The notes under the pieces were generated by a model. The model was not told where the DNA came from, ran no database searches, and saw nothing but the letters and a program-made list of their open reading frames with translations. A DNA stretch of 34,817 nt, taken from positions 1 to 34,817 of the forward strand of contig JAHIDZ010000018.1 in NCBI GenBank assembly GCA_018901755.1. The letters run 5' to 3'. Made by a program: the position numbers and the translations under genes. Positions 1 to 34,817 of the stretch are shown in pieces. Positions within the stretch are counted from its first letter, which is position 1. Each line of letters opens with the position of its first letter. Origin of the DNA: Nanobdellota archaeon. Lineage in GTDB: Archaea > Aenigmatarchaeota > Aenigmatarchaeia > Aenigmatarchaeales > Aenigmatarchaeaceae.

Positions 1-118
1 GGAAAAGCAACCAAAAGTTAAAAAGCGACTTAATGTATTTTGGAATCGACAAGATAAAATTAAATGGGATCCATATTTCCAAAAGATTTATGATACGTTA
101 AAATCGATGAGAAAATAA
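1..118 (+). CDS. 3' end of a gene cut by the window edge, unknown product
   Basis: The frame that begins at base 2 stays open to TAA at 116-118 and gives 38 residues rich in Lys and aromatics, ending in KIYDTLKSMRK. The start lies outside the window. It converges on the gp10-like fragment, whose stop lies 3 nt away. The short length allows no family assignment; a phage origin is possible only because of that neighbour. It is called coding because the frame is open and the composition looks like a soluble basic C-terminus. Confidence 0.4.
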   Translation, partial: EKQPKVKKRLNVFWNRQDKIKWDPYFQKIYDTLKSMRK

Positions 119-121
119 TAA

Positions 122-424
122 TTATTCTTTTAATCTTCTTCGAATCCTCCCCGTAATCTCAGGAGCATATTTATAGAAACCAGGTCTGAAATGTGGTTTT
201 GGAGACATCTTGATTGTTCCAAATTCTAAAAATATTCCATAATCATCAGAATCAGCAATAGTTATCTGCAACAGCTTATGAACCAAGTGAATGCCGTCTC
301 TGTGCCTTCCTGTTTTAACTGGCGATAATCTTTTAGCTTCCTGTTCAATCAGTTCTCTACTAGATATAAATATAAGTGATATGTATAATGGTATATGAAT
401 AAAATTGATAAGCAAATATTTCAT
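122..424 (-). CDS. HK97-gp10-like phage protein, probably a 5'-truncated remnant
   Basis: The reading frame encodes 100 residues. From about residue 24 on it shows the pattern of the HK97 gp10 / DUF646 head-tail completion family: an AKRLSPVKTG segment (family: A..LAPVDTG), then YGIFLEFGTIKM, then PKPHFRPGF (family: YA.Y.EFGT.KM.A.PFLRPA). The first 22 residues are hydrophobic and do not belong to that family. They are read from DNA holding the promoter and first codons of the divergent gene at 395, so the true N-terminus is probably lost. No other virion gene is visible. The likeliest reading is a relic of an integrated virus. The family match is by eye. Confidence 0.55.
   Translation of the reverse strand: MKYLLINFIHIPLYISLIFISSRELIEQEAKRLSPVKTGRHRDGIHLVHKLLQITIADSDDYGIFLEFGTIKMSPKPHFRPGFYKYAPEITGRIRRRLKE
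365..372 (+). promoter_or_regulatory. TATA box for the gene at 395
   Basis: TATAAATA is centred about 26 nt upstream of the ATG at 395. This is the spacing of an archaeal leaderless promoter. No ribosome binding site precedes that ATG, which fits a leaderless message. Confidence 0.6.
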
Positions 425-1333
425 TTCACAAACTTGGGTTTTGGAAACATTGAAATAAAGAGAAAATTGGGTGTCAAAGGAATCAATTTAAGCACATCTA
501 CGATATACAGAAGAGCGAATAAATTTAAGAAGAAATTTTATGATTTACATGTTTTAGAAAATTTCAATGACATTTTAGATAAAGACTGTATTCTAGTCTC
601 TGGTTCAATATACTCAAGATTTTACAAATCAGAATCTAAGGTCAGAAGCTTAGAATTTTCGTGCCTGCCATTAAGAAAACTATTATTAAAGAAAGAAATA
701 AGAGTAGTTCCGTATTTTTCAAGTGATTATACAAAGGTAATGCTTATTCCAAATAAAATGTCTAAATCAAAGCTTATTCCTAGAAAATATACCACTGGTA
801 TAACTGTAAGCTTTAACAGATTCTTTGAAGATGGAAATAAACTAAAACCTAAGATAGATATTTATATTCCTCTAAAGAAATTCGGAATTAAAGATACTGA
901 TACTATAGTTGATAATGATGCGAGGATTCTCTTTCCAGCATTAAAGGAATTTGGATGGAAACTTTGTGAAAAAAGAGTTACCGATTCTAATAATCTTGCT
1001 GATCTTTTTGTTCAAACGAAAAAAAGAAAATACATAATTGAAATAACTTCTGAAGGCAAAAAGAGAAAAAAATCTGCTAAGTTAAATATGATGTTAAGAT
1101 ACAGAATAGCTGCGAAGTCATTTTTTATTTCAACTACTTCTAAAAGAATTAATGCTACACCTATCATAATTTTATGGAACGGATTAAAAGAAAATGGTGT
1201 ATTAAATAGAGAATTTTTTAATGGTTGCGAATTACTTAATATAAAACTACTATTTACAGATTTTAATGAGAATTGGCAGTTTGCGGTTGCAAAACAATTA
1301 GCGGAGATTGATACGAATGAGCAAATTTTATAA
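395..1333 (+). CDS. Unknown protein with N-terminal HTH, possible nuclease-like C-terminus
   Basis: This 312-residue protein is not from a family I recognise. Residues about 10-45 look like a helix-turn-helix (GFGNIEIKRKLG, then STSTIYRRANKFKK). That segment resembles the C-terminal HTH of the LAGLIDADG endonuclease at 33480 (GFGATNIQKKL, then PTIESW). In the C-terminal half, ADLFVQ followed by KYIIEITSEGKK is laid out like the D...(E/D)xK core of PD-(D/E)XK nucleases, but Thr stands where Lys is expected, so activity is uncertain. The ATG at 395 is chosen because a TATA box sits 26 nt upstream. The 3' end overlaps taw2 by 17 nt, so the two are probably co-transcribed. A mobile-element or DNA-binding role is inference. 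Confidence 0.6.
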   Translation: MNKIDKQIFHFTNLGFGNIEIKRKLGVKGINLSTSTIYRRANKFKKKFYDLHVLENFNDILDKDCILVSGSIYSRFYKSESKVRSLEFSCLPLRKLLLKKEIRVVPYFSSDYTKVMLIPNKMSKSKLIPRKYTTGITVSFNRFFEDGNKLKPKIDIYIPLKKFGIKDTDTIVDNDARILFPALKEFGWKLCEKRVTDSNNLADLFVQTKKRKYIIEITSEGKKRKKSAKLNMMLRYRIAAKSFFISTTSKRINATPIIILWNGLKENGVLNREFFNGCELLNIKLLFTDFNENWQFAVAKQLAEIDTNEQIL

Positions 1334-2123
1334 GAAACTAAGAAATGAATTTGAAAGGGATATTCCAGAAAAATATCTGGATTTTTTGCCAAGAAGTTAT
1401 TATATGTTGGGCGATATTTTATTGCTTAAACTTAATAAAAAGTTAATCCGTTATAGGAAGAAAATAGGTCTTAAAATATTAAATTTGTTGCCATATGTTA
1501 AAACAATTTGTTTAATTAAAGATATTAAAGGAGTGAAACGTATACCGAAAATAGAAATAATCGCGGGAAAGAAAAATACAAAAACCATACATAAAGAATT
1601 CGGTTGTAGATTTTATATCGATGTTGCAGACTTAATGTGGAGTAAGGGCAATAAAGCGGAAAAGAAAAGGCTTCTCGAACAAGTCAACCCCGGAGAAGTA
1701 ATAGTTGATATGTTTTCAGGATTGGGGTATTTTTCAATTATACTAGCTAAGAAAGTTGAAAAAGTTTATTCTATAGATGTAAATCCTGTAGCTACTGAAT
1801 ATCTTAGAAAAAATGCATTTCTAAATAAAGTTTCTAATAAAATAGAAATACTACAAGGAGATTGCCGCAAATTCGCCCCTTTACTTGAAGGTGTTGCAGA
1901 TCGAATAATCGTAGGATATATCTATGATACTGAGAAATTTTTACCAGCAGCATTAAAAATGGCGAAGAAAGAATGTGTTATACATTTTCATAAAAACGTA
2001 ACTGATAAAGAACTTGAAAAAGTTAAAAATAAATTAGAAAAACACGGTTCTGTAACGTTTAGAAAAATTAAATCATATTCTCCTAAAGTTTGGCACGTTG
2101 TTTATGATATTAATATTTATTAA
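1317..2123 (+). CDS. taw2: tRNA(Phe) 4-demethylwyosine aminocarboxypropyltransferase Taw2 (TYW2)
   Basis: This 268-residue protein belongs to the Trm5/TYW2 family with an SAM-binding Rossmann fold. It has the family's AGKKNTKTIHKEFGC segment, SAM motif I at VDMFSGLGYFSI and the acidic motif II YSIDVNPVA. At motif IV it reads RIIVGYIYDTEKFL followed by VIHFHKN, like archaeal Taw2, instead of the NLP/PLP motif of the methyltransferase Trm5. Taw2 transfers the 3-amino-3-carboxypropyl group of SAM to 4-demethylwyosine at position 37 of tRNA-Phe in the archaeal wyosine pathway. The ATG at 1317 is preferred to the in-frame TTG at 1308. It overlaps the upstream gene by 17 nt, so translational coupling is likely. 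A second family member, trm5, lies at 4920-5666. Confidence 0.82.
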   Translation: MSKFYKKLRNEFERDIPEKYLDFLPRSYYMLGDILLLKLNKKLIRYRKKIGLKILNLLPYVKTICLIKDIKGVKRIPKIEIIAGKKNTKTIHKEFGCRFYIDVADLMWSKGNKAEKKRLLEQVNPGEVIVDMFSGLGYFSIILAKKVEKVYSIDVNPVATEYLRKNAFLNKVSNKIEILQGDCRKFAPLLEGVADRIIVGYIYDTEKFLPAALKMAKKECVIHFHKNVTDKELEKVKNKLEKHGSVTFRKIKSYSPKVWHVVYDINIY

Positions 2124-2141
2124 ATTATTAATTTGAACAAA

Positions 2142-2154
2142 TTTTTTTATTTTG
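2142..2154 (+). terminator. T-rich terminator after taw2
   Basis: A run of seven T followed by ATTTT lies about 20 nt past the taw2 stop and ahead of the hss promoter. Archaeal termination commonly needs only an oligo-T tract. No strong hairpin is seen. Confidence 0.35.
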
Positions 2155-2167
2155 AAAAAATCGATAA

Positions 2168-2176
2168 TTTTTAATA
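2168..2176 (+). promoter_or_regulatory. Probable TATA box of the polyamine operon
   Basis: TTTTTAATA is centred about 24 nt upstream of the hss ATG at 2196, in an intergenic region without a ribosome binding site. This fits a leaderless transcript. Confidence 0.4.
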
Positions 2177-2195
2177 CTACATCGAATCATTAATT

Positions 2196-3668
2196 ATGAC
2201 TAATATGGATACAAAAAAAATAAAATTTAAAAATAAAATTTTGATGATTGGGCATGGAGCAGTTGCACATTGTACACTACCAATTCTTTTAAATTATATT
2301 GAAATTCCTTGTGAAAATATTACTATAATTGATTTTAAAGATAGAAAAAATGTTTTGAAAAAATGGATAGAGAAAGGAATAAAATTTTCACAAGAAAGAG
2401 TTACAAAAGAAAATCTCAATAATATCCTTTCAAAATATCTTGAAAAAGGAGGACTCCTTATAGATCTTGCTTGGAACATTGATTGTTGTGATATAGTTAA
2501 ATGGTGTCATGATCACGAGGTTCTTTATGTAAATACTTCTGTTGAACAATGGGATTCAAAAGAAGAAATGCTTACAAAGAATCCATTTGAAAAATCACTT
2601 TATTATAGACAGATGCAATTGAGAGAATTAACAAAAGATTGGAAAGATGCTACAACTGCAATTGTTGATCATGGGGCAAATCCTGGACTAATTTCTCATT
2701 TTACAAAACAAGGTCTTGTTGATATCACTCATAGATTGATAAAAGATAAGAAAGTATCTGAAGCAGAAGGAGAAAAATTAATGAAATTTATTGCTGATCA
2801 AAATTTTGCAGAATTAGCCATGAATCTTGGCGTTAAGGTAATTCACTGTAGTGAGAGAGACACCCAGATAACAAATAAACCAAAGGAAGTTGATGAATTT
2901 GTTGGAACGTGGAGCATCGAAGGATTAAGAGAAGAAGGGACAGCTACTGCTGAAATGGGGTGGGGTTCCCACGAAAAAGAATTACCAAAAAATGCACATG
3001 TACCTCCATATGGACCAAAAAATCAAATATTTCTTGCTCAGATGGGTATTAATACGTGGGTAAAATCATGGATACCTGGACAAGAAATTATCGGTATGGT
3101 AATAAGACACGGGGAAGCATTTGAAATTTCAGACAGATTTACGGTTTGGAAAGATGGAAAAGCAATTTATAGGCCAACAGTACATTATGCTTATATGCCA
3201 TGCAATGAAACGTTAGCTTCACTTCATGAACTTAGATGTAGAAATTATGAAATGCAATCTAAGGTAAGAATACTTGACGATACTGAAATTGTTTCGGGAG
3301 CAGATGCTCTTGGAGCACTTATTATGGGTCATAATTATAATTCTTGGTGGACGGGAAGTATACTTGATATTGAAGAAGCAAGAAAACTTATACCTGGCCA
3401 GAATGCAACAACAATAGTGGTTGCACTTGGAGTTGTTACAGCAGTTATGTGGATGATAGAAAATCCAAGAAAAGGGCTTTGTTCACCGAATGATTTACCA
3501 TATGATTATGTTTTAAAAATAGCAAAACCGTGGTTAGGAAAATTTGTTTCAGAACCATACGACTGGACTCCACTGAAAAATAGAACAGTTTTTTTCAAGG
3601 AAAATTCTGATAGCAAAGCTGATGAAGAAGATCCATGGCAATTTAAAAATTTCATGTTCGTTCCGTAA
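2196..3668 (+). CDS. hss: Homospermidine synthase
   Basis: The protein has 490 residues, close to the roughly 477 of Blastochloris viridis Hss. Family hallmarks run along its length: an N-terminal dinucleotide-binding loop (MIGHGAVAHCTLPI), DHGANPGLISHFTKQ, CSERDTQ, TWSIEGLREEG followed by MGWGSHE, YRPTVHYAYMPCNETL, GADALGALIMGHNYN and GQNATTIVVALG. Hss (EC 2.5.1.44) joins aminobutyl groups from putrescine, or putrescine plus spermidine, to make sym-homospermidine through NAD-dependent redox chemistry in the cytoplasm. It shares an operon with an ornithine-decarboxylase-type gene that would supply putrescine. It starts at ATG 2196; another ATG at 2205 is possible. Confusion with saccharopine or carboxynorspermidine dehydrogenases is unlikely given the full-length agreement. 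Confidence 0.9.
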   Translation: MTNMDTKKIKFKNKILMIGHGAVAHCTLPILLNYIEIPCENITIIDFKDRKNVLKKWIEKGIKFSQERVTKENLNNILSKYLEKGGLLIDLAWNIDCCDIVKWCHDHEVLYVNTSVEQWDSKEEMLTKNPFEKSLYYRQMQLRELTKDWKDATTAIVDHGANPGLISHFTKQGLVDITHRLIKDKKVSEAEGEKLMKFIADQNFAELAMNLGVKVIHCSERDTQITNKPKEVDEFVGTWSIEGLREEGTATAEMGWGSHEKELPKNAHVPPYGPKNQIFLAQMGINTWVKSWIPGQEIIGMVIRHGEAFEISDRFTVWKDGKAIYRPTVHYAYMPCNETLASLHELRCRNYEMQSKVRILDDTEIVSGADALGALIMGHNYNSWWTGSILDIEEARKLIPGQNATTIVVALGVVTAVMWMIENPRKGLCSPNDLPYDYVLKIAKPWLGKFVSEPYDWTPLKNRTVFFKENSDSKADEEDPWQFKNFMFVP

Positions 3669-3685
3669 TGACTGGAGGTTTAAAA

Positions 3686-4891
3686 ATGGCCTATAATATG
3701 ACTGATGGGACAAAAAATATTGTTTTGCAAAAAATAGCAAAGGAGAAAGGAACTCCTATTTTTGTAATAGATCTCGAAAAAGTTAGAAATAATTATCTTA
3801 GATTTAAGAAAAATCTTCCTGACGTACAAGTATACTATGCAGTAAAATCAAATTCTGATCCTAAAATCGTAAAAACATTATTTGATATGGGCGCAAGTTT
3901 TGATGTTGCATCGCTTCCAGAATTTCATCTAGTTCGTGAGAATATAAAAAATATGCTTCCAAAAGATCAACAGGAATTCATATGGGAGAAAATAATTTAT
4001 GCGCATCCAATAAAAATAATAAAAACCTTGCATGAACTTGAACCTTACAAACCACTTGTTACATTTGATAATTTAGATGAATTAGAAAAGATAAAAAAAC
4101 ATTGCCCTAGCGCAGGAATTGTATTAAGATTAGAAGTTTCAAATGAAGGTTCTGTAGTTGATCTTTCATCTAAGTTCGGAGCAAGTAGAGAAGATGCTGT
4201 TAATCTTGCTGTAAAAGCATTTGAAATGGGACTTAACATAGAAGGATTGAGTTTTCATGTCGGAAGCCAGTGTACTAATTTTAATAATTATATGAAAGCA
4301 TTGGATCTTGCGTCCTATGTATTTGATGAAGTTAAAAAAAGAGGATATAAAATTGCAAATCCGAAAACAGGAAAAAGAATTCTTGATATTGGCGGTGGAT
4401 TTCCAGCAGAAGAATACGATTCAAGCATAATGTCATTTGAGGAACTTGCAAAGAAATTAAGAGAAGAAATAAATAGACTATTTCCAAATGATATAGAAAT
4501 TGTTGCAGAGCCAGGTAGATTTCTTGTTGCAAATGCTTGTACGGTTGTTGTAAACATTATAGGAAGAGCTTTCAGACACGGTATTACATCTTACTATATT
4601 GATGATGGTGTCTATGGTACATTTTCAGGACAACTTTTCGATCATCAAATTTATACTCTAGAATCTTTCAAAAATGGAGAAAAAGAAAAATGCATTATTT
4701 TTGGGCCAACATGCGACGGATTTGATACAGTTTCTCCAAGCACTAATGATAAAAAATATCCATATGGAAATCTTCCAAAAATGGAACTGGGAGAATTTCT
4801 TTTTGTGAATAATATGGGTGCATATACACTTGCGTCTGCGAGTAATTTTAACGGATTTCCAATTGCAAAAGTTGTTTATGTAAATAAATAA
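3686..4891 (+). CDS. odc: Ornithine decarboxylase (fold-type III, PLP-dependent)
   Basis: This 401-residue enzyme belongs to the alanine-racemase-fold decarboxylases. The PLP lysine lies in YYAVKSNSDP, the substrate-face loop is SFHVGSQC, the phosphate-binding glycines are in DIGGGFP, EPGRF is present, and the catalytic Cys/Asp pair is in FGPTCDGFD. The CDGFD form is typical of ornithine decarboxylases, not diaminopimelate decarboxylases. It would make putrescine from ornithine, the substrate of the upstream Hss. The start at 3686 is chosen because GGAGGT at 3674-3679 sits 6 nt before it. An earlier in-frame ATG at 3668 overlaps the hss stop but has no such site. Lysine or arginine as an alternative substrate cannot be excluded by reading. 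Confidence 0.87.
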   Translation: MAYNMTDGTKNIVLQKIAKEKGTPIFVIDLEKVRNNYLRFKKNLPDVQVYYAVKSNSDPKIVKTLFDMGASFDVASLPEFHLVRENIKNMLPKDQQEFIWEKIIYAHPIKIIKTLHELEPYKPLVTFDNLDELEKIKKHCPSAGIVLRLEVSNEGSVVDLSSKFGASREDAVNLAVKAFEMGLNIEGLSFHVGSQCTNFNNYMKALDLASYVFDEVKKRGYKIANPKTGKRILDIGGGFPAEEYDSSIMSFEELAKKLREEINRLFPNDIEIVAEPGRFLVANACTVVVNIIGRAFRHGITSYYIDDGVYGTFSGQLFDHQIYTLESFKNGEKEKCIIFGPTCDGFDTVSPSTNDKKYPYGNLPKMELGEFLFVNNMGAYTLASASNFNGFPIAKVVYVNK

Positions 4892-4919
4892 AATATTATT
4901 TGTTTTAAAGAATTTCTAA

Positions 4920-5666
4920 TTAAACTTTTAAATCGATTCTAAACTTGTATATTCCTGGTCCGTAGGGTAGAACTTTATGTTCACCGACTTTATGACATTT
5001 AATATTGAACATGTGACAAGTATCAGCTACATCTCTAGCAGCTTCATTGAAACTTCTATTAAATGTATATACGTGAATATTTGCACCTTTTTTAGCAAAA
5101 TGATAAGCAGCATCTAAGAAGCTTATAGCTGTTTCTGGTAAAGGCATTATAATTCTATCGAATTTTTCAAGTTTTGCATGTCTTATATCTGCACATATAT
5201 TTCTAACGCGATTTATTTTATTTAATTTATTATTTTTATTAGCATAAGCCACAGCAGCTGGATTAATTTCTACAGACGTTATGTAAACATCAGAATGTTT
5301 TTTCTTAATTGCTATTCCAAACGGATTTGCACCAGAAAACATAATTAATATTTTTTCACCAGATTTAACCATATTTGCTATATGTTGACGTTCTTCTGCT
5401 TCCCTCACTGAGAAATATACTTTCTGTGGATCAACCTTAATAGAAAATCCATTTTCTTTATGTATTACTTCAGTGTTTTTATTGCCAGCTAAAAGTTTGC
5501 AAGGATGTATTCTATATACACCAGTTCGTTCACCAGTTTTTTGTAAAACAGATTTAATATTCTTATGAGTTTTCATTATATTTTTAGCAAGTTTTTTAGG
5601 AGTTTTAACACCGTATGCAATAACAGCAACGGCTTTATCTTTGGACCCAATTACCTCATATGTCAT
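4920..5666 (-). CDS. trm5: tRNA (guanine(37)-N1)-methyltransferase Trm5
   Basis: The 248-residue product has the archaeal Trm5 layout: YEVIG, HKNIKSVLQKTG, AGNKNTEVIHKENG, then KVYFS, SAM motif I at LIMFSGANPFG, TSVEINPAA, and the motif IV equivalent IIMPLPETAISFLDAA. PLP stands where NLP is usual. Trm5 makes m1G37 in tRNAs, which prevents frameshifting and is the first step of wyosine synthesis. The ATG at 5666 is preferred to the one at 5690: the homologous YEVIG segment begins right there, and a TTTAAAT box lies about 27 nt upstream. The N-terminal D1 domain of long Trm5 forms is absent. The gene converges with odc and is divergent from dphB. Confidence 0.83.
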   Translation of the reverse strand: MTYEVIGSKDKAVAVIAYGVKTPKKLAKNIMKTHKNIKSVLQKTGERTGVYRIHPCKLLAGNKNTEVIHKENGFSIKVDPQKVYFSVREAEERQHIANMVKSGEKILIMFSGANPFGIAIKKKHSDVYITSVEINPAAVAYANKNNKLNKINRVRNICADIRHAKLEKFDRIIMPLPETAISFLDAAYHFAKKGANIHVYTFNRSFNEAARDVADTCHMFNIKCHKVGEHKVLPYGPGIYKFRIDLKV

Positions 5667-5670
5667 AATA

Positions 5671-5678
5671 TTTATAAC
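5671..5678 (+). promoter_or_regulatory. TATA box of dphB
   Basis: TTTATAAC is centred about 24 nt upstream of the dphB ATG at 5698, which has no ribosome binding site. This fits a leaderless promoter lying between the two divergent start codons. Confidence 0.55.
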
Positions 5679-5689
5679 TTGAGCTTCCA

Positions 5690-5696
5690 TTTAAAT
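5690..5696 (-). promoter_or_regulatory. TATA-like box of trm5
   Basis: On the minus strand, ATTTAAA is centred about 27 nt upstream of the trm5 ATG at 5666. It supports that start over the ATG at 5690, which would lie on the box itself. It sits 8 nt before the dphB start codon, so the two promoters are interleaved. Confidence 0.45.
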
Positions 5697-5697
5697 T

Positions 5698-6408
5698 ATG
5701 CTATATCTCATCGGATTGGGTCTGGGAGACGAAAAAGACATAACTTTGCGCGGAATGGAAATTGCTAAACGATGTGAGTGTTTTATTGAAACATATACAT
5801 CTAAATGGGAAGGCGACTTGCGTAGTTTAGAAAGAATAATCGAGCAGCCAATTAAATCAGTTCGTAGAAAAGATTTAGAAGACGGACAGAAAGAATTTCT
5901 TAATAATTGTAAGGAGAAGAATGTAGCATTATTTGTTTTAGGTGATCCACTCGCGGCGACGACTCATATTGATTTAATTTTAGAAGCAAAAAGAATGAAA
6001 ATAGATGTTAAAATTATTCATAATTCTTCAGTATTTTCAGCATTAGGTGAATTTGGCTTGCAGATGTACAAATACGGCCGTACGGTTACGGTTCCATTTT
6101 CTAACAAATTAGAATCTGTTAAAGACGCGATAACGAATAATAAAAAATTCGGTTTGCATACTTTATTGCTTTTAGATTTAGATGCTGAAGTTGGTTTGTA
6201 TATGACTGTTAAAAATGCTTTGAAAATACTTTTAGATGCAAAACTTATTAAGAAAAACGATAAAATAATTGCTGGTAAAATCGGTACAAATATTTATTAT
6301 GATAATGTTTCTAATTTATTTGAAAAAAATATAGAGACGCCGTCGTGTATAGTTATACCTGGAAAATTACACTTTTTAGAAAAAGAATATTTGGAGGAAA
6401 TATTATGA
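5698..6408 (+). CDS. dphB: Diphthine synthase DphB
   Basis: The protein has 236 residues, slightly short of the usual 250-260. It begins MLYLIGLGLGDEKDITLRG, the signature of the tetrapyrrole-methylase-fold diphthine synthases. It also has FIETYTS, LFVLGDPLAATTH (the SAM-binding GDP loop) and IIHNSSVFSALGEFGLQ followed by YKYGRTV. DphB (EC 2.1.1.98) uses SAM to methylate the aminocarboxypropyl group on the target histidine of elongation factor 2 during diphthamide synthesis. The start is leaderless with a TATA box about 24 nt upstream. Its stop overlaps the DUF357 start as ATGA, so the two are translationally coupled. Confidence 0.92.
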   Translation: MLYLIGLGLGDEKDITLRGMEIAKRCECFIETYTSKWEGDLRSLERIIEQPIKSVRRKDLEDGQKEFLNNCKEKNVALFVLGDPLAATTHIDLILEAKRMKIDVKIIHNSSVFSALGEFGLQMYKYGRTVTVPFSNKLESVKDAITNNKKFGLHTLLLLDLDAEVGLYMTVKNALKILLDAKLIKKNDKIIAGKIGTNIYYDNVSNLFEKNIETPSCIVIPGKLHFLEKEYLEEIL

Positions 6409-6653
6409 GAGACACTGTAACAATAGAAGAAATAGACAAATGGCTTGATAGAATTGAAGCAATAGTTGATAAAATTGAAGTCTTTGATACTAAAGGAGAA
6501 GAAATGCTAACAAATATGAATGCTTATATTTCTGATTGTAAACATTTCAAAGAGAACGGTGATCTTGTTAAAAGTTTTGAAGCAGTGATTTGGTCGTGGG
6601 CTATCCTTGAATTGTGCACCGAATTGGGTATATTCAAACAAATCGTTGAATAG
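6405..6653 (+). CDS. DUF357 family protein
   Basis: This 82-residue all-helical protein is downstream of and coupled to dphB. NMNAYISDCKHFKENGD followed by SFEAVIWSWAILEL matches the archaeal DUF357 pattern (sY..Da.yFl..GD...Afaa..YA.g.LDa). The start at 6405 follows GGAGG at 6393-6397 and overlaps the dphB stop. DUF357 has no experimentally established function that I know of; the helical-hairpin, TPR-like look suggests a binding role. The neighbourhood (translation-factor modification) is the only functional hint. Confidence 0.75.
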   Translation: MRDTVTIEEIDKWLDRIEAIVDKIEVFDTKGEEMLTNMNAYISDCKHFKENGDLVKSFEAVIWSWAILELCTELGIFKQIVE

Positions 6654-6677
6654 CATAATTACTATTAATTACATAGG

Positions 6678-6685
6678 TTTATATA
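6678..6685 (+). promoter_or_regulatory. TATA box for the 6721 operon
   Basis: TTTATATA lies about 40 nt upstream of ATG 6721. A transcript starting about 26 nt downstream, near 6708, would begin just before the ribosome binding site AGGTGA at 6709-6714. This gives a short-leader message. Confidence 0.55.
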
Positions 6686-6720
6686 CTACTTAAGAGTAAT
6701 ATATATTAGGTGAAATGATT

Positions 6721-6864
6721 ATGTCTGAAGAAGAAAGTAAAGCAATGTCCGAATTGGTAAAAACAATATTACAGCCTAGATATCAAAGTGGTCTACGGCC
6801 ATTAGTTATGCCAATGAAAATGAAAAGATGGGATGAATATACGAAGGATTTAGGTAGATATTAG
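6721..6864 (+). CDS. 47-residue microprotein related to the next gene
   Basis: This small ORF starts at ATG 6721 after AGGTGA and ends at TAG 6862-6864. Its product ends KRWDEYTKDLGRY. The downstream protein contains KRWDEYFYDL, and both have a preceding L-V-x-P-M segment (RPLVMPM against ERLVEPM). I read it as a shortened relative lacking the middle and C-terminal parts of its neighbour. It is soluble and charged with no signal or TM segment. It is expressed from the TATA box at 6678 and is very likely co-transcribed with the next gene, whose ribosome binding site overlaps this stop codon. The function is unknown. Confidence 0.65.
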   Translation: MSEEESKAMSELVKTILQPRYQSGLRPLVMPMKMKRWDEYTKDLGRY

Positions 6865-6874
6865 GTGAATGATG

Positions 6875-7372
6875 ATGAATGACAAAGAACTTGCTGATGC
6901 AATAACCAAAGCAATGGTAGCTGCAAGAGGACAAACTATTCTTACAGGTGGTCCGGAAAGATTAGTCGAACCGATGCAAAGATTAGGGTATTTTCCATCA
7001 TATGCTGATGATGTTCCAGGTTTTGGAGATGATATTGCTGGAGCTTTAGAAACTCCTGAAGGTATAGCATATGGTAAAAATGCTAATGAAAGACCACGTT
7101 ATAAAAGATGGGATGAATATTTTTATGATTTAAGTGTTGCAAGTGCAATTGGTGATTATGGTAATTTCTTTGTGAGATTCATTAATGAAGCATCTGCCGC
7201 TAAACCTAAAGCTATAACTGCTGCAGAAAATATAATAGAAAAACTTGATCAAAAATATAAAATAGATATAGATAAAACATTTGGCGCAATTGCCGCTAAA
7301 AATAATGAAAAAGAAGCAGCACTATATCGTAAATTATGTGACTATATTGGAGTAAATCCAGCGATTGTCTAA
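6875..7372 (+). CDS. Hypothetical protein, larger relative of the 6721 microprotein
   Basis: The 165-residue soluble protein has no family that I recognise. Three ATGs stand in tandem at 6869, 6872 and 6875. The last is best spaced (7 nt) from the GGTG at 6864-6867. The N-terminal third is Gly/Asp rich (FPSYADDVPGFGDDI). The centre holds KRWDEYFYDL, shared with the microprotein before it. The C-terminal half is Lys/Ala-rich and helical (AAENIIEKLDQKYKID). It has no membrane segment and no Cys pair. The two genes form a small operon just ahead of the membrane-protein cluster; whether they serve it is unknown. Confidence 0.65.
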   Translation: MNDKELADAITKAMVAARGQTILTGGPERLVEPMQRLGYFPSYADDVPGFGDDIAGALETPEGIAYGKNANERPRYKRWDEYFYDLSVASAIGDYGNFFVRFINEASAAKPKAITAAENIIEKLDQKYKIDIDKTFGAIAAKNNEKEAALYRKLCDYIGVNPAIV

Positions 7373-7399
7373 CTAATTGAAATTTTCAAAGACCAATAG

Positions 7400-7407
7400 T
7401 TTAAATA
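7400..7407 (+). promoter_or_regulatory. TATA box for the 7429 gene
   Basis: TTTAAATA is centred about 26 nt upstream of ATG 7429, and no ribosome binding site precedes that ATG. This fits a leaderless promoter for the first membrane-protein gene. Confidence 0.55.
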
Positions 7408-7428
7408 TTAGTAATATATAATTTTCTT

Positions 7429-8007
7429 ATGGCAAGTATTGATTTCATAACTATAATATTTGAAGAAATATTAAAAATAGATTCAAATTTATTATATAAT
7501 TATCCAACAGTGCCAGACCAATTGATATATCTTATTCTTATACCACATATAATTTTATTCTTATTTTTAGCCGGTTTCGGAGGCGTGTTATCACATGAAC
7601 ATAAAGGTATGAGATATCTCGTATCAATCGGTGCATATATCTTCATAATCTATAGTGGATGGTATGGAATGTTAGCGCAGCTGGCTTCAACATGGTTTAC
7701 AATAATGATAGTATTCGGACTAATATTATTTTTCATATCAAGAATATTCCCTCCAATTACAGCACAGAAGTTTGGAAAAATTGGAGCTGCAGCTGGAGAA
7801 AAGACATTTGCATTTTTAGGTAAAGGTAAAGCTATCGAAAAATTAGACAGAGAAATATCATATTGTAATCAAGAAATAGCAAGAATAAGACAGCACGGGC
7901 AAGGTAGCCGAGAAGGAGCACAAACGTCCATGATATTAATAGCACAATATGAACAGAAAAAACACGAATTAGAAAATGAAAGAAGAAAATTAGAAGGAAG
8001 TGGATAA
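7429..8007 (+). CDS. Three-TM membrane protein with C-terminal coiled coil
   Basis: The 192-residue product has three hydrophobic segments at about residues 32-53, 62-84 and 87-105. A Gly/Lys-rich linker follows, then a charged helix (about 136-190) with heptad-like spacing (KLDREISYCNQEIARIRQ and KKHELENERRKLEG). That C-terminus should form a cytoplasmic coiled coil. I do not recognise the family. Its stop is immediately followed by the next membrane-protein gene, whose ribosome binding site lies in its last codons, so they form an operon. Proximity to the secretion ATPase locus suggests, but does not prove, a role as a membrane partner of that machine. Confidence 0.7.
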   Translation: MASIDFITIIFEEILKIDSNLLYNYPTVPDQLIYLILIPHIILFLFLAGFGGVLSHEHKGMRYLVSIGAYIFIIYSGWYGMLAQLASTWFTIMIVFGLILFFISRIFPPITAQKFGKIGAAAGEKTFAFLGKGKAIEKLDREISYCNQEIARIRQHGQGSREGAQTSMILIAQYEQKKHELENERRKLEGSG

Positions 8008-8008
8008 A

Positions 8009-8497
8009 ATGATAATGTTTGACCCATCTCTACAATTTATAATTCCATTTTTATTCATATTAGCTATAATATTTGGTGTGTTGGAATTAGCAAGTCCGAT
8101 TAAAAACAAAGTAGCTAATCTAATAATTGCTTTAGCAATAGCATTCTTTGCAACAAGTTATGGGCCATTCATAACTATTCTATGGTCATTTTTGCCTAGT
8201 ATAACATGGTTTTTCATAATAATGTTTTTCATAGTATTTTCAATGGAAGTATTTGGATTGCGAAAAAAAGGTGCTACTCCAGCCGATAATTCAGAAAAAA
8301 TGATGCTTAACGGCGTTGTATTATTCGTTCTATTAATGATAGGTTGGATGTTAGTAGATGAATTCCCGATAGAACTTCCGGTTATTGGCGGTGGAGAAAA
8401 TTTATTGTTTTTGATCGGTTTGATATTCACACTAATGATATTTTGGAGTGCATTTAAAGTCGGCTCAGGTCAGCAAACAGCTCCTCCACAAAAGTAA
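8009..8497 (+). CDS. Five-TM membrane protein, paralogue A of a tandem trio
   Basis: The product has 162 residues with hydrophobic segments at about 8-26, 35-50, 53-82, 101-116 and 130-149. The opening stretch (FILAIIFGVLELASP, then NLIIALAIAFFA) aligns with the N-terminal halves of the next two proteins (LLTLSVVYGVLSHVEMP and VISIVAAFMVLFA). The shared pattern is a TM helix ending in (V/I)(Y/F)GVL, a short charged loop, then a second helix. I chose ATG 8009 over the in-frame GTG at 8000 because the GGAAG at 7996-8000 serves it. The function is unknown. The small polytopic form beside a type IV-like ATPase could be a channel or scaffold component, which is inference. Confidence 0.65.
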   Translation: MIMFDPSLQFIIPFLFILAIIFGVLELASPIKNKVANLIIALAIAFFATSYGPFITILWSFLPSITWFFIIMFFIVFSMEVFGLRKKGATPADNSEKMMLNGVVLFVLLMIGWMLVDEFPIELPVIGGGENLLFLIGLIFTLMIFWSAFKVGSGQQTAPPQK

Positions 8498-8501
8498 AGG
8501 C

Positions 8502-8510
8502 TTAAATATA
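8502..8510 (+). promoter_or_regulatory. TATA box for the 8538 gene
   Basis: TTAAATATA lies in the short intergenic gap. A transcript would begin near 8530, giving either a leaderless GTG start at 8529 or a very short leader for ATG 8538. Confidence 0.4.
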
Positions 8511-8537
8511 TATTAAATGTAATAATGAGTGAATGAT

Positions 8538-9050
8538 ATGTCAGGAATTGAAACAGTAATTATAAACTTAAGAGGAATGGGCTTTCCATTAATTCTTTTA
8601 TGGCTTCTAACACTATCAGTTGTATATGGTGTTTTATCTCATGTTGAAATGCCAAAATCAATTTCAGCTAGAGGCGTTATATCTATAGTAGCTGCTTTTA
8701 TGGTATTATTTGCAGCAGCAGGTGGAGAAGCAGCGCAATTTATTGAAAATATGGTCGTTTCTGGAATTGTTATAGCATTTGGTTTGTTAATAGTTGTTAT
8801 ATTTTTAGAAATTAGTGGATCAAAAGAAGGCGGTCACGGCGGTATTCACATATTTGCAAAGCATCCTAAAATATTCGGAATAGCAATTATTGTATTAACA
8901 ATATTGATATTCATTGGAGCAGGTGGTTTGGGAATATTAAACTTACCTGCAATTAGAATAACAGAACCTTTACTAGCAATATTCTTCTTCCTAGCAGTTA
9001 TGGGAGCAGCAATATGGGTACTGATGAAGGAACAAGGAACTAAAAAGTAG
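8538..9050 (+). CDS. Five-TM membrane protein, paralogue B
   Basis: The 170-residue product has five hydrophobic segments. It opens GMGFPLILLWLLTLSVVYGV and continues ISIVAAFMVLFA. The next protein reads NMGLPEILLWLLSFAVFYGV and IISIVAAFFVLLA at the same positions, so the two are clear tandem duplicates. The C-terminal halves also match in layout: a His/Lys loop, then two TM helices separated by a Gly-rich turn (IGAGGLGIL against MSSGGMELLG). The start is ATG 8538 after GAGTGA; GTG 8529 is an alternative. I know of no characterised family. Having its own promoter suggests it may be made in amounts different from its neighbours. Confidence 0.72.
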   Translation: MSGIETVIINLRGMGFPLILLWLLTLSVVYGVLSHVEMPKSISARGVISIVAAFMVLFAAAGGEAAQFIENMVVSGIVIAFGLLIVVIFLEISGSKEGGHGGIHIFAKHPKIFGIAIIVLTILIFIGAGGLGILNLPAIRITEPLLAIFFFLAVMGAAIWVLMKEQGTKK

Positions 9051-9055
9051 AAACC

Positions 9056-9065
9056 TTTTTATATA
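9056..9065 (+). promoter_or_regulatory. TATA box for the 9098 gene
   Basis: TTTTTATATA lies in the gap after the 8538 gene. The predicted start near 9087 leaves an 11-nt leader containing GTGA ahead of ATG 9098. Confidence 0.55.
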
Positions 9066-9097
9066 TGTGATGATAATAAATAATAGCGTGATATGAT

Positions 9098-9640
9098 ATG
9101 GCACTTGACATGGCAATGCTAACGAACATGGGATTACCCGAGATTCTTTTATGGTTATTATCTTTCGCAGTTTTTTATGGTGTTTTATCTCAAGTTAAAA
9201 TGCCAGAAAATAGAGAATCGAGAGCAATAATTTCTATTGTAGCAGCATTCTTTGTATTATTGGCAACACCAACAAGTCTTATAGAAGTTTTATCTGGAAT
9301 GTCTTCAAGTTTAATTTTGGTTGTTTTAGGACTTTTAATATTAATGATATTTATGGAAATTGCAGGAATTAAACATAAAGAACCTACATATGATATTGAT
9401 CAGAAAACTGGAAAAGCAACACACACTGGATTTAAAGATATTCCTTTGCTAGCACATCATAAATATGCAGCATTTGCAGTATTCTTGATAATCGCAGTAT
9501 TAATATTTATGAGTTCTGGTGGAATGGAATTACTAGGATTCCCAGCAATTAATATGAGTTCATCTGGAATGACAAGCATAGTATTCTTTATAGTAATTAT
9601 ACTTGCTATAGTATGGATGATTGGACAAAAAGCTAAATAA
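9098..9640 (+). CDS. Five-TM membrane protein, paralogue C
   Basis: The 180-residue product is the closest relative of the preceding gene product. It shares the first two TM segments (EILLWLLSFAVFYGVLSQV and ISIVAAFFVLLA) and the overall five-helix plan. It differs by a longer polar loop around residues 95-120 (EPTYDIDQKTGKATHTGFKD) that probably faces the cytoplasm. It ends 5 nt before the convergent stop of the coiled-coil gene at 9646, leaving no room for a separate terminator. The function is unknown. Duplication with separate TATA boxes suggests a structural component needed in several versions. Confidence 0.72.
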   Translation: MALDMAMLTNMGLPEILLWLLSFAVFYGVLSQVKMPENRESRAIISIVAAFFVLLATPTSLIEVLSGMSSSLILVVLGLLILMIFMEIAGIKHKEPTYDIDQKTGKATHTGFKDIPLLAHHKYAAFAVFLIIAVLIFMSSGGMELLGFPAINMSSSGMTSIVFFIVIILAIVWMIGQKAK

Positions 9641-9645
9641 ATTTA

Positions 9646-10455
9646 TTATTTCTTTTCAACCATTTCAGAAATAGTTCTCATGCTTTTGCTTAATTCTGGA
9701 ACAAAATCTTTGAATATTTTTTCTATTGATCCTATTCTGCCTTCAATAGAAGACATAGAATCGCCAAATTGTTCAAATCTACCTGATAAGTTCTGTTCTT
9801 TAGATTCAACTAATTTTACAACGTCCTTTGTAGCTGTTCGTATATCTTGAATTTGTTGTGCTAACTGTAAGTCACGCTCTTCAAAATTAGCTAATCTTTG
9901 CTCAAAATCTTGCCATTTTTCAGCAACAACTCCTTCTATAACTTCTTCTAAAGTTATATCATTTTCTGCTTCAAACTTATCATTTGCTTCAAATGTAAAT
10001 TTAGGGTGTTCTTCAGGTTCTTCCATTTGTGATTGAAATTGTCGTGGTCTTTGCTGTTGAAATTCCGGTGACTGTCTTTGTTGAAATTCTTGTTGTTGGG
10101 GCCTCTGTTCTTGAGGCTGAAATTGTGATTGCTCTGGAGGTCTTCTAGATGGCATTGGTATTGCTTCACCTGTTTGTTTTGGAATCATTTGCATGCTAGG
10201 AAACTGTTCTTGTATATTAGCATGTTCTTGTGGAGGTATTGGCGCTTGTTGTCTTTGTATGTTAGAAGGACCAGCAACTCTTTCTCTTAATACAGCTCGA
10301 AGAGATGTATCAATTTGTCCAGGAGAAAACCCCTGACCCTTTAATCTAGAAATTATTTCAGCTTCAGGCATACCCTGAGATGCATAACGTTGAACTAAAT
10401 CAACAGGAATATAAGCTCGTTGTTGTTCTGGTTTTTTTGAACTAAAAGGAAACAC
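9646..10455 (-). CDS. UBA-like plus Gln-rich linker plus coiled-coil protein
   Basis: The product has 269 residues. Residues about 15-55 form a compact helical domain with a UBA-like sequence (VDLVQRYASQGMPEAEI, then LKGQGFSPGQID). Next comes a long Pro/Gln-rich, presumably disordered stretch (about 65-150). The C-terminus from about 160 is acidic and coiled-coil (VVAEKWQDFEQRLANFEERD, KIFKDFVPELSKSM). It starts at GTG 10455; the GAGGTGA overlapping the upstream stop codon decides this start. The coiled-coil tail and its place beside the ATPase/platform genes recall archaellum FlaC/D/E proteins in role, but no homology to them is claimed. It forms a two-gene operon with 10461-10835. Confidence 0.68.
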   Translation of the reverse strand: MFPFSSKKPEQQRAYIPVDLVQRYASQGMPEAEIISRLKGQGFSPGQIDTSLRAVLRERVAGPSNIQRQQAPIPPQEHANIQEQFPSMQMIPKQTGEAIPMPSRRPPEQSQFQPQEQRPQQQEFQQRQSPEFQQQRPRQFQSQMEEPEEHPKFTFEANDKFEAENDITLEEVIEGVVAEKWQDFEQRLANFEERDLQLAQQIQDIRTATKDVVKLVESKEQNLSGRFEQFGDSMSSIEGRIGSIEKIFKDFVPELSKSMRTISEMVEKK

Positions 10456-10460
10456 TCATT

Positions 10461-10835
10461 TCACCTCTTCTCTAATAATCTTTTTACTTCTTCCTTGGTT
10501 ATAAAGCTTGCTTTTAATGGATTGTATAATGATATCATATTCTCAATCTCTTTCAATTCTGATTTTCTGGCAAATTTTTCCATATTTTTATTCATTTTTG
10601 TTAAATCGTTTTCAGTTTTCATTAATCTTGCTTCAATGCTATTAAAATCAGATTCTATTTTATTAACAGTATTTTTAATTCGTTCGTTGCCTTTTAGGAT
10701 TATATCTTCTAGTGAGCTCATTTTTGATTCTGTCGCAGAAACTTTTTCTTCTAAAGCTCTAATTCTTCTAGCACTTTCATTCATCCTTCTGACGAGTTCA
10801 GACAAGATAACTTGTATATCTGTTTTTTCAGGCAT
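10461..10835 (-). CDS. Coiled-coil protein, divergent partner of the secretion ATPase operon
   Basis: The 124-residue, nearly all-helical protein has continuous heptads (RRIRALEEKVSATESKMSSL, ARLMKTENDLTKMNKNMEKF). It ends with a short module, SFITKEEVKRLLEKR. There is no signal, TM segment or Cys. ATG 10835 is chosen over the in-frame TTG at 10838. Its promoter is the palindromic TATA element at 10864-10873, shared with the divergent ATPase operon, which implies co-regulation. A structural or adaptor role at the cytoplasmic face of the machine is inference. The short C-terminal module recalls ends of archaellum accessory proteins only in general form. Confidence 0.68.
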   Translation of the reverse strand: MPEKTDIQVILSELVRRMNESARRIRALEEKVSATESKMSSLEDIILKGNERIKNTVNKIESDFNSIEARLMKTENDLTKMNKNMEKFARKSELKEIENMISLYNPLKASFITKEEVKRLLEKR

Positions 10836-10863
10836 CAAACCACAAGGTATTATAGTAGATTTA

Positions 10864-10873
10864 TTATATATAA
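10864..10873. promoter_or_regulatory. Palindromic bidirectional TATA box
   Basis: TTATATATAA reads the same on both strands. Applying 26 nt in each direction gives a start near 10894 for the ATPase gene (13-nt leader with AGTGA before ATG 10908) and near 10842 for the coiled-coil gene (ATG 10835). A second rightward element, CTATATATAAA at 10883-10893, would instead start transcription near 10914 and favour an internal ATG at 10941. Confidence 0.5.
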
Positions 10874-10907
10874 TATTGAATCCTATATATAAAAATAAAG
10901 TGATTGT

Positions 10908-13900
10908 ATGGTTTTTGACGTTGAAATCAAAGAAGGCTTAATGAGGATGAATTGTATTGGATCTATCTTTGGATTCACTCTAGAAGATTCTGACGTTATC
11001 ATGGCAAGAGTAATCGACTCATTAATATCAAATAAAAAAGTTACAGACATTATTCTTGCTGAAACAAGAGAATATGAATATGATTTCTCTCAAACAGAAT
11101 TATTAAAAGAAATAGCAGCGACAATTACAAAAATAGTAAAAGAAAAAAAATTAGTATCAATAAAAAATATTGGTCTAAAAACTTGTGATAAATATATTCC
11201 ACAATGGTATTCTTGGATTCAGGATCTTGTATCATTGCAAATGCGAGGAGACCCGATAGGGGCTTATTTAACACTAACTAGAGAGATAAGACATCTAAAA
11301 ACAAAAATGAACCTGTCTGAAGAATTTGGGCAATGTGCTGGATTTTTCTTAGAAAATTGTTTACTGCCAATACAAGAAATTTTAGAAGGTTGTAAATTAA
11401 TACAAATTGCAAAACCAAATTTCGTAGCCTACCACGTAGGTGATAGAAGCATTTATAGAAAAATATTCAAACCATCAATTCGTCCTAATTTCATGTATAC
11501 GAAATATATGGCGCAAAGACCAGATGGAGAAATAATTGACAAATATAAAATTGGTGATACAGATGTTGAGATATACAAGATACCTGGAGAAGTAAGGCAT
11601 ATATATCATATCATTCCTCCAGAGTTTAGATTAAAAGAAAATGAATATGTTCTGCTTGACGGAGCAAGAAGAATACTTGAAGAAAGAAGACCAAAGGAAT
11701 TAGAAATAAATGATCAAGAAAAAATGAGAGAACTCTTCTATACTTTGTCTGTAGACCTACTTAGAGATTTAGCCGAGCAGATGAATATTGTTATTGATGA
11801 AGAACAGATTAAAAAATTAGCAAGCATTCTTACAAGATATACAGCCGGATTAGGTATAATAGAATTATTGTTAGCTGATAGTAAAATACAAGATGTTTAC
11901 ATAAACGCTCCTTTAGGAAACATACCAATTTATGTTGGTCATCAAGATTATGAAGAATGTCAAACCAATTTAGTTCCTACACAATCAGATGCAGATCGTT
12001 GGGCAACAAGATTCAAACTTTTATCAGGACGACCTTTAGATGAAGCAAATCCAGTTTTAGATACTGAAGTTATGGTACCTGGTGGTGTAGCTAGAATCGC
12101 AGCAATAAATCCTAAATTATCACCAGATGGTTTAGGTTTTGCGTTAAGAAGACATCGTTACAAACCTTGGACATTTCCACTATTCATAAAAGAAGGATAC
12201 TTTGACCCATTGTTTGGTGGATTAATGTGGTTCATGGCATCTTATGGTAGAACATTCCTAATAGCTGGAACAAGATCTAGCGGTAAAACAAGTTTCTTAG
12301 CAAGCATGATGTTACAGATACTTCCTTATTATAGAATTATTACAGTAGAAGATAGTGTAACAGGAGACAGTAGGCTAGTAATAAAAAGAAATGGAAAATT
12401 CGAAAAAACTGAAATTGGTAAGCTGATAGATTCTCATATAGAAAAATATGGATGTATAAATAAATTCGGAAGAGAAATTGTTAATAATTTTGAAGACATA
12501 AAAATATTTTCTGTTGATAGAGAGGGTAAGACAAAATTATCAGACGTATCTGCGATGATAAGACATAAAGTAAAGAAAGATATATATGAAGTAGAAACAA
12601 CGACAGGAAGAAAGATAAAGGTTACCGGCGATCATTCGTTATTTACTGTTGGCGATGATAATGTTCTAAAAGAAATAAAAACAAATGAATTAAATACTGA
12701 TAGTTTTATAGCTGTTCCTAGAAATTTAAAATTTGATGCGGGCAAAAAAGATGAAATAGATTTATTGGAACATATGGATTCATTAGATAAATATTATGTT
12801 TCAGGTTATGGAATCAAAAATTTAATAGAATCCAGATGGAGTGAAATAAAAAGCATTTCTTCAGAATTAGATTATTCTAAATCTATGATATGCGCATGGA
12901 AAAGAAGCGCTATGCTTCCTGTTAAAATATTCAAAAGACTGAATGCTAAAGATATAAGTTTAGAATTTAAACCTAAATCTGGAGGGAACTCTATTAAAAG
13001 TAAAATAGAATTGGATGAATATATGCTGACGTTAATTGGTTTATGGCTGGCCGATGGTTGCTATGACAAAAAGTCTATTATAATCTCAGTTGTCTCTGAA
13101 GAAGAAAGAGACGTTGTTAGAAACATTGCCAAGCGTTTCGGGCTTCAGGTTAAGATGCATTCTGACAAAGTATCGCTTATAATAAACTCAGTTATTCTGA
13201 AAGACGTGTTTGTAAACGCACTTGGATTGAAAGGCGATGCCTATACAAAGGAAATACCTAGCTGGATATTTGATCTATCCTGCAGACAGAAGTCTTATGT
13301 CCTCAAAGGATTATTTTCAGGAGATGGATGTGCGGGAAAGAAAGAGATAGCAATACCTTTAAGCTCAGAAAAACTGCTTTATGATATTCAGACGCTTCTT
13401 TTGTCTTATGATGTGATACTTAGAAAATCCAACGAAAGAAAAACAGACGGAACGTTTAATGCTTCAATATCAACTGTAAAATCTTTCAAGAATTTTAAGG
13501 AGAACATAGGATTTTTACAAAAATACAAAAATGATAAATTGGCATTATTATGCTCAAAAATATCTACTCACGATTCAACAGATATCATACCTTTGTCAGC
13601 AGGAGTTAAAAACGAGTTAAATTTGGTATGCAACGATTTTAACAAACATGATTACATCACAAGGGAAAATAACATTGGAAGAGAACATCTAAATAAATTA
13701 ATAAACGGTATAGATTTGCACAAAATACCAAATCCTGTGAGATTTTTACCTTTTACTGATATATTGTGGGACAGGATAAAAAACATTAAAAAAATAAATT
13801 GCGCAGAAGAATACGTCTATGATATCTCAGTCCCAGAAAATGAGAACTTTGTTTGCGAGAATATACTAGCCCATAATACTCTAGAACTTCCAGTTGAAGC

Positions 13901-14663
13901 ACTAAGAAAAATAGGTTATAATATTCAAAGAATGAAATCACGTTCTGTTATTACAAAAATAGAAACAGAATTGCCTGCCGATGAAGCATTACGAACCGCG
14001 TTGCGTTTAGGTGATTCTTGCATGTTTATCGGTGAAGTTAGATCGGTTGAAGCTAAAGCATTATACGAAGCTATGCGTATCGGCGCGCTGGCTAACACGG
14101 TAGCAGGTACTATACACGGTGAATCTGCTTATGGAGTATTTGATAGAGTTGTTAATGATCTTGGTGTACCACCTACTTCGTTTAAAGCAACAGATATTGT
14201 TGTGGTTTGTAATAGACTAAAATCGCAGGATGGAATACACACTAGAAGGAGAATTGTTGAAGTAACTGAAGTAAGAAAACATTGGAAAACAGATCCACAA
14301 GACGAGGGCGGTTTTGTTAATTTAATGTCATATTCATCAGAAACAGATGGATTAAAACCAACAGACACTTTGTTAAATGGAGAATCTTATATTTTAAATG
14401 AACTTGCAAATAGAGTTCCTGGATGGGCTGGTAGATGGAATTTGGTTTGGGATAACATACAACTAAGAGCAAAAATATTAGAATCAATTGTTAGAATATC
14501 TAAAGAGAAAAATATGCCAGAGTTGTTAGAAGCTGAAACTGTAGTTAAATCAAATCAAATGTTTAGTGTATTGTGTGATAAGAGTAATACTGAAACAGGA
14601 TCAATTGATAATAAACGAGTATATGATGAATGGTTAGAATGGTTCAATAAACAGGTTGTCTAA
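10908..14663 (+). CDS. Type IV filament/secretion ATPase (FlaI/GspE/VirB11 superfamily) with an intein
   Basis: The precursor has 1251 residues; removal of the 508-residue intein leaves 743. Residues 1 to about 250 are an extra N-terminal region beyond the usual FlaI length. The ATPase part begins near YHIIPPEFRLKE and runs through LLADSKIQDVYINAP. Walker A is GTRSSGKT at 454-461, followed by YYRIITVED (480-482). After the intein come TLELPV, the Walker B-like SCMFIGEVRS (around 1035), and the His-box region AGTIHGESAYGVFDRV. The hexameric family powers pilus or archaellum assembly at the cytoplasmic membrane. The platform gene follows with no gap. ATG 10908 is taken as the start, but ATG 10941 is possible. 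Whether the cargo is a filament or secreted protein is unknown. Confidence 0.88.
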   Translation: MVFDVEIKEGLMRMNCIGSIFGFTLEDSDVIMARVIDSLISNKKVTDIILAETREYEYDFSQTELLKEIAATITKIVKEKKLVSIKNIGLKTCDKYIPQWYSWIQDLVSLQMRGDPIGAYLTLTREIRHLKTKMNLSEEFGQCAGFFLENCLLPIQEILEGCKLIQIAKPNFVAYHVGDRSIYRKIFKPSIRPNFMYTKYMAQRPDGEIIDKYKIGDTDVEIYKIPGEVRHIYHIIPPEFRLKENEYVLLDGARRILEERRPKELEINDQEKMRELFYTLSVDLLRDLAEQMNIVIDEEQIKKLASILTRYTAGLGIIELLLADSKIQDVYINAPLGNIPIYVGHQDYEECQTNLVPTQSDADRWATRFKLLSGRPLDEANPVLDTEVMVPGGVARIAAINPKLSPDGLGFALRRHRYKPWTFPLFIKEGYFDPLFGGLMWFMASYGRTFLIAGTRSSGKTSFLASMMLQILPYYRIITVEDSVTGDSRLVIKRNGKFEKTEIGKLIDSHIEKYGCINKFGREIVNNFEDIKIFSVDREGKTKLSDVSAMIRHKVKKDIYEVETTTGRKIKVTGDHSLFTVGDDNVLKEIKTNELNTDSFIAVPRNLKFDAGKKDEIDLLEHMDSLDKYYVSGYGIKNLIESRWSEIKSISSELDYSKSMICAWKRSAMLPVKIFKRLNAKDISLEFKPKSGGNSIKSKIELDEYMLTLIGLWLADGCYDKKSIIISVVSEEERDVVRNIAKRFGLQVKMHSDKVSLIINSVILKDVFVNALGLKGDAYTKEIPSWIFDLSCRQKSYVLKGLFSGDGCAGKKEIAIPLSSEKLLYDIQTLLLSYDVILRKSNERKTDGTFNASISTVKSFKNFKENIGFLQKYKNDKLALLCSKISTHDSTDIIPLSAGVKNELNLVCNDFNKHDYITRENNIGREHLNKLINGIDLHKIPNPVRFLPFTDILWDRIKNIKKINCAEEYVYDISVPENENFVCENILAHNTLELPVEALRKIGYNIQRMKSRSVITKIETELPADEALRTALRLGDSCMFIGEVRSVEAKALYEAMRIGALANTVAGTIHGESAYGVFDRVVNDLGVPPTSFKATDIVVVCNRLKSQDGIHTRRRIVEVTEVRKHWKTDPQDEGGFVNLMSYSSETDGLKPTDTLLNGESYILNELANRVPGWAGRWNLVWDNIQLRAKILESIVRISKEKNMPELLEAETVVKSNQMFSVLCDKSNTETGSIDNKRVYDEWLEWFNKQVV
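12354..13877 (+). mobile_element. Intein with LAGLIDADG (DOD) homing endonuclease
   Basis: This in-frame insertion of 508 codons has the standard splicing blocks. Ser1 lies in SVTGDSRLVI (block A). TGDHSLF follows (block B, His at intein residue 94). The two endonuclease motifs are LIGLWLADGC (from residue 227) and LKGLFSGDGC (Asp at about 324). The C-terminal part has VYDISVPENENFVC (block F) and ILAHN followed by extein Thr (block G). Removal joins RIITVED to TLELPVEAL, rebuilding the conserved acidic loop of the ATPase. All catalytic residues appear intact, so splicing and homing may both be active. The endonuclease stretch around 13020-13350 looks richer in G/C at third positions than the surrounding gene, hinting at transfer. 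Confidence 0.92.
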
Positions 14664-16745
14664 ATGAGTTTATTCTCTAAAAAAAGTAAATTAGAAGAAG
14701 CCGAAGAAAAGGCAAAAGAAATTAAAAAGAAAGAAATGGAAAAAATAAAAAAACTTGCCAGAATAGAACTTCCTTCTAAAAGCAAAACTGAAAAATTTAA
14801 ATCAACCGAATATAAACAATTTTTACAAGAAACTGAGAAGAAACCAGGAGTGTTTTATGAAAGAGCATGTTCATTATCTGAAAGAATTTTACCAATAAAA
14901 TTAGATGATGCTACGGAAATGGAACTATCTCAAAATTTATCAGCTGGTTTCATTAATACTACTGCAAGAGGAGTTGTGTCTTTTACAATTATATCTGCGA
15001 TAGTATTATCTATATTTTTATTATTTTCATTACTCATGGGACTAGGATCTACCATGGTAATAATATTAATGTTATTTGGCGGAATTGTAATTTATTATAT
15101 TTACAATTATCCGTCTTCTCATGCAAAATCCATGGGAATGAAAATGTCATCAGATGCAGTTCTTGCTATTTTGTATATGGTCATATATATGAGAACTTCT
15201 CCGAATTTAGAAGGTGCACTAAGATTTGCTACACAGAATCTTAAAGGACCACTTGCCTGGGATTTGAAAAAACTTATGTGGGATATTGAGGTTGGAAAAT
15301 ATGCTTCTGCAGATGATGCAATTGTTACATATGTATATAAATGGAAAGATAGAAACAAAGAATTTGCAGAATCATTACATCTTTTAAGAAGTATTGCAAC
15401 TGAACCTGTGAGAAAAAACATAATATTTGATGAAACCATAAATGTAATTTTAAATGGAACACGCGAAAGAGCTAAACACTATGCTAACGGATTAAGAATG
15501 CCAATGATGATTATCCATGCAATGGGAGTTTTGTTGCCGATAATGGGTCTAGTATTATTCCCAGTTGTTATGATATTCATGGGAGATGCAGTTAAACCGA
15601 TTTTTATATTCTTAGGATATGATATACTTCTTCCGGCATTCATTTACTTTTTCACTGATTATATTCTCCAGTCTAAACCACCAACATTTTCACAACCAGA
15701 CATATCATTAGTAAAAGGTATTGCCAAATTGGGCTACTATAGAGTTGGAAAATTTGATATACCTATTCTTCCTATAGCATTGGCAATTGGTATACCAGTT
15801 ATCTTGTTTGGTATACTCGGAATTACAAATCTAGACACGTATGTATCTGTATCATTTTCTATGCTAATAATAATAGGAATTAGTTTAATAATATCCGTAT
15901 ATACTTTTTTAGATAGTTATCAAAAAATGAAAATGAGAAATGATATTGAAAAAATAGAGGAAGAATTTTCTGTAGCACTATTCCAATTAGGAAATCTCAT
16001 ATCCAGTGGGTCGCCGATAGAACTTGCAATAGATCAAGCTAAAGTAAATTTAAAAAATATGAAGATAACTGATATGCTTGATATAACCAGCATGAACATG
16101 AAGAAATTTGGTTACACGCTAGAACAAGCTCTTTTCGATAAAGATGTTGGAGCAGTTTGGTATTATCCTTCTAGTCTAATACGATCTATAATGCAAACTA
16201 TTCTTGAATCATCTAAAAAATCAGCAAAAACTGCTGGAGACTCAATGATGGTAATTTCAAGATATTTGAAAGACGTACATAATGTAAAAGAAGAAATTGA
16301 TGAAATATTAGGAGAAACCATTTCATCAATGAAATTTTTGGCAATGTTTTTAGCTCCAATGATAGCAGGTGTTACTATAACAATGGCTGTTATCATACTA
16401 CAAATATTAACATCTCTCGGTGCTACTATGGGATCAATAACAGCTGCTAGTGGTGGAAGCAATATGGCATCAAGTATGTTAATAGGTTCATGGGGAATGT
16501 CGGGGACATTACCAGTTTCGCCTGTTACGTTCCAAATGATCGTTGGTATATATATGATAGAAACCGTTGTGTTGCTGTCTCTATTCCTTAATAGAATACA
16601 ATATGGTGACGATGCAATTGGAGAAAGATCTCTAATGAGCAAAACTATGATTATATCAATGATAGTTTATTTCATGAGTTGGGTAATAGTATATTCATTA
16701 TTTGGTGGATCAATATCAAGCTTATTGACTCCAATAGGTGTATAA
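14664..16745 (+). CDS. FlaJ/TadC-like membrane platform protein (two T2SSF-type domains)
   Basis: The 693-residue product has a charged N-terminal region and a hydrophobic pair (about 100-150). A first cytoplasmic helical domain follows (VIYMRTSPNLEGALRFA, KLMWDIEVGKYASADDAI), then more TM helices. The second domain is similar (FSVALFQLGNLISSGSPIEL, NMKKFGYTLEQALFD), and there is a C-terminal TM cluster. Duplicated T2SSF-like domains with this layout are typical of archaellum FlaJ and archaeal pilus platforms. These proteins anchor the ATPase and draw pilin subunits from the membrane. It starts at the base after the ATPase stop, so the pair is a coupled core module. Placing it as archaellum FlaJ itself is not justified: no flagellin or FlaG/F/H gene is seen. 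Confidence 0.85.
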   Translation: MSLFSKKSKLEEAEEKAKEIKKKEMEKIKKLARIELPSKSKTEKFKSTEYKQFLQETEKKPGVFYERACSLSERILPIKLDDATEMELSQNLSAGFINTTARGVVSFTIISAIVLSIFLLFSLLMGLGSTMVIILMLFGGIVIYYIYNYPSSHAKSMGMKMSSDAVLAILYMVIYMRTSPNLEGALRFATQNLKGPLAWDLKKLMWDIEVGKYASADDAIVTYVYKWKDRNKEFAESLHLLRSIATEPVRKNIIFDETINVILNGTRERAKHYANGLRMPMMIIHAMGVLLPIMGLVLFPVVMIFMGDAVKPIFIFLGYDILLPAFIYFFTDYILQSKPPTFSQPDISLVKGIAKLGYYRVGKFDIPILPIALAIGIPVILFGILGITNLDTYVSVSFSMLIIIGISLIISVYTFLDSYQKMKMRNDIEKIEEEFSVALFQLGNLISSGSPIELAIDQAKVNLKNMKITDMLDITSMNMKKFGYTLEQALFDKDVGAVWYYPSSLIRSIMQTILESSKKSAKTAGDSMMVISRYLKDVHNVKEEIDEILGETISSMKFLAMFLAPMIAGVTITMAVIILQILTSLGATMGSITAASGGSNMASSMLIGSWGMSGTLPVSPVTFQMIVGIYMIETVVLLSLFLNRIQYGDDAIGERSLMSKTMIISMIVYFMSWVIVYSLFGGSISSLLTPIGV

Positions 16746-16746
16746 C

Positions 16747-16875
16747 ATGACAGAAGAACTTACTAAACAAACTTTAATATATGCTGTTTTATTTGTAATA
16801 GTAATTGCTATTTTATTATTTTTTGCTATAACATATATAGCAGATTTTGACGTGAAATTATTAATGAATGGTTAG
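16747..16875 (+). CDS. 42-residue single-TM protein
   Basis: This small ORF runs from ATG 16747, after AGGTG just before the platform stop, to TAG 16873-16875. It has a short polar N-terminus (MTEELTKQT), one hydrophobic helix (LIYAVLFVIVIAILLFFAIT) and a short tail. It sits between the platform gene and the first large ectodomain gene and overlaps the open frame of the latter. No prepilin-type K-G site precedes the helix. It may be an assembly or stator-like subunit; this is inference. Size and position within a tight operon support it as a real gene. Confidence 0.65.
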   Translation: MTEELTKQTLIYAVLFVIVIAILLFFAITYIADFDVKLLMNG

Positions 16876-16879
16876 AAAC

Positions 16880-18235
16880 ATGAAAGGTCAGCAATATATA
16901 TTCGGACTTTTGTTTGCATTAGTTTTAGTAGTTGTATTTCTCCTAGTATCATTACCATTTTTACCAAGCGCTAAAGCAGATTTTCAAGAGCAAGGTGAAC
17001 CGAAACTTGCAGAAATAGTTGAATATTATGAAAATTATAGATTTAATCCTGAAGATTTATTTGTTAATCCAGAAACTGCATATGATGTTAGTGGAGATGA
17101 TGGTTACTTTACACCAGTTGATGGTATATCGCCATATTGTACCGATTTTAAAAACGCATTTATTGATTCTATAAAATCTAATGGTCAACCAAAAATTGTT
17201 AGTGAGATAGATCTGCTAACACATACGCAATACACAAATCCTTCAAATTTGCTATTTTCAAATTATATATGTAATGAACTTGAAATAACTGAAGAACAAA
17301 ATGATGTAACAAAATCAATTTGTACTATAAATACTGACTATGCTTCAGAATATTGGAGTGAGGTTGCTATAACGGATCCTTTCTATAATTATGAGCCATA
17401 TATACATGGTTGTTATATTCCTAATGATTTTATATCAACAATAAATGAAGATGGCACAGAATCAAAAGTAAAAATTTATCCATATTTACCACCACAATAT
17501 GCAGAAATGGATTATACAGATTTTCTATATTCTGAAACTGGGTATTCCATAAGAACAATAATAGTGAATGCATCTTTAGGTGAGGATACATATAGTCCTG
17601 AATGTGCATTTCATTTATTTGTATGTGTACAGCCAGCAATAGGTAAAAATGAAGATAGTGTTGCATATAAAATATTCAAATATTTTAAAGAAACAATTAA
17701 AAGCGAGATGGAATGTTGTAAAGGAGATACTACAAAAGTAAATTCTGCATATGCTCATCCATATACATTTGATTTTACTGACGAAACAGATAAACCAACT
17801 ATCGATCAAATAATGGTTATTCAAAATGCAGCACTGTGGGAATGGAGTAAGGAAAATTTTGATAATATTAATCTAATAAAACGCATTTTAAGTAAAAATG
17901 TACCAGATGACTGGGAGCCAGATTATGTCAAATTTGATTCTTTTGCTCAAAGTGGTTCATATGCAACTGGTGTATATCCAGATTGTGTAGATTGGAGTGC
18001 TATGGAACCAGATACTGTTGCAACAATGGTTCAGTTCAATTATGACATTTATGATACCAGTTTGTGGGGAGAAACCCGGAATAGAAACACAAATTATGAT
18101 AAATTGAGTATAACAACAACATTTGAATATAGTATAAAAAATATTGATAGTAACTCTGATGGAGATTTTAAAGACGCAGACGACTATCAAATTTTAATAA
18201 TAACACCTCATATATCGGTTTGTAGAGACAAATAA
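16880..18235 (+). CDS. Pilin-like anchored ectodomain protein, family member 1
   Basis: The 451-residue product opens M-K-G directly followed by QQYIFGLLFALVLVVV, a prepilin-like short leader and hydrophobic helix. The rest is predicted extracellular with about 10 Cys. It shares landmarks with four proteins downstream: YCTDFKNAFIDSIKSNGQPK (core start), CAFHLFVCVQPA (paired-Cys strand), a helix ending in W (AALWEWSKENFD), and a C-terminal strand ILIITPHISVC. ATG 16880 is preferred to the in-frame ATG 16868 because it gives the M-K-G start seen in many neighbours. The function is probably a filament tip or minor-pilin-like adhesive subunit (inference). Its last codons lie just before a new TATA box. 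Confidence 0.75.
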   Translation: MKGQQYIFGLLFALVLVVVFLLVSLPFLPSAKADFQEQGEPKLAEIVEYYENYRFNPEDLFVNPETAYDVSGDDGYFTPVDGISPYCTDFKNAFIDSIKSNGQPKIVSEIDLLTHTQYTNPSNLLFSNYICNELEITEEQNDVTKSICTINTDYASEYWSEVAITDPFYNYEPYIHGCYIPNDFISTINEDGTESKVKIYPYLPPQYAEMDYTDFLYSETGYSIRTIIVNASLGEDTYSPECAFHLFVCVQPAIGKNEDSVAYKIFKYFKETIKSEMECCKGDTTKVNSAYAHPYTFDFTDETDKPTIDQIMVIQNAALWEWSKENFDNINLIKRILSKNVPDDWEPDYVKFDSFAQSGSYATGVYPDCVDWSAMEPDTVATMVQFNYDIYDTSLWGETRNRNTNYDKLSITTTFEYSIKNIDSNSDGDFKDADDYQILIITPHISVCRDK

Positions 18236-18237
18236 AC

Positions 18238-18245
18238 TTTTTATA
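18238..18245 (+). promoter_or_regulatory. TATA box within the filament locus
   Basis: TTTTTATA is centred about 26 nt before the ATG at 18268, which has no ribosome binding site. It is an internal leaderless promoter that would allow separate control of the downstream part of the locus. Confidence 0.6.
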
Positions 18246-18267
18246 GAGAAAAGCAATATACTTTAGT

Positions 18268-19566
18268 ATGAAAGGAGACGTAGATTGGATATATGTTCTT
18301 ATTGTAACGGTAGTATGCGCATCTGTTATAATATCTTATTTCATGTTTACTAATATTAGTGATAAAAGTATAAAATCTACAAGTTATATATATGAAGATT
18401 CTGAACGTTCGGATTATAGTTATCCAGAATTTGTATCAAATTCTAATGATATATCGGATGTAACTAATTATCAAGAATATTTTGAATCTGAAGAATTTTG
18501 TAAAAAACTAAAAGAAGGTATAATCAATTCAATTGTAACCGGTGAACCAAAAACAATTGATGTTGTTAGTTATCGTAGTAATAAATTAAATGATTATTCT
18601 ATAGCAAATATTTATCCCGATCTTTCAAAATGTGATTTAGAATTGCTTAAAATATCTCTTGGACCTGGTGTATCTCAAGATGTTTGTCTCTATGATGGGC
18701 GTGGTACATTTATGCCAACATTAGATATAGCACAATATAATGGGTTTGATTTTAACAGATGTGAATTTATAGCAGATGAAGTAATTAAGCCGGAAAATCC
18801 TTCTGGATTTAATTATTTAACACATATGTACAAATGCAATGATTATTTCCACCATATACATTATCCAAGCAGTTGGTCAGAGCCTGGAAACGGACCAGGG
18901 GCTATAAAAGTAAAAATAGGTAAAGCAGTAACTGATGTAAATGGAGATTGTAAATTCACTACATTATTATGCATGCAACCATATTTTGCAGACTCTGAAA
19001 CTGAATCTATAATGAATGTTTTTGAATTATTTGGAATCTTGGAATTATATGAAATTATGATAGATAATCCACCATATTATGTTAAATCTGAAACAATGGT
19101 TACTGCAGATAATATCCCAGTATCTACGATATTCCAGGAATATCTTCTACCAGATATAAGTATTAATAATATAAATAAATTTGTTACGCAAAAAAAATAC
19201 ACATGGGGAAAACAAACAATTGAATTAGATCACGGTTATCACGTAAGGCAGATGTCTGATGCTATAATAACAGGATTTGATAAAAACGCAGCAAAATACA
19301 ACTGGGTGCCAGGAAATTTATGGTCAATTGCATCCATGACTGCACCAGTTGAAACACCAATCGACTCAAATAAAAATATTTATTTTGATTGTGGTGCTGA
19401 CTCAATATGTAGTGGAAAAATTAGTATAGATATAGAATTAACAAAAATAGATCTAACTATAATTGGTTCAATGGTAAATCTAGATATGTCTAATTTTGAT
19501 ACAGAACGAGTATATCCAGATCCATTTTTAACAGCTAATATAAAAATAACCGAAGAGGCAGTATAA
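18268..19566 (+). CDS. Pilin-like anchored ectodomain protein, family member 2
   Basis: The 432-residue product begins M-K-G and, after DVDWIY, has the helix VLIVTVVCASVIISYFMF. The ectodomain holds the family landmarks FCKKLKEGIINSIVTGEPK, CKFTTLLCMQPYFADS and AIITGFDKNAAKYNW, with about nine Cys outside the TM segment. Its C-terminus diverges from the IxPxISxC ending of its relatives. The start is leaderless under its own TATA box at 18238-18245. The next gene overlaps its stop. It is probably disulphide-stabilised and exported through the machine encoded upstream (inference). Confidence 0.73.
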   Translation: MKGDVDWIYVLIVTVVCASVIISYFMFTNISDKSIKSTSYIYEDSERSDYSYPEFVSNSNDISDVTNYQEYFESEEFCKKLKEGIINSIVTGEPKTIDVVSYRSNKLNDYSIANIYPDLSKCDLELLKISLGPGVSQDVCLYDGRGTFMPTLDIAQYNGFDFNRCEFIADEVIKPENPSGFNYLTHMYKCNDYFHHIHYPSSWSEPGNGPGAIKVKIGKAVTDVNGDCKFTTLLCMQPYFADSETESIMNVFELFGILELYEIMIDNPPYYVKSETMVTADNIPVSTIFQEYLLPDISINNINKFVTQKKYTWGKQTIELDHGYHVRQMSDAIITGFDKNAAKYNWVPGNLWSIASMTAPVETPIDSNKNIYFDCGADSICSGKISIDIELTKIDLTIIGSMVNLDMSNFDTERVYPDPFLTANIKITEEAV

Positions 19567-20219
19567 TGGCTTCAAAAAGAACATTTAAAATATTGCTTAG
19601 TGTAATAATTCTCGTAGTTTTACTTGTTATTATTGTAGCAACTTTTGTCACACCTGCGCAAGACATATACGATGAAAAGGGTATTTTGAAAATAACAGAT
19701 GTGTTAATATCTTCAGGCGGTTCTGGAATAATTGTAGATATGTCTGTAGGAATTAATGCAGACGATTCGCAACTAGTAAAAATAGGGAAAGTATTTGAAA
19801 ATTTTAACCCAAATCTTGTTTATAAAAAAGATGTTACTGGAAACAGAATCTATAATAAAATAATCATAAATGGTGATGATGATATTGGTGTATCAGATGT
19901 AACTTCAGGATCTGGAAATGTGAAAAAAGGACTTATTACAGTAGTAAAAGAAGCACTTGCTACATGGGATGTAAAAAATGATGATTATGAAATTAATTGC
20001 CCAGACGGTATTTCGAGCGGATTAAATAATAATCTTAATAGTAATTGTTGGGATACCACATTTGATGGTGGCACAGTATCATGTGCAATACAGTATGATG
20101 ACGATTTAGGAGATACAATGACTAACGGTATATTAAAAGGCAAGAAAACCATAAGAATAATGTGGATTATCAGTGAAAATGTGAAAATAAAACCTCTCAT
20201 AACGATATGTGGTGAATAA
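19566..20219 (+). CDS. Smaller anchored ectodomain protein, family member 3
   Basis: The 217-residue product has a basic N-terminus (MASKRTFK), an 18-20 residue hydrophobic helix, then an extracellular domain. It keeps only the C-terminal landmarks of the family: a helix ending in W (LITVVKEALATWDV) and a final strand KIKPLITICG like EIQPHIWFCG of the 23283 protein. It lacks the Cys-paired FxxxxC strand. Its leader is not M-K-G; the Lys/Arg pair before the helix could fit a prepilin-like site only loosely. The ATG overlaps the stop of the preceding gene by one base. It looks like a trimmed paralogue. Confidence 0.7.
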   Translation: MASKRTFKILLSVIILVVLLVIIVATFVTPAQDIYDEKGILKITDVLISSGGSGIIVDMSVGINADDSQLVKIGKVFENFNPNLVYKKDVTGNRIYNKIIINGDDDIGVSDVTSGSGNVKKGLITVVKEALATWDVKNDDYEINCPDGISSGLNNNLNSNCWDTTFDGGTVSCAIQYDDDLGDTMTNGILKGKKTIRIMWIISENVKIKPLITICGE

Positions 20220-20331
20220 AATTAAAGGAGTAAGAGAAAGTTGGGTTGCTGGAATAATAATAACAATTATAATAATGGGAATACTGTTAGTATTAGCATA
20301 TACATATTTAGGATCATTTGGAGGTCTTTAA
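20212..20331 (+). CDS. 39-residue pilin-like single-TM protein
   Basis: It starts at GTG 20212, overlapping the end of the preceding gene, and ends at TAA 20329-20331. After the leader MNKIKG come VRESW and a hydrophobic helix (VAGIIITIIIMGILLVLAY), then a short Gly-rich tail. The K-G junction followed by a helix is the class III/prepilin pattern, with Glu three residues after the Gly. It is first of four tiny membrane genes packed between two large ectodomain genes. An assembly-initiating pseudopilin is one possible role (inference). Confidence 0.6.
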   Translation: MNKIKGVRESWVAGIIITIIIMGILLVLAYTYLGSFGGL

Positions 20332-20334
20332 TTA

Positions 20335-20508
20335 ATGGTAGAAATGAGTAGGGAAATGATTGTATTTTTCGTATTAGCAATATTCATGGTATTGTTTATA
20401 ATTTTTGCAGCGGGAATGGCAACAGGAATAGTTCCATCGTCGATGTTTCATGGGGATAATCTTATAGATTCGGCATTTAATGGAATAAAAGGTTTGATAG
20501 GTGTTTAA
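20335..20508 (+). CDS. 57-residue single-TM protein
   Basis: The ATG at 20335 follows GGAGGT at 20320-20325, and TAA lies at 20506-20508. The product has a short polar start (MVEMSRE), one TM helix (MIVFFVLAIFMVLFIIFAAG) and an amphipathic tail (DNLIDSAFNGIKGLIGV). It is tightly packed: 3 nt after the preceding stop and 1 nt before the next ATG. The family is unknown. Confidence 0.65.
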   Translation: MVEMSREMIVFFVLAIFMVLFIIFAAGMATGIVPSSMFHGDNLIDSAFNGIKGLIGV

Positions 20509-20509
20509 T

Positions 20510-20695
20510 ATGGACGAACACACAATAGCTCCAAATACAATATTGTTTGCATTAGTAATACTTATTGTAGCTTTTTTATTTTTTCAAGCTGTAAAAATGA
20601 TGGGATATGACACATGTATGTCTTTTTTAAGATGGCTTGATTTTGGCATATCATACATGAATCCCGCAAAATTAATATGTACTCCGTTCAGATAA
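20510..20695 (+). CDS. 61-residue single-TM protein
   Basis: ATG 20510 follows AGGTG at 20499-20503; the in-frame GTG at 20501 is less likely. After MDEHTIAPN comes one hydrophobic helix (ILFALVILIVAFLFF). The tail carries two Cys (DTCMSF and LICTPF) and an aromatic segment. The start APNTI with the helix recalls the LPIN(T/M) start of the pilin pair at 32675 and 33034, but no K-G leader is present. Confidence 0.65.
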   Translation: MDEHTIAPNTILFALVILIVAFLFFQAVKMMGYDTCMSFLRWLDFGISYMNPAKLICTPFR

Positions 20696-20697
20696 TT

Positions 20698-20880
20698 ATG
20701 ACAACAAATTTACCTCCAAAATATATGGGCTATATAGTTTTAATAGTCATTATATTTGCAGTAGCTGCTGGGGTAATATCCGTTTTATATAAGTCTGGCG
20801 CAGGTGAAAGAATGTTATTAGATGTATTATTTTGGATACCAGGCATGTCAAAAATAATTAGTGCATTAGGTGTAGTATGA
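20698..20880 (+). CDS. 60-residue membrane protein
   Basis: ATG 20698 lies 2 nt after the preceding stop; an in-frame ATG at 20677 overlaps the upstream gene and is less likely. The product has one strong TM helix (YIVLIVIIFAVAAGVISVLY) and a C-terminal hydrophobic patch (LDVLFWIPGMSKII). Its TGA overlaps the start of the next gene. It completes the set of four tiny TM genes. The function is unknown. Confidence 0.65.
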   Translation: MTTNLPPKYMGYIVLIVIIFAVAAGVISVLYKSGAGERMLLDVLFWIPGMSKIISALGVV

Positions 20881-23282
20881 TGAAAGGACAAATGTTTACG
20901 TTAACAAGGACAACAATTATAGTTGTAGTAATTCTAGTTTTTTCTATTGCTGCGCTTTTCTATGCATCACAGTGGGATATTGTTAGTATGCTTAGTGGAT
21001 CGTGTGGAAACGACATGTGTGAATCTGGCGAAACAGAACTTTCGTGTCCAAATGATTGTTCTGGCGAAATTATTGGTATAGCAGAACACATTATGATAGT
21101 TACTGATGATGCATTAACATTCACGCTTTCGGAATTGCAAGAAGATTATCTCAAATATCCAATTGGTGGAAAAGAAGATTGTACTCCATGTACTTCATGT
21201 ATAGGATGTTATGATAGTCAAGATTATAGTAATGCTGAAACATGTACATTATGCGATAGTTGTGATTCTATAAGTGGAACATGTGGCTTTTGCGATAGTT
21301 GTGAAAGTGCAAAAAGTGATCATTTTGAAGATACTAACATTTATTCTTCGTGTGAAGCGTGCCTAGAATGTAAAAACTGTGAAATAAAATCAGGAAGTCT
21401 TATGTCTAATCAATGTGATAGCTGTTCATATTGTTTAGGCTGTGAAGCGCCGGTAACACCAACTATTGATTATATTTCATCATGTGATTACTGTTCTTTC
21501 TACCAATATACAACTCAAACATCTAATGCAGCATATACGGGATGTTCTATGTGTTATGGGACAGATTCAATATCTGCTTCTAAATATTTTAATATTTGTG
21601 AATCTTGTAATTCTTGTGGTGGTGGTTATGGTGGAAAGGGTTGCCAAGATACTGAACCGTTATTATGTCAACGAATTAAAGATTGTATTGCAGCATATCA
21701 ACCAGATAATCCTCAACCATGTGTTATAGACTATCATTTGTCTGCAAGTGGTGCATCAGCTGGTTCTATTACAAGTGTCAATTCTGCTATACAAAATGCA
21801 TTAATTAGATGTAAAGGCACTTCAACTGAACCTGATCCGATATATGGAGCAATATCTGATTCTGGTAAACAATTTATTTGTAATTATGATACAGCTAAAG
21901 CAACGCTTAGAGAAATGGATCGAAATAGTTGGTCCGAAAATATCATTGACAACGAATGGCACGGTGAGAGAGAATCTACATATACTCAATGTGGTGGTAC
22001 TGGATATCGATTGAATAGATTATACTATAATAGTTGGGCCTTTGGTGATGATGTCTACAATCCAATAGGAGTAAATTATAAAATAGTTTTAGGTGATATA
22101 AATCCTGGTACGTATGCAACACGTTTTTCTGATTTCGGCCTAGAGATTCCCGCAGATAATAATTGTAGATTTAATATGTTTGTTTGTGCGCAACCAGCAT
22201 TATTATCAACAACTTCAGAAACAGAAGTAGATGACTATTTTTCAAATCCACTTACAAAAATTTATTCTTCAGTTATATCAATGGATGAAGATGATTTTAA
22301 ATATTTTAAAGAAGCGCCATATGAAGCAATAAAAAGTAAAGAAATAGAAATTGATATTGGTGATGATACAGCTGATGTACATCATATTGCTGATGCCACT
22401 ATTGCAGCAGTAAGAGATTGGATTATATTATCAGAAAATGATGCAAACACAATTAATAAAATAAACACTATTATTACTAAAGACGGTAACATTGATACTT
22501 TCGGTGATACCATTATGCAAAAACTTAAAATAAATAGTAAGTTTTCAGGTACAAGTTATAGAACACTTGACTGGCAACTTGTTCAAGTAGATTCTTCTCT
22601 ACGAGATAATACATATGATTTCGGCGATAAATTATTTTATGCATATAAATATGTAACAACACAAACTAGTACATCTTCTAACACACACGAATATTCTATT
22701 CCACTTAATCCTATAGCTCTCTCAACACTTGCCGATAGTGTCAAATCTTATCCAATACAAGTATATTTAGAATGGACAGATGTTTCATGGTGTAGTGCAA
22801 ACAGTATCATCTGGAAAGATGAAGACGATTCTGGAACAACTGAAAGTACATCAGACAATTGGAAACAGATAGTAGAAACAAAAGAAAATCAAAGAAGTGT
22901 AATTATTAATCATGATGATAAATTTAATTATATGAAATTGACAGGAGACTTAAGAGTTGATGATCTTTATGGAGTAGGGAAAATAAAAATAGTAAGCATT
23001 GATCCATCTGGTGAAACTGGTATTAATTGTAATCTAAAAACATCAAAAGCATATTTCAAATATAGTATAGCACCAAAAGGAGATATGAAATATGTTTTCT
23101 ATGAAACTGATGATCTCAATAATGTTAATCCAATATATACTGGAAAAATTAAAGTACAGGTAGCATTTTATTTAGAATCTGAAAAATTAAGATTAGAAGA
23201 TGAGTCATACATCATTCCAACGGATTATCTTGATAATATATTAGTATTAACTCCAATAATATCAATTGCTCAGGTGAACTAA
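20880..23282 (+). CDS. Large pilin-like ectodomain protein with a cysteine array, family member 4
   Basis: The 800-residue product starts M-K-G (ATG 20880, 7 nt after AGGTG; ATG 20877 is an alternative). A TM helix runs to about residue 28. Next is CGNDMCESGETELSCPNDC, a compact Cys motif known from many archaeal secreted proteins. Residues to about 255 then carry some 30 Cys in tandem CxxC/CxxCxxC units (DCTPCTSCIGC, TCGFCDSC, CEACLECKNC). After that comes the family core: LLCQRIKDCIAAY, CRFNMFVCAQPA, a helix AAVRDWIIL, and a final strand LVLTPIISIA. It is probably the largest exposed subunit. Metal binding or dense disulphides by the array are possible (inference). Confidence 0.76.
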   Translation: MKGQMFTLTRTTIIVVVILVFSIAALFYASQWDIVSMLSGSCGNDMCESGETELSCPNDCSGEIIGIAEHIMIVTDDALTFTLSELQEDYLKYPIGGKEDCTPCTSCIGCYDSQDYSNAETCTLCDSCDSISGTCGFCDSCESAKSDHFEDTNIYSSCEACLECKNCEIKSGSLMSNQCDSCSYCLGCEAPVTPTIDYISSCDYCSFYQYTTQTSNAAYTGCSMCYGTDSISASKYFNICESCNSCGGGYGGKGCQDTEPLLCQRIKDCIAAYQPDNPQPCVIDYHLSASGASAGSITSVNSAIQNALIRCKGTSTEPDPIYGAISDSGKQFICNYDTAKATLREMDRNSWSENIIDNEWHGERESTYTQCGGTGYRLNRLYYNSWAFGDDVYNPIGVNYKIVLGDINPGTYATRFSDFGLEIPADNNCRFNMFVCAQPALLSTTSETEVDDYFSNPLTKIYSSVISMDEDDFKYFKEAPYEAIKSKEIEIDIGDDTADVHHIADATIAAVRDWIILSENDANTINKINTIITKDGNIDTFGDTIMQKLKINSKFSGTSYRTLDWQLVQVDSSLRDNTYDFGDKLFYAYKYVTTQTSTSSNTHEYSIPLNPIALSTLADSVKSYPIQVYLEWTDVSWCSANSIIWKDEDDSGTTESTSDNWKQIVETKENQRSVIINHDDKFNYMKLTGDLRVDDLYGVGKIKIVSIDPSGETGINCNLKTSKAYFKYSIAPKGDMKYVFYETDDLNNVNPIYTGKIKVQVAFYLESEKLRLEDESYIIPTDYLDNILVLTPIISIAQVN

Positions 23283-25139
23283 ATGGCAGAAGAAGTGCAT
23301 ATAGTAAAAGATGTATTAATTAAATTAGTTTTACCTATACTTGTCGGAGTAATGATAATCACAGCTGCATATTTTACATGGTCAAGTTTAACTGGAATTA
23401 GTGGTAGTGAAAACATTCTACCGAGTCTTCCTGCATCAAACATACCAGATACTATGAGTGCAGCAGATATGGGTCTAATTAGTTATTCTGGAATACAGTA
23501 TGCATCAGAAGATAATGAAGCAATTTTTACAGGATTGCAAAATTATCTAGGACAAAAAATAATGTATAGCGATTGTGAAAATTGCCAATCATGCATCGGT
23601 GATAAATGTGATTCTTGTACAGGCTGTCAAGGATTGAAAGCATTAGATTTTGAAACTACTTTTGGAGACTGTAAAGGATGTTATTATGATTCTGATTTGG
23701 CAATAACAAATTGTGCACTTTGTTATGATCAAACATCAGAGTCTAGATTCTGTAATGCATTAAAAGATGCAATACGACAAAATTATGTTCTAGGAAAAGA
23801 AATTATTATATTAGATATAGCCAGAAAAGAAAATGTAATAGGATCTGATATTACAATAGCATTAGATCAGTGTAAAAATGAAGCAATAATGGTTACATCT
23901 GAAGATAATATCGAAAAAGAAATATGTTATTTTGATAAAACATCAGTAGTAACAACTGGATTTGCTAATAATCCAATATATCAACAAGCAAATGATGTTA
24001 ATACTAAAAAAGTATCAATACCAATAACAGCTGCTAGCAACTTACAGTATATCGGTACTTTAGTTTTAAATGTATCAGTAAGAAGAGAAAATATTAATGA
24101 CCTTATAATAGGTGGCGGTCGTCCTAAACATGATGGAATATTTTTAATATGTAAAGCATCAACAGAAGGTACATGTAAGCTAAGTTTACCACTATGCTCA
24201 GAAAAACCAGAAGAAGATTGTATAATTGATAAGTTAGACTATACACTTGAATCAAGTTATGATGGATATTGTGGTGGAATGCCTTGTATTGGAACAGGAT
24301 TAGATACTTTGGATATGTCTTTCATTGTAATTCCGCCAGAATTTGTTGTTCTCGATAAAAGTTATATTATAATAACTCCAATAAGACAACCTGGTGTTCA
24401 AGAAAATTTCGGTGAATCTTTTGCGGCACATTTAATTCGTTCATATAAACTAATATTTTACCCATTACAAAATGCGTTTAAATATGGGACTTGTACATTT
24501 GATAATGCAATTGATCCAGTAGGATCTATAAAAATAAATACAGCGTACTCACCAGAAAAATCTTTATTTGGTCGTTTTAAAATAAATCTCGGAAATTTAA
24601 AAACAACAAATCAACGAAATTGCGAATTTAATTTATACTTCTGTGATTCCAGTGCATTTGCAAATAATGTAGAAGAAATAGTTGTTCAAATATATGATTT
24701 CATGAGAGAATTTTATATTGGAGATTTAAGATATGAAAGCAATAATATAGTTTCTTATAATTATTATGCTTTCGAATTAGATAGAGATTATACTACGGCT
24801 GAAATAAATGAAGCGATAGAACAAGGATTTGAATCCTGGATATCAAATTATTTACCATACTACCATTCTTCTTCAATTCCATTATTTAATTTAGAAAATA
24901 ATAATGGAATTGTTTATGATGGTTTGGGGGCTTGGGAAGAAAATACGTTAACATCTTGTCCTGCAATAACGTCGAGGAGTTTAATAGAGACAGATACAAT
25001 TGTTCACGCACAAAGTAAAAAAATAATTAGTTATTATTGTCCGGATGGTATATGTAAAAATAACTTAAAATTAAAAGTTGAATTTACTAAAAATGCTTTA
25101 AATGAAATACAGCCACATATATGGTTTTGCGGTGATTAA
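23283..25139 (+). CDS. Large ectodomain protein with a shorter cysteine array, family member 5
   Basis: The 618-residue product starts MAEEVHIVKD, followed by a TM helix (VLPILVGVMIITAAYFTW). A Cys cluster (DCENCQSCIGDKCDSCTGC) resembles the first unit of the 800-residue neighbour (DCTPCTSCIGC). The family core follows: RFCNALKDAIRQN, CEFNLYFCDSSAF, helix AIEQGFESWISN and final strand EIQPHIWFCG. AGGTGA ends 5 nt before ATG 23283, which directly follows the preceding stop. The leader is not M-K-G, so export may rely on plain signal-anchor insertion. It is clearly a partial duplicate of its upstream neighbour with roughly 180 fewer residues. Confidence 0.74.
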   Translation: MAEEVHIVKDVLIKLVLPILVGVMIITAAYFTWSSLTGISGSENILPSLPASNIPDTMSAADMGLISYSGIQYASEDNEAIFTGLQNYLGQKIMYSDCENCQSCIGDKCDSCTGCQGLKALDFETTFGDCKGCYYDSDLAITNCALCYDQTSESRFCNALKDAIRQNYVLGKEIIILDIARKENVIGSDITIALDQCKNEAIMVTSEDNIEKEICYFDKTSVVTTGFANNPIYQQANDVNTKKVSIPITAASNLQYIGTLVLNVSVRRENINDLIIGGGRPKHDGIFLICKASTEGTCKLSLPLCSEKPEEDCIIDKLDYTLESSYDGYCGGMPCIGTGLDTLDMSFIVIPPEFVVLDKSYIIITPIRQPGVQENFGESFAAHLIRSYKLIFYPLQNAFKYGTCTFDNAIDPVGSIKINTAYSPEKSLFGRFKINLGNLKTTNQRNCEFNLYFCDSSAFANNVEEIVVQIYDFMREFYIGDLRYESNNIVSYNYYAFELDRDYTTAEINEAIEQGFESWISNYLPYYHSSSIPLFNLENNNGIVYDGLGAWEENTLTSCPAITSRSLIETDTIVHAQSKKIISYYCPDGICKNNLKLKVEFTKNALNEIQPHIWFCGD

Positions 25140-25418
25140 ATGAAAGGTAGTGTCGTATTAGAAGTTGCATCAATGGCAATAATTGCAGTAGTTGTTATTT
25201 TCGTACTTTACAATCTTCTTGTCGCTGAACCATCAAGTGTTAAAGCACCATCAGATAATTATCAGAATATAGAATGCGAATCATCAGACGACTGTATAGG
25301 AAATAAAAATGGTCCAGTATGTTTAGAGGCTGGTGTTCCGATACCAACAGTCTTTTGCGGGTGTTTAGAAAATAGTAATTGTGGAGCAGGGTGTAGAGCT
25401 GATAATAGATGTTTATGA
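25140..25418 (+). CDS. Pilin-like Cys-rich small protein
   Basis: The 92-residue product begins M-K-G, then SVVLEVA with Glu at +5 after the Gly, the classic pilin position. A helix (MAIIAVVVIFVLYNLL) follows. The ectodomain is short and Cys-rich (ECESSDDCIG, VFCGCLENSNC, GCRADNRC), with about eight Cys likely all paired. The ATG abuts the preceding stop; ATGA overlaps the next gene. It is a good minor-pilin candidate. Confidence 0.72.
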   Translation: MKGSVVLEVASMAIIAVVVIFVLYNLLVAEPSSVKAPSDNYQNIECESSDDCIGNKNGPVCLEAGVPIPTVFCGCLENSNCGAGCRADNRCL

Positions 25419-25567
25419 AAGGAGAATTAAAATGGGAAAATCTTTTACTTGGATTTGTAATAATTTTAATAATGTTTTTAGTATTTTTAATTATGTTCAC
25501 ATATACTGGAAATGACGCGGAATCATCTAAAAATATAATGAATGATTTATTATGTATCTGGTGTTAA
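25415..25567 (+). CDS. 50-residue pilin-like protein
   Basis: ATG 25415 overlaps the preceding stop, and TAA lies at 25565-25567. The product starts M-K-G, then ELKWE with Glu at +5, and a long hydrophobic helix (FVIILIMFLVFLIMF). The tail ends LLCIWC. The LCxW ending matches LCVQW and LCAVW in the next two products just after their helices. It may be a pilin-like subunit reduced to its assembly helix. Confidence 0.65.
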   Translation: MKGELKWENLLLGFVIILIMFLVFLIMFTYTGNDAESSKNIMNDLLCIWC

Positions 25568-25568
25568 A

Positions 25569-26201
25569 ATGGAACAACATGAAAAAACAGTTAATATGAA
25601 ATTTTTAATTCTTATGGTAGTAATAATAGTGATAATATTTGTTGCTCTTGCATTACAATGGACTAAAACACAACAATTGGTCGGTATGTCTGTAGAATTT
25701 AGTACACTGTGTGTTCAATGGCAAAATAAAAATTGTGAAATCCCTGAAGCACTTGAAGAAATAAATAGTGTACAAAGAGAAAATGATAAATTTACTTTAA
25801 CGGAAGAGTGTCTAAAATCATTTAATCAGGGAAGTAATGATAAAACGATAGTACTATGTCAAGATATATGTAAAAATAAATGTAATCCGCAAATATCATA
25901 TGATATTGCTGTTTACAAAGAAAATATAAAATTTGTAAGAATGGCAGACGGTACAGATCAAGTACAAGTTGAAATATTAAATCTTGGTTCTGGTTCTGTA
26001 TTTGATGTAGCAATAGAAATAAGAGAGTGTGATAATAGTAACAATATTATGCCAGATGATCAAACATATAACATACCATCACATGGAAGTTTAATTATAC
26101 TAGCAACTACTACAAAAACATGCATAGAAGCGGAAATAATGAATTATGATGATGCTAAAATAGAAAATAATTATGCAGAACGAGATTATTATGAGGTGTA
26201 A
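25569..26201 (+). CDS. Anchored protein with CARDB-like C-terminal domain
   Basis: The product has 210 residues from ATG 25569; an in-frame ATG at 25542 overlaps the upstream gene. It has a polar start, a TM helix (LILMVVIIVIIFVALAL), an LCVQW segment, and Cys pairs (EECLKSF, LCQDICKNKCNPQ) also seen in the next protein. Residues about 125-208 form a beta-sandwich-like region with a CARDB pattern (DQVQVEILNLGSGSVFDVAI, ending KIENNYAE). CARDB domains occur as adhesion modules in archaeal surface proteins. The domain call is by eye. Confidence 0.68.
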   Translation: MEQHEKTVNMKFLILMVVIIVIIFVALALQWTKTQQLVGMSVEFSTLCVQWQNKNCEIPEALEEINSVQRENDKFTLTEECLKSFNQGSNDKTIVLCQDICKNKCNPQISYDIAVYKENIKFVRMADGTDQVQVEILNLGSGSVFDVAIEIRECDNSNNIMPDDQTYNIPSHGSLIILATTTKTCIEAEIMNYDDAKIENNYAERDYYEV

Positions 26202-26204
26202 AAA

Positions 26205-26543
26205 ATGAAAATAATGACAATTTTAATAACATTGGTTGTTGTAATACTTCTAATAACAATAGCAGTTGGTATAGTGAAAGGGTTTCCAACAGATGCGGGT
26301 GGAAAAGAATCTACACTAATACAACTATGTGCTGTATGGAAAGATGAATATAAGTGTGATTCGATAGCATACCTAAATGAAGATGTAAGCAATCTAAAAA
26401 TATTATGTGAAGATTTTTACGGTAAAATCCCTGATATAGATTTAAATGAGGAAGGGGTTAATAAACATTGTAAAAAAATGTGCGTAGAAAATAATTGTAA
26501 TCCAATGATAATTAGTAGTACTGGAGGAGGTGAAATGCAATGA
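26205..26543 (+). CDS. Small anchored Cys-rich protein related to its upstream neighbour
   Basis: The 112-residue product starts at ATG 26205 after GAGGTG. A TM helix starts almost at residue 1 (ILITLVVVILLITIAVGIV). Then come LCAVWKDEYKC and KHCKKMCVENNCNPMI, parallel to LCVQWQNKNC and LCQDICKNKCNPQI in the 25569 product. It therefore looks like the same Cys domain without the CARDB-like part. Its 3' end overlaps the next start as ATGA. Confidence 0.7.
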   Translation: MKIMTILITLVVVILLITIAVGIVKGFPTDAGGKESTLIQLCAVWKDEYKCDSIAYLNEDVSNLKILCEDFYGKIPDIDLNEEGVNKHCKKMCVENNCNPMIISSTGGGEMQ

Positions 26544-26851
26544 AAGGAGCTTCAAATGTAATCTGGATAGTAGTTGTAACTTTATTGGCGCTTGTAGTTT
26601 TAATAGTATTGGTCGGCCCGATTGTACAGGGAGGAGACACTGCAAAAGATCAATTATCAATGAGTGATGCAATCAATTGTTGTAATAGTTGTTGGGCAGC
26701 AAATCCCGATGGAAATATTGGCGGAGAAGTAAAGTGTCCGGTAGCAGGGTCTGAAACTTCTCCATTAACAGGCACTGGAGGTTTATGTAAAAAAGTTTTA
26801 GGAAAAGAATGTGAATATTGTAGTGATATACCATTTTGTAGTCGTGGTTAA
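26540..26851 (+). CDS. Pilin-like small Cys-rich protein
   Basis: The 103-residue product starts M-K-G, then ASN and a helix (VIWIVVVTLLALVVLIVLVG). The tail has eight Cys, many paired or adjacent (INCCNSCW, KECEYCSDIPFC). The start overlaps the preceding stop, with GGAGG about 12 nt before it. This is the same minor-pilin-like layout as the 25140 product. Confidence 0.7.
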   Translation: MKGASNVIWIVVVTLLALVVLIVLVGPIVQGGDTAKDQLSMSDAINCCNSCWAANPDGNIGGEVKCPVAGSETSPLTGTGGLCKKVLGKECEYCSDIPFCSRG

Positions 26852-26853
26852 TA

Positions 26854-29673
26854 ATGTCTGCTGAAGATGTAAACAGAATATTGGGAGGAGTACTAATACT
26901 TATAATAGGCGTAGCTATAATGAACACAATGTTTTCATCTTCTGAATTAGATGATATGGCAGAACAAACTGCGTCTGCTATTGCTGATTCTATAAATGAA
27001 GCTGCGCTACTTCCTGCAGTTGATCATGAACCAACTTTAGATGAAGTAGATAAATATGTCCCCTTCGTGGTAAGGTTCGGAGATCCATTTAATTTTCTTA
27101 ATGCAAAAACTGTAGCATTTCAAGGAGCAAGACCATCTTATGAAGTATATTATGAAAAGTTTCCAGACGAATCTCCTTTTCCAGGTCCTTTAAGTTTCTT
27201 TACAATGTGGAAAGAAAGTTATCCTTGGTCAGGTGGAATGGCAACGCAAATTGGTATGTATTTTGCAATGCGTGGTTTAAATGCGGGGTTTGGAACAAAA
27301 ACTGGAAGAAAAGTTATGGGTGCACTTGCAGGAACTATAACATATCCTGTTAAACTTGCTTGGAGAGGTGCAAAATTTATAAGATCTATGCCAGCAAGAT
27401 TATTACTTGCACTTGATGGAGAAGTTCAAGTGTTTGGAACTAAAACAATAATGAAAGCTATTAAAAGTAATAGTGGATTTGGTGTTAGAAGGGCGACTTT
27501 AGAATTAATGTTGGAACCATTTACATGGATACCTAATACAATGGCTAGAAAAAAAATATTAAATGATGCCATAGCCAATGGATTTGAAGCAACATTTGAT
27601 GTTGATAAAAATGCAGGAGCTATGATGGAAGCTGTATTTAAAAATAAGCAAAAAGATTTGGGCATTACATATGATGGAAAACTTTCACCAGCATATAAAA
27701 GTCTTGATGAAGTTAAAACAATGAAAATAGCAATGTCGTTAATGGATACGAATGCAAAAAAAGCATTTTTAGAAAATGTGAAAGCACCACCACTTTTAAG
27801 CGAAACGAGATTTAAATTTAAAGATTGGGCAGAAGCTGCAAGAGGATGGGATGTATGGAAAAGAGACGGATGGAAAAATATTAAAACATTACGAGAATCT
27901 ATTGGAAATATCGGTACACGTATTAGTAGTGTTGGAAAAACTGCTGGTAGAGCTATTAGAACTGCTTTAAGAAAAACACAATTTGATGGCCCAACAATGG
28001 AAACAGAATCGTTTATGTCTGTGTATTTTAAAAGTAGCGATGATGCATATCGCCTTGCGAGAGGAAGATATAGAAATCTATTCGATGATGCTGATGCTGG
28101 TTGGTTTTGGTATGTATCAGAGTCTGCATATGGTAGCAATGTGCCGATAATGAAAAAACTAGATTTAATTAAAAATATGGCTAAAGGCGGAAGTACGCTT
28201 ATGACATTTCCAGATGGTACAACTGGCAAACAATACGCAGTATTATGGAGATATATGAGTGATAATATTGATCCTGAAGATTTAAGCAAAAATTTACCAT
28301 TTGATGAGTTAGATGATGCTACAAAAAATGCACTGATGAAAAAGGCTAAAGAATTAGCTGGATCAGATGGTCTATTCACAGATGATTTTCCTGAAGATAC
28401 TGTTCGAAAAATTTGGGAAATTGGTAGAGAAAACTATGCAAAAGATGGTAGTGCTGCAATTGAAAAAGCAGGTATGAAACTATATGCTGATCGAGCAGTA
28501 GCGGTAAAATGGAATCCAATAACTCAAATATATGAATCGAAAAATCCAAAAATATTAGCAGAATTACAAGATATAGTAGCTGGTAGAATTGAAACAAAAC
28601 CTACTAGAGCACTATTTGCAAGGAGAGCAGTAAGAGCAGTAATGTTTGATTATGGTAAATATAAAACACCAGTTACTGCAGGTGCATGGTTAACACAAAA
28701 AGCTGAAGAAGAAACTACAGAAAATTATGAAGGAAGTACTGATAATTCAATAGTCTTTGTTAAAAAGGGAAGTGTTGTGAATGTAATACCGCTTGATGAA
28801 AAAGTAGCATCATATGGTGTAAAAATAAGCAGAGAAAACCCATCTTGGACAGATAGAACACCAGTTGGTTTTCAAACAGCATTATTCCGTGCAAGTGTTA
28901 TAAATAATCCAAGATATTACACAGTAAGTCCGTGTTTTGGTACCGGAAAAGCATGGAAAGGCATTGATGATAATGGGGCAGAAAGAATATTTATAAAAAT
29001 GACAGATGAAGATAAGATGTGTGGCGGTTCAAAATGCACTCCGGGAGTAATTGGATGCGATCCAGCAGATTGTGCAAATTATTGTTATGCAACAACTGAT
29101 AGATTATTTGGAAAGGCTGACAACTCTCCGGCAACAGCAACATTTACAGCTGCCGCTGCAGCAACCACTGTATGTATGGCAGGAAGTGCGTATGTTTCAG
29201 GTGGCTTATCAACTAAACCATGTCTAATGGTAGGTGCAGCTGCTGGTTATACTACAATAGGCACTTTAATGTATAATCATAAATCAGATACGTCATGTAC
29301 TGAAAACTATTGGGGATATTGGAACTGGTATCTGGGATCAGATACAATGGATATACTTGAAATTATGACCACTACAGGTATTGGTTCATTTGCAAAAACT
29401 GCAAAAGGCGTTAAAATATTTGAAAAAATAGGTAAAGGTACTAGAGTCGCAGGTAGAGTTGGAAAAAATTTATTGACAGATACGTCAATGATACCACAAA
29501 CCCAAGGAGATTTAATATTATCTTGGCCTAACATTGGTGAGGAAAAATATGGTATAAATAAAGAATATATAGAAGAAAATCAAGCAGAATGCATTTGGGG
29601 AACTCCGGATAATGAAGAGGCTAGAAAAAATATATATGGTACTGATAATGATTTAGGGAGTCAATTGTCTTGA
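26854..29673 (+). CDS. Giant 939-residue anchored protein, unknown
   Basis: After MSAEDVNR comes a TM helix (ILGGVLILIIGVAIM). Most of the protein (about 100-700) is Lys/Arg-rich and helical with no Cys (WRGAKFIRSMPARLLLAL, SVGKTAGRAIRTALRK), unlike its Cys-rich neighbours. All Cys lie in the last third (CGGSKCTPGVIGCDPADC). Near residues 755-805 is an Ala/Gly-rich hydrophobic pair (ATATFTAAAAATTVC, VGAAAGYTTIGTLM) that could insert into a membrane. No family is recognised. The long basic helical body with a hydrophobic hairpin is reminiscent of pore-forming or tape-measure-like proteins, but that is only an analogy. It is the largest product of the locus and overlaps the next gene. Confidence 0.7.
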   Translation: MSAEDVNRILGGVLILIIGVAIMNTMFSSSELDDMAEQTASAIADSINEAALLPAVDHEPTLDEVDKYVPFVVRFGDPFNFLNAKTVAFQGARPSYEVYYEKFPDESPFPGPLSFFTMWKESYPWSGGMATQIGMYFAMRGLNAGFGTKTGRKVMGALAGTITYPVKLAWRGAKFIRSMPARLLLALDGEVQVFGTKTIMKAIKSNSGFGVRRATLELMLEPFTWIPNTMARKKILNDAIANGFEATFDVDKNAGAMMEAVFKNKQKDLGITYDGKLSPAYKSLDEVKTMKIAMSLMDTNAKKAFLENVKAPPLLSETRFKFKDWAEAARGWDVWKRDGWKNIKTLRESIGNIGTRISSVGKTAGRAIRTALRKTQFDGPTMETESFMSVYFKSSDDAYRLARGRYRNLFDDADAGWFWYVSESAYGSNVPIMKKLDLIKNMAKGGSTLMTFPDGTTGKQYAVLWRYMSDNIDPEDLSKNLPFDELDDATKNALMKKAKELAGSDGLFTDDFPEDTVRKIWEIGRENYAKDGSAAIEKAGMKLYADRAVAVKWNPITQIYESKNPKILAELQDIVAGRIETKPTRALFARRAVRAVMFDYGKYKTPVTAGAWLTQKAEEETTENYEGSTDNSIVFVKKGSVVNVIPLDEKVASYGVKISRENPSWTDRTPVGFQTALFRASVINNPRYYTVSPCFGTGKAWKGIDDNGAERIFIKMTDEDKMCGGSKCTPGVIGCDPADCANYCYATTDRLFGKADNSPATATFTAAAAATTVCMAGSAYVSGGLSTKPCLMVGAAAGYTTIGTLMYNHKSDTSCTENYWGYWNWYLGSDTMDILEIMTTTGIGSFAKTAKGVKIFEKIGKGTRVAGRVGKNLLTDTSMIPQTQGDLILSWPNIGEEKYGINKEYIEENQAECIWGTPDNEEARKNIYGTDNDLGSQLS

Positions 29674-30077
29674 AAGGACAACTAATGTTTAATGCTATGG
29701 TAATGGGCGCAATATTACTAATAACAATAATTATACTGAGCACAGCCTTTGGAAAAGGTGTTGTTGCTAATGCAATGACAGTATTCGGTGGAGCAAATCC
29801 AGAATATCTAGGAGAAGAATTTTCACTTTTAGCAACAACTGTACAATGCGCGCCAGGATACATGGAAGCTGGAATTATTCTAAACACTGCTAGACATATA
29901 AAAATCAGTTATAATTCAGAAAATTCAGACTATGAATTAGATGTTAATTCGAAAATAAAACCAATTTTACGGTTTACCGATATATCTCCAACGGAAAGTA
30001 ATGATGATTTCATCGGTCTTATATTATTTAAAAAAACATTAGAAAAAGTATTATATATTGAGGCCGATACCGCATGA
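29670..30077 (+). CDS. Pilin-like protein with TTG start
   Basis: The 135-residue product is read from TTG 29670, which overlaps the preceding TGA and follows GGGAG at 29656-29660. TTG gives M-K-G, then QLMFNAMVMG and a helix (AILLITIIILSTAF). The next ATG, five codons later, would lose the M-K-G, so this leader seems selected. The ectodomain is small with one Cys. ATGA overlaps the next gene. Confidence 0.65.
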   Translation: MKGQLMFNAMVMGAILLITIIILSTAFGKGVVANAMTVFGGANPEYLGEEFSLLATTVQCAPGYMEAGIILNTARHIKISYNSENSDYELDVNSKIKPILRFTDISPTESNDDFIGLILFKKTLEKVLYIEADTA

Positions 30078-30802
30078 AAGGAATATCAAAATTTTTTGGA
30101 ATGTTTTTAAACATAATGCAAATAATTTTTATAATCATAGGTCTTTTTGCAATTTTCATAAACATAACAACATTTGGATATTCAACAGAATTTGTAGCAG
30201 GAACCAGAGAATCTGTAATGGTTATGCAAGCAGTATTATCTGCACCGTGTCTTACAGTAATCGCCTCAGATGGATATCCTATAAGAGCATTGTTTGATGA
30301 AACAAAATTAATATCTGAAACTACGACAATAGATGCACCTTCCTGTATTTCATATCGTCAGGATATACTAATTGAAGTTACTGGTCACGGAGATCCTATA
30401 ATTATAGGAAATCCAGAGATAGGAACAATAAAACATACACAATATCCTGCTGCGCTAAAAACAATAGAAGGAACTACCGTTCCTGTACATGTAGATATTT
30501 CTGTTGGTTCTATACATGAGTGTACAAAAGCAGGACAATATGTATGTATGACAGGAGAATATGGAAATGAAATAATACTAATACCTGATTATAAAATGTA
30601 TTCAACGGTGTATAGAGGAAAATGTGTAACAGTAGATAACGAGTTTGTAATTCAAAGGAATACTGTTGAAAATTGCAATGTAGAATATTATGCAGATAAA
30701 AATAATGTCTGCACATGTCAATATGTTGAAGATAATGCTATATGCACATATCCGGGTGGAAATGTTCCAGATGCTAAATGGGCATGCACAAAAGTTGATT
30801 AA
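30074..30802 (+). CDS. Pilin-like anchored ectodomain protein
   Basis: The 242-residue product starts M-K-G, then ISKFFGMFLN and a helix (IMQIIFIIIGLFAIFINI). The ectodomain is beta-rich with Cys pairs (SAPCLTV, APSCISY, HECTKAGQYVC) and a C-terminal Cys cluster (NVCTCQYVEDNAIC). It shows no similarity to the five-member family. The start overlaps the preceding stop, and the next gene follows directly. Confidence 0.7.
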   Translation: MKGISKFFGMFLNIMQIIFIIIGLFAIFINITTFGYSTEFVAGTRESVMVMQAVLSAPCLTVIASDGYPIRALFDETKLISETTTIDAPSCISYRQDILIEVTGHGDPIIIGNPEIGTIKHTQYPAALKTIEGTTVPVHVDISVGSIHECTKAGQYVCMTGEYGNEIILIPDYKMYSTVYRGKCVTVDNEFVIQRNTVENCNVEYYADKNNVCTCQYVEDNAICTYPGGNVPDAKWACTKVD

Positions 30803-31582
30803 ATGAAAGGACTAAAAGGAGCGACAATACTTGCAGAAGTAATATCATTCATTTTCCTAATAATAACAGGATATGCATTAACTGGAACAATCATATTTGC
30901 ATATGGCGTATCTACAGTAGAACAAGCATTAACTTCAGATAATCTTGAATATCATATGACAATGACAGCTGGATATTTTCCTATACAAAATGAAGTAATG
31001 CTATTGAGTATGTTAGAAACTGATTGCGCCTCAAATGAATGCGCTGGGCTAACTGGTTCTCTTACACTTACTTCAGGATGGAATAACGGCATACTAATAC
31101 CAGAATTAGAAAGAATAAAAGTTAGCGACTTGCCAGATTGTATCGATTATGTACAAGGACAAGATGTTAGTGGAAATTGGATATTTTTTGGACAGGAAAA
31201 TTGGTTAGAAAAAAATATACCATATAATATATTAACAACTGTTGATTGTACGTGGACAGGTGATGGTATACCTATGAAAATATTAATAACAGAATGTCTT
31301 ATACAAGGAAATTCAAACCCATATATTAAAGAAATTGCAAAAACAATAAATGTAAATGATGCTATTACAGCAGCTGTATCTGGTTGGGGAACTAAAAAAT
31401 ACTCAATTATAATAAGAAAAGGAAATGGTAATATAATTAATTTAGCAGGAACTACTACACTAGCTGAAGAAATTAACAGCGGCAAATTAATAAAATTTCA
31501 AAAAATTTCATCTGAAGTATTTTCACCGTTTGAAACTGGATTTTTAGAATTATATGTATTCGATAATGAGGTAACTGATTAG
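30803..31582 (+). CDS. Pilin-like anchored ectodomain protein
   Basis: The 259-residue product starts M-K-G-L-K-G, so two K-G sites are available. Then comes ATILAEVISF with a Glu in the early helix and a hydrophobic stretch (FIFLIITGYALTGTIIFA). The ectodomain has Cys pairs (DCASNEC) and a segment VNDAITAAVSGWGTKK, which recalls the helix-ending-in-W landmark of the five-member family, though the rest does not align by eye. The ATG abuts the preceding stop. Confidence 0.7.
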   Translation: MKGLKGATILAEVISFIFLIITGYALTGTIIFAYGVSTVEQALTSDNLEYHMTMTAGYFPIQNEVMLLSMLETDCASNECAGLTGSLTLTSGWNNGILIPELERIKVSDLPDCIDYVQGQDVSGNWIFFGQENWLEKNIPYNILTTVDCTWTGDGIPMKILITECLIQGNSNPYIKEIAKTINVNDAITAAVSGWGTKKYSIIIRKGNGNIINLAGTTTLAEEINSGKLIKFQKISSEVFSPFETGFLELYVFDNEVTD

Positions 31583-31583
31583 T

Positions 31584-32639
31584 ATGAGAAAAGGACTTGT
31601 ATTACCAATAGCAGGAATAATCATGTTTGTTATATCAGTTGTAGCTGTCTATGTTTTAGCGCAACAAGATGGAAACTTTACAAAAGAAGTAATATTCAAA
31701 GGAGAAGTGACCGCATCTAATTTGAATGAATTAGAAATGATAAGAAAAATGTTACCTATGGCAATGGAAGCAACGATAGAAAGAGCTACATTTGAATCAG
31801 CTAAAGATGGATATGGTAAATCGTCATGGGGGTGCGTTGTTGCCACAGCCACATGTATCGCTACTATACCCACAACAGATGAAATAAAACAAAATTTAAT
31901 TAATGAAATAATAAAAATAAAAAAACCAACAATTGGAAATTATAACAGAGATATCACATGGTCAATTCCAGTAATAACAATAACAACAGGTTCAGATTAT
32001 CTAACTTATTTTAAAATATCTGGCTCATTTTCATTTAGACTAGAAGATAAAATCATAAAATCTAAAGCAGAATCATCTGTTCCAATTTCTGATACAATAT
32101 CAAGTTCTTATTTCAAATTATACGAAGTTGGAAAAAGTATATTTGTTGTTAATTCTGATGAATATAACATATTAAATAGAAATGCACCAGCTTGGTGGAA
32201 AATAGAACAATTAAAAACTACACTAATATCAAAAAGTCCTAGTCTTAACTTTTTAGTTGAAGAAGTAACTAACACAGAACTCAGAATAACAATAACAGAT
32301 CCAATAAGTCTTGTACCATGTGAACCAGGAGAAAGTGGATGTACCAATTCTATGAAACCACTATCAACAGTTTTCAAAATAACTATACCTGCTAGAATAA
32401 TTTATGATAATAAAGTAAATCCATTATTATTAGAATCTGGTTGGAATTTTGGAGTAAAAACACCTTATAGTTATGACATATATGCCTATGGTATTGATTT
32501 CTTTGGCGCTGATATATCAAAAGTTCGTGATAGTAATACTAATTTTGAACTTCAATATGGTGATATAATGTATGTTGATAAAGCATATGATATTATGGTA
32601 CATTCCGATCAAATGTGGTCCGGAGATTATATTCCTTAA
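31584..32639 (+). CDS. Pilin-like anchored ectodomain protein
   Basis: The 351-residue product starts MRKG, then LVLPIAG and a helix (IIMFVISVVAVYVLA). The R-K-G junction and the LPI start resemble the pilin pair downstream (KKG followed by MELPIN). The ectodomain is largely beta (SIPVITITTGSDYLTYFKIS) with four Cys (GCVVATATC, PCEPGESGC). GAGGTA lies about 12 nt ahead of ATG 31584. A TATA box follows the gene, so it is the last of the block that began at 18268. Confidence 0.7.
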   Translation: MRKGLVLPIAGIIMFVISVVAVYVLAQQDGNFTKEVIFKGEVTASNLNELEMIRKMLPMAMEATIERATFESAKDGYGKSSWGCVVATATCIATIPTTDEIKQNLINEIIKIKKPTIGNYNRDITWSIPVITITTGSDYLTYFKISGSFSFRLEDKIIKSKAESSVPISDTISSSYFKLYEVGKSIFVVNSDEYNILNRNAPAWWKIEQLKTTLISKSPSLNFLVEEVTNTELRITITDPISLVPCEPGESGCTNSMKPLSTVFKITIPARIIYDNKVNPLLLESGWNFGVKTPYSYDIYAYGIDFFGADISKVRDSNTNFELQYGDIMYVDKAYDIMVHSDQMWSGDYIP

Positions 32640-32645
32640 TTAAAG

Positions 32646-32653
32646 TTTATATA
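32646..32653 (+). promoter_or_regulatory. TATA box of the pilin pair
   Basis: TTTATATA is centred about 26 nt before ATG 32675. It fits a leaderless start and suggests separate, possibly stronger, expression of the two pilins. Confidence 0.62.
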
Positions 32654-32674
32654 CCAAGAAGTATTATATTTCTT

Positions 32675-33013
32675 ATGAAAAAAGGAATGGAATTACCAAT
32701 AAACACATTAGTTGTATTTATTATTGCATTAGTTGTTCTGATAGCATTCATTGCATTGTTCATGAATGTGCAAGGACAGGGTGGTAGCACTGTAAGTATT
32801 GAAACTGCTAAAAATAGTGGCTGCCAAAGATATGTAAGCATGAATTATTGTAATACCCCTACAACTTCTGGTTCATCAATATCCATACAATCTGTTCAAT
32901 GTTCTGATACTGCTAAAACTATTGCAAATGATCTTGAAACATTAGCTGCAAAATGCTATGGTATAACTGCCACAACAACAAATAGTGCAGCATCACAGTT
33001 ATGTTGTTTATAA
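32675..33013 (+). CDS. Type IV pilin-like protein, pilin pair member 1
   Basis: The 112-residue product has a textbook prepilin start: M-K-K-G, then MELPINTLV and a helix (IIALVVLIAFIALFM). The cleavage expected from archaeal prepilin peptidases (FlaK/PibD/EppA type) would fall after the Gly. The ectodomain is small and polar with Cys at SGCQRY, NYCN, VQCSD, AKCYG and a final CC. The leaderless promoter supports ATG 32675 over upstream in-frame starts. It is a candidate major filament subunit together with the next gene. Confidence 0.78.
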   Translation: MKKGMELPINTLVVFIIALVVLIAFIALFMNVQGQGGSTVSIETAKNSGCQRYVSMNYCNTPTTSGSSISIQSVQCSDTAKTIANDLETLAAKCYGITATTTNSAASQLCCL

Positions 33014-33033
33014 TTTATGGAGGAATGAAAAAA

Positions 33034-33459
33034 ATGAAAAAAGGAATGGAATTACCAATAAATATGTTAGTAGTAGTAGCAGTAGCAGTCGTAGTTTTAA
33101 TGGGTGTAATTGCTATATACATTCTAGGAGTTGGACCATTTCAACAAAGTGTAGGATTAGAAGCAATTAAGAATTCCGCTTGTTCTCTTTTAGTGAGAGA
33201 AGGATGCACTGCATCAACTTCAGGTATACATGTTAACACAGATGCGAATGAAGATGGTTTTGTATGTACAAAAAATATCGGTTATAATGCAAAAACTGGA
33301 ATTGGATACGATGAAGATACAGATACATGTCTATTTGCAGACGATGGAGAGAATGAAGCTAGAAAACCAGACACATTATTAGGTTTGTGCGCAAGTAAAT
33401 TCGGAAAAACTTCAGATTCAGCATGTAAAGCACTTTGCAATTGTCCAGGATACTATTAA
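33034..33459 (+). CDS. Type IV pilin-like protein, pilin pair member 2
   Basis: The 141-residue product repeats the N-terminus of its neighbour exactly through KKGMELPIN, then MLV and a helix (VVVAVAVVVLMGVIAIYIL). GGAGGA lies 9 nt before ATG 33034; the in-frame ATG at 33025 is too close. The ectodomain is different: a Cys-bounded region with an acidic segment (DTDTCLFADDGENEA) and CKALCNCPGYY at the end. The two pilins probably arose by duplication of the leader and helix with divergence of the exposed part. Confidence 0.78.
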   Translation: MKKGMELPINMLVVVAVAVVVLMGVIAIYILGVGPFQQSVGLEAIKNSACSLLVREGCTASTSGIHVNTDANEDGFVCTKNIGYNAKTGIGYDEDTDTCLFADDGENEARKPDTLLGLCASKFGKTSDSACKALCNCPGYY

Positions 33460-33479
33460 TAATATAGAGGTGATTTTCA

Positions 33480-34289
33480 GTGACAGACACAGTGACGTCA
33501 GTAATAGATACATTCAGTGATAATAATAAGGATAAATTGGCATACATCTTGGGAGCACTCTATGGAGATGGGCACTTTAATTTAAATTCTCACAGAATTC
33601 AATTTGGCAGCTGTGATATAGAATTTATAAGATGTTTAGTTAATTACATTTCTGACATTTTCAATATTAAATTGAATATTAGTGTTATAAAACTTTCAAA
33701 GAAAAATAAAAACCATAGAGACTATTATTACATTTCTTCATCAAGAAAATTATATGATATGATCTCGCAATTTAATTATAAATATCTGAAAAGAATCCCG
33801 GATTTCATTACCAATGGAAGAATGTCAATTAGGGCTGCTTTTCTTGGTGGTGTTTTTGACGCAGAAGGTAATGTTGATATTCATATAATAAAAAGCAGAA
33901 ATGAGATACAAAGACACGTTAGATGTTATTCTAACGATAAGAATTTCTTGGAAAAGATAAAAATTCTGCTATTAAACTTAGAAATAAAATCGTGTATAAA
34001 CAGAAGCAAAGGAAAAAATTATTGCTTAACCATATGGAATCATAAAGGTCTTGTAAATTTTGAAAAATATGTCAATTTTAATATTATCAGAAAGAAATTA
34101 GAATTAAGAAAGGCGATTGAAAGTTATAAACAAATACAAACACAGTGGAACAAAGAAACTTATAATGCGGTAATAAATTTAAGAAATTGCGGATTTGGAG
34201 CGACAAATATACAGAAAAAACTTTTAATAAAAATTCCAAAACCGACAATAGAATCATGGATATACAAAGATGTAAAAATAACGAGGTAG
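33480..34289 (+). CDS. LAGLIDADG homing endonuclease with C-terminal HTH
   Basis: The 269-residue protein has two LAGLIDADG motifs, YILGALYGDG (about 22-31) and FLGGVFDAEG (about 120-129), each with its catalytic acidic residue, so a monomeric active nuclease is plausible. Residues about 225-265 form a helix-turn-helix (NAVINLRNCGFGATNIQKKL, then PTIESWIY), likely for added DNA recognition. It starts at GTG 33480, 6 nt after GAGGTGA. It stands free, not in an intein, and ends 5 nt before alba. Its first residues (MTDTVT) and the DNA around its start resemble those of alba (MTDATD), as if it had captured an alba-like 5' end. Confidence 0.85.
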   Translation: MTDTVTSVIDTFSDNNKDKLAYILGALYGDGHFNLNSHRIQFGSCDIEFIRCLVNYISDIFNIKLNISVIKLSKKNKNHRDYYYISSSRKLYDMISQFNYKYLKRIPDFITNGRMSIRAAFLGGVFDAEGNVDIHIIKSRNEIQRHVRCYSNDKNFLEKIKILLLNLEIKSCINRSKGKNYCLTIWNHKGLVNFEKYVNFNIIRKKLELRKAIESYKQIQTQWNKETYNAVINLRNCGFGATNIQKKLLIKIPKPTIESWIYKDVKITR

Positions 34290-34294
34290 ATAAA

Positions 34295-34609
34295 ATGACA
34301 GATGCAACAGATAACATAATTTTCGTTGGGAAAAAAAGGCTGTAAGTTCCATGCTTTAGTCATTTCTGACCAGCGATGAGTTATGTATTAGCTTGCGTAA
34401 CTCAGTTCAACGAGGGTAATGAAAACATTATCCTAAAAGCTAGAGGACGAGCAATTTCGCACGCAGTCGATGTAGCAGAAATAGTTAAAAACAAATTCGT
34501 AATGAATACAGAAATTAAAAGTGTAAACATCGGAACTGAACAAGTTACAGGCGAACAAGGAGAGAAGCTAAATGTTTCAAGCATAGAAATTATACTTGGT
34601 AAAAAATGA
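34295..34609 (+). CDS. alba: Alba chromatin/RNA-binding protein, gene interrupted by an mRNA intron
   Basis: Exon 1 is 34295-34335 and exon 2 is 34369-34609; joined they encode 93 residues, the normal Alba size. Exon 1 gives [14 protein letters not shown]. Exon 2 gives [31 protein letters not shown] and [11 protein letters not shown], all family hallmarks. The join falls inside the codon of the second Lys of GKKP, the loop matching Lys16/Lys17 of Sulfolobus Alba, which contacts DNA and is acetylation-regulated. Unspliced, translation stops at TAA 34343-34345. An ORF caller would report only a headless protein from 34376. GAGGT precedes ATG 34295. It is probably transcribed with the endonuclease. 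Loss of function instead of splicing is the alternative, but the exact frame restoration argues against it. Confidence 0.9.
34336..34368 (+). other. 33-nt bulge-helix-bulge intron in alba mRNA
   Basis: The outer helix of 7 bp pairs 34323-34329 with 34370-34376 (one G-U). The central helix of 4 bp pairs GAAA 34330-34333 with TTTC 34363-34366. The 3-nt bulges are AAA 34334-34336 and TGA 34367-34369. The inner helix pairs GGCTG 34338-34342 with TAGTC 34357-34361 (two G-U) after one A-A mismatch, closing a 14-nt loop. Cutting after the second base of each bulge, as archaeal splicing endonuclease does, removes 33 nt and restores the reading frame. Confidence 0.85.
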
Positions 34610-34620
34610 TTTTCAGTTAC

Positions 34621-34639
34621 GGGCTTAGTTCTTTAGCCC
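34621..34639 (+). terminator. Hairpin and T-rich tract after alba
   Basis: GGGCT (34621-34625) pairs with AGCCC (34635-34639) across a 9-nt loop. ATTTTATTCTT follows, 12 nt after the alba stop. It is a plausible terminator or 3'-end processing signal separating alba from the tRNA gene. Confidence 0.5.
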
Positions 34640-34658
34640 ATTTTATTCTTACAAAAGC

Positions 34659-34667
34659 TTTAAATTA
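34659..34667 (+). promoter_or_regulatory. TATA box of tRNA-Ala
   Basis: TTTAAATTA is centred about 28 nt before the first tRNA base at 34691. This fits an archaeal tRNA promoter with a very short 5' leader. Confidence 0.55.
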
Positions 34668-34728
34668 TATCAAACTATACTTTATTGTACGGGCTCATGG
34701 CTCAACCCGGTAGAGCACTCGCTTTGCA

Positions 34729-34744
34729 AGATCAAATCCAAAAT
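34729..34744 (+). other. tRNA intron 1, position 37/38, 16 nt
   Basis: The anticodon stem is the outer helix. Central helix TTTG 34723-34726 pairs with CAAA 34739-34742. The bulges are CAA 34727-34729 and ATA 34743-34745. A 3-bp inner helix GAT/ATC closes a 3-nt loop. The canonical BHB cut after the second bulge base gives a 7-nt anticodon loop. Confidence 0.88.
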
Positions 34745-34766
34745 AGCGAGGGGTTGGGGGTTCAAA

Positions 34767-34798
34767 TCTTAATTGTATATTTTTACATTAGGTGAAAT
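34767..34798 (+). other. tRNA intron 2, position 59/60 in the T loop, 32 nt
   Basis: The T stem is the outer helix. Central helix TTCA 34761-34764 pairs with TGAA 34793-34796. The bulges are AAT 34765-34767 and ATT 34797-34799. Inner helix CTTAAT 34768-34773 pairs with ATTAGG 34787-34792 (one G-U). Cutting after the second bulge base rebuilds the standard loop TTCAAAT. Confidence 0.88.
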
Positions 34799-34817
34799 TC
34801 CCCCTGAGTCCACCATA

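What the first reader, a model, noticed from the sequence alone, without database searches (positions are those of the whole stretch)
10908..33459. A 22-kb uncharacterised type IV filament/secretion locus with about 22 exported subunits
An ATPase and a platform protein are followed by some 22 genes on one strand, often with overlapping stops and starts. Nearly every product has one N-terminal hydrophobic helix and a different extracellular part. Known archaella and Ups/Aap-type pili have few pilins; here the number, size range (39 to 939 residues) and Cys content are far outside that. No flagellin, FlaG/F/H or prepilin peptidase is seen in the window. Inference: a surface machine for attachment to or exchange with a host cell, as expected of a symbiotic DPANN lineage.
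Basis: partly seen in the sequence, partly recalled or inferred. Interest (0 to 1): 0.9.

Follow-up and report, generated by a model that had tools for sequence, protein, structure and literature searches.

The report
DPANN pilus with swappable enzyme tips
This is the gene set for a type IV pilus-like surface machine that nearly every Aenigmatarchaeota genome (tiny, probably symbiotic archaea) carries, and in relatives one of its subunits carries different add-on domains, often enzymes that cut bacterial cell walls, which suggests that the pilus grips and opens other cells.

Summary
An ATPase and a platform gene are followed by 22 tightly packed genes. All 22 products have one N-terminal hydrophobic helix, and 14 have a Lys-Gly prepilin-type motif before it.

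This is a class-wide core system of Candidatus Aenigmatarchaeota. The ATPase occurs in 136 of 156 genomes and in all 39 that are at least 90% complete. It forms a clade apart from FlaI, GspE2 and CpaF, and the same layout recurs in Nanohaloarchaea. Twenty-two subunits is the maximum seen; the median is 10.

The main new result concerns gene 31584-32639. It belongs to a one-per-locus minor-pilin-like family whose C-terminus is swapped between genomes: peptidase M23, amidases, lytic transglycosylase, YkuD, GH39 or C-type lectin. Genes with cell-wall-hydrolase domains are enriched just downstream of the ATPase, 16 observed against 2.2 expected.

Best reading: a type IV-like pilus displaying a variable enzyme or lectin on one minor subunit, to bind or breach partner envelopes, in several lineages bacterial. 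The window's own copy has no recognisable payload.

The parts
7429..8007 (+). two-TM membrane protein, conserved upstream member
   Evidence: homologues at the same place in 15 of 32 loci
8000..9640 (+). three paralogous 5-TM membrane proteins (8000-8497, 8529-9050, 9098-9640)
   Evidence: one family, 67 members in 23 of 32 genomes, directly upstream of the coiled-coil/ATPase genes; also in Nanohaloarchaea
9646..10455 (-). cytoplasmic coiled-coil protein, divergent from the ATPase
   Evidence: 26 of 32 genomes, same place and orientation
10461..10838 (-). second small coiled-coil protein (weak FlaC_arch match, E 0.05)
   Evidence: a 120-150 aa reverse gene recurs at this place
10908..14663 (+). 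secretion/assembly ATPase (743-aa extein: residues 1-482 + 991-1251)
   Evidence: T2SSE Pfam match; solved relatives AfGspE 2OAP and FlaI 4II7; 136 of 156 class genomes; own clade
12354..13877 (+). intein (residues 483-990) with LAGLIDADG domain, between ...IITVED and TLELP...
   Evidence: PF14890 E 2e-28, PF14528 E 1e-14; orthologues align across the gap without it
14664..16745 (+). TadC/GspF-like platform protein, 9 predicted TM
   Evidence: weak PF00482 match, below cut-off; 31-62% identical orthologues next to the ATPase
16738..16875 (+). 45-aa single-TM protein
   Evidence: tiny TM ORFs recur at this place
16868..20219 (+). large exported proteins of family A (455, 432 aa) and a 217-aa exported protein
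   Evidence: the 455- and 432-aa genes are paralogues of the 801- and 618-aa genes; family found in 5 genomes of this set
20209..20880 (+). four tiny single-TM proteins (40, 57, 64, 67 aa)
   Evidence: similar tiny ORFs in other loci incl. Nanohaloarchaea
20877..25139 (+). Cys-rich exported proteins of family A (801 aa, 40 Cys; 618 aa, 26 Cys)
25140..26851 (+). small Cys-containing pilin-like proteins (92, 52, 219, 112, 103 aa)
   Evidence: four of the five fall in the pilin family of 32615/33001; the 92- and 103-aa products also match profile A8
26854..29673 (+). 939-aa exported protein (B939), fast-evolving
   Evidence: relatives in 8 genomes at 17-27% identity, conserved PRFY.VSPC...NYCYA motif; AF2 model unusable
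29670..31582 (+). three minor-pilin-like proteins (135, 242, 259 aa)
   Evidence: conserved block in 8-10 genomes; genes at equal positions in Nanohaloarchaea
31584..32639 (+). K-family minor pilin (351 aa): one per locus, C-terminus swapped for enzymes or lectins in relatives
32615..33459 (+). two candidate major pilins, KGMELPIN start, 4 conserved Cys (132 and 152 aa)
   Evidence: family in 20 genomes; invariant C61, C69, C146, C148; in this genome only found in this locus
33480..34289 (+). free-standing LAGLIDADG protein at the locus end, probably a mobile passenger
   Evidence: PF14528 E 2.5e-17; found in only 2 genomes

Best explanation
The locus encodes a type IV filament machine that is a core part of Aenigmatarchaeota cells, with relatives in Nanohaloarchaea. 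The ATPase and platform extrude a filament made mainly of the Cys-stabilised KGMELPIN pilins, processed by the prepilin peptidase encoded elsewhere. A cluster of minor-pilin-like subunits starts or caps the filament, and one of them, the K protein (31584-32639), presents a lineage-specific C-terminal domain to the outside. In relatives that domain is a peptidoglycan hydrolase, a glycoside hydrolase or a lectin. The machine therefore most likely attaches to, and in several lineages locally opens, the envelope of a partner cell; peptidoglycan hydrolases imply bacterial partners or prey in those lineages. Shown by sequence: machine type, conservation, one K per locus, payload swapping, enrichment of wall hydrolases. 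Inferred: filament assembly, tip position, partner contact, and the target in the window's own organism, whose K protein has no recognisable enzyme.
For: ATPase related to AfGspE (2OAP) and FlaI, weak platform match, prepilin peptidase in genome, 22 of 22 single N-terminal helices and 14 of 22 Lys-Gly motifs. ATPase in 136 of 156 class genomes, 39 of 39 of the most complete. Layout conserved. K family: one per locus in every locus where found, 39 records in the defining set (some the same genome twice) plus 14 loci fetched afterwards, of which two (G051, G043) are re-fetches and two (G035, G120) look like the same genomes as L189 and L157. Payloads on K: GH39 (G006), M23 (G036, G057, G093), Amidase_2 (G051), SLT+Amidase_2 (G029, G059), SLT+C39 (G060), YkuD+Amidase_3 (G043), C-type lectin (G037), lectin-like DUF1554 (G031). 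Leave-group-out scores for payload carriers from E 3e-26 to 2e-5. Wall-hydrolase genes within 15 kb downstream of the ATPase: 16 in 16 genomes against 2.2 expected, none within 15 kb upstream. G059, G060 and G093 were flagged by position and only afterwards found to carry the hydrolase on K.
Against: The window's K protein, and every other exported product here that was scanned, has no recognisable catalytic domain, and this genome has no M23, Glucosaminidase or Amidase_2 and one SLT outside the locus. No pilin fold was demonstrated: AF2 of K gave pLDDT 52 and no fold match, and B939 gave 37. Profiles of K, platform and B939 find no credible solved relative. G036, the weakest payload carrier in the leave-out test (E 2.4e-5), scored no better than a non-member pilin-like protein. 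Nanohaloarchaeal K proteins are linked only by profile-profile comparison and position. The enrichment test assumes a uniform 0.8 Mb genome and treats related genomes as independent. Filament formation has not been observed.
Confidence: 0.62

Rival explanations
1. A pseudopilus-type secretion pump (type II secretion-like): the many pilin-like proteins form a short piston that releases unrelated exoproteins, and the filament does not reach other cells.
For: The order small, small, medium, large minor subunits (135, 242, 259, 351 aa in the window; about 140, 140, 200, 340 aa in Nanohaloarchaea) recalls GspH-I-J-K (comparison from own knowledge). The ATPase is GspE-like.
Against: The enzymes are fused to pilin-type N-termini rather than encoded as separate soluble substrates, and dedicated pilins with several copies are present. 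No secretin-bearing outer membrane is expected in archaea (own knowledge). No sequence or fold match to GspK.
Confidence: 0.15
2. A general adhesion or twitching pilus with no special attack function; the enzyme domains help only to graze on dead cell-wall debris or to get through biofilm.
For: Most K proteins, including the window's, have no recognisable enzyme; lectin, LamG, CARDB and beta-helix domains among locus products are adhesin-like.
Against: Recurrent fusion of at least six different wall-active domains onto one subunit in several GTDB families (f8, f10, f14, f22) suggests selection for cutting murein at the point of contact.
Confidence: 0.2
3. A DNA-uptake or exchange pilus (competence- or Ups/Ced-like) serving nucleotide scavenging.
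For: Published inference that DPANN pili may import DNA (PMC9563170). A pilus carrying murein hydrolases could help reach host DNA.
Against: No ComEC/ComEA, Ced or DNA-import gene was recognised in the conserved locus by the Pfam scans, though these were not searched for by family.
Confidence: 0.1

Closest known systems
DPANN type IV pilus 'dark matter' islands (Makarova, Wolf and Koonin 2019, PMC6393860)
   Same: pilus ATPase and TadC with many signal-peptide-bearing genes of no detectable similarity, interpreted as diverse pilins
   Different: a figure-level description; the text read here does not describe a payload-swapping subunit, wall-hydrolase link, class-wide conservation, upstream 5-TM block or ATPase placement. 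Whether any island in its Figure 2A is an orthologue could not be checked, because figures are not held
Archaellum (FlaI/FlaJ)
   Same: ATPase of the same superfamily; platform adjacent; a weak FlaC-like coiled-coil hit
   Different: FlaI model scored 122 bits against a cut-off of 550; ATPase outside FlaI in the tree; no flagellin, FlaH, FlaG or FlaF matched in the products scanned
Archaeal GspE2/Tad-type pili, including the two other ATPase loci in this genome (contigs C11 and C18)
   Same: GspE2-like ATPases; the C11 locus also has two separate multi-TM genes and KG-type pilins next to its ATPase
   Different: ATPases about 25-32% identical to this one and in another clade; the C11 pair of short multi-TM genes contrasts with one long platform protein here
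Modular minor pilins of bacteria: PilV of plasmid TP114 (PMC9045228), PilB of Streptococcus sanguinis (PMC8179133)
   Same: one minor pilin carries an adhesive module displayed by the pilus
   Different: bacterial; modules are adhesins, not murein hydrolases; no homology shown (both known here from abstracts only)
Archaeal peptidoglycan hydrolases that kill bacteria (PMC12352652)
   Same: reports such enzymes as prominent and diverse in Nanoarchaeota, and kills a bacterium with haloarchaeal ones
   Different: modular enzymes, the tested ones with Tat signals; the main text holds no mention of pili
Saccharibacteria type IV pili in episymbiosis (PMC12206443)
   Same: title and abstract link type IV pili to host binding in ultrasmall episymbionts
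   Different: bacterial, unrelated lineage

Membership tests
Type IV filament superfamily | GspE/FlaI/VirB11-type assembly ATPase | tested here: met
   PF00437 E 3e-11, over cut-off; 2OAP E 7e-30, FlaI E 6e-18
Type IV filament superfamily | GspF/TadC platform protein | tested here: inconclusive
   PF00482 E 0.0067, 16.8 bits, below cut-off of 25.2; 9 TM segments and adjacency to the ATPase fit
Type IV filament superfamily | subunits with prepilin (class III) signal and one N-terminal helix | tested here: met
   22 of 22 single helix, 14 of 22 Lys-Gly before it
Type IV filament superfamily | prepilin peptidase in the genome | tested here: met
   PF01478 E 1e-13 at C13:11808-12119; PF06847 absent
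Type IV filament superfamily | pilin fold of subunits and an assembled filament | tested here: inconclusive
   low-confidence AF2 model of K with long N-terminal helix then strands, no significant fold match; filament not testable with these tools
Archaellum | ATPase in the FlaI family | tested here: not met
   NF058587 122 bits against cut-off 550; outside FlaI
Archaellum | flagellin, FlaF/G/H encoded with the motor | tested here: not met
   no such match among window products
Type II secretion system | secretin and substrate release | not tested
   secretins were not searched for; no matching gene among window products scanned; substrate release cannot be tested here
Bindosome (Bas) assembly system | BasE ATPase | tested here: not met
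   NF053672 50 bits against cut-off 1000
One of the ten archaeal T4P types of Makarova 2016 | ATPase in one of its clades or arCOGs | not testable with these tools
   arCOG models not available; separate from FlaI and AfGspE2 references
K-family payload minor pilins (defined here) | N-terminal domain shared by payload carriers and the window gene 31584-32639 | tested here: met
   leave-group-out E 3e-26 to 2e-5; the window gene was among the seeds; alignment

The most novel reading that the evidence does not exclude
Aenigmatarchaeota carry a contact-dependent, envelope-piercing pilus whose single K subunit is a polymorphic payload carrier; murein hydrolases on it mean that several lineages of these DPANN archaea live on or prey upon bacteria rather than archaea, and the payload predicts the kind of host.
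Probability: 0.4. Interest if true: 0.9.

Novelty: new variant of a known kind. Interest (0 to 1): 0.72.

Why it matters
Hosts and attachment machinery of nearly all Aenigmatarchaeota are unknown, to this author's knowledge. A near-universal pilus locus with a readable, swappable payload gives a sequence-based prediction of what kind of cell each lineage touches, archaeal or bacterial, and enzymes that can be expressed and tested now without culturing the organism. It also gives an archaeal case of type IV pilin modularity carrying lytic enzymes, and links the reported but unplaced peptidoglycan hydrolases of DPANN archaea to a possible delivery device.

Tried and rejected
(1) Archaellum, bindosome and GspE2 membership: rejected by curated cut-offs and the ATPase tree. 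(2) Reading 22 subunits as the defining oddity: relatives have a median of 10 and the excess is partly gene duplication. (3) Fold evidence: AF2 of the K protein and of the 939-aa protein gave low confidence and, for K, no match; profile searches of solved structures gave nothing credible. (5) The 354/371-aa M23 proteins of G043 and G019 were first put in the K set by position; they are not K but other pilin-like subunits, and G043 has a separate K protein of 1203 aa with YkuD and Amidase_3. (6) G052's C25 protein starts like an ordinary Sec signal and is not counted as a pilus payload. (7) A binning error as the source of the murein hydrolases is unlikely: the domains lie in the same ORF as the archaeal K domain on ATPase contigs. 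(8) A first family search timed out and was replaced. (9) Literature searches for pilus-linked peptidoglycan hydrolases in archaea found no earlier report in the held library; subscription journals and preprints are not covered.
Full report
OBSERVATION. The window is contig C2 of an 835-kb, 21-contig genome, 90.8% complete. An ATPase gene (10908-14663) and a multi-spanning membrane gene (14664-16745) are followed by 22 plus-strand ORFs to 33459. Spacing never exceeds 32 nt and 13 of 21 neighbours overlap; each product has one N-terminal hydrophobic segment and 14 have a Lys-Gly dipeptide just before it, as in archaeal prepilins. Of the products scanned, none reaches a curated Pfam or NCBIfam cut-off.

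The 1251-residue ATPase holds an intein of 508 residues inserted at IITVED|...HN|TLELP; the 743-residue extein is collinear with orthologues. The conserved unit begins further upstream: one two-TM and three related five-TM membrane proteins (7429-9640) and two divergent coiled-coil genes (9646-10838) recur at the same place in most genomes. A prepilin peptidase (PF01478) lies on contig C13.

WHO CARRIES IT. Orthologues of the ATPase occur in 136 of 156 genomes of the class and in 39 of 39 that are at least 90% complete. A scan of named genome contigs with the platform alignment returned 80 loci, most labelled Candidatus Aenigmatarchaeota, with Nanohaloarchaea at 33-35% identity and two labelled Woesearchaeota at 31%. 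In a maximum-likelihood tree the orthologues, including Nanohaloarchaea, form one group split from FlaI, AfGspE2, CpaF and most other ATPases of the same genomes (100/100); one sequence labelled paralogue, a second copy in G009, falls inside the group.

COMPOSITION VARIES, ORDER PERSISTS. Thirty-one relatives' loci were gathered and annotated. The order is 5-TM genes, coiled-coils, ATPase, platform, tiny TM proteins, one or more large exported proteins, small Cys-containing pilins, a block of three or four minor-pilin-like genes, two pilins, Alba. In the window the large slot has grown by duplication: the 455, 432, 801 and 618-aa genes are one family seen in only 5 genomes of the set. Across 44 loci with five or more exported genes the median is 10 and the window's 22 the maximum; several loci are cut by contig ends and some genomes are counted twice. 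The KGMELPIN pilins share four invariant cysteines and in this genome are found only in this locus.

THE K PROTEIN AND ITS PAYLOADS. The 351-aa gene (31584-32639) starts MRKGLVLPIAGIIMFVI. A profile of its first about 160 residues finds one protein per locus, never two, in 39 locus records and in 14 loci fetched afterwards; both sets include some genomes counted twice. The C-terminal parts differ: GH39 in G006; M23 in G036, G057 and G093; Amidase_2 in G051; SLT plus Amidase_2 in G029 and G059; SLT plus C39 peptidase in G060; YkuD plus Amidase_3 in G043; C-type lectin in G037; a lectin-like DUF1554 match in G031; CARDB in G005. Many, including the window's, have no recognised domain. G017 (no enzyme) and G036, G057 (M23) are in the same GTDB family and share the N-terminal half. 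The M23 zinc motif is intact in G036, and the SLT glutamate region and amidase histidines are present in G029 by eye. When each payload group was left out of the profile it was still found at E 3e-26 to 2e-5; the weakest, G036, ties with a non-member, so its place in the family rests also on position and on G017 and G057.

IS THE HYDROLASE LINK MORE THAN CHANCE? Searching all 156 genomes for M23, Glucosaminidase, SLT and Amidase_2 gave 118 merged genes in ATPase-bearing genomes. Sixteen, in 16 genomes, lie within 15 kb downstream of the ATPase start against 2.2 expected, 12 on the same strand, none within 15 kb upstream (Poisson P about 2e-9, optimistic because related genomes are not independent). 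G059, G060 and G093 were flagged by position and then proved to have the enzyme on K. Other cases in G019, G032 and G043 are on other pilin-like products; G119's amidase has a Tat-like start and G103's SLT is in a 3,127-residue surface protein, so neither counts as pilus payload.

MECHANISM. From established type IV filament biology, the ATPase and platform would polymerise processed pilins, and minor pilins would start and cap the filament. K would thus sit at or near the tip and carry its C-terminal domain outward. A murein hydrolase there makes sense only against bacteria or their remains, because archaea lack murein (own knowledge). Tip position, polymerisation and contact are inference; the four-gene minor block recalls GspH-I-J-K by size and order only, and neither AF2 nor profile search supported it. 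The 939-aa protein remains unexplained.

RELATION TO KNOWN WORK. Makarova et al. 2019 (PMC6393860) showed DPANN islands of this general type and called their products diverse pilins. Makarova et al. 2016 (PMC4858521) modelled ten archaeal pilus types; their main text does not contain the terms DPANN or Woesearchaeota. A 2025 study of archaeal peptidoglycan hydrolases (PMC12352652) noted them as prominent in Nanoarchaeota without mention of pili. A Nanohaloarchaeota study reported Tad-type clusters with no pilins annotated (PMC9563170). The linkage of wall-active enzymes to one swappable pilus subunit was not found in the papers searched.

VERDICT. Observation confirmed; interpretation partly supported. 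The machine itself is a new variant of a known kind; the payload-swapping K subunit is the part that would surprise a specialist. For the window's organism the partner cannot be named.

Noticed in passing
12354-13877: Intein in the ATPase; about 17 of 136 orthologues have frames over 1,100 aa that break at query residues near 461, 482 or 538, suggesting repeated intein invasion at more than one site.
   Followed up: partly
33480-34289: Free-standing LAGLIDADG protein between the last pilin and Alba, present in only 2 of 32 loci.
   Followed up: no
G049 and G054 loci (L072/L073, L063): Giant exported proteins (6,286 and 1,950 aa) sit between ATPase and platform.
   Followed up: no
L096:4037-7917, L097:5293-9076: A second, divergent ATPase-platform pair (36-37% identical ATPase) with pilin-like genes in G009 and G012; the G009 copy groups within the same ATPase clade.
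   Followed up: partly
L198:4625-7689, L200:12293-15278: Opposite-strand pair next to K: a membrane protein with M23 or SLT domain and a lipoprotein-like gene.
   Followed up: partly
L095:7566-9614 (own genome C21): 682-aa protein starting like an anaerobic ribonucleotide reductase activase with an apparent intein-like interruption; read by eye only.
   Followed up: no
1308-2123 and 4920-5690: Two TRM5/TYW2-type tRNA methyltransferase genes close together on opposite strands.
   Followed up: no
2196-4891: Saccharopine-dehydrogenase-like gene adjoining a pyridoxal decarboxylase gene, a pairing that may be polyamine synthesis (function from own knowledge).
   Followed up: no
own genome C21:60976-61314: The only SLT-domain gene of this genome, 296-aa frame, outside the locus.
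   Followed up: no

Follow-up and report, generated by a model that had tools for sequence, protein, structure and literature searches.

The alba locus and the predicted fold of its insert

The window analysed here, 34,817 nucleotides long, is the entire contig C2 of a genome (G000) of 835 kb that is 91% complete. Near its end lies an alba gene (34295-34609), whose reading frame is broken by 33 nt at 34336-34368 with an in-frame TAA at 34343. The features of the locus are listed below.

33480-34289, plus strand: gene for a LAGLIDADG homing-endonuclease-like protein, immediately 5' of alba (PF14528, E=2.5e-17)
34295-34335, plus strand: alba exon 1, aligned to the intronless alba of the same genus; its last two bases open the second Lys codon
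34323-34329, plus strand: outer helix, 5' strand TCGTTGG (7 bp)
34330-34333, plus strand: central helix, 5' strand GAAA (4 bp), in exon 1
34334-34336, plus strand: 5' bulge AAA, predicted cut after 34335
34336-34368, plus strand: predicted BHB intron of 33 nt with an in-frame TAA, missing in the same-genus allele; the BHB cuts fall on the protein-defined boundary
34338-34342 and 34357-34361, plus strand: inner helix, 5 bp, beyond an A.A mismatch
34363-34366, plus strand: central helix, 3' strand TTTC (4 bp), in the intron
34367-34369, plus strand: 3' bulge TGA, predicted cut after 34368
34369-34609, plus strand: alba exon 2, stop codon TGA included (PF01918, E=1e-16)
34370-34376, plus strand: outer helix, 3' strand CCAGCGA (7 bp)

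The gene belongs to the Alba family PF01918, with 63 bits against a curated cut-off of 25. The canonical cuts would rejoin AA and A as the Lys codon AAA and restore GKKPAMSY. The geometry is that of a BHB element, with 3-nt bulges, a 4-bp central helix and cuts on the exon boundaries. The interruption, helices, bulges and cuts described in the sequence-only reading of this DNA were thus confirmed on the sequence; that reading mentioned neither the A.A mismatch nor the adjoining homing endonuclease gene nor the wider set of mRNA introns. A scan of the window end against Rfam gave no match up to E=1, so no group I or other Rfam intron was found there.

Enzymes for cutting and joining are both encoded in G000, namely a 178-aa EndA (TIGR00324) and RtcB. 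In the proposed mechanism, the alba pre-mRNA would fold into the BHB and EndA would cut it after 34335 and after 34368. RtcB would then ligate the exons, restoring the AAA codon and GKKPAMSY, and the 33-nt piece would be lost. Tandem EndA genes are present in G006 (contig C7, L138, 759-1806), the first of which is divergent and apparently without the conserved RLAHN stretch.

The region directly upstream of the LAGLIDADG gene (29670-33459) encodes a series of small membrane proteins; the N-termini of several are pilin-like (MKKGMELPINxLVV), and similar genes precede alba in relatives. Downstream, a tRNA-Ala(TGC) at 34691-34815 (plus strand) is interrupted twice, by a 16-nt intron in the anticodon loop and by an intron of about 32 nt in the T-loop. 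In the raw sequence this tRNA escapes ARAGORN, which finds it when the T-loop insert is removed. The tRNA-Ala arrangement is the same in G007.

Alba genes in relatives and the weight of the motif

Most relatives matched with alba proteins carried the label Candidatus Aenigmatarchaeota, a poorly known group of tiny archaea; Aenigmarchaeum subterraneum was one of them. Alba was detectable in 111 of the 156 genomes of the class. Alignment of the alba genes of relatives, which had been proposed as a way to find intronless alleles, yielded one at the same locus in G001, a genome of the same genus. Its uninterrupted alba encodes FVGKKPAMSY and is flanked by pilin-like genes and tRNA-Ala; between G000 and G001 the gene is under purifying selection (pN.08, pS.83). 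Two other genera of the same family, represented by G007 and G006, have introns of 33 and 34 nt at the identical nucleotide site, which differ in sequence from that of G000 and fold alike. The G000 Alba is 89% identical to that of the intronless G001 and 71-77% identical to those of the intron-bearing G006 and G007. Intron presence therefore departs from the gene tree, so that gain, loss or transfer must have occurred.

Besides these same-site cases, two interrupted albas were found in other Aenigmatarchaeota families, in G066 (28 nt) and G043 (31 nt), both at a site 4 nt upstream of the G000 site, and the G043 gene has a second intron of 18 nt at a later codon. Three albas from Borrarchaeota/Sifarchaeum (Asgard) carry a 30-nt BHB insert in the loop LNxGA^GDIIVK (the caret marks the insertion):

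Loci L118, L119 and L127, about 4001-4300: Asgard alba with a predicted 30-nt BHB intron at a loop codon

The Asgard introns also have a BHB core at the protein-defined boundary, and their splicing would give the sequence type of the intronless Borrarchaeum weybense, GAGDI.

The motif was weighed against chance in several ways. When the exons were kept constant and the protein defined the cut site, 0.4% of shuffled introns matched the central and inner helices. In the free minimum-energy fold, a slipped register of the A-run beats the canonical one by about 3 kcal/mol. Among 34 intronless archaeal albas, 3-7 of the 7 outer-helix positions pair, with all 7 pairing in four of them; since most of this pairing is imposed by the FVGKKPAM codons, the outer helix tells little on its own. 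Two outer-helix pairs are synonymous, and both are paired in all three same-site intron-bearing genes, against 7 of the 34 intronless ones. An ab initio scan for strict BHB elements in about 300 kb of G000 returned 86 ORF-breaking matches, mostly due to chance. Chance alone makes BHB-like motifs frequent in G000. The motif by itself was accordingly not accepted as evidence, cases without comparative backing were dropped, and the argument rests on comparison. All six alba introns in five Aenigmatarchaeota genomes have a BHB core at the protein-defined boundary, with shuffle P between 0.0002 and 0.004 each; combined P-values, for these as for the introns of the other genes below, are tiny but overstate the case, as introns in related genomes share ancestry and are not independent.

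These comparisons bear on other readings of the insert. Because the alba inserts are 33 or 34 nt long, read-through is impossible. Without splicing, a shorter Alba might be made from the in-frame ATG at 34376 that opens exon 2, the hairpin serving only to regulate translation. Such a protein would lack two parts that every relative conserves, the first strand and GKKPA. Exon 1 has retained a start codon of its own, an upstream GAGGT and its conserved residues, and we consider this reading very unlikely. The in-frame stop in the unspliced frame might also mark a decaying pseudogene destroyed by the insertion. Yet an intact second alba was sought in G000 and only this single copy was found in the 835 kb (91% complete), both of its exons are conserved, and three genera are interrupted at one site by inserts that differ in sequence and fold alike; decay is most improbable. 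The assemblies are of metagenome type, which might suggest an assembly or sequencing artefact, but same-site inserts with like folds occur in independent assemblies from different projects, and the chance of an artefact appears negligible.

The 33 nt in alba are very probably a BHB intron of the pre-mRNA, which we infer to be spliced by EndA. This reading is based on the interruption itself, the intronless allele of the same genus, the same-site introns that are alike in fold, and the genes for EndA and RtcB. The original proposal of a BHB intron in a protein gene is supported, and the comparative evidence for it is strong.

Predicted introns in other protein genes

As a control on whether alba is special, about 300 kb of G000 (roughly a third) were compared with about 310 kb of G007, which gave some 230 ORFs with a strong match. 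Three further interrupted genes were detected.

G000, contig C4, L144, about 8726-8756, minus strand: aIF2-gamma, predicted BHB intron of 31 nt
G000, contig C5, L141, about 2737-2769, minus strand: rtcB, predicted BHB intron of 31 nt
G007, contig C5, L161, about 6228-7016, minus strand: MinD/ParA-like gene with a predicted 30-nt BHB intron in the P-loop

The aIF2-gamma intron also lies in the P-loop, within GHVD^HGKST, and that of rtcB within HEGY^GFPIGG; the MinD/ParA-like gene takes its name solely from a GKGGVGKTT motif. In each of the three, the central helix pairs at 4/4 positions and the boundary agrees with the protein. A search for RtcB across the class returned many broken copies. In ten further genomes, 11 rtcB introns were found at PDGH^xGYGFPIGG (site A) or in GGIGYDINCG (site B), with shuffle P from 2e-4 to 0.04, most site-A copies having 3/4 central pairs. 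A similar interruption in the rtcB of G040 and G042 was judged by eye. In G088, a congener of G086 and G087, rtcB has no intron, and its sequence is exactly the junction predicted for the spliced gene (CAT-TCC). RtcB inteins (L221-L223) are inserted at DIN^CG, a few codons from site B; a shared site was considered and rejected, since the intein lies between N and C and the introns a few codons before.

Alba is thus no special case: at the level of the genome sequences, Aenigmatarchaeota have scattered short (18-34 nt) predicted BHB introns in mRNAs, and archaeal mRNA splicing looks commoner than its single established case. The alba intron had earlier been tied to the codon for a Lys matching the regulated Lys16/17 pair of Sulfolobus Alba. 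This link is not supported, as other albas are interrupted 4 nt upstream, at a later codon or at a loop codon, and introns also lie in the P-loops of aIF2-gamma and MinD and in HxGYGFPIGG of RtcB. The idea that the site reflects an acetylated lysine was rejected on the same grounds, and the position rule looks to be 'conserved motif' and not 'regulated lysine'. Any link between Alba level and tRNA processing, as had been suggested, would be common to aIF2-gamma and rtcB, which also bear introns in G000. RtcB is the ligase that would be needed to splice these introns, and a self-regulating loop is possible.

The adjoining LAGLIDADG gene and known systems

The LAGLIDADG protein has two motifs with acidic residues, LAYILGALYGDG and AAFLGGVFDAEG, both kept in G006, and a low-confidence model of it best matches I-DmoI. 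The start of its gene matches the G001 alba start. The gene looks as if it had been inserted just behind the first codons of alba, about 24 bp from the intron site, with a new alba start arising downstream. Its G006 orthologue is 53% identical and occupies the same position, next to an alba that is intron-bearing there too.

G006, contig C35, L045, about 734-1593, minus strand: endonuclease frame

This frame has no stop of its own; it reads on in frame through alba exon 1 and terminates inside the intron, and splicing in G006 would fuse the endonuclease to Alba. Both copies look maintained under purifying selection (pN.30, pS.68). Beyond G000 and G006, no close homologue was found in the other genomes of the class that were searched, and no relatives of the endonuclease were found in GTDB contigs or viral contigs.

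How the introns arose may be connected with this gene. As a best guess, conserved motifs of intronless alleles would be cut by LAGLIDADG endonucleases such as this one, and the intron would be copied in during repair. At the alba locus, the endonuclease would cut the intronless GKKP region and repair would copy the endonuclease gene together with the intron. Since the intron would split the endonuclease target, the gene's own copy would be protected. This proposal adds an origin to the explanation as a BHB intron and does not replace it; we hold it to be possible, at somewhat less than even chances. In its favour are the orthologues found at one position in two genera whose albas both bear the intron, the absence of a close homologue elsewhere in the class, the gene start on the apparent old alba start, and the two intact motifs under purifying selection. 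Like inteins, the introns also occupy strongly conserved motifs, and the RtcB intein is close to site B. Against it, the alba of G007 has the intron without the endonuclease gene, and no endonuclease was seen near the aIF2-gamma and rtcB introns of G000. The arrangement in G000 and G006 suggests an endonuclease that targets the intronless site and spreads together with the intron.

BHB-type introns are otherwise familiar from tRNAs. For mRNAs, the intron of cbf5 is described as the one confirmed case within a coding region (PMC2738675, PMC7714728). In Haloferax volcanii, the splicing endonuclease also acts on an mRNA, at a BHB element in the 5'UTR of HVO_1309 (PMC7714728). Cases of 12 bp in a virus, cited in PMC2738675, are unproven. 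The statement that cbf5 is the established case, with none earlier in alba, was borne out in the literature searched, mainly open-access, with subscription papers and preprints largely outside it. No earlier report of BHB introns in alba, rtcB or aIF2-gamma, or in Aenigmatarchaeota or Asgard, was found there, and priority is not certain.

Like the alba intron, the cbf5 intron of Crenarchaeota is short (16-44 bp), lies in an essential protein gene, has BHB-type cuts between the second and third bulge residues, and is gained or lost among relatives (PMC2738675). The alba intron differs in gene, phylum and site, in having several host genes per genome, and in its adjoining endonuclease gene. It has canonical 3-4-3 geometry and a 178-aa single EndA, whereas cbf5 has relaxed motifs and a hetero-oligomeric enzyme. 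The HVO_1309 element lies in an untranslated leader and the alba intron in a coding frame, the former a known and the latter a predicted mRNA substrate of the splicing endonuclease (PMC7714728). Archaeal rRNA BHB introns of the I-DmoI type combine BHB splicing with a LAGLIDADG endonuclease, as the alba locus would; their endonuclease is encoded inside the rRNA intron, while that of alba lies beside a 33-nt mRNA intron. In the collaborative homing of phages, a free-standing endonuclease targets the insertion site of an intron. The alba endonuclease gene is likewise beside and not inside the intron, which would interrupt its putative target. However, collaborative homing involves self-splicing group I introns, while the alba intron is of the BHB type and target recognition is putative.

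Introns of protein genes spliced by the tRNA machinery had been deemed an oddity of cbf5 alone. Predicted BHB introns now appear in essential genes across one archaeal phylum and in some of its Asgard relatives, the genes serving chromatin, translation initiation and RNA ligation. We tentatively propose that these short introns are a widespread class, probably mobile, of mRNA introns found in Aenigmatarchaeota and part of the Asgard archaea. They would enter the most conserved motifs of essential genes, recurrently rtcB, and nearby LAGLIDADG endonucleases would account for at least part of their spread. Genes with such introns will be broken or missed by gene callers. Their patchy presence and absence within genera offers a natural system for intron gain and loss in archaea and for the role of homing endonucleases in it.

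Follow-up and report, generated by a model that had tools for sequence, protein, structure and literature searches.

The tRNA-Ala(UGC) gene at the 3' end of the window, the whole stretch of 34,817 nucleotides that was analysed, is broken at two places, one of them in the T loop. The gene also lies at an assembly fork, one branch of which leads into an integrative element. Taken together, the structural and comparative evidence makes it highly probable that this is a functional, twice-interrupted tRNA-Ala(UGC), spliced at strict bulge-helix-bulge (BHB) motifs, and that a 25.5-kb element uses its last exon as attachment site.

Structure and conservation of the interrupted gene

An intron-aware parse placed the tRNA-Ala(UGC) gene at window positions 34691-34815 of the forward strand, within the last 127 bases, and divided it into three exons on that strand. 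Exon 1 (34691..34728) covers tRNA positions 1-37. It is followed by intron 1 (34729..34744), 16 nt in length and located at position 37/38, with a central helix TTTG/CAAA and an inner helix of 3 bp. Exon 2 (34745..34766) covers positions 38-59 and thereby holds the 5' strand of the T stem plus TTCAAA of the T loop. Intron 2 (34767..34798; 32 nt) interrupts the T loop at position 59/60; its central helix is TTCA/TGAA, its outer helix is the T stem and its inner hairpin is CTTAAT/ATTAGG. Exon 3 (34799..34812) covers positions 60-73 and is followed by a genome-encoded CCA end (34813..34815), beyond which there are two bases only, because the contig ends there. Both introns are enclosed in strict BHB motifs, with all four central pairs Watson-Crick, bulges of 3 nt on each side and outer helices of five pairs, provided by the anticodon stem (intron 1) and the T stem (intron 2). 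Removal of the introns results in a complete cloverleaf with the identity elements G3-U70 and anticodon TGC (UGC). The predicted spliced tRNA, GGGCTCATGGCTCAACCCGGTAGAGCACTCGCTTTGCAAGCGAGGGGTTGGGGGTTCAAATCCCCCTGAGTCCA, is 74 nt long, or 77 nt with the encoded CCA. An initial annotation had described two BHB introns with a 4-bp central helix and 3-nt bulges, one of them at 59/60, and a perfect cloverleaf with G3-U70 after their removal. The parse agrees with this description to the base, and the mature length of 77 nt and the intron lengths of 16 and 32 nt were reproduced by computation.

The full parse scored 29.6, compared to 26.2 for the best of 600 dinucleotide shuffles, none of which equalled it, and two strict BHB motifs occurred in 1 of the 600. 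RNA folding of the unspliced stretch gave -40.2 kcal/mol (z -2.83). ARAGORN found no tRNA in the window and neither did Rfam at its cut-off; the RF00005 model assigns the gene 14.7 bits, about half of the cut-off of 29. Poor visibility to ordinary finders had been anticipated in the initial annotation, rightly so, as both programs miss the gene. Inventories of tRNAs that rely on such finders are therefore likely to be incomplete in this lineage. The T-loop intron had also been called noncanonical. Its placement is indeed uncommon, but it is not new, since position 59/60 is on a published list of archaeal noncanonical tRNA intron positions (PMC4090602). The introns reported there share the position and the BHB motif with the present one and are likewise combined with a canonical 37/38 intron; what differs is the host, Candidatus Aenigmatarchaeota, and the tRNA, tRNA-Ala(UGC). 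No published 59/60 or T-loop intron in DPANN/Aenigmarchaeota was found in the open-access literature searched.

The gene might be a decayed copy, the T-loop insert being a mutation and another gene supplying tRNA-Ala(UGC). The very low scores from standard finders would fit such a reading, as would the frequent occurrence of tRNA fragments at integration sites. However, every stem is intact, and no second Ala-UGC gene was present among the tRNAs found in this genome (G000; 835 kb, 21 contigs, ~91% complete). The inventory of 34 tRNA matches, in which the other alanine tRNAs are Ala-CGC and Ala-GGC, was built from RF00005 matches and patterns and may miss further genes with a T-loop intron. Two other identical copies of tRNA-Ala(UGC) were considered as extra genes and rejected, being the same 141-bp assembly overlap (see below). 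Furthermore, in a genome of the same family but another genus (G005) this tRNA likewise follows Alba, and both introns are kept. Its exons are identical to those of G000 at 73 of 74 bases, while the introns have diverged in sequence with their pairing preserved. The 59/60 intron of G005 is 31 nt long and of another sequence, and its inner helix still pairs by means of one-sided changes. This retention of exons and of pairing while the introns drift makes a decayed copy extremely improbable, and by comparative evidence tRNA-Ala(UGC) is predicted to be a working gene.

Proposed splicing of the two introns

In the predicted fold of the precursor RNA, a strict BHB surrounds each intron. It is built on the anticodon stem for intron 1, and for intron 2 on the T stem together with the opening bases of the T loop. 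By analogy with the known archaeal pathway, the splicing endonuclease would cut both bulges and a ligase would join the exons; transcription of the tRNA-Ala(UGC) precursor, cleavage by EndA and ligation are all presumed steps. One EndA gene was detected in the genome (PF01974, 178-180 aa, L031:1273-1809), the closest named relatives of which are from Candidatus Aenigmatarchaeota. A second EndA subunit was not detected in the ~91% complete genome. The EndA contig ends just after the gene, the matched domain stopping 54 bases from the contig end, and a second subunit may be encoded in sequence that the assembly lacks. The enzyme of the family may be a homotetramer (alpha4-type) or may work with an undetected partner. 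The Tyr and His residues of the catalytic triad are kept, but Ala occupies the position of the catalytic Lys156 of Methanocaldococcus, leaving the Tyr-His-Lys triad incomplete. This EndA is consequently a candidate for the splicing enzyme. The same Ala was found in 28 of the 30 EndA sequences examined across the class.

It had been stated in the initial annotation that the T-loop intron needs a broad-specificity splicing endonuclease, and a relaxed enzyme of the heterotetrameric or epsilon2 kind can be considered for both introns. Archaea that have such enzymes show the greatest wealth of noncanonical introns (PMC4090602), order-level relatives possess tandem EndA genes of which one lacks the catalytic His, and weaker motifs are apparently used by other tRNAs of the genome. 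On the other hand, both tRNA-Ala(UGC) motifs are strict, and a single type of EndA gene was seen in each of five genomes of the family (G000, G001, G002, G005 and G006). Recognition by archaeal endonucleases is described as directed at local secondary structure (PMC12397907). With strict motifs, recognition of local structure and one EndA gene found, the need for a broad-specificity enzyme is unsupported, and such a requirement is considered rather unlikely.

An integrative element and its probable attachment site

Within tRNA-Ala(UGC) the window runs out at an assembly fork, where a branch representing the empty chromosome (contig C4) and a branch representing a 25.5-kb element (contig C1) diverge. 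A stretch of 141 bp (34677..34817) is common to three contig ends, namely the end of the window contig (C2) and the first 141 bp of C1 and of C4. An overlap of this length presumably reflects a fork in a k=141 assembly graph. Beyond the fork, C4 is ordinary chromosome, and the empty site is given by the contig overlap from the end of C2 to the start of C4. C1 instead continues, ~60 nt after the tRNA, with a gene for a 417-aa tyrosine recombinase (PF00589, E 4.3e-20). Near its far end C1 contains CCCTGAGTCCACCATA, followed by 110 bases of C4, and it stops ~15 bases short of merging with C4. The same 16-bp core occurs at 34802..34817 of the forward strand, and the direct repeat on C1 marks the right border of the element. 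Because the fork is shared and the repeated core is followed by C4 sequence, the distance between the two cores, and hence the length of the element, is 25,503 bp, and the assembly contains the site in its empty as well as its occupied form. The contig overlaps thus suggest that part of the population carries the element in tRNA-Ala(UGC).

The 16-bp core lies wholly in the 3' exon; its start falls in the 3' strand of the T stem, beyond the T-loop intron. The core spans CCA and the 3' strand of the acceptor stem. The tyrosine recombinase would recombine within it, and on integration the copy carried by the element would restore the acceptor end of the tRNA; activity of the recombinase on the core is deduced from this arrangement. 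Integration would act on the DNA of the last exon, independent of RNA splicing. With a core that does not extend beyond the 3' exon, the T-loop intron gives the gene no shield from integration. The element carries a second recombinase as well as defence-like genes (contig G000:C1, L062 11349-18585), one of them for an SNF2-type helicase similar to DrmD/BrxH. A type IIG-like restriction-modification protein (restriction-methyltransferase) and a PDC-S18 candidate defence protein are also encoded.

The present element was considered as carrier of the T-loop intron and rejected: its attachment sequence holds no intron, and the T-loop intron lies outside the core and is not brought by this element. 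An integrating element, possibly an earlier one, might still have introduced the intron together with a foreign tRNA body, following the model for Caldiarchaeum (PMC3293823). At the same locus G001, G003 and G007 contain a single other intron of 12 to 15 nt and G002 contains none; since these four genomes lack the T-loop intron there, it must have been gained or lost within the family. Their tRNA body differs from that of G000 and G005, and this includes G001, which belongs to the same genus as G000 yet lacks the T-loop intron. These differences, and the use of the site by an integrase, would be in line with an element-borne intron. The intron-free attachment sequence of the present element argues against it, as does G005, which has the intron while no recombinase match was found at its tRNA-Ala(UGC) site. 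On balance, this origin of the T-loop intron appears improbable.

Comparable loci have been described. SNJ2 type elements have att sites of 14 nt and short 3'-end cores (PMC8371274). As in those elements, a tyrosine recombinase gene lies here beside a restored tRNA, and the att core is short and located at the end that accepts the amino acid. The target tRNA in our case, however, has a T-loop intron and holds the core within its last exon, and the likeness noted here is one of layout. In Thaumarchaeota, 10 cases of elements integrated in intron-containing tRNA genes are known (PMC6563490). These share with the present case the integration into an intron-holding tRNA gene, but belong to another lineage; here, the assembly contains the empty as well as the occupied allele, and one of the introns interrupts the T loop. 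The tRNA-Thr locus of Caldiarchaeum (PMC3293823) resembles our locus in population heterogeneity, noncanonical introns and a recombinase gene. There the element was proposed to bring the intron, whereas here the core of the element is without one. Within the literature searched, three points are new: the lineage, how frequent T-loop introns are in it, and the finding of a tRNA with a T-loop intron both empty and occupied.

T-loop introns across the class and neighbouring genes

A protective role of introns in tRNA genes, against elements that integrate there, has been proposed (Randau and Soll 2008, as cited in PMC3293823). A tRNA gene with two introns that exists both empty and occupied in a natural population, with the core just past the T-loop intron, makes this idea testable at one locus, and the occurrence of T-loop introns throughout the class makes it testable across many genomes. 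A pattern for 59/60 introns had matches in 73 of 145 class genomes, with 147 matches in total versus 12 for the reversed pattern, and 19 of the 31 stretches examined parse as whole tRNAs of many isotypes. A pattern for longer T-loop introns had matches in 59 genomes. Similar inserts occur at many places in some genomes, for example G052 with 13 long-intron matches, a situation reminiscent of the spread of introns in Thermoproteales (PMC4033280). The many long T-loop introns of G052, G037, G113 and G017 are related in sequence, and this relatedness suggests intron spread between tRNA genes. G000 itself appears rich in noncanonical introns, parsed in addition to those at 37/38: at 30/31 in several tRNAs, at 29/30, and at 9/10 in tRNA-Lys(CUU). 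The tRNAs that appear to carry unusual introns are located at L012, L026 and L145 (contigs C4 and C20), some with uncertain parses; introns of several tRNAs found with RF00005 are left unclaimed because of poor parses.

Homologous recombinase genes in the class adjoin a parsed tRNA on the same strand in 25 of 67 cases, usually at a distance of 40 to 90 nt downstream of it. Six of these 25 tRNAs carry a 59/60 intron, and the T-arm pattern is present in a seventh tRNA, that of G063. In G037, the end of a tRNA-Gly with a T-loop intron has a second copy 13 kb away; the 14-bp core, CGGCCATCGCACCA, is again confined to the 3' exon. A direct repeat was also sought at the tRNA-Tyr site of G068 and was not found. 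By simple pattern counts, T-loop introns were present at 5 of 21 recombinase-adjacent tRNAs, compared to 2.6 expected from the rates of their own genomes (P ~0.08). This enrichment is not significant, and there is no sign of protection by T-loop introns. It could be imagined that introns and integrative elements of Aenigmatarchaeota compete for tRNA genes, T-loop introns breaking the conserved T arm and recombinases having moved in response to short cores within the final exon. The counts are compatible both with such a contest and with plain chance, and the contest is judged quite improbable.

The Alba gene upstream of tRNA-Ala(UGC) (34295-34609, forward strand) contains a 33-nt insert near its start (34336-34368). 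The insert has an in-frame stop and a BHB-like fold with central GAAA/TTTC, and its removal restores the protein sequence; it appears to be a short BHB intron. Inserts at the same codon occur in G005 (33 nt) and G007 (34 nt), with different sequences and paired central helices, and Alba of G001, from the same genus as G000, has no insert. No published Alba intron was found in the open-access literature searched; according to a paper of 2009 (PMC2738675), cbf5 alone had confirmed splicing at that time. A LAGLIDADG_3 ORF (33480-34289, forward strand) ends five bases upstream of the Alba start, and the end of a similar ORF precedes Alba in G007, not in G005. Elsewhere in the window, a type II/IV secretion-family ATPase gene (T2SSE; 10908-14663, forward strand) carries an interrupting intein that has a LAGLIDADG domain, and the gene is surrounded by many genes whose products have pilin-like N termini.
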